Source of the DNA: Siphonodentalium dalli
Lineage: Eukaryota > Mollusca > Scaphopoda > Gadilida > Siphonodentaliidae
NCBI GenBank assembly: GCA_032622095.1
Contig: CP136063.1
Location: 220,427,982-220,491,981, forward strand
Direction: 5' to 3'
DNA: 64,000 bases
The position numbers and the translations under genes were made by a program. Below, piece by piece: positions 1 to 64,000 of this stretch (the stretch's first letter is position 1; each line of letters opens with the position of its first letter). The notes under the pieces were generated by a model. The model did not search any database, was not told the DNA's origin, and saw only the letters and a list, made by a program, of their open reading frames with translations.

Positions 1-869
1 ATCACAACCCGATCACCTTGCAGCCAAATAAAAAAAAAGACTGTTTTTGGAATAGGCACATGTACACTGCAAGTAACATGATGGGCATGTATGGGTTATG
101 CCAGCTAGATAATTCAAAACATAGTTCATATAGATGTAGTTTATTAAAAGTAACTAAATAATTATACATGTTTGTTATAAAATATAATACATATTTATTC
201 CAAATATTCAATTACTTGAATTTACTTCATACCTGTATGGAAAACAAGATTTATTCTTCTCTATGTAATTTATTCTTGACTAACACTCAGCTAAGGATGT
301 ATTAAATATTTATATTCTTCTGTGAAGTATTATATTAAGCGGTGTACATGTAGTACATAGGTGTCCTGAACAAAACTTGTTTGGTATACAATCACATGTA
401 GAGAGTTTTGGCAAAATTCACAATAAGACTGGGTTAGAGCAGAAGTCATGTTATTGAGTTGTCCAGTTCACATGATCCAGATGACATCTCCAGATAATGT
501 ACATGTATGTTGAATCTTGACAGTGGATACTCGATGACGCTTAATGCTGAATCTGAAAGAAATACATTAATAAATTTGAAATGGAATTATGTGGATGAAC
601 AATTGTATGTAATACATTGCTTTGTGATCGTTGTGTTCCAGCTCAGTTACATGTAGGACTCTATTACATAGTGTCAATAGTGTGTACATACCGGGTAGGG
701 CAAAATTTATAAATGAGCCATGCTGAACACCACACTTTGTATTTTTAGAAAGAATAACACGATCTTTCCCTAAATAATATATGACCATGGAATTAGGGAT
801 GTTGTGCATGGATCCTGCATGGGGTGACCTTTTAAATAAATTCCTATACCAGGGGAAGCGGTCAGAATT
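1..869. other. AT-rich stretch without recognisable gene
   Basis: Both strands were read for protein similarity and nothing was recognised. The short open frames have no family motif and an AT-driven composition. No tandem repeat or terminal inverted repeat was seen. Confidence 0.5.
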
Positions 870-1736
870 AATATGTAAATTTAACCAATTATTGATACAG
901 TCAAATCAGTCATATTCCTAATTGTAGTTCGGTCTCCAGGATATTTATTTCTCACCGACACAGGGAGGAGGGGTGAGAACAAATATCTATGTCAGTATCA
1001 ATCAATTTATGGAAACTGTCAAATCGCTCAAGTTCATTAATGTGCTTCAGGCACCAGGATAAAATTTATATCTCCCTATAACAGTGGGGGGAATGTCAAA
1101 ACAAATATTTATGTCAATATCAACCAATTTATTGTTACCATCAAAGTGGTCATGTCATCTAAGGTTGCACGGTCACCAGGATAAAATTAAGTTGGGGGTG
1201 GGGGACAAATATCATTATCGACCAATTTATTGACCGTCAACTAATTGGCCAAGTCCATTAATGTGGTTCGGTCTGCAGTATAAAATTTACTTGTTACTAT
1301 CAACCAATTTATTGATACATCAAAGCGGTCATGTGACTTATGTCCAAATATTTATGTCATTATCAACCAATTTATTAATAGTCAAAGCAGGCATTCCAAC
1401 TAAGTTTGTTTGGTCACCCGGCCAGGATCAAATTTATTTTGGGGGTGGTCGAGTCAGAACAAATATTTATGGCATTATCAACCAATTTATTTGATACTGT
1501 TGATTAATTGGCCATGTCCATTGTGGTGCCATTAGCAACAATTTATTAACAACGGTACACAAATCGGTCAAATGACTCGTGTCTACTAAGGTTGTTCGGC
1601 CACCAGGATAATATTTATTTGGGGGGGGGGTGCCAGAACAAATATTTATGTCATTATCCAGCTGCATTATCAACCAATTTATTGATATCATCAAATAATT
1701 CGTTCTCGAGGATAACATTTACTGATCACCACGACA

Positions 1737-1847
1737 TAGTCCAAGTCTTCTCGTACTAAAACCAGCTAAGATATTCGGGATGGCTATATGCCATCATCTA
1801 GCCATCCCAATATCTTAGTTGGATTTAGTACGAGAAGACTTGGACTA
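1737..1847. mobile_element. 111-bp hairpin element, copy 1
   Basis: Two arms of about 50 bp are near-perfect reverse complements (TAGTCCAAGTCTTCTCGTAC opposite GTACGAGAAGACTTGGACTA). They meet at a short loop around CTATATGCCATCATC. TA occurs at both ends. The element sits inside the degenerate array and recurs at 2335-2444, with a half copy at 1966-2029. I infer a very short inverted-repeat transposon or foldback sequence that has been carried along with array units. Confidence 0.6.
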
Positions 1848-1965
1848 ACCACGACAGTGGGCGAGGGGTTGTCAGAACATATACATGTATTCAAGTCATT
1901 ATCAACCAATTTATTGATACGTCAAAGCAGTCATGCGATTCATGTCCGCTAAGATTGTTCGGTCA

Positions 1966-2029
1966 CTATATGCCATCATCTAGCCATCCCAATATCTTAG
2001 TTGGATTTAGTACGAGAAGACTTGGACTA
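1966..2029. mobile_element. Half copy of the 111-bp hairpin element
   Basis: Only the loop and right arm are present (CTATATGCCATCATCTAGCC through ACTTGGACTA). The left arm is replaced by array sequence ending TTCGGTCA. This fits unequal exchange or gene conversion between array units. Confidence 0.55.
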
Positions 2030-2334
2030 ACCACGACAGTGGGCGAGGGGTTGTCAGAACATATACATGTATTCAAGTCATTATCAACCAATTTATTGAT
2101 ACGTCAAAGCAGTCATGTGACTCATGTCCGCTAAGATTGTTCGGTCAACAGAAATAATTAATTGGGGGGGGGGGGGGGTCAGAATAGAATTTATTTGGGG
2201 GGGGGGCATGAAAGTGGTCACACCGACGAATGTTGTTCGGTCATCAGGATAACATTTATTTCTCACCTGTAATGGGGTGGGGGGTATTTATTACTCACAA
2301 CAATCAAGGATAAAATTTACTTCTCACCACGAAA

Positions 2335-2444
2335 TAGTCCAAGTCTTCTCGTACTAAAACCAGCTAAGATATTGGGATGGCTATATGCCATCGTCTAGCC
2401 ATCCCAATATCTTAGCTGGATTTAGTACAAGAATAATTGGACTA
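2335..2444. mobile_element. 110-bp hairpin element, copy 2
   Basis: Same arms and loop as the copy at 1737-1847. The right arm carries mutations (GTACAAGAATAATTGGACTA instead of GTACGAGAAGACTTGGACTA), so this copy is more diverged. Confidence 0.6.
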
Positions 2445-2660
2445 ACTACGACAGTGGGGGGGGGGGGGGGTTGTCAGAACATATACATGTATTCAAGTCA
2501 TTATCGACCAATTTATTGATACGTCAAAGCGGTCATGTGACTCATGTCCGCTAAGATTGTTCGGTCAACAGAAATAATTAATTTGGGGGGGGGGGGGGCG
2601 TCAGAATAAAATGTATTTGGGGGGGGGGGGGGGCATGAAAGTGATCACACTAAATTTCTG

Positions 2661-2680
2661 ATATACCGTATACGGTATAT
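2661..2680. repeat. 20-bp perfect palindrome
   Basis: ATATACCGTA is followed directly by its reverse complement TACGGTATAT, just left of the target-site duplication of the element at 2692. A similar ACCGTATATACGG motif appears near 11143. Function unknown. Confidence 0.5.
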
Positions 2681-2691
2681 GCCTAATTAAC

Positions 2692-3000
2692 GCCGAAGGG
2701 GTCACTCTCACAAAAAAGTGCTGAAGGGTACACAGGATTTGAAAATGTGCTGAAAGGTTTGAAATGTCGTTCTAAATGGCGTTTAGTTTTGAATCTGCCA
2801 TGATTTCTGTTAGATAATTATACGTTCCAATAAACATTAAAATGAACTGAAATAAAACTGCTACTTGGGCTCCAAACTTTCAGAAACACAGTTCAAGTAA
2901 CGATGTTAGTGGCGATCACAAACCCTGTGTACCCTTCAGCACATTTTCAAATCCTGTGTACCCTTCAGCACTTATTTTTGGTGAGAGTGACCCCTTCAGC
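2692..3000. mobile_element. 309-bp inverted-repeat element with 9-bp target duplication
   Basis: The left end GCCGAAGGGGTCACTCTCAC and the right end, read as reverse complement, GCTGAAGGGGTCACTCTCAC form inverted repeats. They continue for about 65 bp through GTGCTGAAGGGTACACAGG. CTAATTAAC flanks both sides exactly (2683-2691 and 3001-3009). A 9-bp duplication with long inverted repeats fits a Mutator-type non-autonomous element. There is no coding capacity. The GGGTACACAGG motif is repeated inside the right arm. Confidence 0.75.
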
Positions 3001-3009
3001 CTAATTAAC

Positions 3010-4459
3010 ATAAATGTATACATTTCTGCAATTAACATTACAAAAAAATAAACTATCCACTCTAACTTTAGAGCTCCAGTTGAAACATTTCAATCCAAAG
3101 AGGTGGCGCAAATTTCGATCTATAGTTGGAAATTTTGTAGGTCGAGATCAGTCAAAACTGGTACCCATCGGATGCAATATGAAATTCCGGACTAAAAGTA
3201 TCTCATTTCAAGGTCATATACCTATGTACACATATATTATATGTATTTGGTTCGTTTTCCACTCATAACAATTGTTCGTAATAAATACTTACCTATATAC
3301 ATACGTGCATGATGATATCTGCAAACTCCATTTAATCCACTTGAAAACAATTAAATTGAAAAATCACGATTTTTATCTGTGTTCGTCCGGGTCCAGGACG
3401 TTTCGTACCGTGGTCGTTTAACACTTAACGCCAGTTCGAAACATGCATGCTCGCGGTATAATCTAATTATCTTATATAAGAGGATTAAGAAAACACATGC
3501 TGTCACAGTTAATAACCACGGGACGTTAATTGTTGTCTGTAATTGCAATATTGTTTCCCTGTATATAGTGTCAGGGCTAATAATCACAAGACGTTGTTGT
3601 CATTGCAATTTTTTTTTATCTCAACTTCATATCATGTCATCTGCTTAGATTTCCCCGGTGATATTATTTTGATGAAGGTGGCTATGCCCCTTTGATGGTA
3701 GCGTGACAATGCCGCGCCTTTTGTATAAAAATTCATACAGGAAATTATAAGTGTCCCGGGTTTAGCCACCCCCCCAAATAACCTTCCAAAAAAAAAAACA
3801 GTGTGCCAAAACACATTTATAGGTTACACTGAAAAATCGAGACATCTATATACTGACCCATTCCAATGGACTCGAATCACCTACATGAAAATATAGCCAT
3901 ATATATACAATGTAATATTGGGACGCACATAATTCTCATTTTTGTTTGCGCCATATATGTATACCAGTACGTACTAAAAATATTTGCCCCTGTCCATTAT
4001 ATTTATACTCAAATATACTTAGACTATTAAATAACAGTAAAACAATCGTGCCTTCAATTACTAATAGGTCCTGGTATTCTATGAAAAAAAAGTTATTTGT
4101 TACTCAAGGGAAATTCCCATTGGATTATCTGGTGCACGCACATACAAAACATATTTTATTTGGAACAGTTGTGCATTTCCATAATAAAATATATATGTTC
4201 TCTCTGTATCACAAAATCAAGATGTGTTTTTTTCGAAATAATTGGGATGGGTCAGATGACACGGAATCGAGCAATATGACACACTAGCGAGCTTTACTAA
4301 AAACAGTTGACACATCTGAGCCAATAAGAGAAAAAAGAGCCGTGTTATCTGACACATTAACAAACATTGTGATAAAATATGCTAAGTGTGTCAGAATATT
4401 ATGTGCAAATAGGTCACATGACACACTCACGATGGTGGTGACACGGAATTTTTTTTCAG
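3010..4459. other. Intergenic stretch, no gene recognised
   Basis: Several short frames exist but none has a family motif. TGACACACT/TGACACGGAAT phrases recur between 4255 and 4455, hinting at a small degenerate repeat. A T-rich tract ending in CAG (about 4449-4459) lies immediately before the open frame at 4464 and resembles a splice acceptor. Confidence 0.4.
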
Positions 4460-4463
4460 TGTG

Positions 4464-4862
4464 ATGGCAGCTTCTACATGTATTCCCCTCGTCAGAGAGA
4501 ACTCGAACGATCTTGATACTCGGGATTCATCTGGACCACACGGGATCGATGCGTATGGATATGTGATTGATGTGCTACACGGTTCACAGACACTGGACAG
4601 TCTTCTGTCTCCTGGATATTCGAACTCGAAAGCTGATTCGAGTGACGTATTTGCATATGTTGATGTAGGTCTTCCAGTTATCTTTTGGACGTACTTTCAA
4701 GAAATCCACAGCGTGTCTAACATTGAATGGATATTTCAACGCAAAACTGACATCTTCTCTGCTTGTGAATTTGGACTTCTGTTCGGTGCCCCCGGAGGAT
4801 GTCGGGGATTAGATACGCCCTGTATATATCGGATGGCCAACTATGGTAACGACTGTGACTGA
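4464..4862 (+). CDS. Hypothetical open frame or candidate exon (132 aa)
   Basis: The frame starts at an ATG and runs 132 codons to a TGA. I do not recognise the protein. It has no obvious signal peptide, membrane segment or repeat. The C-terminal part holds four cysteines and the stretch GLLFGAPGGCRGLD. Its base composition is visibly less AT-rich than the flanks, unlike the chance frames nearby. A polypyrimidine tract plus CAG lies directly upstream, and a G|GTAAC donor-like site at 4845/4846 lies inside the frame, so it may be one exon (about 4460-4845) of a spliced gene rather than a complete CDS. A chance frame or an eroded transposon piece cannot be excluded. Confidence 0.3.
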   Translation: MAASTCIPLVRENSNDLDTRDSSGPHGIDAYGYVIDVLHGSQTLDSLLSPGYSNSKADSSDVFAYVDVGLPVIFWTYFQEIHSVSNIEWIFQRKTDIFSACEFGLLFGAPGGCRGLDTPCIYRMANYGNDCD

Positions 4863-6344
4863 GTGATCAACAGACAATGCCTTTGATTACGCACGCTCTA
4901 TTATATGCGCGTGAGTGAACTGTGAATGTGACTGCGTGTGCTTGTGTTATTGAAGTCAGATTGTGATTATGTAGCTGATAGTAAAGGTGATATATGCAGT
5001 ACTTCGTTTGTCCGACTTCTTCGATCTTCCCGATATTTATCCGTACTTCCCGACAAAAGGGTTAAATCGTGCATTTCGAGTTCGGGCCTTCACCTACAGC
5101 GAAAATCATTATTAATGCACAGGTATTAACAAACAAATAGTTTCAAATCTTTAATCTCAGAGATTTACATAATCAGACACATAAACGTGACAAAAGCACA
5201 TTTAACAGGAACAATAATTATATAATAGTATATGTATTAATATTAATTTATTAATTTAATTCTAGGCACATCCAAAACCATAATTTATGTCATGAAACCA
5301 TCTAATGTGAGAGAAAACATACATATATAGTTATAATAATGTCGTTTTAATGTGTCGATTGCGATATGTTCTAAATTAGTGCATGTACTACAATTAGTTG
5401 TATTATATCGTTCATGTCAGTGAATTATTTGGGAAGCACGAGAAAAAAGAATGAATAATAATAATATTAAAGACCAAGCCAGTATGTATGTATATACAAA
5501 CCATTTATTTATTTTGATAACCTCGCGTCATTCACACAGGAATTCTGTCATTGCGACATGCATAACATACATGTAAATGTTTACTTGGAACGATGGGTCA
5601 CACGAGCTACGGATACACGTTTGGATTAGATAAATAGATCGTATGGTCAAACATGACCATGTTTTAATCATGTTATTCGCCCTATAAGTCGTAGTTATTT
5701 ATTTTTTCGAATATTATTCTGCGAAGAACGGGATTTCCTCGTCAAGGAAATCCTGCGTAATTAGTGGGAATCAAGCGAACCATGTCCAAAATCCAATGTT
5801 ATAAACGTCCCTGTCACAACATCAAACTGTTCCCAGGTTTCGTACTGGGGGGATATGATCTCCAATATGTAGTCCCGGTAAAGTTCGAATTTCGGTCCAT
5901 TTCGACAATATCTGACAGTGTATCGACCTTGAGTTTGCTGATTATTTTAGTAACCACAATATAACTTTGGTGATTATAATCCGATTGCTCTGACAATTGG
6001 GATGTGGTTTACTCAAATTAAATAATGCCAATTTCGAACTAGGATCGGTCAATCATTTTTGGCAGAGTTATGCCCGTTCGACCTAAAATATACCATTTGA
6101 GTTGTATGTATGACAACTATTATTTGGTATGTGTTTGAGAAGACGCAGGTCAATAACTATAATGATGTTTTCAAACATGCATTAATCATTGTTCTTCCAT
6201 CTGTAATGATAACAATATTATTTTTATTCGAGCTACTAAACGAATTCCCTTTAGACATTTATCTGCAGTACGACATACCTGGAATGGAATCACAAGACGC
6301 ATAGCGAGCATACATACTATATATATATATACATGCATGTATTA
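4863..6344. other. AT-rich intergenic stretch
   Basis: No protein similarity was recognised on either strand. A small imperfect hairpin (GGATTTCCT ... AGGAAATCC) sits near 5730-5753. Confidence 0.4.
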
Positions 6345-6480
6345 ATGTCGATTTCAATTGGGGTACAATATGAGGAGCTTTTGTGCTGCGTGTTGGGCTT
6401 ATCACCATGGAAATTATATTAGGTAGAAGCTCTCCCTTCACTCGTGTTATAAAGTAACAAGAAAACCATAGTCAACAAAT
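6345..6480. repeat. Dispersed repeat, copy 1 (source sequence of the 40-bp satellite)
   Basis: The segment TCAATTGGGGTACAATATGA, a variant of GGAGCGCTATTGGGCTGCGTG, then TTGGGCTTATC, CATGGAAA and AGGTAGAAGCTCTCCCTT is shared with 12023-12190. Its first half is shared with 25436-25500, where a 40-bp piece has been amplified in tandem. Confidence 0.65.
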
Positions 6481-6940
6481 AAGTCGACATAATCGACAAA
6501 TACGGTATACATTGCTTCATTAACTGACGATGATATGATATCCCTTCATCTTACGAATGTTATAAAGTGGCCACGTACAGTATGACGTTGATGACATCGA
6601 TTGCTTGCTTAACTACATAATCAGCTATACGGCACAACTGTGGTTATCATTCAACGCCCTCTCACATGTCAGCGGAATGAGAACTATTCAACCTGACGAA
6701 AACCCCAAACTAATTGCAAGAGGCCTTGAAACCGCCAGGAAAAATTCTATCAAGTGGGTGCAAACTTGAAAGTCGACATTTCTTATGAAATATATGCATC
6801 AATTTACATGTATGACACGTCTCATATTGCAGCCACTGAGCACTTTCGTTTTCATTGTGTGAACGCCAAGATCAATATATCTATTAACTGTCATATTGGG
6901 TGCATTAACACACCTACACGTACCTCATCATGCCGTTGAT
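6481..6940. other. Intergenic stretch, nothing recognised
   Basis: No gene, tandem repeat or terminal inverted repeat was identified in this interval. Confidence 0.4.
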
Positions 6941-7375
6941 CATCATCTGACCATCATCACCAACATCATCATCAACATCAGCATCACCATCATCATCGCC
7001 ACCATCATTACCAACACCACCATCGTCATCATTACGCCATCATAATCATCATCATCGTCGTCATCATCATCACCATCACCACCACCATCCCGCCATCAAA
7101 ATCTTCATAATTGTAACCAGCACAATCACTATAATCGTCATCATGATCACCACCATCATCTTCGATGTCGACGCCATCACCATCACCATTATCATCGTCC
7201 TCATCACCGAACGTCATGATCGTCACCTTTTTCAACATCACCACCATCATCGTCGTCGTCATCAGCATCGTCTTCCACATTATCATCACCATCATCATTA
7301 TCGTCATTATATTCATCATCATCATTCAGCATCGTCGTCAGCATCAGCATCATCATCATAATCATTTTCATCACC
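6941..7375. repeat. Imperfect CAT/CAC trinucleotide-rich repeat
   Basis: About 430 bp consist almost entirely of CAT, CAC and CGT triplets and their phase variants, interrupted often enough to look old. The open frames through it encode runs of His, Ile, Thr, Asp or Met, as expected from the repeat, and are not genes. A reverse-complement counterpart (GAT-rich) lies at 18700-18905. Confidence 0.85.
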
Positions 7376-7689
7376 ATAGTGTATATCCAATTTAGTTAGT
7401 TCTTTATTCTCATTGTATTATGTCAACGAGATAATATGTGTTATATGATATATTCTTTATAAAAATCTTCATCGTTTTGGAGGAAATAAAGATATAATAA
7501 TAATTGAGTAAAGATTAAGAGCGACAAGACATTCCTGTAGATGAATCCTTGAGAGAACGATCGCGACGCTGGTAGAGCTTGGTAGACTCATTGTGTGAAT
7601 ATGCAACGGGCGATATGGTTAGCTATTGCATTGTAATTATGTCACCAAACTCCACCATAATAAATTGTCACAACTACTCTGCCATCGCT

Positions 7690-8057
7690 ACTGTGGCGCG
7701 TGTGTCCGCAGCCTATATCAATGACTCTGTGTTCTGCCTACATGTACTTGGATACTAAAATTATGAAAATATATAATTTGGGCAGGATTGTTTTCTACTC
7801 CGTTATGGACACCACCATGGAGTCATTCGCATCAATTTACAAGTGTGTAATTGTATCTCTTAAAATGACCAAATTCAATGTCCTTCCGGACAGTAACCGG
7901 TCTCAACATAGCACACAGTTAGTGCCGAAAAGCTATCTGTGGTGTAAAAATTCAAACAAATGTTGTGTCAGGCAAGAAATTTCCAACTGTTGAAAATTTT
8001 GACCAAACCCCCTGTCTCCACGTGGCGTCCCTGTGTATTCTCCTGATTCTGATTTAT
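7690..8057 (-). repeat. 3' flank of GPCR copy 1, shared with other copies
   Basis: This sequence is homologous to 15380-15800 (CTGTGTTCTGCCTACATGTA, then ACTTGGATACTAAAATTATG) and, over part of its length, to 26170-26482. It extends the duplicated unit past the receptor stop codon. Near 7985-8030 it includes the phrase TTGACCAAACCCCCTGTCTC and ACGTGGCGTCCCTG, which resembles one end of the dispersed element at 12654-13010. Confidence 0.7.
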
Positions 8058-9059
8058 CTATATAAATTCATTTCGAGTTGTTCCTGAACAGGATTTGATT
8101 CTAATTCGACATATAATCCTGATCGATTCTCTAAAAGTTTTAGAAAGTATAGTATATATTATTGAGTTAACACAACTGTTCACCATTACGGAAGTAATCG
8201 CAATTCCATTGAACAACACATGGTGCTTTATTCGCACCTCTGTTCGACGCAAAAAAGCCATCAGAAACATCGGGAATAAAAACACAAAGTAGCACAAAAC
8301 AACGACCGCACTCATAATGTTCATTTTTCGAGAAGCGAGACTTGGAACATTCGTGTGTTGTATGGTAGATTGTTGCTGTTTCCGCAGCTTGTACAGCTTT
8401 CCACAATGACATACTACCAGGAGGGTTAACGGCACAACGTAGTATCCCAGGAAGTATATGATAGTCAGTGATTTATCCATGATATTAGTTCGCGGCAAGA
8501 GAGCAACAACCGTCATAAAGATAATAGGTATTATCCAAGATCCAGCAATGAGAAGAAATGTATTTTTTTTCGTGACGTAAATCCTCGATCTGAATGGGTA
8601 GATTATAAGGAAATATCTCAATCCTGTGAAAATGACAATGTGCAATGCTGAAATAAACGCCAGACTGGAAGGAATGAATAATTTCATTACAGTATGAAAC
8701 ATTGTCCAGGAATGATCATCCCAGCATATATGGATATAATACACCAAGACATCCTCCAAGACACCGGTTTTGATAACGAAGAACACGACTACAAACATAA
8801 GATCTACTATTGCTAAGCTTGCTAAGATGATATACGTCGGGGTGTGTAACTTCTTTGTACGAGCTATTGTTAGTATCACCACACTATTACCGACCACACC
8901 CACTATCGCGGCGACAAGAAAAATCCAGAAGAAAACGCCATCTTGGTAAAGAATCGAATACCATGGATTTCTACATTCGCTTAACGACGAAATGTTCCAG
9001 GTGATGTTGTACTTGTTCAAATAATAATCTAACAACCACGAAGAAATATTCGAGGGCAT
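8058..9059 (-). CDS. Rhodopsin-like GPCR, tandem copy 1 (333 aa)
   Basis: Intronless class A seven-transmembrane receptor; ligand unknown. The N-terminus has three N-glycosylation sequons (N4, N18, N22). TM1 holds GNSVV (N58) and TM2 SLAIVD (D86). TM3 ends GLRYFLIIYPF, so the DRY acid is Leu147 next to Arg148. TM4 has W175 and TM5 P210. TM6 reads FVFLFP (P263) and lacks the CWxP tryptophan. TM7 reads NSCVNSIIY (298-302), so the NPxxY proline is Ser299. C112 sits at the top of TM3, but the second extracellular loop (about 186-197) has no cysteine to pair with it. The tail is 14 residues longer than in copies 2 and 3 because their stop is lost here. The start is the ATG of the MPSNISS motif shared by all copies. 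Plasma-membrane signalling is inferred from family; the broken motifs make coupling uncertain. Confidence 0.88.
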   Translation of the reverse strand: MPSNISSWLLDYYLNKYNITWNISSLSECRNPWYSILYQDGVFFWIFLVAAIVGVVGNSVVILTIARTKKLHTPTYIILASLAIVDLMFVVVFFVIKTGVLEDVLVYYIHICWDDHSWTMFHTVMKLFIPSSLAFISALHIVIFTGLRYFLIIYPFRSRIYVTKKNTFLLIAGSWIIPIIFMTVVALLPRTNIMDKSLTIIYFLGYYVVPLTLLVVCHCGKLYKLRKQQQSTIQHTNVPSLASRKMNIMSAVVVLCYFVFLFPMFLMAFLRRTEVRIKHHVLFNGIAITSVMVNSCVNSIIYTILSKTFRESIRIICRIRIKSCSGTTRNEFI

Positions 9060-9690
9060 TGCATCAGTTATCTAAATCAGCCAGCGAATTGGTCAAGTCA
9101 TAAAGTTCTAACACAGAAAAGCTCGAATGAGTTACCAAGTCACATGTCTCAATTCAGACGGAGCGCCATGCTGTATACCCAGCAGTTCATATACCGTCTT
9201 TGAAAAATGCTGACGAATGTGACCGTAGAGTGTGAATCTCCGTTAAATGGTCCGTAAAATAGGCGAATAATTCCGATCAGAATCTGCGGTAGAGTTCCAA
9301 TAAAACACCAGATGAATATTCCTGGCGTATATACAGCAGGTACTACGGTATTTGTCTGAAGTTTTATAACGAGAGGAACATTAGCTAAATGATATAAACT
9401 TTGGTAATGTTTGTATATATGACATCCATTGTCCAACTAACTCTTATCTGTACGTATCGCCATTTAGATTATTATTTTTGGAATATACTCAGGATAAATG
9501 CCATCTACAATCACATCCAGCCAACGTGCCATCTCTGAAGGTTACACTGGTGTAAATGTTTTCCATTGGCCTCAGTGCAAACGTTTTAGTGCATACTGTT
9601 TACAATATAATTCCCAGGTCAAACCTTTTATTTAAATATGAAACATTGACATTTGTGGAAACATTGTATGCAAAAAAATCATATCCGACC
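9060..9690 (-). promoter_or_regulatory. Conserved 5' flank of GPCR copy 1
   Basis: This block is homologous to the upstream sequence of copies 2, 3 and 4. Shared phrases include CAATTCAGACGGAGCGCCATG, GTGAATCTCCGTTAAA(T/C)GG, GGCGAATAATTCCGATCAGA, TGCGGTAGAGTTCCAATAAAA and CGCCATTTAGAT. The homology proves co-duplication. Whether it is promoter, 5' UTR or passive flank is not decidable here. No TATA box is conserved among copies. Confidence 0.5.
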
Positions 9691-9691
9691 A

Positions 9692-9711
9692 GGGGGGGGG
9701 GGGGGGGGGGG
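9692..9711. repeat. Poly-G tract (20 G)
   Basis: Uninterrupted run of G directly after the phrase ATCATATCCGACCA, where homology to the flank of GPCR copy 3 (27900-28022) ends. G-rich sequence continues near 9740-9760. Confidence 0.9.
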
Positions 9712-11129
9712 TCTGCAAAAAAAAAATCCGTATATAGGGTCGGGGTGGGTGGGTGGTCCAGAGGCCGAACAAATTGTGCTTGTAAATTTTTTCCAAAATG
9801 GGTTTTTTTCCAAACAATTTACAAGTACTGACCATGTAATGTTGTTTGTAAGCACGTTAGTACCATGCTTGTTGGTATAGGGCTATATAGGCAGCTAAAG
9901 TGACTCTTTAACGTCAGATTTGGCAACATTCTGGATTTCACAGGATCCCGGACCACTTCACAGTGGACCACCGTAATAGCGTTCAGGAAACTTATGATCA
10001 ACGGAAGAAATATTTAGTAACAAAATTAATATATTACCCAGTTGTATACCTAAATAAAAGTAATAAAACAGAAAAAACTGTATCACAAATTGGATACTAC
10101 ATGGTGAATACTCAATGATGACTAGATATCATTAACCTGATTGTTGCATAACATGAAATTGAAAAGGGTATCTCATAAATTTCTAATGTCTGAAATACTG
10201 TCTTGTTCTGGCATGTTATCAAATTCATTCCTTCTGGTTATTTCTCATATTGTATGATTGCAAGTAATGTTAATTTGCAACAATTATCCAAATAAAACTG
10301 AATTGGTTATGATGAATGACCGTTACTGTTTACTGCTCAGACAATCCCAACTGAAGGTGACGCTATTCTCATTGAATTTCCGAACTTTATCTTGGAGCAA
10401 ATTTGATTTTTGAGACAATGCAAATTTTTTGAGATTGGGTGCTGCTCAACAAGACTAAACTAAAATACTAATTGTATACTGTTATCACTTACAAATAGAT
10501 GAACTGAAATAATGTGATGCATTCAGATGCATTGAGAAATGACATTCAATTCTTCATTCTGGTCTATCACCATACCAAACCACATCAATATTCGACAACC
10601 GACACTTTACTTATATTGCAAAACCTTTGTACGGACTGAATTTCATAAAGTCGAACAGGGCCCATAACTCTGGTAGGCATTGATGGTCACAACCCGTGAT
10701 ATTATGCATATTCGTCCCCCATTTCTGGTCCGTCACCATGCCATAGGGCATCAAAATATGACAATCGACTCTTGAGTTATAATGCAAAATGTTTGTACGG
10801 ACGGATGGCTCGAGACGTCAACTATATACCCGCCGACTAATATCGGGCAGTATAATAACCATATATCTATGTGTATACCTAACCAAAAACAATCCCCCTT
10901 CCCACCCCACCCCGTTGGATAAGACTAAAGAGTTCTTTGGTCATGCACAAATAATTGTGGAACCCCTGACCTGTTTACCAATATTTACACTGGCCAGTGT
11001 TCTCTGTCAGACACAACACACTCGATATATTAAGGCTATAATGGGGTATAGGTCTAGGTCGAAGACGCCAGTTACAACTTTATGTCACTAGATTTTTATT
11101 TTAATGTTTGTTGTCACTTACAGTTTGGC
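9712..11129. other. Intergenic, with two related ~200-bp units at 10555-10805
   Basis: No gene was recognised. Between 10555 and 10805 two diverged direct copies share the phrases TCACCAT(A/G)CCA, ATCAA(T/A)AT, GACAA(C/T)CGAC and TTTGTACGGACGGA/TTTGTACGGACTGA, a pattern common in old invertebrate intergenic repeats. The segment at 11026-11090 (TCGAAGACGCCAGTTA ... TGTCACT) recurs at 13930-13985. Confidence 0.45.
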
Positions 11130-11135
11130 TAAAGT

Positions 11136-11159
11136 ACCGTATATACGGCACTTTAGCCA
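11136..11159. repeat. Short hairpin GGCTAAAGT / ACTTTAGCC
   Basis: Arms of 9-10 bp flank ACCGTATATACGG, itself palindromic, giving a 24-bp nearly perfect inverted repeat. Function unknown. Confidence 0.5.
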
Positions 11160-11280
11160 GTCCGTATAATATATGATCTTGAGCGCGTTACCAATTCTGA
11201 CATTGGTTTTCTTGTAGCATCCTTGTCTATCAAGTTTGAAGAATGTTGATGGGGTGTATACAGAGAATAATTGGATGGGG

Positions 11281-11787
11281 TGTAGATCGTGCCATGGAGC
11301 TCTACTATGGCTAACGCCCGCGGAGATCATATTCCACCAAAACCTGGGAACTTTTCGAAGTTTTGACAGGGAACTTTACAGTCCAAAATATAACGCGGGG
11401 AATATATTTCGTTGTTATTATATATTTCTTAATAATGTACTTCACTGTAGGTGAAGGTCCCAACTCGGAATTTCACGATTTAAGTGAATTTGTGAGCGAT
11501 GTTGCGTCGCGTCGCTTACAATTATGGCATTTATCCTGGGTAATTAATTCAATGTTTATTGCGATATCGGCTCACAAAAGTCATATAAGAGCATGCAGTT
11601 TTGAGTTGGGACATTCACCTGCAGTGAAGTACAGCATTGAGGAACAGATAATAATGCCAGTGTATTTTTTTAACTTTATAAGGTTCCCTGTCAAAACTTC
11701 GAAAAGTTCCTGGGTTTTGTATACTGCATGGTGGAATATGATCTCCACGGGCGTTAGTCAGAGTAGAGATTCATGGCATGATCTAAA
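11281..11787. mobile_element. 507-bp long-inverted-repeat element inserted in a dispersed repeat
   Basis: The left arm begins TGTAGATCGTGCCATGGAGC and the reversed right arm TTTAGATCATGCCATGAATC. They match for about 100 bp, including CTAACGCCCG, GGAGATCATATTCCACCA and AACTTTTCGAAGTTTTGACA. The flanks are TTGGATGGGG (11271-11280) and TGGGATGGGG (11788-11797), a target duplication of 8-10 bp with one mismatch. The uninterrupted host repeat at 25340-25370 reads TTTGATGGGGACATG once, which supports the insertion. Long arms with about 9 bp duplicated fit a Mutator-type non-autonomous element. Open frames inside it are chance. Confidence 0.7.
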
Positions 11788-11799
11788 TGGGATGGGGAC

Positions 11800-12022
11800 A
11801 TGACCATATAGACGGGCTATGAAAGTGATATTAGCGATGTTGTCCGACTAGGAAGATTATATACACGATACGATTTATTTGCGTAAACACAAATAAAGGC
11901 AGTATGCATGTTAACAATACAATTCATAATAAAACAATAATTAATAAACAGTTACATGTGAACATGGCATGTCTAGCTACATGCATTTTTAGTGTGTGAT
12001 TGCAAGCATATAATAATCATTA
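11800..12022. repeat. Continuation of the dispersed repeat hosting the 507-bp element
   Basis: GGGGACATG-CCATATAGACGGG-TATGAAA-TGA-ATT-TAGCGATGTTGTC is shared with 25360-25415. The rest of the interval is AT-rich with no recognised feature. Confidence 0.5.
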
Positions 12023-12190
12023 TGAAGGGATCAATTGGGGTACAATATGAGGAGCGCTATTGGGCTGCGTGTTGGGCTTATCGTCATGGAAACTATATAA
12101 GGTAGAAGCTCTCCCTTGACTTTTCGTAAAGATGCTGACCTATAAAGTAACACGAAAATCATAGTCAGAAATCGTTACGTCCTCAAGATC
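12023..12190. repeat. Dispersed repeat, copy 2
   Basis: Matches 6345-6480 over ATCAATTGGGGTACAATATG, GGAGCGCTATTGGGCTGCGT, GTTGGGCTTATCGTCATGGA and AGGTAGAAGCTCTCCCTTGA. The 40-bp piece amplified at 25.4-26.0 kb is present here once only. Confidence 0.65.
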
Positions 12191-12570
12191 ATATTAGTAT
12201 GCATTTATTACATTATCCTACTCCTATTCCATTCAATAAACACATTTTATAAACAACGTTCGTTCCATTACATAACATGTCACGTGTACCAAAATGTATT
12301 ATTGTTGCGCAAACGTTACCTTTTACTTCGGTTAACATTCCGTCTCAAAATAATATGGCTTCCAATATTTTTCCAACAAACTCTAATGAATGAAAAGTTG
12401 AAAAGTGATTTCATTAAATTTACGCCATTAAATATCGCATGTTTTATAAAAGCCGATGTTAGTTTCACATCTCATTTGTTGATTTTAAGTATGTTTTATC
12501 AAGGTTTTGGATCATTTAATAAATATAATCTGCAACTCGTCCCTAGTTTATATCGGAATTTACAAAGCGC
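12191..12570. other. Intergenic stretch, nothing recognised
   Basis: An open frame of about 110 codons (12284-12619) crosses this interval and enters the hairpin at 12571. It shows no family motif and is probably chance. Confidence 0.4.
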
Positions 12571-12629
12571 GTCCAGTAAATTAGGTCTGGACCTCACCAA
12601 AAACTCGGCCCAGACCTAATTTACTGGAC
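12571..12629. repeat. 59-bp hairpin with 20-bp arms
   Basis: GTCCAGTAAATTAGGTCTGG is mirrored by CCAGACCTAATTTACTGGAC across a spacer of about 18 bases. Perfect arms suggest a recent palindromic element or foldback. Confidence 0.65.
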
Positions 12630-12653
12630 TCGTTTTGGGGACGAGTGTAGACA

Positions 12654-13340
12654 GAGACGTGGCGACAGGGGTTTGGTGGGGGGGGGGGGGGGGGGTGTCT
12701 CACCCCCCAACTTTGGTCAAATTTCATACCTGCCAAAACATTAGTTGAAAATTTCACACCAACAATAGGTTGAAAATGTTCTTGTAGTTTGATTTTCAAA
12801 CAATTTATTCGGGGAATTAATTGTTTTTGGACCAATATTTGCATATTTGCATATTTTTTGTCAAAAGTTTGGTCTGAAATGGTCATCCGTTGGAAATTTT
12901 CCGACCTTAAGGGGGGGGGGGTGACAGGTTGGAAATTTCCAACACTTGGAAAGCTTGTGTCCTCGTCCCTCCCCCGTGGCCAGTCAAAAACTGCTAGTTA
13001 ATTTAAGAAAACAATATTGTCATACATTTGTTCAACATTGTCATTGGAATTGTCATCAGTTGGAAATTTTCCAACCTAAGTGGGGGTGTCAGGTTTGAAA
13101 TTTCCAACTCTAGGAAGACTTGAGGCTAGTCCAGATGCTAGGATTTTGGTAATTTTAGTTTAAAAAAACAATATTTTACTACATTTCTTCAAACTTGTGG
13201 ACTGAAATGGTCATCAGTTGGAGAATTTTCCAACTTGAGGGGGAGTATGAGGTTTGAAATTTCCAACACTAGCAAAGCTTCAGTTGAGGCCAGTCTAGAT
13301 GCTAGGATTTGCGATTTTTTTGTATAGTTTTCAAAATTTT
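12654..13340. repeat. Dispersed element (12654-13010) plus two further tandem ~160-bp pieces
   Basis: The first 350 bp are repeated in reverse orientation at 31860-32205, including CAATAGGTTGAAA(A/T)TGTT, TAGTTTGATTTTC, ATATTTGCATATTT and GGAAATTTCCAACA. Then GAAATGGTCATCAGTTGG, TTTTCCAAC, a G-rich piece, GGTTTGAAATTTCCAAC and GCTAGTCCAGATGCTAGGAT repeat twice more (about 13040-13195 and 13200-13330). The unit is rich in the self-complementary phrase TTGGAAATTTTCCAA. A poly-G tract lies at 12678-12695. No coding capacity. Confidence 0.7.
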
Positions 13341-13920
13341 CTCACACCGGGCCGAACAACCATGGCTGGCCCGGTGTGTGCTGGTCTCTTATCTGTAGAC
13401 GTGTGTATTTGTCTGGAATTAGACCACTAGATGTTTGGATTTATGCAAATTTTCAGGTTAAAATATCTGAATGTTCTCATACCGGGAATATAGAACCATG
13501 GTTTATGAATATATATTGTTGATATTAGGCCTGAGCACTGAGGTGCAAGGAGGTTACAAATTGAATTATGAAAAACTTGTGTTTGATTAAATTCTGATTC
13601 AAGGGGGGGGGGGGGGGTGCAGTTGGAATTTCCCAAGGAATATATTGGAGCTTCAATGTAGTGAATGTGAAAAATGTGTATATAGGTAACGGCTATATAG
13701 TTGATTCAATGTAATATTGTTTTGCATGTGTGTATATGTATAGTATGCGGTTGGTGAGAAAGCATGTAAAAAACATTTAAAATCGTACGTGCCAAACTAA
13801 AGTTATGATAGTAATGAAATATTTACACACCATGTGTGTTCACAAAGGGTGCATACATTCCAATTGGTTGAAAGGTTCATCGCCAAACATTCAACGGTCA
13901 TTGGATTGATACACCAACAA
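13341..13920. other. Intergenic, small hairpin and poly-G
   Basis: A short hairpin (ACACCGGGCC ... GGCCCGGTGTG) lies at about 13344-13378, and a poly-G run at 13603-13617. No gene was recognised. Confidence 0.45.
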
Positions 13921-15380
13921 GTACGCAAAGTCGAAGACGCCAGTTAGCAGAACTTTCTGTCACTCGATTTTTTATTTGAACGTTTTTGAGACATCAATTA
14001 AGGACGACAATTGTTACCACTTATTGGATTTAAAGACATATTGTGGACTTAACTTAATGAATAAAACTGGTTAGTGAATACCCAAACACTACCCCAGCAA
14101 TGAATTAAGATTGTCAAACATTCAACCACATTCTCTCTATCATCTCAGAGAACGCAACGTTTGATCTATACTCAAAATGAAAATAGTTGGTACTTTTTAC
14201 CGGACGAATTATTGAGTGATATACATAACTCAATTATTCCGCCAACAATATCTCCTGTGTGACGTCACAACAATATCCACTCCGTGCGCTTCGTCTGTAT
14301 CAATGACGTGGACTTATTTAATGAATAAAACTGACAAGTGAATACCCAGACTCTATCCCATTGTAGCAATAAACTAAGATAGGAGGTACTCTTAAGTGAG
14401 TCAGCACTTGTCCTCCAACCCCATTGTCTGTATAAAAATGTATGTGTCATTTCCTATGTGTTATTGAATCAGTTGAGTCTGTAAACTACAGCCGTCTGCG
14501 ATGTGATTTAATATACTTACATAATCAGTATAACGTCAGCACAGGTGAATTGTTCCAGAAAGCAACATATTCTAATATACGAGAGGACATAATCTCAAGC
14601 TGCAAATGAAAACCGTGAATAAGAACTTTGGGAAGTACTTTTCACGCAACGCGTAGTAGTTCATTGGAACAAACTTCCCGAACACGTTGTCAATGCCACT
14701 TCACTGACATAATTCAAATCCCAGATAGACAATCAACTGTACTGTCTGAAGTACATATATGATGAATGAGTTATTGTGACATAATGTATATAAGCAATTT
14801 CTTTTTGTATATCGGAACCAAAAGTCGAATGACTTGTTCCGACATATTTGATGGTGATTAATGATGCTGATGAATTTAGTCAAATAAATATGTTTAAACT
14901 AACTAAGATTGTCAAACATTCCAACCACATTCACTGTATCATTTCTGAGAACCCAACGTTTGAACTACGCAAAAAATAAAATATTTACTACAACGCACTG
15001 ATGTCAATGTGTACTACTACGCACTGATGTAAATGTTTACTACAACACACTGATGGTAAATGTTTACTACAACGCACTAATGGTAAATGTTTACTACAAC
15101 GCACTGATGGTAAATGTTTACTACAACGCACTGATGTAAATGTTTACTACAACGCACTGATGGTAAATGTTTACTACTACTACGCACTGATGTAAATGTT
15201 TACTACAACGCACTGATGTAAATGTTTACTACAACGTAATGATGTAAATGTTTCCTCCTTTATTCGGGACGAATTGTTGGGTGATAACATACGTCAATGA
15301 TTCCGCCAACAATATCCACTGTATGACGTCACAATGATAGTACTGTATGACTCACAGTGCTATCCATTGTAATGCATCGT
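13921..15380. repeat. Extended 3' flank of GPCR copy 2, internally duplicated
   Basis: The phrases GACATCAATTAAG, ACCACTTA(T/C)TG and TTTAAAGA(C/T)ATA-TGTGGACTT recur near 26015-26090, downstream of GPCR copy 3, so this is part of the duplicated unit. Within the interval ATTCCGCCAACAATATC followed by TGTG/TATGACGTCACAA occurs near 14240 and 15300, and AAGATTGTCAAACATTC-AACCACATTC near 14105 and 14905. No gene was recognised. Confidence 0.6.
15000..15255. repeat. 26-28 bp minisatellite (TTTACTACAACGCACTGATG)
   Basis: About ten units of TACTACAACGCACTGATG(G)TAAATGTT in direct orientation. Variation is mainly one or two bases in length (TGTAAA versus TGGTAAA) and an extra TAC triplet. Confidence 0.85.
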
Positions 15381-15800
15381 CTATATCAATGACGCTGTGT
15401 TCTGCCTACATGTACTTGGATACTAAAATTATGAAAATAACTAATTTGGGCAGGATTGTTTGCTACTCAGTTATGGACGCCACAATAGAATGTTTCGCAT
15501 CACTTTAAGCGTGTGTAAATGTATCTCTCGAAATGAACAAATTCCATGTCCTTCAGGACAGTAACAGGTCTGATCATAGTTCAGCGTGAGTGCCAAAAAG
15601 CTATATGTGGTGTAAAATTTCAAATTATGTTTTGTCCGGCAGGTAATTTCCAACTGTTGAACATTTTGACCAAACCCCCTGTCTCCACGTGGCGTCCCTG
15701 TGCAATCTCCCCACGTGGCGTCCCTGTGCAGTCTCCATAAACTGATTTATATATCTAAATTTATTTCGAGTTATTCCTGAACAGAATTTGAATTCCTATT

Positions 15801-16868
15801 TCAAAATCGACATATATTCCTGATCGATTCTCTAAAAGTTTTAGACAGTAAAGTATATATTATTGGGTTTACACAACTGTTCACCATTACAGAAGTAATC
15901 GAAATTTCAGTGAACAACGCAGAGTATTTAATCCGCACCTCTGTTTGACTCAAAACATTCATCAGAAATATCGGGAATAAAAACACAAAGTAGCACAAGA
16001 CAACGACTGCACTCATAATTTTCATTTTTCGAGAAGCAAGACTTGGAACATTCGTGTGTTGTGCTGAATCTTGTTGCTGTCTCCGCAGCTTGTACAGCTT
16101 TACAGCATGGCACATCACCAGCAGGGTTAACGACACAACGTAATAACACATCATATGTATTAGGAAAGTTTTTTGCATCATATTAGTTTGCGATAAGAGA
16201 GCATTAACCGTCGTATATATAATTGGTATTAGCCAAGCACCAGCAATGAGGAGAAAGGTATTTCTGTTTGTGACGTAAATCCTCGATCTGAATGGGTAGA
16301 TGATAAGGAAATATCTCAATCCTGTGAAAATGACAATGTGAAATGCTGAAATAAACGTCAGACTGTAGGAAATGGATATAGTTACAATAAAAAACATCAT
16401 CCAAGAATAAGAATCCCAGCACGCGCCGATATAATGAATAAGGACATCTTTCAAGACATCGGATCGATTAACGAAGAACACGACCACAAGCATAAGATCT
16501 ACTATTGCTAAGCTTGCTAAGATTATATACGTCGGCGTGTGTAACTTCTTTGTGCGAGTTATTGTTAGTATCACCACACTATTACCGACCACGCCCACTA
16601 CCGCGACGACAAGAATAATCCAGAAGAAAACGTTATCTTGGTAATGAATCGCCCCTAATGGAGTTATGCACTCGCTTCTCGGCGATGACCGCGACGAAAT
16701 GTTGCATGTGATGTAGCAGTACTCGTTCAAATAATCGAGTAACCGCGACGGAATGTTCCCGGTGATGTTGTACTCGTACAATAAATCGATTATCCGCGAT
16801 GAACTGTTCCGGTTGATGTTGTACTCGTACAAATAATCGATTAACCGCGACGAAATATTCGAAGGCAT
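15801..16868 (-). CDS. Rhodopsin-like GPCR, tandem copy 2 (355 aa)
   Basis: Intronless class A receptor, paralogous to copies 1, 3 and 4; ligand unknown. The N-terminal ectodomain is longest of the cluster. Three repeats of 17-18 residues with SR(L/I)(I/L)D at steps of 17 (SR at 7-8, 24-25, 41-42) add the sequons N21 and N34 to N4 and N56. TM1 holds GNSVV (N96) and TM2 SLAIVD (D124). C150 tops TM3, which ends GLRYFLIIYPF with Leu184 where an acid is usual and Arg185. W212 is in TM4. The TM5 proline of copies 1 and 3 is Ser246. TM6 reads FVFLFP (P299) without tryptophan. TM7 keeps NPIIY (334-338), followed by SKTFRESI in helix 8. The second extracellular loop has no cysteine. The protein ends ICRF. 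Surface location is inferred from family. Confidence 0.88.
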   Translation of the reverse strand: MPSNISSRLIDYLYEYNINRNSSSRIIDLLYEYNITGNIPSRLLDYLNEYCYITCNISSRSSPRSECITPLGAIHYQDNVFFWIILVVAVVGVVGNSVVILTITRTKKLHTPTYIILASLAIVDLMLVVVFFVNRSDVLKDVLIHYIGACWDSYSWMMFFIVTISISYSLTFISAFHIVIFTGLRYFLIIYPFRSRIYVTNRNTFLLIAGAWLIPIIYTTVNALLSQTNMMQKTFLIHMMCYYVVSLTLLVMCHAVKLYKLRRQQQDSAQHTNVPSLASRKMKIMSAVVVLCYFVFLFPIFLMNVLSQTEVRIKYSALFTEISITSVMVNSCVNPIIYTLLSKTFRESIRNICRF

Positions 16869-17390
16869 TGTTTCAGTTATCCAAATCAGCCAGCGAATTG
16901 CTCAAGTCATACAGTTAAAACACAGGGAATCTCGAATAAGTTATCAGGTCACAAGTCTCAATTCGGACGGAGCGTCATGCTATATATACCAAATCACATG
17001 TCTTTATTCAGACGGAGTTCATAATCCCGTCCTTGAAAAATGCTGAATCATATGAGCGTATACTGTGAATCTCCGTTAAACGGTCAGTACTCTAGGCGAA
17101 TAATTCCGACCAGGATTTGCGGTAGAGTTCCAATAAAACTCAGATGAATCTTGGGGCGATATTCCTGGCTTATATACAGCAGCTACTACGGTATTTGTTT
17201 GATGTTTGAACGAGAGGAACATTAGCAAAATGATATGAACTTTGGTAATGTTCGTATGTGACATGCCTTGTTCGACTGAATCTTATCTGTCTGGGTCGCC
17301 ATTTAGATAATTATATTGGAATATGATCAAACTAAATGTCATTTACAATCGCATCCAATCAACGTGTTAGCTCTGAATCTTCATTGTGTG
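16869..17390 (-). promoter_or_regulatory. Conserved 5' flank of GPCR copy 2
   Basis: Homologous to the flanks of copies 1, 3 and 4 (GTGAATCTCCGTTAAACGG, GGCGAATAATTCCGA, GCGGTAGAGTTCCAATAAAA, CGCCATTTAGATAATTAT). On the minus strand the sequence CTGTATATAAG near 17167-17177 is TATA-like. Copy 1 has TATATAC there and copies 3 and 4 lack it, so it is not a conserved promoter element. Confidence 0.45.
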
Positions 17391-17657
17391 CGTGATAATT
17401 AGTGCCGAGAAGCTGTGTTCCGTGGCCGAGAAGCGGTGGCCCGTGATGCTAAATCCATGACCAGATCCCACCTATGCTGATAACGAGTCAACGGCTCTCT
17501 GCACGATAGGAGCTTGACTCATTGTGGTCAAACATAGCCTCAATGATTGGGTTGTCAGCGGACACATATTACACTGTCTGTATGATCCGAGTAAATAGAT
17601 ATTTGTTCGATGGATATAAACTCACAGAATATTTAGATGAATTTTCACACAACATGA

Positions 17658-18145
17658 TTGTGTTTTCCTAACAAAATATTATGGAAGAATACAGCACAAA
17701 ATTGCGCCGACACACTGTATGCTTCAGAGTGGTCTCAAAGGATTCGCAACGATCAGAGTTTATCTCGCTTCCAAAAACTTCATCCAGTGTTACGTGTCGG
17801 CGACATTTGGAAAATATGTAAATGTGACCCAGAAAACAGTTCCAAATATCTTACTGTATCTAAATTAATCAATCAAACAAAACAACAAGAACAGATTCCG
17901 TGTGTCAATTGTGAGAAATTGACAAATGATGTGGTTCTGCACACTACAATATAATGCAATGCTATATCTGCTGTTAGAAATGAGTTTGAGTATGACATTA
18001 TGAATACATTTGGAATTAAATTGTATTTACTATATGATTCACTATTACCTGATGACAAATTGTGTACACAACTCGGTCGCTTGCCTGACTCTGATGATGT
18101 TCATGTAATATTTGACGGGCCTGATTGCAGTAAATTCTTCTTTAA
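17658..18145 (+). pseudogene. C-terminal relic of a non-LTR retrotransposon ORF
   Basis: The translation contains C-x2-C-x8-H-x4-x-C (CVNCEKLTNDVVLH, stop, C), the zinc-knuckle-like module near the C-terminus of many LINE polyproteins. Compare C398-x2-C401-x8-H410-x4-C415 of the LINE at 21.9-23.3 kb. One in-frame TAA (17952-17954) breaks it, and the same frame then continues to 18145. There a TTAA-flanked element (18146-18537) interrupts it. After the element the frame reopens at 18542 for about 20 codons. The upstream limit is unclear; no reverse transcriptase core is present, so the copy is 5'-truncated. Family assignment within LINEs is not possible from this piece. Confidence 0.6.
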
Positions 18146-18537
18146 CCCTTTACCCAACAGAACGGCCCTGTGCCAATGCATTCTCTTATATATGCGAGTC
18201 GACCATAGGTCGCCTCGCATATATAAGAGAATGCATTGGCTTAACACATTAAAAATTATAAAATTGTTAAAGAATGTAAGAAAAAATGGTAAAAAGTGTT
18301 AAAAAAAAGATTTTTTTTAGGCCAATGCATTCTCTTATATATGCGAGGCGACCTATGGTCGACTCGCATATATAAGAGAATGCATTGGCACAGGGCTAAC
18401 TGTAACTATCACAATGTGGTCAAGGAGCCGGTTCCAATGATATCCATATTTGTATGGTTCTATTGAGACAGACCGAAGATATTTTAGGCTGTTGAAGCTT
18501 TATTTGGCCGGTTTTGGCCGGTTTGTTGGGTAAAGGG
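18146..18537. mobile_element. 392-bp TTAA-flanked element carrying a nested hairpin element
   Basis: TTAA flanks both sides (18142-18145 and 18538-18541), and the ends are CCCTTTACCCAACA and its reverse complement TGTTGGGTAAAGGG. TTAA duplication with CCC-starting inverted repeats is typical of piggyBac-type non-autonomous elements. Inside, 18166-18395 begins CCCTGTGCCAATGCATTC and ends with its reverse complement. Each of its two arms is itself a 70-80 bp hairpin, so four copies of the arm are present. The insertion splits a LINE relic. Confidence 0.78.
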
Positions 18538-18699
18538 TTAAATATGCTATCAAATTATGGCATATATACATACCACTTGTTTGCTGGCCTAAATGCAATC
18601 ATGTAAACCCATCATTCTAAGGTACACTTAATATAGCTACACATTAAGTATCAACATAAACTCTATTATATACGGCATTTACTGTTAAGTGTAACAAGA

Positions 18700-18905
18700 A
18701 GGGCGACGACGATGATGATGATGATGATGAAGCTTATGACGCTTACGACGCTAATGATGATTATGTCGATGATGATGATGATGATGTTCCAATGATAATG
18801 ACGACGATGGTGATGACGATGATGACAACGACGACGAGTACGACGATGCTAATGGCGATGATGTTGATGAAGATGAAGATAGAGGTGACGATGAAGACGT
18901 CTGGG
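18700..18905. repeat. GAT/GAC trinucleotide-rich repeat
   Basis: Mostly GAT and GAC triplets with interruptions. This is the reverse-complement type of the repeat at 6941-7375. The overlapping Met/Thr-rich frame is a by-product. Confidence 0.85.
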
Positions 18906-19500
18906 ATGTCACTGTATATTTTGTATATAAATACTTTTCGTTATTCTGTCCATCTTATGTATCTAATTTCGTTTTCTCAATATCCATTCATGTTATTTAA
19001 TTGGATCAGAGAATAAAGCAATTCAGTACCGTACGAAAATATACAAGTACATTTCATCATATTTTGCCCAGTGGTCCATTGACATGTTAAAAACGCCTCC
19101 TGAGAAACACCCATATGACGTAATAAACTGATCATAGCACACTTTCCAAATGTCGTCGTGAGTATCACCTTGTTATGAGTCTCTTCCTGTAACAAGTTTT
19201 ATATAGTTTCCTGGGTTTAAACAACTAAATATCAACGCTTCTGTCAATTTTATTGATTTCATATCGAATTTCTGGTACAATATACAGCCAATCGATTTGG
19301 ATCAGTTTAGCCTCGCGATCTGAGCGTACCATGCGACATGACTCGATCTAAAAATAGTAACAAAAAAATCACCCACTTGATTATAGCATTTTGTGAGAAA
19401 ATATCGTAAAATCAATATTAATTGACGGAAGCGTTTCCGGACAAGGAACATCGACTCATATATATATTAGTTTAACCCCGGAAACTATATAAAACACTAA
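18906..19500. other. Intergenic stretch, nothing recognised
   Basis: No gene or repeat was identified. Confidence 0.4.
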
Positions 19501-20345
19501 CATGGGTACCCGGTGTTACTCGGGTGAAGAATGCGTAATTAGTGGTCCTTCAAGTCATTTTAGTTAGTTATTTGTGAACTGTGGTAAACAGTACCTATTG
19601 CATGACTATCCGGATAAAGTTACATCTATCTTTTAAGTTGCTACTTTATTGTTAATTATTAGTGCCTCTTTAAGTCATGTGAGATTAACAGCACCTATCC
19701 CGTGACATTCCCCGAGTCATTTTAGTTTTGTTCACCAATTTTCCCACATATCGTGTGGGTTAATAATAAACGCTCTTAATTGTTTTATTATATAATTGAT
19801 TAGTCCCATTTAAGTAATCTGAGGTCAAATCCCCTGATCGGGTGACCCATCTGTGCCATTGTACCTACATATATTCCAAGCTGATAAGAAACTCTCTTTA
19901 TTGTTCATATTAACCTTTAAGTCGTCTGGGGTTCATGGCATCCATCTTATGACACTATACGGGTCAATTTATCCACGGGTTTCAACTATCACCGACCAGA
20001 TTGCAACAACTTTGGGTATATAAGTTAATTATTTAGTTAAATAAATCAACGGGACTTATATAATAAGATTCACAGGGTCAAATTACCCATCTGTACAACT
20101 TTTTAGCTCCGATTGTCCAATCCTTTGGTCGCCTTCTAGCCAAAAAAAAAATATATATATAATTATTAGTGCCCTTTAAGACCTCTGAGGTGAACGGGAC
20201 CTATCTAATAATGCTCTGGGTCAAATTACCCATATATACAAATGTTCAGCTCCGGTGGTCCATCCGTTTGGTCGCCTATAATCGGACAAAAAAAAACCAA
20301 CAACATACGAACAAACAAAATTGAGCGTTATTAGTGTAGATGTTA
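19501..20345. repeat. Degenerate repeat units around TTATTAGTGCC-TTTAAGTC
   Basis: ATTAGTG(G/C)-CCTTTAAGTC, a GTGA-GGT-AAC phrase, CACCTAT-C-TGAC and GGGTCAAATTACCCATCTGT recur about six times with heavy divergence. Several units include TTTGGTCGCCT followed by an A-rich run (near 20135 and 20275). Old tandem array or repeated insertion of one family. Confidence 0.5.
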
Positions 20346-20568
20346 TAGGAAGAGGTAGACCATATTCAGCCACATCACTAGACTAATGTCCAATTATTTT
20401 CATTATAACACCAACTAGAAATGAGGTATATCGTGCAGAAATAGATATTGTCATTGAAATACATTCGTCCCATCAATCAGATCAACTGCCTGAAGTAAAC
20501 CTTGCTCTCTGCGATGTCTGCCTAATTTGTGTCTACCAGTGTGGTTCTATGTCTGTGTATATCGTATT

Positions 20569-20640
20569 CTCGTGAAAATAAACACACTACTGGGATAAAT
20601 TCGCAATGAAATAAGCCGATATTGCGCTTATTTTCACGAG
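20569..20640. repeat. Inverted pair CTCGTGAAAATAA / TTATTTTCACGAG
   Basis: Perfect 13-bp arms about 45 bases apart. They could be the ends of a small element; no target duplication was recognised. Confidence 0.45.
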
Positions 20641-20649
20641 GACAGGCTG

Positions 20650-20870
20650 GAAAATGACACGAATAAATCAACTCACGATTAACCAGATTTATGCTCTTCA
20701 GAATGTGACCCGCGCCATCCAACGGCATAGCGGGTATAAGTCAGAATAAAATTTCAGAATAAAATAAGACCAGTATGAACCTATGTGAATATTTAAGTCC
20801 AATATGAACCTGTTTGCACGCGGATATGTTGCAATGTATGAACATGTATATGTGTGGGTATATTTGCTGT
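20650..20870. repeat. Dispersed repeat shared with 42200-42440
   Basis: CGAATAAA(T/C)CAACTCAC, ACCAGAT-TA-GCTCTT, TGTG-CCCGCGCCAT, TCAGAAT-AAAT and TATGAACC(T/G)ATGTGAATATT, then GCG(C/A)GGATATGTTG, occur in the same order at 42200-42440. No coding capacity was seen. Confidence 0.65.
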
Positions 20871-20937
20871 TATATAGTTAGTATAATGGAAAATGCATTC
20901 CGTTATCTCGATAACTGTGAAGGTAAGCGGTGAAATA

Positions 20938-21690
20938 TGAATGTCGGAGGTTTCCACTATTATTATATTGTATCTCTGAATGTCGGGGGTTTCGCTGTCA
21001 ATATATTGTGTCTGAATGCCTGGGGTTTCGCTGTTAATATATTGTGTGTCTGAATGTCGGGGGTTTCGCTGTTAATATATTGTGTGTCTGAATGTCAGGG
21101 ATTTCCACTGTTATTATACTGCATATCTGAATGTTGGTGGTTTCGCTGTTAATATATTGTGTGTCTGAATGTCGGGGTTTTCGCTGTTAATATATTGTGT
21201 GTCTGAATGTCGGGGGTTTCGCTGTTAATATATTGTGTGTCTGAATGTCGGGGGTTTCGCTGTTAATATATTGTGTGTCTGAATGTCGGGGGTTTCGCTG
21301 TTAATATATTGTGTGTCTGAATGTCGGGGGTTTCGCTGTTAATATATTGTGTGTCTGAATGTCGGGGGTTTCGCTGTTAATATATTGTGTGTCTGAATGT
21401 CGGGGGTTTCGCTGTTAATATATTGTGTGTCTGAATGTCGGGGGTTTCGCTGTTAATATATTGTGTGTCTGAATGTCGGGGGTTTCGCTGTTAATATATT
21501 GTGTGTCTGAATGTCGGGGGTTTCGCTGTTAATATATTGTGTGTCTGAATGTCGGGGGTTTCGCTGTTAATATATTGTGTGTCTGAATGTCGGGGGTTTC
21601 GCTGTTAATATATTGTGTGTCTGAATGTCGGGGGTTTCGCTGTTAATATATTGTGTGTCTGAATGCCATGGATTTCCACTGTTCACATAT
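20938..21690. repeat. 38-bp satellite (CTGAATGTCGGGGGTTTCGC...)
   Basis: About 19 direct units of 38 bp (for example starts at 21051 and 21089). Units in the middle are almost identical and those at both edges diverge, the usual pattern of unequal exchange. The array abuts the 3' end of the LINE fragment at 21707. Confidence 0.92.
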
Positions 21691-21706
21691 TGCATTTGGC
21701 CATAAA

Positions 21707-23285
21707 GTTGATTGATTGTGATTGTTTATTAGCAAAGCCAACAGTTAAGTTGGAACATGCAATAACATATATACATACTATACACAAGGCACACATAACA
21801 TATAAGTCATATCAATAAAAATACATACACACACAATTATATTGTAATCCATGATGCCATTTACATTAAAGTGGTATCCTTTTTAAAGATAGTTTTATGA
21901 ATATGCTTACTTTTTAAAGAAGGCTCAAATATTCAATTGAGAGCAAACGATGAAATTTATTCCTGTTAAGGTTCTCCCAGTAATATTTGGGAATGTGGAT
22001 TTCGCGTAAATCTTGTAACTTTTGGCATACGATTATAAAGTGATATTCGTCGCAAGGACTGTTCTCACATAAAACACACTTTAAATTGTCTGCGGAATTT
22101 GTGGTTTCTTTTGACCATCTATTTTTTTCTACTGGTAATTTATGATTAGATGTTCTGATTTTCAATAGGTAATTAGACAAATGAGATGGCAAATAAACTA
22201 AATAGCTACTCATTTTCATGGACTGCTTTATGTCTCTGTAAAATATGGCGCGCGATGAAGTAGAAGCATTCAGATTTTCAAAGAGTTGGTGCTCATACTT
22301 CTTAATCAGTAGCGATTTTATGTTTCTCAACTCTGTTTTGCTCAGCGCTGATTGGTTTGTCCACACATGTTCCATGTGTAGGTCATGTAGAATTCCTTCT
22401 ACAAAACATACCCAATTCATCTTATTTTGCAGTTTTGTATCCCTCTCGTTTATATATCTGAGTAAAAGAAATATATTCTTGGCTAGCTCTGATCCTTCGT
22501 GTGAAACTAGCTTGGACCAGTATGCTAGAGTCCTGTATTTTATTTCAATCAATATAGGATATCTACCAAGTTCGGCATAAACCATGTAATTAGGCGTACT
22601 AGATTTCATTGAGGTAACTATTTTACAAAATTTCAAATGGAGCGTCTCGAGACTTTGAACTTTTTCAAAGCACCAAACTTCACTTCCATATAACATAATT
22701 GGCATAACCATAGCATCGAATAACTTGAATAAGATATCTAAAGGTAACCTCAGTTTTCGAGTTCGATTCAGTAGACCGTACATTGCTTTCGTTGCGGTAA
22801 TTGTGGTGTCTTTAAGAGATTGGCAAAATCTCCCATTGTAGAAGAACTTGATACCAAGATATTTAAATTCCTTTACAAATTTTATTTCTTGCCCTCTGTA
22901 TATAAATATGGGCATATTTCTTGGTAATTTGTTCGTAAATATAATAAGTTTGGTCTTGAGAGTATTCACTTCAAGTTTCCATGCCTCGGCGTAGTCGGCA
23001 AAGGCTAATAGAGCACGGTGCATATTTTCCTCAGAATCTGACAAGATAACCGTATCGTCGGCATATAACAAACATAATATGCTAATAAAACATCCAATAT
23101 GTTCAAAATATTTCTCATCTAAAAAATGTAGGTTTAAAATGGCACAATCGTTTAAAAAACATTGTAAATCGTTTACGAAAAGAGAGAATAAAAGTGGTGA
23201 CATTGTCTCTCCTTGAAATAAACCTACCTGGCTTATGAAGAAACCTGACTGAACATTATTATTTTGCACACGTATATGCTCTCAC
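21707..23285 (-). pseudogene. 5'-truncated non-LTR retrotransposon with reverse transcriptase C-terminal half
   Basis: The minus-strand frame (stop at 21914, open back to a TGA near 23284) encodes about 450 residues of a LINE reverse transcriptase. GLFQGETMSPLLFSLFVNDL (residues about 16-35) is the finger/palm motif. LLYADDTVI holds the catalytic Asp pair (Y69 A70 D71 D72). The thumb follows with PIMLYGSEVW. Near the C-terminus is C398-x2-C401-x8-H410-x4-C415. The endonuclease and the N-terminal half of the RT are missing, so the copy is 5'-truncated and cannot move by itself. The frame from YADD to the stop is nevertheless intact, suggesting a fairly recent insertion. On the minus strand AATAAA and a short AATC-type tail (about 21707-21730) mark the probable 3' end. 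A CR1/Jockey/I-like clade is likely but not resolved. Confidence 0.85.
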
Positions 23286-23606
23286 TACTGCACATGTTAT
23301 TATGGAAAACTGATTGATTTAAAGGCCCACTTAATTTCGGTCACCAGATCACATTATACACAATATATATTAGCCATATTATATACCATTTGAACGAGGA
23401 AGCTCCAAACCATTGTATAATTAATTTAACTGTGAACATATTGTTGTTGTCAATGTGCTTAATTTCTATCTGGTCTGTACTGCCAATTTATTATTCTCAT
23501 TGGGAGGGGAATAACTCTATCTCTTGGTTGTGAATTATGATGTATTCTGGGGTAAATAGCGGGGGACGTACTGTGGTGAATCTGAGTTCCGTATTCTGAT
23601 GGAATA
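23286..23606. other. Intergenic stretch, nothing recognised
   Basis: No gene or repeat was identified between the LINE and the Helitron-like elements. Confidence 0.4.
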
Positions 23607-24072
23607 TCTACCATATATTTTGGGACTTCTGTCTGTCTGTTAGCTATGGCCGGGAAAACTGCCGGACGGATTGAGCCCAAACTTCCTATCTAAGGGTAAA
23701 ATCCCACATGAAGTGTCATCGCATCGCTTCTGAGAACGTCAGAGCACTCCTTCTCCATTCCCAGTCACAAAAATGACCGTCATTGGGGTTCCAAGGAACG
23801 GGGGAGATTTTCATCGGGTAAGTTTTTCCGCCCGAGGACCCACAAACGTACCTCTTTTAGGGACGGGTACTATCACGGGACGGGTACCATCATTTCTCTT
23901 GATTAAAAAGGCAGAATTAACTCAAATTAAATTAAAAAAATAATTTGATACCTAGGGATACTTTTGTCGGGGGAGTGTTTTCGACTGGTCAAATCGTGAC
24001 CTCGACCTGACCCTGACCTTCAAAATGGTCAATACAAGGTCAAAGCCCGGACGAAGTCGGGTCACCTGCTAG
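23607..24072 (+). mobile_element. Helitron-like non-autonomous element A
   Basis: It starts TCTACCATATATTTTGGGAC after an A and ends in a GC-rich hairpin (GCCCGGACGAAGTCGGGT, 24044-24061) followed seven bases later by CTAG and then T. A TC start, a 3' hairpin shortly before CTRR and insertion between A and T are the hallmarks of Helitrons. The 5' start is inferred from similarity to element B, both having TATATTTTG-GAC-TCTGT-TGTCTG. No Rep/helicase is encoded. The inner part has GGCCGGGAAAACTGCCGGAC and polypyrimidine phrases. Confidence 0.55.
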
Positions 24073-24717
24073 TCTCATATATATTTTGAAGACCTCTGTT
24101 TGTCTGCCTGTCTGTATGTATGTTTGTTTGTCTGTCATTTATACAAATCTACGATTCTCGACCGATCGGAACGAAACTTGGTACGTGTGTGTAGTTTGAC
24201 CAGGCGGTGGACGTTGTCGTATTGGCGAGCCCGTGCGGCGCCCGCTTCGCGCATGCGCAGACGAGATCTCGGAAACGGATGGAGCTATCGACTTGAAATT
24301 TTCTATGTGAATGTACCTTGCCCCGGATACGAATTTTATCGGGTCGCCGAGTCCGTGCGACGCCAGCTTCGCGCATGCGCAGAAGAGATCTCGGAAACGG
24401 GTGGAGCTATCGACTTGAAATTTGTCTGTCTGTCTGTGTGTATGTATGTATGTCATTGATACAAATCTACGATTCTCGACCGATCGGGACGAAACAGCTT
24501 CGCGCATGCTCAGACCAGATCTCGGAAACGGGTGGAGCTATCGACTTGAAATTTGGTATGTGAATGTATCTTGCCCCGGATACGAATTTTATCGGGTCGC
24601 CGAGCCCATGCGACGCCAGCTTCGCGCATGCGCAGACCAGATCTCGGAAACGGGTAGAGCTATCGACTTGAAATTTGGTTTTTGAATAGCCCGGACAACG
24701 TCGGGCTCATCGGCTAG
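24073..24717 (+). mobile_element. Helitron-like non-autonomous element B with internal tandem repeats
   Basis: It begins TCTCATATATATTTTGAAGA immediately after the CTAG of element A. It ends with the hairpin GCCCGGACAACGTCGGGC (24689-24706), seven bases and CTAG (24714-24717) before T. The centre holds four units of about 122-128 bp, each with AGATCTCGGAAACGGGTGGA, GCTATCGACTTGAAATTT and GCTTCGCGCATGC. The Arg-rich frames on both strands here are repeat by-products. The central tandem repeats resemble those known from bivalve Helitron-related elements (family knowledge, not tested here). Confidence 0.65.
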
Positions 24718-25239
24718 TATTATATATTTTGGTTCATCTTCCAAATGGTATATACTATGGGATATGTTGTGTATGTTATCTGGGCATTCGAAAATTAAGT
24801 GGGCATTAAACATAATTAATATAGTTACAATAATAATACTATACTCCCTCCCAACAAATATATTCATTCATAGAATAATGAGTTATATTAGAATTCAACG
24901 ATTCATCGTGAATTTAATTTTTCCAACGATGTCATGTGTGTCGCAATATAGGAAATCAAACAATTTCTGAAGATGTGAATGTGTATAAGAGCCAAACATG
25001 CAATGCTATCTCAAGTTTACATGTTTATTATGTGAATTTGACTGTTCTAGCTATTAAAATGCAATTTAGTTCAACATAAACTCCATCTAGAGTTATAAAC
25101 ATGTTGGTGTTGATAATTCAGGTGGTATTCATTTGGGAACACTAATTTAGTGTATCGTGATCTGTATCATATCGTTGATCATGTATCGTAATTCGTATCG
25201 TATCGTGACCAAGTATATCGTTACAGCCCTAAAACATAT
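24718..25239. other. AT-rich intergenic stretch
   Basis: A small run of GTATCGT(A/G)-type repeats occurs at 25150-25225. No gene was recognised. Confidence 0.4.
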
Positions 25240-25500
25240 ACTGACAAACTTTGGAATGACGAATATAGGATGTAAAGTGTTTGTTATATAATCCTTGGAT
25301 ATCAAGTTTGAAGAAAAAAGTGGATGACATGGGGTGTATATAAGGGGATAATTTGATGGGGACATGTCCATATAGACGGGGTATGAAATTGACATTATAG
25401 CGATGTTGTCTGACTATAGAAAGAATAATAAAAAGTGAAGGGGTCAATTGGGAGACAATATGATGAGCATTATTGGGCGGCGTGTGGGGCTTATCGCCAG
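25240..25500. repeat. Dispersed repeat, uninterrupted copy leading into the 40-bp satellite
   Basis: Shares ATCAAGTTTGAAGAA, GGGGTGTATA, GGGGACATG-CCATATAGACG and TAGCGATGTTGTC with 11225-11280 plus 11790-11860, and TCAATTGGG-ACAATATGA with 12030. It gives the empty-site view of the 507-bp insertion at 11281-11787. Confidence 0.65.
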
Positions 25501-26005
25501 TGAGGAGCGTTATTGGGCGGCGCGTGGTGCATATCGCCAATGAGGAGCGTTATTGGGCGGCGTGTGGTGCATATCGCCAGTGAGGGGCGTTATTGGGCGG
25601 CGTGTGGTGCTTATCGCCAGTGAGAAGCGTTATTGGGCGGCGTGTGGGGCTTATCGCCTGTGAGGAGCGTTATTGGTCGGCGTGTGGGGCTTACCACCAG
25701 TGAGGAGCGTTATTTGGCGGTGTGTGGGGCTTATCGCCAGTGAGGAGCGTTATTGGGCGGCGTGTGGTGCATATCGCAAGTGAGGAGCGTTATTGGGCGG
25801 CGTGTGGTGCTTATCGCCAGTGAGAAGCGTTATTTGGCGGCGTGTGGGGCTTATCGCCTGTGAGGAGCGTTATTGGGCGGCGTGTGGGGCTTACCACCAG
25901 TGAGGAGCGTTATTTGGCGGTGTGTGGGGCTTATCGCCAGTGAGGAGCGTTATTGGGCGGCGTGTGGGGCTTAACAAATTATCGCCAGTGAGGAGCGTTA
26001 TTGGT
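25461..26005. repeat. 40-bp satellite (TGAGGAGCGTTATTGGGCGG...)
   Basis: About 13-14 direct units of exactly 40 bp (for example starts at 25501 and 25541), each ending CTTATCGCCAG or close variants. A single equivalent unit is present in the dispersed repeat copies at 6365-6405 and 12048-12090, so the array grew from a piece of that repeat. A larger period is visible: units near 25620-25740 and 25820-25940 share the same variants. Confidence 0.9.
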
Positions 26006-26482
26006 CGCTTTTGAAACATCAATTAAGAAACCAGAACGGCATATGTTACCACTTACTGTATGGCTTTAAAGATATAGTGTGGACTTCTTTAATGAATACA
26101 ACTGATAAGTGAATTTACAGGCAATATCCCTATATTGGAAGGGATACTAGCATTGTGCAACTAATTTGAGCAAGAGTATTTGTTACTTCGTAGTGGACAA
26201 AACAGTTGAGTGCTTCGCGTCACTTTAAAAGAGTGTTATTGTATTTCTTGAAATGAACAAATGCAATGTCCTTGCGGACAACAACCGGTCTCATCATAGC
26301 AAACCGTGAGTGCCTAAAAGTTATACGTGGTGTCAAATTTCAAACTAATGTTGTGACAGGCAAGCAATTTCCAACTGTTAAACATTGACCAAACCAAGTG
26401 GTGTCCCTGCGCAGTCTGCATAAACTGGTTTATCTATCTAAATTCACTTCGAGTTATTCCTGACCAGAATTTGAATTCCTAT
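26006..26482 (-). repeat. 3' flank of GPCR copy 3, shared with copies 1 and 2
   Basis: Homologous to 13985-14110 and to 15480-15800 (TTTCGCATCACTTTAA, AAATGAACAAAT-CAATGTCCTT, GTGAGTGCC-AAAAG). This shows that the duplication unit extends several hundred bases downstream of the receptor. Confidence 0.65.
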
Positions 26483-27388
26483 TCAAAATCGACATAAATT
26501 CCTGATCGATTCTCTAAAAGTTTTAGAAAGTAAAGTATATATTACTGGGTTAACACAACTGTTCACCATTACAGAAGTAAACGAAATTCGTTGGAACATC
26601 ATATTGTTTTTAATCTGCACGTCTGTCTGATTCAAAACACCCATCAGAAACATCGGGAATAAGAACACAAAGTAGCACAAGACAACGACTGCACTCATTA
26701 TGTTCATTTTTCGAGAAACGAGACTTGGAACATTCGTGTGTTGTATGGTAGATTGTTGCTGTTTCCGCAGCTTGTACAGCTTTACACCATGGCACACCAC
26801 AAGCAGGGTTAACGGCACAACGTAGTAACCCAGGAAGTATATAATAGTCACTGATTTATCCATGATATCAGTTTGTGGCAAGAGAGTAACAACTATCATA
26901 AGGACAATAGGTATTAGCCAAGCACCAGCAATAAAAAGAAAAGTATTTCTTTTCGTGACATAAATCCTCGATCTGAATGGGTAGATGATAAGGACATACC
27001 TCAATCCTGTGAAAATGACAATGTGCAATGCTGAAGTCAACGGAAAAATGAAGGAAATTGTGAATTGAGTTACAGTTAAAAATATTATCCAAGAAAAAAT
27101 ATCCCAGCACACACGGATATAATTTACCAAGACATAGTCCAGGACATCGGATTGAGTAACGAAGAACACGACCACAAGCATAAGATCTACTACTGCTAAG
27201 CTTGCTAAGATGATATACGTCGGGGTGTGTAACTTCTTTGTACGAGCTACTGTTAGTATCACCACACTGTTGCCGACCACGCCCACTACCGCGACGACAA
27301 GAAGAATCCAGAAGATTAGGCCATCTCGGAAAATAATCGGATCCCGTGAATATCTACATTCGCTTCCTGAAGAAATGTTCGAGGGCAT
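26483..27388 (-). CDS. Rhodopsin-like GPCR, tandem copy 3 (301 aa)
   Basis: Intronless class A receptor, the shortest intact copy. Its N-terminus lacks the DYLYEYNIT repeat and has one sequon (N4) before TM1. Landmarks are GNSVV (N40), SLAVVD (D69), C94 at the top of TM3, GLRYVLIIYPF with Leu129 for the DRY acid and Arg130, W157 in TM4, P192 in TM5, FVFLFP (P245) without the TM6 tryptophan, and NPVIY (280-284) in TM7. SKTFRESI and a short CRF end follow. A sequon NQT at 253 falls in the third extracellular loop. There is no cysteine in the second extracellular loop. TM5, TM7 and helix 8 are the most canonical of the cluster, so this copy looks closest to the ancestral form. Ligand and G-protein partner cannot be inferred. 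Confidence 0.88.
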   Translation of the reverse strand: MPSNISSGSECRYSRDPIIFRDGLIFWILLVVAVVGVVGNSVVILTVARTKKLHTPTYIILASLAVVDLMLVVVFFVTQSDVLDYVLVNYIRVCWDIFSWIIFLTVTQFTISFIFPLTSALHIVIFTGLRYVLIIYPFRSRIYVTKRNTFLFIAGAWLIPIVLMIVVTLLPQTDIMDKSVTIIYFLGYYVVPLTLLVVCHGVKLYKLRKQQQSTIQHTNVPSLVSRKMNIMSAVVVLCYFVFLFPMFLMGVLNQTDVQIKNNMMFQRISFTSVMVNSCVNPVIYTLLSKTFRESIRNLCRF

Positions 27389-28025
27389 TGTTTCAGTTAT
27401 CTAAATCAGCCAACGAATTACTCCAGTGTCAAATTTATAACACAGAAAAGCTAGAATGATATACTTAGGCACGTGTCTCAATTCAGAAGGAGCGCCATGT
27501 TGTACATCAAGCAGTTCATATCCCGTCTTTGAAAATTCTGAAGCATATGAGCGTATACTGTGAATCTCCGTTAAATGATCCGTAAAATAGGCGAATAATT
27601 CCGATCAGAATTTGCGATAAAGTTCCAATAAAATTATAGATGAATCTTTGAGCGATATTTTTGGTGTACATCAGCTACCACGGTATTTGTTTGACGTTTG
27701 AACGAGAGGAGCATTAGTTATATCATATGAACTTTGGTAATGTTCGGATATGACATTCCTTATCCGACTGACTCTTATATGTCCGTATCGCCATTTAGAT
27801 AATTATTTTGGAATATACTCAGGCTAAATGCCATTTACAATATCATCCACTCAACGTGCCATCTCTGAAGGTTACACTGGTGTAAATGTTTTACATAGGC
27901 CTCAGTGCAAACGTTTTAGTGCATACTGTTTACAATATAATTCCAAATAATAAGTCAAATTTTTTATTTAAATCTGAAATATTGACATTTGTGGTAACTT
28001 TTTATGCAAGAAAATCATATCCGAC
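27389..28025 (-). promoter_or_regulatory. Conserved 5' flank of GPCR copy 3
   Basis: Homologous to the copy 1 flank along its full length, ending at ATCATATCCGACTA (about 28023), where copy 1 runs into poly-G. It contains GTGAATCTCCGTTAAATGAT, GGCGAATAATTCCGATCAGA, CGCCATTTAGATAATTAT and GCCTCAGTGCAAACGTTTTA. Regulatory role is inferred only from retention in all copies. Confidence 0.45.
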
Positions 28026-29065
28026 TAGCTTAATTTATTGTGTATATCTTAAATAAAATGATAAATATACGTTTCATGCTTTCTTCTGTTTTGCTAGCTC
28101 ATTATCCGTTTTAACACGCACGATTTGATTCCTCGTATCATTTGAGAAGGTCGTTTATGAATTTGATGGTAATCGGCACTAAACATATTGTTTTTATAAG
28201 TTTTGGTGACCCTCCCGTCCCTATTTCAGACTGAAGCAGCTCCATTTTTGTCATCATTAAACCACACACTTAGACTCATTATGGAAGTGCATATATATAA
28301 AATTGGTAAAAATTGGCGAGTATACAAATTCGTATCAAATTTAGGACACCCATATGTCTCGCCCAAACGGCACCAATTTGGCGTATCTAAACCACACGAT
28401 TAGATTCCTCATATATCAGGGAGAAGAATATGTATCGATCTGGTGGAAATCGGCGCTAAAATAAGTTTTATCAATTTTGGTTCCCCTCTCCCGAACGGCG
28501 CCACTTTTGACATATTTAAACCACACCATTAGATGCCTCATATCATGGGAATGATTATATATAAGTTTCGTGGCAATCAGCGACAAACATGTTTTCTGCC
28601 CTCCCCATTTTCTGGCCCTGACAATAACGGCATCACTTTAGAAAATTGTAACCCACACCATTATCTTTCTCGTAAAAAGTTACCCCAAGTAGACCCCTTT
28701 GGTGCCATCTAGATGGCCCTTCGGCGCTAAAATTAGTTTGATCAATTTTGGTGTCCCTCTCCCCTTCCGTGCATCCCTTAATCGAACGGCGCCACTTTCG
28801 ACATATTTAAACCACACTATTATAATCCTTTGGGATGATTATATATCAGTTTCGTGGCAATCGGCGACAAAAAATATTTCTGCCCCTCCCCCTTTTATGC
28901 CCCTGACAACAAAGGCGTCACTTTAGAACATTCTAACCCCCATCATTATCTTTCTCGTAAAAAGTTACCCCTATATAGTAGACCCCATTGGTGCCATCTA
29001 GATGGTCCCCTGTGAATTTCTATAGAACACAGACAGACAGACAGACATTCGCAAATATAGATATA
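28026..29065. repeat. Repeat block that replaces the 3' end of GPCR copy 4
   Basis: Degenerate direct units share CGGCGCCACTTT(T/C)GACAT, ATTTAAACCACAC-ATTAGAT, GTTTCGTGGCAATC(A/G)GCGACA, TCTTTCTCGTAAAAAGTTAC and GGTGCCATCTAGATGG (28495-28720 and 28785-29005). The right end is a short GACA microsatellite (29032-29047) followed by ATAGATATAGATAG. It directly abuts receptor sequence at about 29066. A microsatellite-ended insertion is the simplest reading; the left limit is not defined. Confidence 0.6.
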
Positions 29066-29964
29066 GATAGTATATATTATTGGGTTAACACAACTGTTCG
29101 CCATTACTGAAGTAATCGCAATTCCATTGAACAATATATAGTTTTTAAACGTCTGTTTGATTCAAAACATTCATCAGAAACATCGGGAATAAAAACACAA
29201 AGTAGCACAAGACAACGACTGCACTCATAATGTTCATTTTTCGAGAAGCGAGACTTGGAACATTCGTGTGTTGTGTTGAATCTTGTTGCTGTTTCCGCAG
29301 CTTGTACAGCTTTACACCATGGCACACCAGCAGCGGGACGGCACAGCGTAGTAACCCAGGAAATATATGATAGTCACTGAATTTTCCATGATATCAGTTT
29401 GCGGCAAGAGAGTAGCAACTATCATAAAGATAATAGGTATTAGCCAAGCACCAGCAATGAGAAGAAAAGTATTTCTGTACGTGACGTAAATCCTCGCTCT
29501 GAATGGGTAGATGATAAGGAAATATCTCAATCCTGTGGAAATGACAATGTGAAATGCTGAAATGAACGGAAGAATGGAGGAAATGGTATGCGTTACAACA
29601 ACAAACATACCACAAGAACGAATATCCCAGCACACACGGAAATAATGTACCAAGACACCGGTTTCGATAGCGAAGAACACGACCACAATATAAGCATAAG
29701 ATCTACTACTGCTAAGCTTGCTAAGATGATATACGTCTGGCTATGTAACTTCTTTGTGCGAGCTATTGTTAGTATCACCACACTATTACCGACTATACCC
29801 ACTACAGTGACGACAAGAAAAATCCAGAAGAACCCGCCATCTCGGAAAAGATACGGCACAAATGTATTTATACCCTCGCTTCTTGGTGATGACCGCGACG
29901 AAATGTTCCCGGTGATGTACTCGTACAAATAATCGAACGCCGGCGACGAAATATTCGAGGGCAT
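29066..29964 (-). pseudogene. Rhodopsin-like GPCR, tandem copy 4, broken
   Basis: Fourth paralogue, starting MPSNISS and with one DYLYEYITGN unit. The frame is intact through TM1 (GNSVV) and TM2 (LAVVDLML). It then shifts at a 5-base insertion (about 29690), runs through TM3 (GLRYFLIIYPF), TM4 and TM5, and shifts again at a net 4-base loss near 29325. After TM6 (FVFLFP) it meets a stop created by a deletion near 29145. TM7 up to NPIIYT lies in another frame. The helix 8 motif SKTFRESI and the 3' flank present in the other copies are absent, replaced by the repeat at 28026-29065. Three frameshifts plus truncation mean no receptor is made. Similarity to the intact copies is still high, so the decay is not ancient. 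Confidence 0.88.
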
Positions 29965-30193
29965 TGTTCAGTTATCTAAATCAGTCAGCGAATTGGTCAA
30001 GTCATAAAGTTATAACGCAGAAAAGCTCGAATGATTTAACAAGTCACATGTATCATTTCAGACGGAGCGCCATGCTGAAAACCAAGTCACATGCATCAAT
30101 TCAGACGGAGCTTCACACTGTATATCAAACAGTTCATATCCCGTCCTTGAAAAATGCTGAATAATATGAGCGTAGAGTGTGAATCTCCGTTAA

Positions 30194-30661
30194 AGGCACG
30201 GGCGGCGTTCGTTGCATAAATTTTCATATTTGTTTTTAATCGCCATCAACAGAAGGAATATTAAAATATATATTATGCCAAACATAATCAGCGCGTAAAT
30301 AGTATATTGTCGTCAAGACGTACGATGACAGCAGTTTTGCTTCTGTTTACATAGCACAGCGCAATGCTATTGGTTAATCACACACAAATGATATAAATTT
30401 CCATATCAGGAAAACAGCAACAAATAACGCTCTTTATGTTTACCATATCCGGATCTAAACAAAAGTCAGGTTCTGTAACGTGTTTTGCTTTTGTTTACAT
30501 CACAAAGGAAAAACATTTGATAATAACATAATGTTTATGCCATATTTACGATTGGTACAAGAAAAAAGTCTGTCTATATTTTACTATTCTGTCTGTTTAT
30601 GGCGGTTTTTGACGGAGGTGAATATTTTAACAGCATACCCACGCAAACGCCGCCCGTATCT
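30194..30661. mobile_element. 468-bp TTAA-flanked element (family P1) in the GPCR copy 4 flank
   Basis: TTAA at 30190-30193 and 30662-30665 flanks ends AGGCACGGGCGGCGTTCG and, reversed, AGATACGGGCGGCGTTTG (16 of 18 match). Copies 1-3 give the empty site CTCCGTTAAA(T/C)GG, so the insertion is after duplication and the boundaries are exact. A second member is at 45853-46334. No transposase frame. TTAA target use suggests a piggyBac-type non-autonomous element. It contains one ACGCTCTTTAT motif. Confidence 0.85.
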
Positions 30662-30937
30662 TTAAATGGTCCGTAAAATAGGCGAATAATTCCGATCAGA
30701 ATTTGCGGTAGAGTTCCAATAAAACTTAGATGAATCTTGGGGCGATATCCGTGGCGTACAGCAGCACCTACCACGGTATTTGTCTGACGTTTGACCGAGA
30801 GGGACATTAGCTAAATGATATGAACTTTTGTAATGTTCGTGTATGTGACATCCCTTGTCCGATTAACTCTTATCTGTACGTGTCGCCATTTAGATAATTA
30901 TATTGTAATATAATCAGACTAAATGTCATTTATAATC

Positions 30938-31083
30938 GCATCCACACAGCGTACCATCTCTGAATCGCATCCACACAGCGTACCATCTCTGAATCGCATC
31001 CACACAGCGTACCATCTCTGAATCGCATCCACACAGCGTACCATCTCTGAATCGCATCCACACTGCGTACCATCTCTGAATCT
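30938..31083. repeat. 29-bp minisatellite in the GPCR copy 4 flank
   Basis: Five units of CTGAATCGCATCCACACAGC + GTACCATCT in direct orientation (starts 30961 and 30990 show the period). The equivalent segment is single in the flanks of copy 1 (about 9500-9540), copy 2 (17345-17385) and copy 3 (27835-27872). Confidence 0.85.
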
Positions 31084-31090
31084 CCGTTAT

Positions 31091-31859
31091 GTATGTGATA
31101 ATGAGAGCGGTGGTTCTTCGTTTAGAGGGTGTCCCGTCCTACCCTCTGAATACTGAATACCAAATAAAATAGAGGGTTGAATCCTGCGTTCCGGATAAGA
31201 AACTGTAGAATATAAGTCACAGTTATTCCACACTAATATGATAAATTTCACAATTGGTCATCTTTCAACATATCAAGTTATATGAGACATCAACATATAT
31301 CATTTTGTCTATGAAACAATAAAATTTTGAATACATTGTGCTATAAAAGCTTCGTACCAGCCTTGTCGTTGAGTGCTGAATACCGATTAAAATGGCCATA
31401 TGAACCCCGAGTACCAGTTAACAGAGGGGTGAGAATCCTGCGCACCGTCTGGAAATGGCCTGAATCCCGCTTACAATTAGTTCTTACCAAAAGAGGGGAG
31501 ACACTCTCCGTTTAGAGGGTTCATTATCGCGGGTTATTGGAACTGATGCTGACATCGGTGGATTTTCGACTATTCAACCTTCCTTTACGCTTATACATAC
31601 ATGCATTATAAGTAATGTTTATCTGAAGTATCTTACTTTACGTTATTATTTTACGATTTGTTCACTAACAACTTTGTTCACTGCTTTAATGACAGGTTGC
31701 GATTAATAGAGTGAGTAGATGGTGCTATAGACGCAGTCTCGGTCCATTGCAGGGATATGGCTATAGATGGTCTGCGCATTAGGAAGCGTGTCCACCTTCG
31801 AATTTCTATAACTACACACCTCGAACCATATCAGATTCACAAGTTTGCGCGTAATTCTA
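31091..31859. other. Intergenic stretch with one small diverged duplication
   Basis: TGCTGAATACC-A-TAAAAT, GAATCCTGCG and CGTTTAGAGGG phrases occur twice (31110-31185 and 31370-31520). No gene was recognised. Confidence 0.4.
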
Positions 31860-32205
31860 TTTGCACCCCTTCCCCTTGGCTGGCATCAAGCTTTCCAATT
31901 GTTGGAAATTTAGAGACCTGACACCCCCCCCCCCAAAGGTTGAACATTTTCCAACTGTTTCTGACAGCCATTTCTGTCCAAATTGTGTTACCAAAAATAG
32001 GGAAATATGCAAATGTTGGTCTAAAACTACAAATTCTCCACTAATAAATTGTTCGAAAATCAAACTACGAAAACAATTTCAACCTATTGTTTGTGTGAAA
32101 TTTCCAACACATGTTGTGTCAGGTATATAAAATTTCCAAATGTTGAACACTTGACCAAAGCTGGGGGTTGAGACACTCATGTCGTCACGTCCCTGTCTCA
32201 ACCCA
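31860..32205 (-). repeat. Inverted copy of the dispersed element at 12654-13010
   Basis: Read on the minus strand it follows 12654-13010 from GACGTGA-GACAT-AGTGTCTCA through the poly-G (here C at 31925-31935) to the GGAAAGCTTG end. Short internal length differences and substitutions indicate moderate age. Confidence 0.7.
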
Positions 32206-33597
32206 TTGTACAAGGACATACATATATCGTGGATTTATCTATGCATTGCACATTTGAATACAATTACCGTTTAGTTACCTTATCGTATGTAGGTGGAGAC
32301 TGATTTCTCATTTTAATATATGTTTACTATCAGAACGGACATGGCGCATTTGAACCACAATACTGGTGTATATTGTATTGGGGATAATATAGGTCGCCAA
32401 AGACACGAAATACCTATACATACTCTACAAAATCTAAGCATAAGCAGAGCGAGTTTTAGCTGTTTTCTGTGTTTCGCACATAAGTGAAGCAAACGCTCTT
32501 TATTCAATCCGTATAATAAACAGACTACATTTTGACGCCTTTTTTGTTACCAAGTTAAACATTCAACCAACCTCCGGGTTTCGATCCCGACAACAATCCC
32601 AATTCTTGGGATAAATATTCGCTTGCCCCGACGGGCCGACCATTCGATCTGTTGAAAGATTCCAAACCAAGGTTTACTTAAAGCTACTCATACCGATCAG
32701 ACGGTCCCCATATCATAAAGTTACAACAAGAACATTTCTTCGAAATACGCTTTTGTTGGCCGCATTACCACTTAATTTTAGAGGTAAGCATCTTCATCCG
32801 CAATTTGGTCCGAGACCATCGGTTTGATGACTCTTTTCTGGGTCACAAATAATTACACATTTCAAGAAATAACAAACTTCAAAAATCGACATCTGATCAC
32901 TACGAACTTTGATGCTGGGTTCCTCGATTTGAAACAAATATTTAGTTTTACCACTGAAGCCAAAAATAGTAACTTGGGAGCGTTAATTCGGATTATGCAT
33001 CTTTAATATGACTAAATATTCCCCAACTAAAATAAGGGACAAATGCGGTATTATATCGAACCGATGTGCATGTAGGACAATATTAGACCCTTGGTCTAAA
33101 ACAATACATTTTACATCGAATATTGGTTGGACATTTTAACTATATATAACGTAATTGTATATTTGAGCTATATATCATAATCTATTTTCTAAGTTTAAAA
33201 ATTACAACCGATTTATTGTCAACACGCGATCGGTCTATGACTTGTAGAATCCAATTGTTGAAATTTTTAGCATTATGAGTGAAAGAAAAGCAACACCCTC
33301 TTCCAGCTACCACCTAGCTCGTCCTTGATGAAAGCAACTCATTATCCTGGAGCTCATCTAATCTAAATAAAAATCCCCAACATCCCATACCGCTAAGTAT
33401 AACATCGGCCAATAACGCGAATAACAATATATCTATATCATAATATCTTTTTTGTTGCAGTTGGCTCCCCATACATTACCAGTCGATGTGATGAATTCTA
33501 CCGGTAAAACAGTTTGCGATTTCAAAACCTGTACCGGTAGCTCAAGTTTTATATGCACAAATATTCACATATCTATATGGCCAACTAGTCACCAGTG
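32206..33597. other. Intergenic stretch, nothing recognised
   Basis: No gene was recognised. A phrase GGTTTCGATCCCGAC at 32577-32591 resembles a tRNA B box, but no A box, stems or acceptor accompany it. Confidence 0.4.
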
Positions 33598-33906
33598 TTA
33601 CATTATTGTAGCCATTTCGCCTCTTATGCCTCTCATAAGAGTGCAACTGATGGAGAGTAACGTGGCTGTGTCAATAATTATGTTGGTTGACTCAACATCG
33701 TCTGTGACCAGAACATTGTTGCCATCCAGTACAAACAATTGAATATCACTGTCTCTTAGTTGATCCAGGAAGAAAAATCTTTCAACGCCACAGACATCGA
33801 GAATTCGTTCCAAATACACGTTTCGCAGATTGAATATTGATAGGGAGTTACACTTAATCAGTGCGTGCTCGGGTTCATGTTCACAGAGTTTCCCCACGTG
33901 CACCAC
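33598..33906 (-). pseudogene. Possible LINE C-terminal relic
   Basis: The minus-strand frame contains CEHEPEHALIKC followed by an Asn/Arg-rich stretch, which faintly resembles the Cys-His module at the end of LINE polyproteins. There is no ATG at its 5' end and no second supporting motif. A chance frame is a real alternative. Confidence 0.22.
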
Positions 33907-34004
33907 ATAAGAGTCGAGTCAAAACACCTTACATAAAACTATACATCGATTGAGTGCGGGTTAGTGATTTAGGACTCTCCATAATTTATCGTGGTATTTC
34001 CAGC

Positions 34005-34980
34005 AATCCTTGACTTTTATTTACAACAAAGTCACTGAGTGGAATAAACTTCCCAAAATAATCACTGACGTTGGCCAATTTTCGATATTTAAAACTAATT
34101 TGGAACTATTGGACCACTCACCTGCCTCTGGTCTTCCACACAGGACAACGAAAAAACAACATACTACACTGTCGCATCCGAAACAGATGTAGCGAACTCC
34201 GCTCTGATATGTTTAACAATTATATCTCCGATAGCCCTGTGTGCTTCTGTGGAAACATCCGAAGATGCCTTTCATTTTTTCTTTAGTTGTCCCTTGTATC
34301 AGGCGAGCAAGCCGTCCTCGCTGATAAATTGACTCGCGAAAGCCTTCAAATTCTCAATATTAACGAAATTCTTTTCGGAATACCATATATCTCGTCCCAA
34401 AGTAATAAGAAACTGTTCGATATAAATCAGCAATATATTGTAGCAACAAAGCGTTTCGATAACTGAATTTAAAACAAAATACATTCACAAGGAAGGGGTA
34501 CAATTGTCTAATTACATCGGTAATTATAGGAACTACGCAGTTTAGTAATCTACTGACTCCCCACTTATGGACCTACTCCCCCACTCAATCACCAGTTCTC
34601 TGCTACCTTGATCTACCGTGTGTACTGTCTTCCAGAGTAGCTGACTAACAATTGACTAACATATATATATTTGAAGAAAATACCCCTTTGCACAAAACCC
34701 TGCTCCAACATTAGTTAAAACGAACAAAAATCACACAAACCCCACCAAATGTTATAGCCACCAAACCAGTCATAACCCATATAGCAATATGCTCTGGAAG
34801 GCACAACATCAATCACCATAAAATAACAAAATCATGCATGTAAATATGTTCAGTTGTCATCTTGTAAACAGTTTGTTTCTAAATCGACTGTATGTAAGTT
34901 GAAAAAACTTGTGCCCCAACCCCATTTGTGTTGTTTGCAAATAAAATACGTTTCAAGTCAAGTCAAGTCAAGTCAACAAA
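34005..34980 (+). pseudogene. 5'-truncated LINE fragment with 3' tail
   Basis: The plus strand first encodes VTEWNKLPKIITDVGQFSIF, a WN-LP---FK motif typical of LINE C-termini. After a frame change come RIRNRCSELRSDMFNNYI and SPVCFCG, then after another frameshift near 34255 SEDAFHFFFSCPLY, together the C-x-C-G ... H-x4-C-P module. Non-coding sequence follows to GCAAATAAAATACG and a short AAGTC microsatellite (about 34955-34978), the usual kind of 3' end in CR1/L2-like LINEs. At least two frameshifts make it dead. No reverse transcriptase core is present. Confidence 0.65.
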
Positions 34981-35180
34981 GTCATTATCCTTCCGGGCAG
35001 CAAATATCATCAGTCTCATCATAGATACCAGCCTAACACTAAAATGCAGCAGTTTATTTGTCAAAATTAGAAACTTTATTGAGAGAGATGAATAACAAAT
35101 GATACAATGGAGAATTCATGTTTGCAGGTAGAGAGTTAATCGAATGTCCGAAAACATGTCAGTGATTGAGTTCAGGTATA

Positions 35181-35514
35181 TGTGACCCGCCATATCAAAT
35201 CCAGTCGTAAGTCGGGATTTTTTTTACCCTGTGCCAATGCATTCTCTTATATATGCGAGTCGACCATAGGTCGCATCGCATATATAAGAGAATGCATTGG
35301 CCTAACAATTTTTTACAATTTTAATAATTTTTCTTGTATTCTTTAACAATTTTATTATTTCACCCATACAGAGCCCCAGACAAACATGAGCAGACGACAC
35401 TCTTCTATATATGTGTGGGGCTCCCTGCAGGGTAATGGGTGTTTTTTATTTTATGTCCTAAAAATTGTAAGAAACATTTATTTTATTCGACTGGATTTGA
35501 TATGGCGGGTCACA
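35181..35514. mobile_element. 334-bp hairpin-core element, TA-flanked (family H)
   Basis: Ends TGTGACCCGCCATATCAAAT and its reverse complement ATTTGATATGGCGGGTCACA, flanked by TA. The inverted repeat runs about 30 bp, through CCAGTCG. Just inside the left end lies the 77-bp hairpin (about 35228-35303) with arms GCCAATGCATTCTCTTATAT and near-perfect complement. The rest is AT-rich with AATTTTTTACAATTTT and GGAGCCCCA-type phrases. Other members are at 41416, 54083 and 61917. Confidence 0.75.
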
Positions 35515-36524
35515 TATTGGCATGCAAATGGCATGTAATCAGACATGTTCATGATTGGCTTATTTTTGGTCTCTCTAAATTCAGCTTCAAAACCAGATGT
35601 AAGTGTACTGCCCTCTCCCAATAACAAAGAAATAATGTTTTATTTGATAACGACATGTAAGTAGTATTTGCAAATACAAATTTATTTGAAGTAATATTTA
35701 CCAGTAATGAGTAACAACGTCGCTGTGGCTACAATTTGCAAATTACGATCGAGTATTTACAAATAATCATTTATATGTTATACAGTTGTTATAAAATATG
35801 TTTGCCGCGACGATATATATTATTGCATATATTATTATAAAAAGTAATGTTGCTGTCATGCTGAAGCTGCAACTAATATCCAGTTGTCTATATACATTCA
35901 AAGTATACACATTAAGTGCTATACATTTGAATTCATATTTGTTAGTCTATAAATAATTTATGTTTGTTCGAGTAAAATGAGTTGAAGCATAAGAAATAAA
36001 TACTCCCGCACATCCATGCTCACCATTAGAATATAACAAACCGACGCCCTATATATAACATGCCCTCGTTGGCTCTCTAGCTTACCTGTGCCATACATGC
36101 AGAATGTTAAAAGCCCCCATAGTATTCGGACATTTTTAACCATCTCTGAACTAAAGCATCATTGTAGTTATCCAGTAGGAAATGTTCAGATAAAGAGTTC
36201 AACAAAAGTTTGTTGAACCTTTTATCTAAACATTTCCCGCCAGAAGTAGGGCGCCTGCACTTTTGTTTATCTGTCGTCTGCTTTTATCACCGTAAAGTGA
36301 TGTGAAACACTCCGGTAGGGTGATCAAATAAAAATGGAGAATAATCTTGTCCAAAGTAGTTATTTTTACAAATATTATATCTAAATTGAAAACACACACC
36401 GCCATTGTTATATATTAATCAAATGCAGTGACTGCCGGTGGCGAAATCGTTTTCGTTAGTTTATCGCCGATAGAAGCGTCCCGATTCGAGTAGAAAATAT
36501 TTAAAATTTAGCGTAGTTCAGACA
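35515..36524. other. AT-rich intergenic stretch with one hairpin (36178-36240)
   Basis: GGAAATGTTCAGATAAAGAG-TTCAACA is mirrored by TGTTGAAC-TTTTATCTAAACATTTCC with a tiny loop. No gene was recognised. Confidence 0.45.
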
Positions 36525-36746
36525 ATGTTTTCTATGGAGTGGTTCGTCGATTTGTTTGAGATTTTCAGTGATGTTAGCAGAATGCTACATTTCTCCAGTT
36601 GGCATAGCACCTGTATATTAACTTATCAGTTTTACGCACCCGAACAAGTTCATAATATGTCGTTAACATCCCCCAAATCAGTACTTGACCATTCCGATGT
36701 ACACTTTTCAACTGACTGGGAGAATCCATTTATAGAAAGTGTTAAC

Positions 36747-36970
36747 CCTTTCGTGACGGAAGCTGCACTGGTGCACCATAAAAGATCCTGTGCCAGTGCA
36801 TTTTCTTATATATGCGAGTCTTCCAAGTCTTAGAAGGTCATGGTAAATATTGTTGGGCCAATGTATTCTATTATATATGAGTGTCTCCCTATGGAAGACT
36901 CGCACATATAAAAGAATGCATTGTCACAGGGGTTTTCGCAAAATGTCAGGAAGCTCCAGTCATGGAAGGG
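36747..36970. mobile_element. 224-bp TTAA-flanked element with degenerate hairpin core
   Basis: TTAA at 36743-36746 and 36971-36974. Ends are CCCTTTCGTGACGGAAGCT and, reversed, CCCTTCCATGACTGGAGCT. Inside is an eroded copy of the same core as in 18166-18395 (CCTGTGCCAGTGCATTTTCT ... AGAATGCATTGTCACAGG). piggyBac-type by target site. The 64-bp satellite begins within 12 bases of its right edge. Confidence 0.72.
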
Positions 36971-36974
36971 TTAA

Positions 36975-38335
36975 TATTACTGATGAACTTAGTGAGGAGG
37001 GGATGTCGCTACAGTGAATAGAGGTAACCTGAGTGAGTCGCAGCGGATGAACTTAGTGAGGAGGGGATGTCGCTACAGTAAATATAGGTAACCTGAGTGG
37101 GTCACAGCGGATGAACTTAGTGAGGAGGGGATGTCGCTACAGTAAATATAGGTAACCTGAGTTGGTCACAGCTGATGAACTTAGTGAGGAGGGGATGTCG
37201 CTACAGTGAATAGAGGTAACCTGAGTGAGTCACAGCGGATGAACTTAGTGAGGAGGGGATGTCGCTACAGTAAATATAGGTAACCTGAGTGGGTCACAGC
37301 GGATGAACTTAGTGAGGAGGGGATGTCGCTACAGTAAATATAGGTAACCTGAGTGGGTCACAGCGGATGTACTTAGTGAGGAGGGGATGTCGCTAGAGTA
37401 AATAGAGGTAACCTGAGTGGGTCACAGCTGATGAACTTAGTGAGGAGGGGATGTCGCTACAGTAAATAGAGGTAACCTGAGTGGGTCACAGCGGATGAAC
37501 TTAGTGAGGAGGGGATGTCGCTAGAGTAAATAGAGGTAACCTGAGTGGGTCACAGCTGATGAACTTAGTGAGGAGGGGATGTCGCTAGAGTAAATAGAGG
37601 TAACCTGAGTGGGTCACAGCGGATGAACTTAGTGAGGAGGGGATGTCGCTACAGTAAATAGAGGTAACCTGAGTGGGTCACAGCGGATGAACTTAGTGAG
37701 GAGGGGATGTCGCTAGAGTAAATAGAGGTAACCTGAGTGGGTCACAGCGGATGAACTTAGTGAGGAGGGGATGTCGCTAGAGTAAATAGAGGTAACCTGA
37801 GTGGGTCACAGCGGATGAACTTAGTGAGGAGGGGATGTCGCTACAGTAAATAGAGGTAACCTGAGTGGGTCACAGCGGATGAACTTAGTGAGGAGGGGAT
37901 GTCGCTAGAGTAAATAGAGGTAACCTGAGTGGGTCACAGCGGATGTACTTAGTGAGGAGGGGATGTCGCTAGAGTAAATAGAGGTAACCTGAGTGGGTCA
38001 CAGCGGATGAACTTAGTGAGGAGGGGATGTCGCTAGAGTAAATAGAGGTAACCTGAGTGGGTCACAGCGGATGTACTTAGTGAGGAGGGGATGTCGCTAC
38101 AGTAAATAGAGGTAACCTGAGTCGGTCAATGCGGATGAACTTAGTGAGGAGGGGATGTCGCTACAGTAAATAGAGGTAACCTGAGTCGGTCACAGCGGAT
38201 GTACTTAGTGAGGAGGGGATGTCGCTAGAGTAAATAGAGGTAACCTGAGTGGGTCACAGTGGATGAACTTAGTGAGGAGGGGATGTCGCTACAGTAAATA
38301 GAGGTAACCTGAGTGGGTCAAATCGGAGGAACCGC
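36975..38335. repeat. 64-bp satellite (GATGAACTTAGTGAGGAGGG...)
   Basis: About 21 direct units of 64 bp (starts 37046 and 37110 show the period), each with GGATGTCGCTA(C/G)AGTAAAT, AGGTAACCTGAGTGGGTCA and CAGCG. Variant positions (CAGTAA/GAGTAA, ATGAAC/ATGTAC, TATAGG/AGAGG) are shared among non-adjacent units. Confidence 0.93.
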
Positions 38336-38450
38336 AATTATAGCGGAGGAGCCAAAATATGCATGTTTTCACACATCACTTTCTAAACCATAAACAATTA
38401 TTAAAAAGTTATAACCAAGACATCCAACATCTGTTTCCGTCGGTACTTTG

Positions 38451-38728
38451 ATCGTCCATTACAATATGAAAGTAATTTGAAACGCCAAAATCGCAAAATT
38501 TTCTCCGCACATTGTGTGTGATTCCGTGGTTCAGAACACACTTAGAACCTTACCTTATATACCAGAACATGGCTCGTGTATTTAGTGGCATCTATAAGAC
38601 TCGGTAGATCAGTGTCCTCTCATCAGAACGCTATGGCACAAAAACGTTACTTTCTTAATTTGGTATATGTCGATTGAAAAATCGTATTCCTGGAAATAAT
38701 TTGATATATGGAACAGCTGATTCTGGCA
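38451..38728. repeat. ~250-bp segment duplicated at 40479-40728
   Basis: TCGTCCATTACAATATGAAA through TCGTATTCCTGGAAATAAT is nearly identical in both places. The copies diverge abruptly after AAATAAT, where the second continues into the ATGGATGCAAG hairpin element. Confidence 0.8.
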
Positions 38729-38795
38729 AAAAAATGGCGAATAACACTCCGGTATCTTGACTTAGATTTTGGACATGTGGATTTTTTTCATTTAA

Positions 38796-38935
38796 GAAAT
38801 GGATGTTGATGTGCTTGCGTTCCATAGAGTATGGATGCAAGTTGGTCTAACATTTTTATGTCATAAAATGCCAAACCAACATGCATCCATACTCTATGGA
38901 ACGCAAGCACATCAACATCCATTTCTTCAAAAGTG
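38796..38935. mobile_element. Hairpin element GGATGTTGAT/ATGGATGCAAG, copy 1
   Basis: AAGAAATGGATGTTGATGTG through CCATAGAGTATGGATGCAAG is mirrored by its reverse complement around ACATTTTTATGTCATAAAATG. Arms are about 60 bp and nearly perfect. Further copies lie at 39098-39230, 39449-39600 and 40728-40835. Confidence 0.75.
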
Positions 38936-39097
38936 AAACAAGTGGTCCACACTACGCTCAGGTCCCTGACAAAAACTAGTCATATCTCTAAAATAGCTCT
39001 CTAAAATAACTAATCATAAGACAAGGTGCTCTAATTCTGAATAAGAGCACCTTGACTTATGATTAGTTTTTGTCACGGACCACTTGTTTCACTGTTT
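38936..39097. repeat. Second palindrome between hairpin copies 1 and 2
   Basis: TGAAACAAGTGGTCC ... GGACCACTTGTTTCA encloses AACTAATCATAAGACAAGGT and its reverse complement around GCTCTAATTCTGAATAAGAGC, giving a nested inverted repeat of about 150 bp. Confidence 0.65.
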
Positions 39098-39230
39098 AAG
39101 AAATGGATGTTGATTTGCTTGTGTTCCATAGAGTATGGATGCAAGTTGGTCTGACATTTTATGACATAAAAATTTCAGACCAACTTGCACCCATACTCTA
39201 TGGAACGCAAGCAAATCAACATCAATTACT
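39098..39230. mobile_element. Hairpin element, copy 2
   Basis: Same arms as 38796-38935 (AAGAAATGGATGTTGATTTG ... CAAATCAACATCAATTACTT) with a few substitutions. Confidence 0.7.
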
Positions 39231-39448
39231 TATATTTACAGTCAAACATGGATTCGTATTGTGGAACATGAATACAAGACGTTGGTTGGTCGAAATTACG
39301 TTACATGACGCTGCGCGTTGACACCCCCCCCCCCCCCCCAACTTGCATCCATTTTTGTGTTGACGCAATTTGCACCGAGCCACGATAATAACGTGGAAAT
39401 GGGCGCTTAAAACTCTTTTATTCTGCTAGCTGAGTGTAAAAATATAAG

Positions 39449-39600
39449 TAATGGATGTTGATCTTGTTGCGTTCCATAGAATATGGATGCAAGTTGGTCT
39501 GATATTTTTATGTGTGGAATGCTTTCGCGTCCCCACAAAATGTCAAACCAACTTGCATCCATACTCTATGGAACGCAAGCAAATCAACATGCATTTCTTA
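39449..39600. mobile_element. Hairpin element, copy 3, with longer loop
   Basis: The arms match copies 1 and 2, but the loop carries an extra stretch (GTGTGGAATGCTTTCGCGTC). It is followed by ATGGATGCAAATTGG, a partial arm. Confidence 0.65.
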
Positions 39601-40478
39601 AATGGATGCAAATTGGGGTCAGCGTGCGACGTCATTTGACGTAATTTCGACCAACTAACGTCCTGCAATCATGTTCCACACCGTGAATGCATGTGTGAGT
39701 TGTAAATATTCTTGGTTATTTCACCTGCTATCTGACACACACCCCTTCAGCCGATAGGATGGACATTTGCCTCCATTTTAGATAATCGATTCACTCAATA
39801 ATTACTTTACTAAATACTCATATATGGGATAGGGCTCCTGTTGTACCATTATGTTTAATTCACACGTATTGTGAAGACTTGCACATACCCCTTCAATCGT
39901 TGGGATGGAAATATGCCACCATTTCAGATAATCTATTTACTCTTAAATCCAGCTATAACTAACATGTGTTCGACTCCCTGCACTCGGTCGAACATCCCGG
40001 ATAATTCCCCGCTCGCCCAAACACCATGCATCAACTTCCTGTCCGCAGGTCACAACAACAGGACAACTGCTAAAAGTGGTATCACCGGCAGTTTACGAAT
40101 CAATGACATCCGATGCATAATCTAAAAAGACACGAGGACTTACATCGATCCGCGACAAGCCGAATACCTCGTGGCATTAGCAATTGTTTACGTGGGGACA
40201 CTTCCGTCATTTTTTAGATTTAGATATTTCTAAATTTGACTTTATATTCCCCAATGACTGCCCGGTGATCAATAGCCAGGCGGATGTTCCGTCTTATCGT
40301 TATAACCCAGACCAACAGGACCGTCCACATTTTTGCGCAACGCACTGCGGGACCCATGCATCCACTGCATTCATAACTTGTCTTCAAAAATGTGTAATGC
40401 GGTCATTGGATCAACATATTCTGGTGCAAATAGGTTCATATTGAACCTAAATATCCACATATGTTCAGATTGTACTTT
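39601..40478. repeat. Intergenic with small duplications
   Basis: CACCCCTTCA-TC-(A/G)T-GGATGGA, CCACCATTT-AGATAAT and TTTACT phrases occur at 39728-39810 and 39872-39955. The segment 40186-40470 (GACTTTATATTCCCC, CTGCGGGACCCA, TTCATAAC, TGGTGCAAATAG) recurs at 41060-41265 and 41840-41960. No gene was recognised. Confidence 0.5.
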
Positions 40479-40728
40479 GATCGTCCATTACAATATGAAA
40501 GTAATTTAAAATGCCAAAAATCGCATATTTTCTCCACACATTGTGTGTGATTCCGTGGTTCAGAACACACTTAGAACCTTCCCTTATATACTAGAACATG
40601 GCTAATGTATTTAGTGGCATCTACAAGACTCAGTAGATCAACTTCCTCTCATCCGAACTCTATGGCACAAAAACGTTACTTTCTCAATTTGGTATATGTC
40701 GATTGAAAAATCGTATTCCTGGAAATAA
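40479..40728. repeat. Second copy of the 38451-38728 segment
   Basis: Nearly identical to 38451-38700 and ends at the start of hairpin copy 4. The duplication may have been mediated by the hairpins. Confidence 0.8.
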
Positions 40729-40835
40729 TGGATGCAAGTTGGTCTGACATATTTATGTCATAAAATATCAGACCAACTTGCATCCATACTCAATGGAACG
40801 CAAGTAAATCAACATCCATTTCTTCAAAATTGAAA
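40729..40835. mobile_element. Hairpin element, copy 4 (left arm shortened)
   Basis: Starts at ATGGATGCAAGTTGGTCTGA and runs to AACATCCATTTCTTCAAAA. The outer part of the left arm is missing. Confidence 0.65.
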
Positions 40836-41415
40836 CAAGTGGTCCACACTAAGTAAAGTAACTTATTTTATTCTGAAATAAGCCCATAGTATACCACCCC
40901 TGGTTAAGTGGTCCTGCTCATTTGCTATGCTGCTTGAACATGGGTCGTGCTGAATTGCTATGATGCCGGTAGTTCAAAGCGATGCTGGTAAGAAAACATG
41001 TGCCACTATTTTTCTAAAGTTGTTATTCTTGTGGTGTTTAGCTAAATCATAGTGATTTGATTAAAAGCTTAAATTTGACTTTATATTCCCCAAATGACTG
41101 CCCCGTGATCAGTAGCCAAACATGTTATTAGCACAACGCACTGCGGGACCCACGCAAAACTGCATTCATAACATCAAAAATGTGTAATACGGCCATTGAA
41201 TCAACATGTTGTGGTGCAAATAGATTCTTATTGAACCTAAATATCCACATAAGTTCACATCGGACTTATTTGGTTCTGAAATAAGCCCATAGTGTAGTTA
41301 TACGAGTTATTTTGAATGGCGCGGGCTAGAATTAAAACTCAATACCAAGGTAAATAGGTTTGAAAAAAACTTATTGCTGAAATATTGCCATTCACACTTA
41401 CTGCGTTTTGATATA
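40836..41415. repeat. Intergenic with second copy of the 40186 repeat
   Basis: 41060-41265 matches 40220-40470. GAAATAAGCCCATAGT occurs near 40877 and 41277. No gene was recognised. Confidence 0.45.
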
Positions 41416-41776
41416 TGTGACCCGCCATATCAAATCCAGTCGGAAGTCGGGATTTTTTTACCCTGTGCCAATGCATTCTCTTATATATGCGAGTCGACCA
41501 TAGGTCGCCTCGCATATATAAGAGAATGCATTGGCTTAACAATTTTTTATCATGTTTTTTAAATAAATGTTTCTTACAATTTTTAGGACATAAAATAAAA
41601 AAAACATCCATTACCCCGCAGGGAGCCCCACACATATATAGAGGCACATAGAAGAGTGTCGTCTGCTCATGTTTGTCTGGGGCTCTGTATGGGTGAAATT
41701 ATAAAATTGTTAAAGAATACAAGAACAAATTACTAAAATTGTAAAAAATTGTTAGGCCAATGCATTCTCTTATATA
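41416..41776. mobile_element. Family H hairpin-core element, right end missing
   Basis: The left end TGTGACCCGCCATATCAAAT, the 77-bp hairpin (41463-41540) and the AT-rich middle with GGAGCCCCACACATATATAG are present. After CCAATGCATTCTCTTATATA (41776) the match stops, so the right inverted repeat is lost. Confidence 0.7.
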
Positions 41777-42199
41777 ATGTTCTAAGGTTGTCATTTTTGT
41801 GGTGTGTTGCTAATCCGAGAAATTTTAGTCAAATCTTAAATATTACTTTATATTCCTCAAAGACCAACAGGACTGTCCATATGTTAACGCACTGCGGGAC
41901 CCATGCAACCACTGTATTCATAACTTGTCTTCAAAAATCTTTAATACGTCCATTTGTGAAAGTATATTTTATTTCTCAAACTGTACATCTGTCTATCTGT
42001 GGCTGCTTTATCAGCCTGTTCTCCCGAAAATCAGCGCGTCGTCGGCACGTTATCAGTGCGTTATCGGCTTATAATAGGATGTGTTTTAGGTTCATAATCG
42101 GCGTGAAATCGCAACATTTTGAGTCCATTACGCACTGAAAATGAGAGTGTTTTAATCACATTATCGACTCATAATAACTTATTATAAGTTCATTATAGG
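41777..42199. other. Intergenic with partial third copy of the 40186 repeat
   Basis: 41840-41960 matches the CTGCGGGACCCATGCA repeat. Then TTATCAG-GCG-TTATCGGCTTATAATAGG phrases. No gene was recognised. Confidence 0.4.
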
Positions 42200-42440
42200 C
42201 GGACAATAAAACGAATAAACCAACTCACCACATACCAGATGTACGCTCTTTAAAATGTGTTTCACTGTGGCCCGCGCCATAATACGGAATAACGGATAGA
42301 AGTCCACTATTGGCTCATTTCAGAATCAAATAATCCAATATGAACCGATGTGAATATTATGTCGTTTATGAACATATTTGCGCGAGGATATGTTGACATT
42401 CTAGTTAACATTTACATATATCTTTTTATATAGTATACAT
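42200..42440. repeat. Dispersed repeat, second copy of 20650-20870
   Basis: Same order of phrases (AACTCACCACATACCAGATG, CCCGCGCCAT, TATGAACCGATGTGAATATT, GCGAGGATATGTTG). Includes a GCTCTTTA motif. Confidence 0.65.
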
Positions 42441-42479
42441 TTATATTTATCTTCCAATAGGGCACATGCTATAAAGCTA

Positions 42480-42990
42480 GATGTTATCTAGCCGAAAGGG
42501 CGGAATCTGCCATGCACTGCGTGATTATGAAGATAAGGGAACATGGCCTGTCAATTGACTGCCAATTGGAAATTTTTAACCGAGTAGTTAGACCAATTTT
42601 GCTATATGGATCAGTATGGATGTGATGTTTTTGGATACGAAAATACATTAATGCTCGAAATGTTGCATCTGAATGTTTTAAATTCATCGTAGAATGAATC
42701 CATCCACTCCAAATTGTATGGTATATGGGGAACTGGAGCATATCCAATATCTGTTCAAATTGAATCAGCAATTATTAGATTATGGACTAAACTGGTCAGT
42801 AAGGGCACGATGGCTTCCTCGGTTTACAAACGTATACTTGATTATTACCATGCCGAATTAAGTGTATGAGAGCCCCCACCCCCCCCCCCCCCCGCCTTTT
42901 GCGTGTGAAAGAATATTTGTCAAAATGTGGGCTGTACTATGTATGGAATGACGATCAGTCTCAGATAGAGAATATCTCATTTCAGCCAAA
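42480..42990 (+). pseudogene. Degenerate LINE reverse transcriptase thumb fragment
   Basis: The plus strand encodes IFNRVVRPILLYGS, the N-VV-PILLYG motif of LINE RTs (compare PIMLYGSEVW in the 21.9-23.3 kb copy). After frame changes come LWTKLVSKGTMASSVYKRIL and, beyond a C-rich run at 42873-42893, GLYYVWND. Several stops and frameshifts and an inserted or expanded C tract show it is long dead. Neither the catalytic YADD part nor the C-terminal module is present. Confidence 0.6.
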
Positions 42991-45309
42991 CCTTGGCTGT
43001 TTATTTCACACCGGTTTCTGGGATAACCTGTGTGTCGACTGAGAACCTGTGTGTCAATTGAGGAGAACACACGGAGGATTTGTGTAAATGTTAGCCCAAA
43101 CGACATTTCGAAATAACGACGGCTTTGTTGTTTATTTCGAGGAATAATACCGCATCATATGAATTCAGCCCAAATATATTGACAGGTGTCAAGGGTCTAA
43201 CTCTATACTGAGCAATAAAAAAACTAATATTAATAAATACCGAGTATATTTAATTTAACACCAATGGGTCGTTTATGTGCGTTTAAGAGTGTATTTATGC
43301 CTAAAGCAAAGTGAAATAACGATCTTAAAATGAATTGGCCGGTATATTTTATTAGTTATCATGGTTACCAGGGTCGTAGTGGCATAAATTACAATATATT
43401 TTATGTTTATGCTAAGATAACTTGATCGGTATTGAGGTTAACACAAATCCCATATATGGAAATTCCAAATATGGAAAGTGACGTGCGCAAAACAGCTGCA
43501 TCTCGGTTATCTGGGTCAGATATATTTATAGCGTCGAAGCGAACAAATGTTGTCAAATTCCACGTCTGAATACGCGTCTTATTCTCACTTATACCGTGTT
43601 GATATCAGTGTTATTCTATGTGTTGTTGTGTATTGTATTACTTTGATCAAGGTTGCGCTTTTGTTATTCTCACAAAAGGTAAATTTGATGCGTGTTTGAT
43701 GCGTGTTTACATTTCAAAATTGCGTCGGCCATGTACCATTTCAAAATTGCGTCGGCCATGTACAGTAAACACTAACAGTGCGACGGAATTCAACATTCCT
43801 TAATTACGAGACTAATTTATCAAATGAGGTCAAATTTTCGCATATAACAAGACTCGTATGTTATTCTGCACCATTCTGACGAGTGCCGAATTTCATTTCG
43901 CATTATTTTCGTTTTTATCGAAAAATAATCGTTCTCAATGACTGGAGATTCCCATGTAAATTTTTTCAACCAAAAAAAAATCATTGTTTTGCCAATTTCA
44001 AGCTAGTTTATAGCATGGTCATGGCATAATTTGGCCTAGCGAGTGTCGGTAGACGTTTCTTGAGTGTGCACAACAAATTTTGGTCCCAACGAAGCAGGCT
44101 AAAATCCTGAAATTTGTCAATTTTACTTTGCGTGCGAAGAAAATATTCATTTAAACTTCCAAAATTGGTTGAAATATGCTCAACATTATTTATAGTCACC
44201 GACTAACTTCCACGATGAATCAAATTTGTTTTTATTGGTGACAATTATGTCGCGAGAGATAAAAATGTAAAAATTTTAAAGAAAATGTTAAATTTTAGCT
44301 CATTTTAAGACTTTAATTGCTTGTAGATCGCTGTTAATTATCTTCGTCAATGATGTCATGTCACGCTTGTTAATAATTCATTTGTTCGGAAATACTTATT
44401 GGGGGTCGAAATGTATAAAATTTAACTACCACCACTTCCAAAAACAACACCGATAAACAATAACGCTCTTTGTTCCATGCAATGGAAATGGCTATTTATT
44501 GTCCTGATATCAGTGATATAAATGAATGCCTAAAATTAGTATTATCCTGAAATAAATTTATGCCACTTTGGCGAACATGGGAACCACGGTACAATTTATG
44601 CCATTTAGGCACACTTCAGAGTGAAATCAGGGCTTATATTTCGGCGAGAATCCAAATCTAGATTCTCGTAAATATTCTCGCAAATTACCCTGGATTCTCG
44701 TGAAAAAGTATATATGGATTCTCGCAAAATCAGATGAAATATATGCCCTGGAAATATAGCAAATCGTTTAATGCTTTAGAATTTTTGTTTTCGGAGATTT
44801 ATATATATGCTTAAAGACATATTATGGACTTGTTATGGACTTTTTCGGGTGCGAGAAATTGATAAGTTAGTGCTCAGGCACTTTGCCAACCTGGGGAATG
44901 TTATCATTCTACTAACATCTCTGAAAATTTCCAAAAAAATCTACCACCCCACTTCATAGAGAACATCGTCTGAACTACTCCAAATTGTAAATATTTACAT
45001 CTCGATTCGGGGCGCAACTATCGGCTATAATTAAACAAAAATGATTTCGCCATCGAGAGTCATTGCATTTAACTAATATATAAGAATGACGTTGTGTATC
45101 ATCCATTTGGATTAATATTCGTAACAAATAACTACTTTGAGAAAGATTATTCTTAATTTCTATTTGATCACTCTGCCCGTTGTCTGCCGGAGTGTTTCAC
45201 ATCACTTTAATCAAGGAAGACTGTTCAGAAAAACTGCATTTCAAGATCACCAAACAACTTTCCTTTTTAGGGCCACCACATCTTTCCAAAGATGTACTTC
45301 TTCCATTTT
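42991..45309. other. Intergenic stretch
   Basis: No gene was recognised. Small items: a 27-bp perfect tandem duplication (CATTTCAAAATTGCGTCGGC, 43728-43781); an ACGCTCTTTGTTCC motif at 44463; and a possible small element at 44634-44747 (next entry). Confidence 0.4.
44634..44747. mobile_element. Possible small element with CAGGGC ends
   Basis: CAGGGCTTATATTTC is mirrored by GAAATATATGCCCTG about 85 bases later, with repeated GATTCTCG phrases between. CAGGG-type ends occur in hAT elements. An exact 8-bp target duplication is not visible, so this is tentative. Confidence 0.35.
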
Positions 45310-45600
45310 GCTATCAAAGACCGAAAAATGTCGTTAAACTAGAGATCCAAATACCCACTAAGGGCCCCTATATCTTGAAATATTAAAGACCGAGAATGTC
45401 GTTAAACTATAAAGACCGAAAAATGTCGTTAAACTAGAGATCCAAATACCCCCTATATCTTGAGATATTATAAAGACCGAAAAATGTCATTAAACTATTA
45501 AAGACCGAAAAATGTCGTTAAACTAGAGATCCAAACATCCCCATCCCCTATTTTTTTAGACAATTAAGAACGAAATATGTCGTTACACCATTAATACATA
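45310..45600. repeat. Irregular tandem repeat AAAGACCGAAAAATGTCGTTAA
   Basis: The phrase (A)AAGACCGAAAAATGTC and GTTAAACTA occurs about six times, some units extended by GAGATCCAAATACCC and CTATATCTTGA(G/A)ATAT. Spacing varies between about 35 and 75 bp. Confidence 0.7.
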
Positions 45601-45852
45601 ATTTGTGTTTATGAAAGTCTGGCACCCATTAGCAGTTTGTTTTCAGTACATTTTAATATTCATTGGAACGTAAACAATTATTCGCTGACAGAAATCATGT
45701 TAATATCGCCTTTCGTTACTGGTTTCCTCGACTCAAATATTTCTCACTGCTCAATACCTATAATTAAAAAAAATGTTCTGTGTTTTGGGTCACTTCTTAA
45801 TAGCATTATGTATTCTGCTATTGACAAGAAACAAAGTTGCAGTATACCTTAA

Positions 45853-46334
45853 AGGTACGGAAGGCCTTGGTGGGTATCCTGTGAACATATTTCCACCTGT
45901 CAAAAACCGCTACAAACGAAAATAATATTCAAATATAGACATACTTTGTTAATATACAAATGAGAAATATCTCATAAACAGTATGTTATTGTCGTAAATT
46001 TGACGATTGTTATGTAAACAAAGCATAAAAAGTTACTTTCTTGGTGTTTCTTTATATTATGATGGTAAACATAAAGAGCGTTCTTTGTTGCTCAATTCCT
46101 TATTTGGAAATAATAAAGAGCGTTTATACCATTTGTGTGTGATTAGCCAGTAGCATTGTGGTGCCTTCTATAACACAATCAGACTCTTGTTTAGGTAAAA
46201 TTTAGTAGGTCTTTATGTGAGCATGATGTTTACGCGATAGTGATCGTATATTTGAACCAAAATGTATGCGTTTTAATATTTTTCTGTTTACGGTGTTTGG
46301 AACAAATATGAATATTTTCGACAACTAAGTCCCT
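45853..46334. mobile_element. 482-bp TTAA-flanked element (family P1), second member
   Basis: TTAA at 45849-45852 and 46335-46338. The right end reversed (AGGGACTTAGTTGTC, then ATATTCATATTTGTT) matches the left part of the 30194-30661 element, so the two lie in opposite orientation. The middle shares ATCACACACAAATG-TATAAA and ACGCTCTTTATGTTTACCAT on the minus strand. More diverged ends than the 30194 copy; no transposase. Confidence 0.75.
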
Positions 46335-46338
46335 TTAA

Positions 46339-47526
46339 TATAATTAATATAACATCCCTCATCCAATAATCTCCAAATTGCATATATAATTTCAATCCTA
46401 GTTACACGTCACGCCGCCCCTCATCATTTGCCAATTGTACACCCTTTTTTTGCTGCTGCTGCAACTGTTCAATTTCTTTAAAAATTATTGAAAAAATGGC
46501 CCTCCCGCCCGCCGACATTTACCTCTGATTTTTTTTAATCATCGGTTCGCACCAAAATTGAGCACACGTCCCTATATAATATACCTATTTAAACCGAGTA
46601 TACACGGTGGTGTAATAGATCAACCGTTAATTTAACCGTTTAGGTAGCATATTTCCACGTATACGTTATCACGACAAATCCCTGCTGATCTGTTATTAAT
46701 GAACCAAACACTTAACATGTCAACACACTCTGGCCCGCCAATGCTACAGTGTATAAACGTAACGGGGCAAATATGCACATTATATTGGCAGCTAACGAGA
46801 GCATTCATCATCAGCAATCTGCTCACCCCTTTTAGCCGATACGATAGAAACTAAACGATTTGTTACTTCTAATTACCCGTACTTAATTACACTACTTGCG
46901 TGTTAATAAAGTACGACCCCATTACCACTAAAGGTGAAACATGGGATTTAGAACATTAATATTCACTCTTACATAGTTCCACATTCAAGGTGTAATCGTA
47001 TGTCAGTTGTAACGTTGTGAAACTGCAACCGAACTGAATTATTCTATGCTAAATAGTTCATGGCTGACCTGATGCGTGCATCTTAGTTTTCTTGTAACAT
47101 ATGTTGGGCAGACTTTAAAGACCATTTCTATTGCCGAGCGGACTGTAAGGGAAAAGTAAATGCGAACTATACCGCGGATTGTTTGGGGGTAGAGAGGTAT
47201 GTGCACTAAATCTTCCCGATAAACTAAGCGAAACCATCACTCAAATGTTTCAACATATATCTGTATTTATCAATGAGAAGACGGAATTGGCAGTATAAGC
47301 GAATGAATCGTACGTGACACGTAGTGGAGCAACCACACGTCTGTTGTGACTCGAATTTGCCTTTTATCGGCGACACAACTCTCAGAATAATTTATGTAAC
47401 ATAATGCAGTGACTTGTCGTGGATTGTGCAATCTTTTCTGGATTCTGGCCCACGAATCCAAAATGACGTCAGAAACCGTGTCATGAGGTCTTCGCTGGTT
47501 TTCATTAAGCTAACCAACGAAATTGG
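46339..47526. other. Intergenic stretch, nothing recognised
   Basis: No gene, satellite or inverted-repeat element was identified up to the start of the duplicated block. Confidence 0.4.
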
Positions 47527-47734
47527 TCTAAATAAAACTAATAGACCTAAATCACATGGGAATTCTTCCTAAGTTGTGAAGGAGTTCCTCGCGATGGTCC
47601 ATTCCCATTTCCGCGCTTTGACAATCTCCACACAGTTGCTAACCGGAGGTCACGTGACAATATCTCCAAAATCCATACCCGAGATCACCGATGGATATAG
47701 AAATATAGATTATGTAGCTAGTGTCGTCGCTTAG

Positions 47735-48951
47735 CTCATTCAGTGCCAGGTTCCCTGAGGGAAACGGATGGCTGAGTGCCATGTTTCCTAGGGAAAAAGC
47801 CATCATTTACACTAACCAGATATTTACTTTGATTATTCAATATTGGAAAGAATCTAATTGACAGCAAATATTGATATTATAGGCACTACTCACGAAGTTC
47901 TTTAAAAGTCAAATTCCGGTAATACAGTGTCATCACAGCTCCCAAATTCCACGTTGCCATGGCAACGAGTACTTCAAATTGACACCGATTGTATGATTTT
48001 ACAAATGTGTTGTTTTATGTGGCCATCTAACCAATATATTCTGTGCAGTTTTAGACATTAATTTTGATGGTGGAAAAACATAGCATTATGTTATGCCAAA
48101 GATCGGAATTGGGGGGGGGGGGGGTGACCGGTGATTAGCGAGACCTAACGAATTTTCTAAATGGGATGACGTTTACAATAACCAATTTCCTAGAAAAGTA
48201 GATGGCAAAACGAAACAATTTGAAAATCAATTGTTTCCGTTCTATAGGCCTACAACAATCGTACTTTCGCTGTGCGGCGTATACTAGTTTCATGTTCGTG
48301 TGGTACACGTAGCTACATGTATGACGTCAATGACACAGTATGGGCAATCGGAGTAACCCGGTGACAATTCAATCGAATTCAGCACATCGAAAAACCCCTC
48401 ACTACCAAATGTCCTTTCGATATCTTAAAACATGAAAGAACAATATATTGACAATGTTTCCTGTAGTAATTTATCATTGTAATTTGGCGAACCCCTTAAG
48501 GTACATATTTTGATTGACGTAATGTGTGCGTTGTCCAAATCGGTGTTCATCGATCGTTTGGCGATAAACCAAGTGTTCGATGGATCAGGGCATGCCCGAC
48601 TTGATAGTAATCGCACTTTACACAATCAAAATCCGTCTCCAATTAACAGATATGGACGCTGTATGCGTTGACCTCTTAGAGAGTTTGAACTCTGCAAGAC
48701 TTTAGTCACGCCCACAAAACACACGATTTTTCACCACCTATATTCAGGCGGCTCTATCTCCCGAATACCTCAACGTACGGAGCTTGTAATCCTCAGTGTT
48801 TTAAACATGTACACCAATAATGAAATTTTGAGTTTTTCGGCCAGTAGAGCATGTTTTAAACGAGATGTTCCGGGCGACGTATATACACGTCGCCGGCAAA
48901 TGGTTGGCGCTTTTCGGGCGACGTATATATACGTCGCCGGCACTGAATGAG
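47735..48951. mobile_element. 1,217-bp TTAA-type element in copy A
   Basis: CTCATTCAGTGCC at the left and GGCACTGAATGAG at the right are perfect 13-bp inverted ends. The right flank is TTAA (48952-48955). The left flank is TTAG here but TTAA in copy B, so TTAA was the original duplication. Length is identical in both copies. No transposase motif was recognised in its short frames; probably a non-autonomous piggyBac-type element. Confidence 0.7.
48876..48939. repeat. Two GGCGACGTATATA-type palindromes in copy A
   Basis: GGCGACGTATA-TACACGTCGCC and, about 27 bases on, a perfect 22-bp palindrome GGCGACGTATA / TATACGTCGCC, near the right end of the 1,217-bp element. They could form subterminal hairpins. 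Confidence 0.65.
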
Positions 48952-49426
48952 TTAAACTGTTTATGTCCGTGATTTGACCATCTATTGGGTGAGGCTCTGC
49001 CGAGTCCAATATATGCCAAATCCCCAGAGTCCAATAGATGCAAAACCCCCCGATATTCGTTTCTTCAATGACGCCCTTGCATTCATTACGATGCAATTTT
49101 TTAAACTGGAGTGCGGCAGCTTAGAGCGAAATAGTTCGTTTGGGTTTTTTTTTGTTATTCTAAGCTGGCCTTGTTCTAACGGTTTATAGATGTTTTAGAG
49201 CGAAACACATATCCACACATATCCATATTTTGTATCAATTGCGGTGAATTATGTACGAAAAAAATGTCCCAAAATCATATTGACGTCATTTAGGTCGGTT
49301 GACGTCCCTAGTTACCTACGCAAATTGCATATTCAATGACGTCATGAAAGTAGCGCTAACCTAATAAAACTACGTTTACCTAATAAGGCTACATTGGCGT
49401 AATAAACTTAACGTTTATTAGGCAGG

Positions 49427-49500
49427 CTTTATGTAGGCAATGGAGGTAGTGAGCAATGGATAAAACAAATTTATCCACCTCTCACTGCCTACATAAATCT
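49427..49500. repeat. Hairpin TTTATGTAGGCA ... TGCCTACATAAA
   Basis: Arms of about 33 bp with a few mismatches (TTATGTAGGCAATGGAGGTA opposite CACCTCTCACTGCCTACATAA). In copy B (57460-57532) the right arm carries an 11-base insertion. Confidence 0.6.
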
Positions 49501-50632
49501 AATTTTTCCATGTTATATGCCTGTTCATGATTGTTGTCTTACATAATTTTATATTATTGCGCACATACCCACTTCAAATGTATTGTGTCCCTTTAATTGT
49601 CATTAGGACGCTTGATTCACGTATTGATTCACTTTTGTGAAGGTCTTTTAACGGTCGGGACTGTGGTCTTTCGCGGAGCTTAACAAAATAAACAACAACA
49701 AATTCGATTACCATTTACTGGATTTTAAGACGTGTGTGTTTACCTTTTGGCAAACCGAAAAGCGTTTAATTCTGGGACTTTTAGCTTAATCAAGCATTGA
49801 CAAAATTAGTCGGTAATCCCTTAACAAGCAGTCCTTGAGACAAGAATAGTTTTTATGCATTATCGCGTGTTTTCTCCCGTCTCTTCCCTTGGGGAAATTA
49901 GTTCATAGAAATGTCGATAATTTGGCTCCTATTGAAGCCATAATGGCTGTTTAGAGCCCCGAAGTATACACAGCAGGTCCTGATGGTCGCTTGTGGCTTA
50001 TTGACAATACAGTACAGAAACAACTCTTAAGTATGAAACGATAAAGAGCGTCCATTGTTAGTCCATTCCTGACATGACTCTAATAAAGAGCGTTTATCTC
50101 ACTTCACTGTTACAAATTAAAAACAGCTGGAAAATTACTATGATTAACGGATATGGCTCATTCGAGCTTCCGAATTATGCCTACGTAATTTGGAAGGTGG
50201 CATGAAATAGGTTGACAAGTACACGAAATGTTGATATACCGGCTTCGTGTGCTCTGAACAATACTTGCCATGGCCATTTTCCAGCTGTTTTAAATTTTTC
50301 GCAGATATGCTTTATTCTTGGATCCATGGTATATACCTTACTCGTATTTAAATTCGCGCAGTACTATTTTTTTCGTGCGCGCATTTAAAACTGAGCGAAA
50401 AATAGATCGACTCCTGCGTTTATATACCAAAGTACAGGGAAATCAGCTATGTTATTGAATTACATGTACATACATTACAGACGGTTGGGCTGAAAATAGA
50501 CAATTATTTTGACATGCGGGTATGAATTCTCAACACCATTATTCATATGGAGATCATGGTAAAATCTTCGAAATTGCAACACTTTTGAAAAATACACATA
50601 TTCCCGTACGAAGGAACAAGAAAACATAGCTC

Positions 50633-51043
50633 GATATCCACCATCATGGAGTGACAACGTGGTCATGCAGTCTCAGTTAAATACCTCGATATCCACCATC
50701 ATGGAGTGACAACGTGACCATGCAGCCCCAGTTAAATACCTCGATATCCACCATCATGGAGTGACAACGTGGCCATGCAGTCTCAGTTAAATATGTCAAA
50801 CATAGCTCGATATCCACCATCATGGAGTGACAACGTGGTCATGCAGTCTCAGTTAAATACCTCGATATCCACCATCATGGAGTGACAACGTGGTCATGCA
50901 GTCTCAGTTAAATACCTCCATATCCACCATCATGGAGTGACAACGTGGTCATGCAGCCTCAGTTAAATATGTCAAACATAGCTCGATATCCACCATCATG
51001 GAGGGACAACGTGGTCGTGCAGCCTCAGTTAAATATGTCAACT
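50633..51043. repeat. 55-bp minisatellite in copy A
   Basis: About seven units of CTCGATATCCACCATCATGG + AGTGACAACGTGGTCATGCA + GTCTCAGTTAAATA. Some are linked by an extra TGTCAAACATAG. Order of variants differs from copy B (58664-59073). Confidence 0.88.
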
Positions 51044-51356
51044 CAACTATTTGGAACACTCGCAGTCACATGTTGATAGTCAGTCGCCTACGTAGTTATT
51101 TTACGTGTACTTCTTTAAATTTAATTTCATTGAGAATTATTATTTTGAGCATAAATCATATATAACCATCCATCTTCTCAACAAAATGTTGATGCATTTA
51201 GAATTTACTCGATGTTAATTTTCGTCGTGCTGGTCTTTAATATACACATGAAACTGTTAGCAGATGCATGCGAGTCTTTTACAAACATATAGTCAGTTTT
51301 GAATTCGCACAGCCAGTGCGCGAATTCAGTGTCCCCGACACGGTTGCTTCGTTCGT

Positions 51357-51374
51357 GGGGGGGGGGGGGGGGGG
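51357..51374. repeat. Poly-G tract, copy A (18 G)
   Basis: Uninterrupted G run after TTGCTTCGTTCGT. Copy B has 16 G at 59392-59407. A palindromic GAATTCGC(A/G)C ... GTGCGCGAATTC lies just before it. Confidence 0.9.
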
Positions 51375-51559
51375 CTGTTTTTTTTAAAAATATATTATGT
51401 AGATACCATACTTGTGCATTGTCTCATAACTGAGATGCATACAAATAATCTAATCTATAAAAAAAACACTTTTAAAGTCGAAATATAATTTCCAATTGAA
51501 AAATCAACAAAATTCTAAGTTGAAATGATGCATCACAGGATGTACGACTCTATGTCGAA

Positions 51560-51730
51560 AAATGGTAATAACTCCGCCAAAATGGTAATAACTCCACCAA
51601 AATCACTGTCGAAAAATGGTAATAACTCCGCGAAAATGGTAATAACTCCGCCAAAATCACTGTCGAAAAATGGTAATAACTCCGCGAAAATGGTAATAAC
51701 TCCGCGAAAATGGTAATAACTCCGCCATAA
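51560..51730. repeat. 18/33-bp irregular repeat ATGGTAATAACTCCGC, copy A
   Basis: AATGGTAATAACTCCGC(C/G)AA repeats about seven times, with CACTGTCGAAA inserted between some units. Copy B (59592-59757) has a different arrangement, showing turnover after duplication. Confidence 0.8.
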
Positions 51731-51814
51731 ATCACTGCGACTGGACACAAAATCGCAGGTGCGCAGGTTCCCATGCTTGTCAAGTTTAAAACAAATTGAC
51801 TGGGAAATGGCGGA

Positions 51815-52300
51815 ATGCAGGCTCGGTTAAAAGATGCGTCCCAGGATGGACGATTCTATGTCGAAAAAAGGTCGCGATCACCACGTGTCCCCGAAAAGGT
51901 GGCTTTTAGTAAGGATAGCTTTTTTTTTAACTCTGTCAAAATTCATCGGACCATGACCAAATTCAAACTTGGCCTTTGTTTTCTGAAATTTGAACCACGT
52001 ACACAATATCAAGTTATTCAGTTGAATTTCAAAACAATCAGATACTAAAAGTATAGTTATCATCTGGAACCTCAAAACGACAAAATTATAAGTCGAAAAG
52101 GCCACTCCGGCATAGATGTGCGGACCGAACCCATATTCGAACTTGACCTATATTTTTAGCACATAAGCTCACATACAACATACATACCAGATTTGGTTTC
52201 GATCCGATAGCCCAAAATCAAGTTCTCATCCGGAGGAAACTTTCTGCACGGACGGGCGGACGGACGGGGGTTATTATTATAGTTATCCGACGGAATATCG
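51815..52300. repeat. Conserved non-coding block ending in ACGGACGGGCGGACGGACGG, copy A
   Basis: AGGATGGACGATTCTATGTC, GCACGGACGGGCGGACGGAC and intervening phrases look like a dispersed intergenic repeat. This part is almost unchanged in copy B (59846-60331). The short frames in it are not supported as genes. Confidence 0.4.
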
Positions 52301-52637
52301 GGGGGACAAATATCGTAATGCGCGAATTTACTTCTGTTACAAATTGAAATCAGCTGGAAAAGATTACTACGATTAAACGGACATGGCTCATTTGAGATTC
52401 CGAATTATGTTTACGTAATTTTGAAGGAGGCATAAAATATGTTGACAATTGCACGAAATATTAATATACTGGTTTCATGTGCTCTGAAAAATATTTGCCA
52501 TGGTCAGAGCCATTTTCTAGCCGTTTTCAATAGTTCGCACATATGCTTTGTTCTCGTATCCATGATACATAATAATATATTGAGACAGATATATTTATAT
52601 ACAGCTGAAGCATATGTACACCACAAACGTGAAACAG

Positions 52638-52770
52638 CCACTCTTTATTGCTACCATATCAGGAATATATTAAACTGAACGCTCTTTATTGCTGCCATAT
52701 CAGGAATATGCTAAACGAAACGCTCTTTATTGCTGCCATATCAGGAACATTCTAAAGCTAAAACAGAATG
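52638..52770. repeat. Short tandem ACGCTCTTTATTGCTGCCAT units, copy A
   Basis: Three to four units of about 40-47 bp with CTCTTTATTGCT(A/G)CCATATCAGGAA. Two related single motifs follow at 53121-53140 and 53160-53180. Copy B has the same at 60670-60800. Confidence 0.75.
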
Positions 52771-54082
52771 CTCTTTTCTGTTCCATATACCGTGCAAATG
52801 GCTGTTTTTGCTTGGGACCCAAACATCGTGTTCGTAGTTGTATATTTTATTAATTCAATGCGTCTTTCTGGGACATGCATGTTTTATGCTCGTAGAAAGG
52901 TAGTTCAAGTGTTTATCGACATAACTCGATACCGGGAACAATTAAAAATCGAATATTATTGGATATATTTTGGAGCGCAAACCGCATAGTGGCTCTTTCG
53001 TATACTTACAAATGTTGTCGCCGTAATTTGGAAGGAGGTATAAGATAGGTTAAACAATACAGGACATATTGATAAATCGGCATCATATACTGTAAAAACA
53101 TAACTTCCCAGCAAGGAAATGAACGCTCTTTAAATCGATCATATCATGAATTGATTCACACGAAACGCTCTTTATTGTTCCATGTCAAAGATCAATTGAA
53201 TTAGTTTTTCTGTGGCATAAGGAGGACGTATAAGAATTTTGGCTTATTTATCGACATGTGTTAATATCTGGAACCGACCGTTGTAACAAAAGCGAGCATA
53301 AATTAATTGGACATTCAAACCGCCAAGTGCGTTTAAGTTTTATGTGAAATAGTATATAAAGTTTACACACCTGTATTCCGTGCGCCTATCGACTTATAGT
53401 ATTTACTACCGTATTACGTAGGTCTATACGTAAGTAGTCTTCGAAGAAGTATATTGATTCTACGGTGAGACGATTTGCTTCTTAAATTAACGTTTGCTTT
53501 CGTGGCTGTTGATCAAAAGGAGATTTCAATACTGATAATTTCTAGTAAACCATAACTTTCTGTTTTGACAGTGTGAATATGAACAACAGGTTTTTATGCG
53601 AGACGTTGACCCTGGTTTCGAACTTACGATTTCTTCGGGGATTTATGGTCACTGTTGTAAAGCAATTCACTTCCCATTGCAACTGCTATCGAAAATACCG
53701 CCAAATAGACCATTTTGGTATGCTTTTCGAACTAGTTCGTCAATAATTGAGCTCAATCAATATCAACCACGAAGGAAGATAACGATGACGACTATGATGG
53801 TGATGATGATGATGATAACGGCGATGATGATATCTACACTGATGATCACACAGCAATATTATATTTGTGTAAAAAGTGTAAATATGTTTGTCAACTCTAA
53901 TGCGTGTTAACTCACGATTGAGTTCATTAAAGCATTCATTCAAGGCAATGATTATGCTAGGCACAAAATTTCGGACATCCTTTAGAGCAAAATTTGAGTA
54001 GACATTACACAAAGATGCTCGGTTGCCATGTAACCCTTCTTGAATACTTCGAGAAATGCTACACATGTATAATATGGATATA

Positions 54083-54509
54083 TGTGACCCGCCATATCAA
54101 ATCCAGTCGTAAGTCGGGATTTTTTTTACCCTGTGCCAATGCATTCTCTTATATATGCGAGTCGACCATAGGTCGCCTCGCATATATAAGAAAATGCATT
54201 GGCCTAACAATTTTTTATCATTTTTTTAAAATAAATGTTTCTTACAATTTTTAGGACATAAAATAAAAAACATCCATTACCCTGCAGGGAGCCCCACACA
54301 TATATAGAAGCATATAGAAGAGTGTCGTCTGTTCATGTTTGTCTGTGGCTCTGTATGGGCGAAATTATAAAATTGTTAAAGAATACAAGAAAAATTTATT
54401 AAAATTGTAAAAAATTGTTAGGCCAATGCAATATCTCTTATATATACGAGTCGACCTACAGGGTAAAAACAATCCCGACTTACGACTGGATTTGATATGG
54501 CGGGTCACA
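54083..54509. mobile_element. Family H hairpin-core element in copy A (427 bp)
   Basis: Full element with ends TGTGACCCGCCATATCAAAT and reverse complement, flanked by TA. The 77-bp hairpin is at about 54129-54205, and half a hairpin (GGCCAATGCAATATCTCTTA) lies near 54421. Inverted ends run about 45 bp through CGTAAGTCGGGAT. Confidence 0.8.
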
Positions 54510-54751
54510 TATACACTACACTTTAAAAAAAATTATATCTTGCAGAAATTCTTGATACTTAAAATCAGTAACATTTAAAAAAAATTCGTGTCTTAAAAGT
54601 ACACAAAGTGTGCTTATATAAATTTTCCAACTAATTGATGGTAATTTCATTTCGGGTCATGTTAATCACACGTGTACAATTTAAAAAAGAAATCCCAGAC
54701 ATATTTTATGTGACACTCCACAGTTCCGAATGATTATTAAACTTTTAAAAA

Positions 54752-55518
54752 GTGTTTTCTGGCATCATGGAAGTGGCCTCTTATAGAGTACCAGTGTTTT
54801 CTGGCATCATGGAAGTGGCCTCTTATAGAATAACAGTGTTTTCTGGCATCATGGAAGTGGCCTATTATAGTATAACAGTGTGTTCTGGCATCATGGAAGT
54901 GGCCTCTTATAGAATAACAGTGTTTTCTGGCATCAGGGAAGTGGCCTCTTATAGAGTACCAGTGTTTTCTGGCCTCATGGAAGTGGCCTCTTATAGAATA
55001 ACAGTGTTTTATGGCATAATGGAAGTGGCCTCTTATAGAGTACCAGTATTTTTTGGCATCATGGAAGTGGCCTCTTATAGAATAACAGTGTTTTCTGGCA
55101 CCATGGAAGTGGCCTCTTATAGAGTACCAGTGTTTTCTGGCATCATGGAAGTGGCCTCTTATAGCATAACAGTGTTTTATGGCATCTTGGAAGTGGCCTC
55201 TTCTAGTATAACAGTGTTTTTTGGCATCATGGAAGTGGCCTCTTATAGAATAACAGTGTTTTCTGGCACCATGGAAGTGGCCTCTTATAGAGTACCAGTG
55301 TTTTATGGCATCATGGAAGTGGCCTTTTATAGAATAACAGTGTTTCATGGCATCATGGAAGTGGCCTCTTATAGAGTACCAGTGTTTTTTGGCATCATGG
55401 AAGTGGCCTCTTCTAGTATAACAGTGTTTTTTTGGCATCCTGGAAGTGGCCTCTTATAGTATAACAGTGTTTTTTGGCATCATGGAAGTGGCCTCTTATA
55501 GAATAACAGTGTTTTATG
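54752..55518. repeat. 42-bp satellite, array A (about 18 units)
   Basis: Units of CAGTGTTTTCTGGCATCATG + GAAGTGGCCTCTTATAGA + ATAA or GTAC. ATAA and GTAC types tend to alternate, giving a partial 84-bp higher-order period. Because 42 is divisible by three, both strands stay open: over 230 codons with 14-residue repeats on each. These frames have no other coding sign. Confidence 0.95.
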
Positions 55519-55726
55519 TCTAAATGAAACTAATAGACCTAAATCACATGGGAATTCTTCCTAAGTTGTGAAGGAGTTCCTCGCGATGGTCCATTCCCGA
55601 TTCCGCGCTTTGACAATCTCCACACAGTTGCTAACCGGAGGTCACGTGACAATTTCTCCAAAATCCATACCCGAGATCACCGATGGATATAGAAATATAG
55701 ATTATGTAGCTAGTGTCGTCGCTTAA

Positions 55727-56943
55727 CTCATTCAGTGCCAGGTTCCCTGGGGGAAACGGATGGCTGAGTGCCATGTTTCCTAGGGGAAAAGCCATCATTT
55801 ACACTAACCAGATATTTACTTTGATTATTCAATATTGGAAAGAATCGAGTTGACAGCAAATATTGATATTATAGGCACTACTCACGAAGTTCTTTAAAAG
55901 TCAAATTCCGGTAATACAGTGTCATCACAGCTCCCAAAGTCCACGTTGCCATGGCAACAAGTACTTCAAATTGACACCGATTGTATGATTTTACAAATGT
56001 GTTGTTTTATGTGGCCATCTAACCAATATATTCTGTGCAGTTTCAGACATTAATTTTGCTGGTGGAAAAACATAGCATTATGTTATGCCAAAGATCGGAA
56101 TTGGGGGGGGGGATGTGACCGGTAATTAGCGAGACCTAACGAATTTTCTAAATGGGATGACGTTTACAATGACCAATTTCCTAGAAAAGCAGATGGCAAA
56201 ACGAAACAATTTGAAAATCAATTGTTTCCGATCTATAGGCCTACAACAATCGTACTTTCGCTGTGCGGCGTATACTAGTTTCATGTTCGTGTGGTACACG
56301 TAGCTACATGTATGACGTCAATGGCACAGTATGGGCAATCGGAGTAACCCGGTGACAATTCAATCGAATTCAGCACATCGAAAAAACCCTCACTACCAAA
56401 TGTCCTTTCGATATCTTAAAACATGAAAGAACAATATATTGACAATGTTTCCTGTAGTAATTTATCATTGTAATTTGGCGAACCCCTTAAGGTACATATT
56501 TTGATTGACGTAATGTGTGCGTTGTCCAAATCGGTGTTCATCGATCGTTTGGCGATAAACCAAGTGTTCGATGGATCAGGGCATGCCCGACTTGATAGTA
56601 ATCGCACTTTACACAATCAAAACCCGTCTCCAATTAACAGATATGGACGCTGTATGCGTTGACCTCTTAGAGAGTTTGAACTCTGCAAGACTTTAAGTCA
56701 CGCCCACAAAACACACGATTTTTCACCACCTATATTCAGGCGGCTCTATCTCCCGAATACCTCAACGTACGGAGCTTGTAATCCTCAGTGTTTTAAACAT
56801 GTACACCAATAATGAAATTGTGAGTTTTTCTGCCAGTAGAGCATGTTTTAAACGAGATGTTCCGGGCGACGTATATACACGTCGCCGGCAAATGGTTGGC
56901 GCTTTTCGGTCGACGTATATATACGTCGCCGGCACTGAATGAG
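55727..56943. mobile_element. 1,217-bp TTAA-type element in copy B
   Basis: TTAA on both sides (55723-55726 and 56944-56947) with CTCATTCAGTGCC and GGCACTGAATGAG ends. Same length as in copy A. One of its subterminal palindromes is altered (GGTCGACG instead of GGGCGACG). Confidence 0.75.
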
Positions 56944-58663
56944 TTAAACTGTTTATGTCCGTGATTTGACCATCTATTGGGCGAGGCTCTGCCGAGTCCA
57001 ATATATGCCAAATCCACAGAGTCCAATAGATGCAAAATCCCCCGATATTCGTTTCTTCAATGACGCCCTTGCATTTATTAGGTCAAGCAGACTAATTAGC
57101 ATTCATTACGATGCAATTTTTTAAACTGGAGTGCGGCAGCTTAGAGCGAAATAGTTCGTTTGGGTTTTTTTTAGTTATTCTAAGCTGGCCTTGTTCTAAC
57201 GGTTTATAGATGTTTTAGAGCGAAACACATATCCACACACATATCCATATTTTGTATCAATTGCGGTGAATTATGTACGAAAAAAACGTCCCAAAATCAT
57301 ATTGACGTCATTTAGGTCGGTTGACGTCCCTAGTTACCTACGCAAATTGCATATTCAATGACGTCATGAAAATAGCACTAACCTAATATAACTACGTTTA
57401 CCTAATAAGGCTACATTGACGTAATAAACTTAACGTTTATTAGGCAGGCTTTATGTAGGCAATGGAGGTAGTGAGCAATGGATAAACACAATTTATCCAC
57501 CTCTCACTGCCTAGATATTGCCTACATAAATCTAATTTTTCCATGTTATATGCCTGTTCATGATTGTTGTCATACATAATTTTATATTATTGCGCACATA
57601 CCCACTTCAAATGTATTGTGTCCCTTTAATTGTCATTAGGACGCTTGATTCACGTATTGATTCACTTTTGTGAAGGTCTTTTAACGGTCGGGACTGTGGT
57701 CTTTCGCGGAGCTTAACAAAATAAACAACAACAAATTCGATTACCATTTACTGGATTTCAAGACGTGTGTGTTTACCTTTTGGCAAACCGAAAAGCGTTT
57801 AATTCTGGGACTTTTAGCTTAATCAAGCATTGACAAAATTAGTCGGTAATCCCTTAACAAGCAGTCCTTGAGACAAGAATAGTTTTTATGCATTATCGCG
57901 TGTTTTCTCCCGTCTCTTCCCTTGGGGAAATTAGTTTATAGAAATGTCGATAATTTGGCTCCTATTGAAGCCATAATGGCTGTTTAGAGCCCCGAATTAT
58001 ACACAACAGGCCCTGATGCTCGCTTGTGACTTATTGACAATACAGTACAGAAACAAATCTTATAAGAATGAAACGATAAAGAGCGTCCATTGTTAGTCCA
58101 TTCCTGATATGACTCTAATAAAGAGCGTTTATCTCACTTCACTGTTACAAATTAAAAACAGCTGGACAATTACTATGATTAACGGATATGGCTCATTCGA
58201 GCTTCCGAATTCTGCCTACGTAATTTGGAAGGTGGCATGAAATAGGTTGACAAGTACACGAAATGTTGATATACCGGCTTCGTGTGCTCTCAACAATACT
58301 TGCCATGGCCATTTTACAGCTGTTTTAAATTTTTCGCAGATATGCTTTATTCTTGGATCCATGGTATATACCTTACTCGTATTTAAATTCGCGCAGTACT
58401 ATTTATTTCGTGCGCGCATTTAAAACTGAGCGACAAATAGATCGACTCCTGAGTTTATATACCAAAGCACAGGGAAATCAGCTATGTTATTGAATTACAT
58501 GTACACACATTACAGACGGTTGGGCTGAAAATAGACAATTATTTTGACATGCGGGTATGAATTCCCAACACCATTATTCATATGGAGATCATGGTAAAAT
58601 CTTCGAAATTGCAACACTTTTGAAAAATACACATATTCCCGTACGAAGGAACAAGAAAACATA

Positions 58664-59073
58664 GCTCGATATCCACCATCATGGAGTGACAACGTGGCCA
58701 TGCAGTCTCAGTTAAATACCTCGATATCCACCATCATGGAGTGACAACGTGGCCATGCAGTCTCAGTTAAATACCTCGATATCCACAATCATGGAGTGAC
58801 AACGTGGTCATGCAGTCTCAGTTAAATACCTCGATATCCACCATCATGGAGTGACAACGTGGTCGTGCAGTCTCAGTTAAATATGTCAAACATAGCTCGA
58901 TATCCACCATCATGGAGTGACAACGTGGTCATGCAGTCTCAGTTAAATACCTCGATATCCACCACCATGGAGTGACAACGTGGTCATGCAGTCTCAGTTA
59001 AATATGTCAAACATAGCTCGATATCCACCATCATGGAGTGACAACGTGGTCATGCAGCCTCAGTTAAATATGT
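58664..59073. repeat. 55-bp minisatellite in copy B
   Basis: About seven units, as in copy A but with a different order of the TGTCAAACATAG linkers and of the CC/TC variants. Confidence 0.88.
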
Positions 59074-59591
59074 CAACTCAACTATTTGGAACACTCGCAG
59101 TCATATGTTGATAGTCAGTCGCCTACGTAGTTATTTTACGTGTACTTCTTTAAATTTAATTTCATTGAGAATTATTATTTTCAGCATAAATTATATATAA
59201 CCATCCATCTTCTCAACAAAATGTTGATGCATTTAGAATTTACTCGATGTTAATTTTCGTCGTGCTGGTCTTTAATATACACATGAAACTGTTAGCAGAT
59301 GCATGCGAGTCTTTTACAAACATATAGTCAGTTTTGAATTCGCGCAGCCAGTGCGCGAATTCAGTGTCCCCGACACGGTTGCTTCGTTCGTGGGGGGGGG
59401 GGGGGGGCTGTTTTTTTAGAAATATATTATGTAGATACCATACTTGTGCATTGTCTCATAACTGAGATGCATACAAATAATCAACTCTAAAAAAAAACAC
59501 TTTTAAAGTCGAAATATAATTTCCAATTGAAAAATCAACAAAATTCTAAGTTGAAATGATGCATCACAGGATGTACGACTCTATGTCGAAA

Positions 59592-59757
59592 AATGGTAAT
59601 AACTCCGCCAAAATCACTGTCGAAAAATGGTAATAACTCCGCCAAAATCACTGTCGAAAAATGGTAATAACTCCGCGAAAATGGTAATAACTCCGCCAAA
59701 ATGGCAATAACTCCGCCAAAATGGTAATAACTCCGCGAAAATGGTAATAACTCCGCC
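59592..59757. repeat. Irregular ATGGTAATAACTCCGC repeat, copy B
   Basis: Same motif as 51560-51730, with units re-ordered and one changed to ATGGCAATAACTCCGC. Confidence 0.8.
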
Positions 59758-60669
59758 ATAAATCACTGCGCCTGGACACAAAATCGCAGGTGCGCAGGTT
59801 CCCATGCTTGTCAAGTTTAAAACAAATTGACAGGAAAATGGCGGAATGCAGGCTCGGTTAAAAGATGCGTCCCAGGATGGACGATTCTATGTCGAAAAAA
59901 GGTCGCGATCACCACGTGTCCCCGAAAAGGTGGCTTTTAGTAAGGATAGCTTTTTTTTTAACTCTGTCAAAATTCATCGGACCATGACCAAATTCAAACT
60001 TGGCCTTTGTTTTCTGAAATTTGAACCACGTACACAATATCAAGTTATTCAGTTGAATTTCAAAACAATCAGATACTAAAAGTATAGTTATCATCTGGAA
60101 CCTCAAAACGACAAAATTATAAGTCGAAAAGGCCACTCCGGCATAGATGTGCGGACCGAACCCATATTCGAACTTGACCTATATTTTTAGCACATAAGCT
60201 CACATACAACATACATACCAGATTTGGTTTCGATCCGATAGCCCAAAATAAAGTTCTCATCCGGAGGAAACTTTCTGCACGGACGGGCGGACGGACGGGG
60301 GTTATTATTATAGTTATCCGACGGAATATCGGGGGGACAAATATCGTAATGCGCGAATTTACTTCTGTTATAAATTTAAATCAGCTGGAAAAGATTACTA
60401 CGATTAAACGGACATGGCTCATTTGAGATTCCGAATTATGTTTACGTAATTTTGAAGGAGGCATAAAATATGTTGACAATTGCACGAAATATTAATATAC
60501 TGGTTTCATGTGCTCTGAACAATATTTGCCATGGTCAGAGCCATTTTCTAGCCGTTTTCAATAGTTCGCACATATGCTTTGTTCTCGTATCCATGATACA
60601 TAATAATATATTGAGACAGAGATATTTCTATACAGATGAAGCATATGTACATCACAAACGCGAAACAAC

Positions 60670-60800
60670 CACTCTTTATTGCTACCATATCAGGAATATA
60701 TTAAACTGAACGCTCTTTATTGCTGCCATATCAGGAATATGCTAAACGAAACGCTCTTTATTGCTGCCATATCAGGAACATTCTAAAGCTAAAACAGAAT
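60670..60800. repeat. Short tandem ACGCTCTTTATTGCTGCCAT units, copy B
   Basis: Counterpart of 52638-52770 with the same unit number and few changes. Confidence 0.75.
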
Positions 60801-61916
60801 GCTCTTTTCTGATCCTTACCGTGCAAATGGCTGTTTTTTGTTTGGGACCCAAACATCGTGTTCGTAGATGTATATTTTATGAATTCAATGCGTCTTTCTG
60901 GGACATGCATGTTTTATGCTCGTAGAAAGGTAGTTCAAGTGTTTATCGACATAACTCGATACCGGGAACAATTAAAAATCGAATATTATTGGATATATTT
61001 TGGAGCGCAAACCGCATAGTGGCTCTTTCGTATACTTACAAATGTTGTCGCCGTAATTTGGAAGGAGGTATAAGATAGGTTAAACAATACAGGACATATT
61101 GATAAATCGGCATCATATACTGTAAAAACATAACTTCCCAGCAAGGAAATGAACGCTCTTTAAATCGATCATATCATGAATTGATTCACACGAAGCGCTC
61201 TTTATTGTTCCATGTCAAAGATCAATTGAATTAGTTTTTCTGTGGCATACGGAGGACGTATAAGAATTTTGGCTTATTTATCGACATGTGTTAATATCTG
61301 GAACCGACCGTTGTAACAAAAGCGAGCATAAATTAATTGGACATTCAAACCGCCAAGTGCGTTTAAGTTTTATGTGAAATAGTATATAAAGTTTACACAC
61401 CTGTATTCCGTGCGCCTATCGACTTATAGTATTTACTACCGTATTACGTAGGTCTATACGTAAGTATAGTCTTCGAAGAAGTATATTGATTCTACCGTGA
61501 GACGATTTGCTTCTTAAATTAACGATTGCTTTCGTGGCTGTTGATCAAAAGGAGATTTCAATACTGATAATTTCTAGTAAACCATAACTTTCTGTTTTGA
61601 CAGTGTGAATATGAACAACAGGTTTTTATGCGAGACGTTGACCCTGGTTTCGAACTTACGATTTCTTCGGGGATTTATGGTCACTGTTGTAAAGCAATTC
61701 ACTTCCCATTGCAACTGCTATCGAAAATACCGCCAAATATGCCATTTTGGTATGCTTTTCGAACTAGTTCGTCAATAATTGAGCTCAATCAATATCAACC
61801 ACGAAGGAAGATAACGATGACGACTATGATGGTGATGATGATGATGATAACGGCGATGATGAAATCTACACTGATGATCACACAGCAATATTATATTTGT
61901 GTAAAAAGTGTAAATA

Positions 61917-62344
61917 TGTGACCCGCCATATCAAATCCAGTCGTAAGTCGGGATTTTTTTTACCCTGTGCCAATGCATTCTCTTATATATGCGAGTCGAC
62001 CATAGGTCGCCTCGCATATATAAGAGAATGCATTGGCCTAACAATTTTTTATCATGTTTTTAAAATAAATGTTTCTTACAATTTTTAGGACATAAAATAA
62101 AAAAACATCCATTACCCTGCAGGGAGCCCCACACATATATAGAAGCATACAGAAGAGTGTCGTCTGCTCATGTTTGTCTGGGGCTCTTTTTGGGTGAAAT
62201 TATAAAATTGTTAAAGAATACAAGAACAAATTATTAAAATTGTAAAAAATTGTTAGGCCAATGCAATATCTCTTATATATGCGAGTCGACCTGCAGGGTA
62301 AAAAAAATCCCGACTTACGACTGGATTTGATATGGCGGGTCACA
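61917..62344. mobile_element. Family H hairpin-core element in copy B (428 bp)
   Basis: Same element and site as 54083-54509, but its left flank is fused directly to AAAGTGTAAATA because 198 bases of left flank are missing. Confidence 0.8.
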
Positions 62345-62586
62345 TATACACTACACTTTAAAAAAAATTATATCTTGCAGAAATTCTTGATACTTAAAAT
62401 CAGTAACATTAAAAAAAAAATCGTGTCTTAAAAGTACAGAAAGTGTGCTTATATTAATTTTCCAACTAATTGATGGTAATTTCATTTCGGGTCATGTTAA
62501 TCACACGTGTACAATTTAAATAAGAAATCCCAGACAGATTTTATGTGACACTCCACAGTTCCGAATGATTATTAAACTTTTTAAAA

Positions 62587-64000
62587 GTGTTTTCTGGCAT
62601 CATGGAAGTGGCCTCTTATAGAATAACAGTGTTTTCTGGCATCATGGAAGTGGCCTCTTATAGAGTACCAGTGTTTTCTGGCATCATGGAAGTGGCCTCT
62701 TATAGAATAACAGTGTTTTCTGGCATCATGGAAGTGGCCTCTTATAGAATAACAGTGTTTTCTGGCATCATGGAAGTGGCCTCTTATAGTATAACAGTGT
62801 TTTCTGGCATCATGAAGTGGCCTCTTATAGAATAACAGTGTTTTCTGGCATCATGGAAGTGGCCTCTTATAGAGTACCAGTGTTTTCTGGCCTCATGGAA
62901 GTGGCCTCTTATAGAATAACAGTGTTTTATGGCATCATGGAAGTGGCCTCTTATAGAGTACCAGTGTTTTCTGGCATCATGGAAGTGGCCTCTTATAGAA
63001 TAACAGTGTGTTCTGGCATCATGGAAGTGGCCTCTTATAGAGTACCAGTGTGTTCTGGCATCATGGAAGTGGCCTCTTATAGTATAACAGTGTTTTATGG
63101 CATCTTGGAAGTGGCCTCTTCTAGTATAACAGTGTTTTCTGGCATCATGGAAGTGGCCTTTTATAGAGTACCAGTGTTTTTTGGCATCATGGAAGTGGCC
63201 TCTTATAGAATAACAGTGTTTTCTGGCATCATGGAAGTGGCCTCTTATAGAGTACCAGTGTTTTCTGGCATCATGGAAGTGGCCTCTTATAGTATGACAG
63301 TGTTTTATGGCATCTTGGAAGTGGCCTCTTCTAGTATAACAGTGTTTTTTGGCATCATGGAAGTGGCCTCTTATAGAATAACAGTGTTTTCTGGCACCAT
63401 GGAAGTGGCCTCTTATAGAGTACCAGTGTTTTATGGCATCATGGAAGTGGCCTCTTCTAGTATAACAGTGTTTTTTTTGCATCTTGGAAGTGGCCTCTTA
63501 TAGTATAACAGTGTTTTTTGGCATCATGGAAGTGGCCTCTTATAGAATAACAGTGTTTTATGGCATCATGGAAATGGCCTCTTATAGAATAACAGTGTTT
63601 TATGGCATCATGGAAGTGGCCTTTTATAGTATAACAGTGTTTTAAGGCGCCATGGAAGTGGCCTGTCATAGAGTTCCAGTGTTTTAGGCGCCATGGAAGT
63701 AGCATGTGCATTGACTATAGAGATCCAGTGTTTTCTGGCATCATGGAAGTGGCCTCTTATAGAATAACAGTGTTTTATGGCATCATGGAAGTTGCCTCTT
63801 ATGGTATAACAGTGTTTTATGGCATCATGGAAGTGCCCTCTTATAGAATAACAGTGTTTTAAGGCGCCAAGGAAGTAGCATGTGCATTGACTATATATAG
63901 AGCACCAGTGTTTTCTGGCATCATGGAAGTGGCCTCTTATAATATAATAGTGTTTTATGGCATCATGGAAGTGGCCTGTCATAGAGTTCCAGTGTTTTAA
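62587..64000. repeat. 42-bp satellite, array B (at least 33 units)
   Basis: Same unit as array A, nearly twice as long within the window. One unit near 62815 has lost a base, shifting frame. From about 63640 the array becomes irregular, with TTTTAAGGCGCCATGGAAGT and GTAGCATGTGCATTGACTAT variants, which suggests the start of an array edge or a second unit type. Confidence 0.93.

Follow-up and report, generated by a model that had tools for sequence, protein, structure and literature searches.

The window, i.e. the whole stretch of 64,000 nucleotides analysed here, probably contains one small cluster of a lineage-specific family of chemoreceptor-like class A receptors, intronless and evolving by birth and death, in which coupling to G proteins has been kept and the mode of switching has changed. 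Judged solely from the behaviour of the gene family, the role of these receptors may be chemosensory.

Gene copies in the window

Between positions 8058 and 29964 lie three class A receptor ORFs, intact and without introns, and one broken copy, all on the minus strand. Copy A (8058..9059; 333 aa; 7tm_1 E-value 2.5e-21), copy B (15801..16868; 355 aa; 1.8e-23) and copy C (26483..27388; 301 aa; 6.1e-23) match the Pfam 7tm_1 model with scores of 77-84 bits, for a cut-off of 30.5, in agreement with the original prediction of tandem class A GPCR copies with intact frames. The N-terminus of copy B is extended by an in-frame repeat of 51 bp (17 aa) at 16688-16860. Copy D (29069..29964) is a pseudogene: its start and TM1-TM2 are open to 29593, the frame breaks afterwards, and homology stops at 29069, short of the C-terminal (3') end. 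The duplicated units take in flanking sequence, which indicates copying at the DNA level, both tandem and dispersed.

The helix anchors N1.50, D2.50, R3.50, W4.50, P5.50, P6.50 and P7.50 are found in A, B and C with two exceptions: P5.50 is Ser in copy B, and P7.50 is Ser in copy A, where NPxxY becomes NSxxY. None of the three proteins has D/E3.49, W6.48 or the C3.25-C45.50 pair, which are usual but non-obligatory marks of class A (they have L3.49, L6.48, no C3.25 and no C45.50).

Altered switch residues and cysteines

The D/E-R-Y motif (3.49-3.51) reads LRY in copy A (8613..8621), copy B (16311..16319) and copy C (26996..27004). The CWxP motif (6.47-6.50) reads FLFP at 8271..8282, 15972..15983 and 26654..26665 respectively (minus strand for these and all following features), C6.47 being replaced by Phe in all intact copies. 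Both motifs are still legible in the broken copy D, so that a Leu for the TM3 acid and an FLFP devoid of Trp, announced for every copy, are indeed found throughout the cluster. Two further residues had been overlooked: His5.58, where the canonical residue is Tyr (A, 8406..8408; B, 16107..16109; C, 26789..26791), and His3.42, a family signature (A, 8640..8642; B, 16338..16340; C, 27023..27025). Canonical class A receptors from this genome were included in the alignment; most of them carry D/E, W and C in the columns of the three reported departures, which therefore exceed chance.

As predicted, no cysteine is present in ECL2 of the intact copies. The cysteine thought to be retained in TM3 is in fact located in ECL1, 36 residues ahead of R3.50 in copies A (8724..8726) and C (27107..27109) and 35 residues ahead of it in copy B (16419..16421), compared to 25 in the canonical receptors that this genome encodes. 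This offset from the usual C3.25 spacing is due to a TM2-TM3 segment about 10 residues longer, the distance from D2.50 to R3.50 being 61-62 residues in A, B and C compared to the canonical 52. In L004, an intact close relative, the ECL1 cysteine position is occupied by Phe. Since the ECL1 cysteine is not C3.25 and the ECL2 cysteine is absent, the canonical disulfide lacks both of its partners, not just one. A possible partner of the ECL1 cysteine is a cysteine in the N-terminus (A, 8973..8975; B, 16668..16670; C, 27356..27358). A cysteine census showed that the two co-occur in A, B, C, L005-L007 and L011, and that both are missing in L004. In the branch that includes the window, the lost structural disulfide may thus have been replaced by a pair joining the N-terminus to ECL1. 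An AlphaFold2 model of copy B with A and C was discarded (pLDDT 39.5).

A wider family in the genome

Family members were collected with single-protein queries against the genome. At least 30 genes carry the shared signature, in clusters across six chromosomes; the departures are older and wider than the tandem cluster, and are therefore not peculiar to it. The proposed lineage-specific subfamily holds, on the scale of this one genome, as a lineage-specific set with common departures, but the tandem group is not defined by them. No close relative with canonical motifs, which the original prediction would have read as a sign of decay, was found: the departures are shared by all relatives, down to about 26-30% identity. 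In a tree with canonical receptors from this genome, the members form one clade (SH-aLRT 96). A tree built without the trait columns gives this clade a support of 94.9, just under 95, and in it the loss of C45.50 and the gain of H5.58 each correspond to one change.

Losses throughout the clade concern the 3.49 acid, W6.48 and the partners of the TM3-ECL2 disulfide. The residues retained are R3.50, D2.50, S3.39 (with one Ala), P6.50, N7.49 and Y7.53; those of the sodium pocket are retained as well (D2.50, S3.39, N7.45 and N7.49). His5.58 is present in 28 of the 30 members. The joint alteration of 3.49, 5.58 and 6.48, all related to coupling, could be expected of atypical (decoy or scavenger) receptors, which bind a ligand with no coupling to G proteins. 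We consider this improbable, as nearly every member has R3.50 and NPxxY, and conservation is highest on the cytoplasmic face, a pattern unexpected in receptors that do not couple.

Among the seven close copies three are pseudogenes, i.e. one of the four in the window and two of the three dispersed ones. Gene-family behaviour similar to that of these receptors can be shown by immune or neuropeptide receptors.

Selective constraints on the two halves of the receptor

Selection was analysed with hand-written codon models. The mean dN/dS of the close copies is 0.88 (model M0), indistinguishable from 1. A value near 1 had been proposed as a mark of decay; the mean does fit, but is misleading, being a mixture of a cytoplasmic half at 0.45 (maximum likelihood; 2dlnL of 13.1 against 1) and an extracellular half at 1.19. 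Pairwise dN/dS ranges from 0.31 to 0.45 in the former and from 0.69 to 1.18 in the latter, and 27 of the 28 fast sites are extracellular. The altered sites 3.49, 5.58 and 6.48 fall in the cytoplasmic half, under purifying selection. Model M2a is favoured over M1a with a 2dlnL of 52 (28 after dropping codons near indels), the 10 replicates of the null simulation giving at most 2.1. The cytoplasmic half has the lower dS values as well (0.17-0.21 vs 0.29-0.42 in the extracellular half) and informative sites are in conflict (16/12/10), so that some gene conversion may inflate the contrast between halves and the M2a result. The cytoplasmic half is held by selection and the extracellular half is diversifying, a pattern like that of receptors for smell or taste.

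These values bear on the reading of the copies as decaying pseudogenes, whose shared changes would be inherited damage. Such decay would agree with the mean dN/dS, with the broken copies in and out of the window, and with the loss of P7.50 in copy A and of P5.50 in copy B. It is nevertheless very improbable: the cytoplasmic half is significantly below 1, the chance of staying stop-free under neutral drift is about 0.2-8% per copy, and the same motif states recur in relatives that are 26-50% identical and in another cluster of the family, located on C8, whose dN/dS is 0.24. In view of the dN/dS of each half and the survival of the ORFs, neutral decay is rejected as a full account, and the original view that the copies do not reflect random decay is upheld. 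In the three pseudogenes the dN/dS of the cytoplasmic half is 0.29-0.61; they are poor neutral controls because they are young and still bear the signature of past selection.

Comparison with known receptors

MRGPRs are vertebrate receptors, lineage-specific and sensory, as the family described here, from an invertebrate, may also be. One of them, MrgD, has likewise lost the 3.49 acid (Q3.49) and W6.48 (S6.48), and has neither C3.25 nor C45.50 (PMC9287403). All three reported departures are thus already combined in a vertebrate receptor, and the combination is not unprecedented. The two systems differ in other respects. The sodium site is absent in MrgD and retained here; H5.58 and H3.42 are not described in MrgD (PMC9287403); and the replacement disulfide of MrgD, C4.64-C5.33, a conserved pair in the MRGPR family (PMC9287403), has no counterpart in A, B and C, which have no Cys at the top of TM4-ECL2-TM5, their cysteines being located in the N-terminus and ECL1. 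The 60 best PDB matches from sequence and profile searches included no MRGPR and gave no sign of orthology. The likeness to MRGPRs is likely convergent.

The KSHV receptor ORF74 also combines an aliphatic 3.49 (VRY) with the absence of Trp6.48 (Cys) (PMC12462484, PMC3414077). It differs from the window family in its chemokine-receptor origin, in being a viral single gene, in lacking D2.50 and N7.49, and in keeping Y5.58. ORF74 is constitutively active (PMC12462484, PMC3414077), MrgD has high basal activity (PMC9287403), and CXCR2 is activated by D3.49V (PMC3414077). By analogy, the present receptors, having lost both W6.48 and the acid at 3.49, could be on by default, ligand-independent and acting through their expression level. 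We regard this as doubtful. Ligand-independence fits badly with an extracellular half at 1.19 that holds nearly all fast sites; this rapid change on the ligand side argues instead for ligand dependence, and the ligand-independent behaviour suggested at first is not favoured. Moreover, the sodium pocket is retained here, unlike in ORF74 (S2.50, V7.49) and MrgD. ORF74 was not greatly affected when its VRY was mutated back to DRY (PMC3414077), which means that the motif alone is no predictor of basal activity.

Among invertebrates, the candidate chemosensory receptors AcCRa-c of Aplysia, a marine animal, are mostly intronless tandem expansions of rhodopsin type in which DRY is altered and R3.50 kept (PMC2700072). 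A non-LTR retrotransposon lies between two copies in the AcCR loci (PMC2700072) as in the window. AcCRa-c keep the acid at 3.49, in an ERC motif (PMC2700072), whereas the window proteins have LRY; the AcCR signature ITAFxTFERC (TM3/ICL2) is absent from the window proteins, which have HIVIFTGLRYFLIIYPF there instead. The flatworm orphan receptors PROF1 are intronless, lineage-specific and devoid of W6.48 (PMC3261222). They present the reverse situation to that of the window family, since D3.49 is kept and NPxxY changed to NFxxY (PMC3261222), compared to LRY with NPxxY here.

Proposed mode of signalling and significance

In the reading that we prefer, a chemoreceptor-like family with retained coupling, each copy would bind a different external ligand, either a chemical or a peptide cue, via its fast-changing outer half, and the cytoplasmic half, frozen in all of them, would serve for coupling to a single shared G protein. 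These receptors would have neither the restraint between D3.49 and R3.50 nor the toggle W6.48, and H5.58 would take the place of the Tyr that usually caps R3.50 in an active receptor. Switching would then have to go via the retained sodium pocket and NPxxY, and the inactive state would probably be looser than that of canonical receptors. A bolder proposal, which we find rather unlikely, is that of a different class A switch network, where an aliphatic 3.49, H5.58 and H3.42 supplant D3.49 and Y5.58 as the partners of R3.50, W6.48 is no longer needed, a disulfide joins the N-terminus to ECL1, and the sodium pocket and NPxxY do the switching. Gating in such a network could be pH-sensitive, because His is titratable.

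This family constitutes a natural experiment in class A switching without three textbook elements, with the sodium pocket and NPxxY retained. MrgD and ORF74 cannot separate these contributions because there the sodium pocket and NPxxY have been lost as well. A mean dN/dS near 1 can mask the presence of a signalling half that is conserved and a ligand half that diversifies, and a lost motif must not be equated with a dead receptor. On the scale of the one genome studied, the family represents one more chemoreceptor-like expansion that arose independently, in an invertebrate of marine type.

Receptor copies and their motifs

The window carries three intronless open frames on the minus strand, copies A (8058-9059), B (15801-16868) and C (26483-27388), and a broken copy D (29069-29964, minus), in an assembly of 2.23 Gb and nine contigs. 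The three frames had been claimed as intact; each matches Pfam 7tm_1 (77-84 bits, cut-off 30.5) and they share 72-74% pairwise identity. The N-terminus of copy B is extended by an in-frame 51-bp repeat (16688-16860), with an N-glycosylation sequon in most of the 17-aa units.

Motif columns were read after aligning the copies with canonical class A receptors from this genome. As had been noticed from the sequence alone, the acid of DRY is replaced in A, B and C (3.49 is Leu), CWxP reads FLFP (6.47-6.50) and none of the three has a cysteine in the ECL2 column. His also replaces Tyr at 5.58. N1.50, D2.50, S3.39, R3.50, Y3.51, W4.50, P6.50, N7.45, N7.49 and Y7.53 are retained; position 7.50 is Ser in copy A and 5.50 is Ser in copy B. 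The supposedly kept TM3 cysteine was misplaced: it lies 35-36 residues before R3.50, against 25 in the canonical receptors, and belongs to ECL1, since the TM2-TM3 segment is about 10 residues longer than in these. The intact relative L004, located elsewhere in the genome, has Phe at this position.

Extent and ancestry of the family

The genome was searched with four different family members as queries and a motif table was then made. At least 30 genes share an aliphatic 3.49, His (or Gln) at 3.42 and the absence of W6.48 and C45.50; H5.58 is found in 28 of 30 (Asp in L026, Asn in L027) and Cys at 3.25 in L011 only. They form clusters on chromosomes C3, C4, C6, C8 and C9, with single genes on C1, C5 and elsewhere. 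The departures attributed to a tandem family are thus present in A, B and C, but are common to a wider set on several chromosomes. In the ML tree the family is one group against the canonical receptors (SH-aLRT 96, the group also including the outlying L034 and L072). When the seven trait columns were removed and long branches omitted, the 29 rows left still fell on one side of a branch (support 94.9), and a single change each suffices for C45.50 loss and H5.58 gain. The departures thus go back to one old shared ancestor and have been retained since, as one event or one short series and not 30 independent ones.

L034, in the same broad group, has an intact-looking frame with Thr at 3.50, hence no R3.50, and Lys at 7.49. 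A separate expanded receptor group (L073-L079, on C3, C7 and C9) has ER[F/L/T], T/S/A at 6.48 and NF7.50xxY with the canonical disulfide kept; its departures in TM6 and TM7 are similar to the ones in flatworm PROF1.

The canonical TM3-ECL2 cysteine pair is gone across the whole family. An N-terminal and an ECL1 cysteine are both present in A, B, C, L005, L006, L007 and L011, and both absent in L004. L013-L015 lack the ECL1 cysteine and have one in ECL2 instead, the C8 group has one atop TM1 and one atop TM4, and most of the C6/C9 group has no such cysteines. This pattern, which amounts to no more than eight or nine independent rows, is compatible with a tether whose partner moved; the AlphaFold2 model (pLDDT 39.5) is too poor to judge the pairing.

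Selection on the copies

A one-ratio model fitted to A, B, C and L004 gives a dN/dS of 0.88, indistinguishable from 1, which taken alone would refute the claim that the copies are not decaying. This mean is misleading, because it averages two halves of the protein, split by topology: the ratio is 0.45 in the cytoplasmic half (2dlnL 13.1 against 1) and 1.19 in the extracellular half. Tree-independent pairwise values agree (cytoplasmic 0.31-0.45, extracellular 0.69-1.18). Under a neutral walk of equal length, each frame stays stop-free in about 0.2-8% of trials. Together with the ratios of the two halves, this supports the original prediction in setting random decay aside. Among the close copies, site models favour M2a over M1a (2dlnL 52, and 28 once codons within four of an indel are dropped; at most 2.1 in 10 null simulations), and 27 of the 28 fast-class sites with posterior above 0.95 are extracellular; the fast-class value of 4.8 is not to be read literally. 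Some gene conversion among copies is possible, since the cytoplasmic half has the lower pairwise dS as well and parsimony sites conflict. In a second cluster of the family, on C8, dN/dS is 0.24 and nothing indicates positive selection.

Copying, mobile elements and repeats

The seven close copies comprise four intact ones, namely A, B, C and, on C1, L004, and three broken ones (D, one on C4 and one on C1). Homology between copies exceeds the coding region on both sides, over 1,965 bp for A with C, so the copies arose at the DNA level.

Between copies B and C there is a reverse-transcriptase fragment (21914-23281, minus; RVT_1, E 2.6e-12) that has a C-terminal Cys/His motif and looks like the non-LTR type. 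A segment of about 400 bp (18141-18542) contains inner inverted repeats. It matches stretches next to L004 and L006 at 97-98.5% identity, and over about 110 bp a stretch next to L007, all on other chromosomes; on these matches it is a young mobile element near several receptor-family copies. Long minisatellites occur at 36982-38332 (64-bp unit), 20938-21665 (38-bp unit) and 25461-25973 (40-bp unit), with 90-96% matches. The 40-bp array follows copy C closely on its downstream side, and the C4 pseudogene copy is flanked by one like it. A tandem segmental duplication of about 8 kb (47526-63348) comprises 47526-55515 and 55518-63348, 95-98% identical. ORFs of 216-233 aa at 54751-55515 and 62582-63998 were rejected as repeat artefacts, these regions being 42-bp minisatellites open on both strands.

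Relation to known receptors and proposed mechanism

The three departures are already known together in one vertebrate family: MrgD has Q3.49 and S6.48, lacks both disulfide cysteines but has a disulfide that replaces the usual one, and shows high basal activity (PMC9287403). ORF74 has VRY and C6.48 (PMC12462484, PMC3414077), Aplysia chemoreceptors have an ERC motif (PMC2700072), and PROF1 keeps D3.49 with a changed NPxxY (PMC3261222). The family studied here belongs to none of these.

In canonical receptors R3.50 is restrained by D3.49 as long as the receptor is inactive and held by Y5.58 once it is active, and W6.48 relays ligand binding (PMC12462484, PMC3414077). With 3.49, 5.58 and 6.48 all altered and the sodium-pocket residues retained, switching would most likely run through the sodium pocket and TM7. 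The cytoplasmic face is conserved, R3.50 and NPxxY included, which suggests that the copies share one G protein, and the diversifying outer half suggests a different ligand for each copy; the ligand-independent behaviour proposed earlier finds no support in this. The family is a genuine lineage-specific expansion of class A receptors whose switches are altered and which has been maintained; it adds to the known cases a retained sodium pocket, H5.58 with H3.42 and a different cysteine arrangement.
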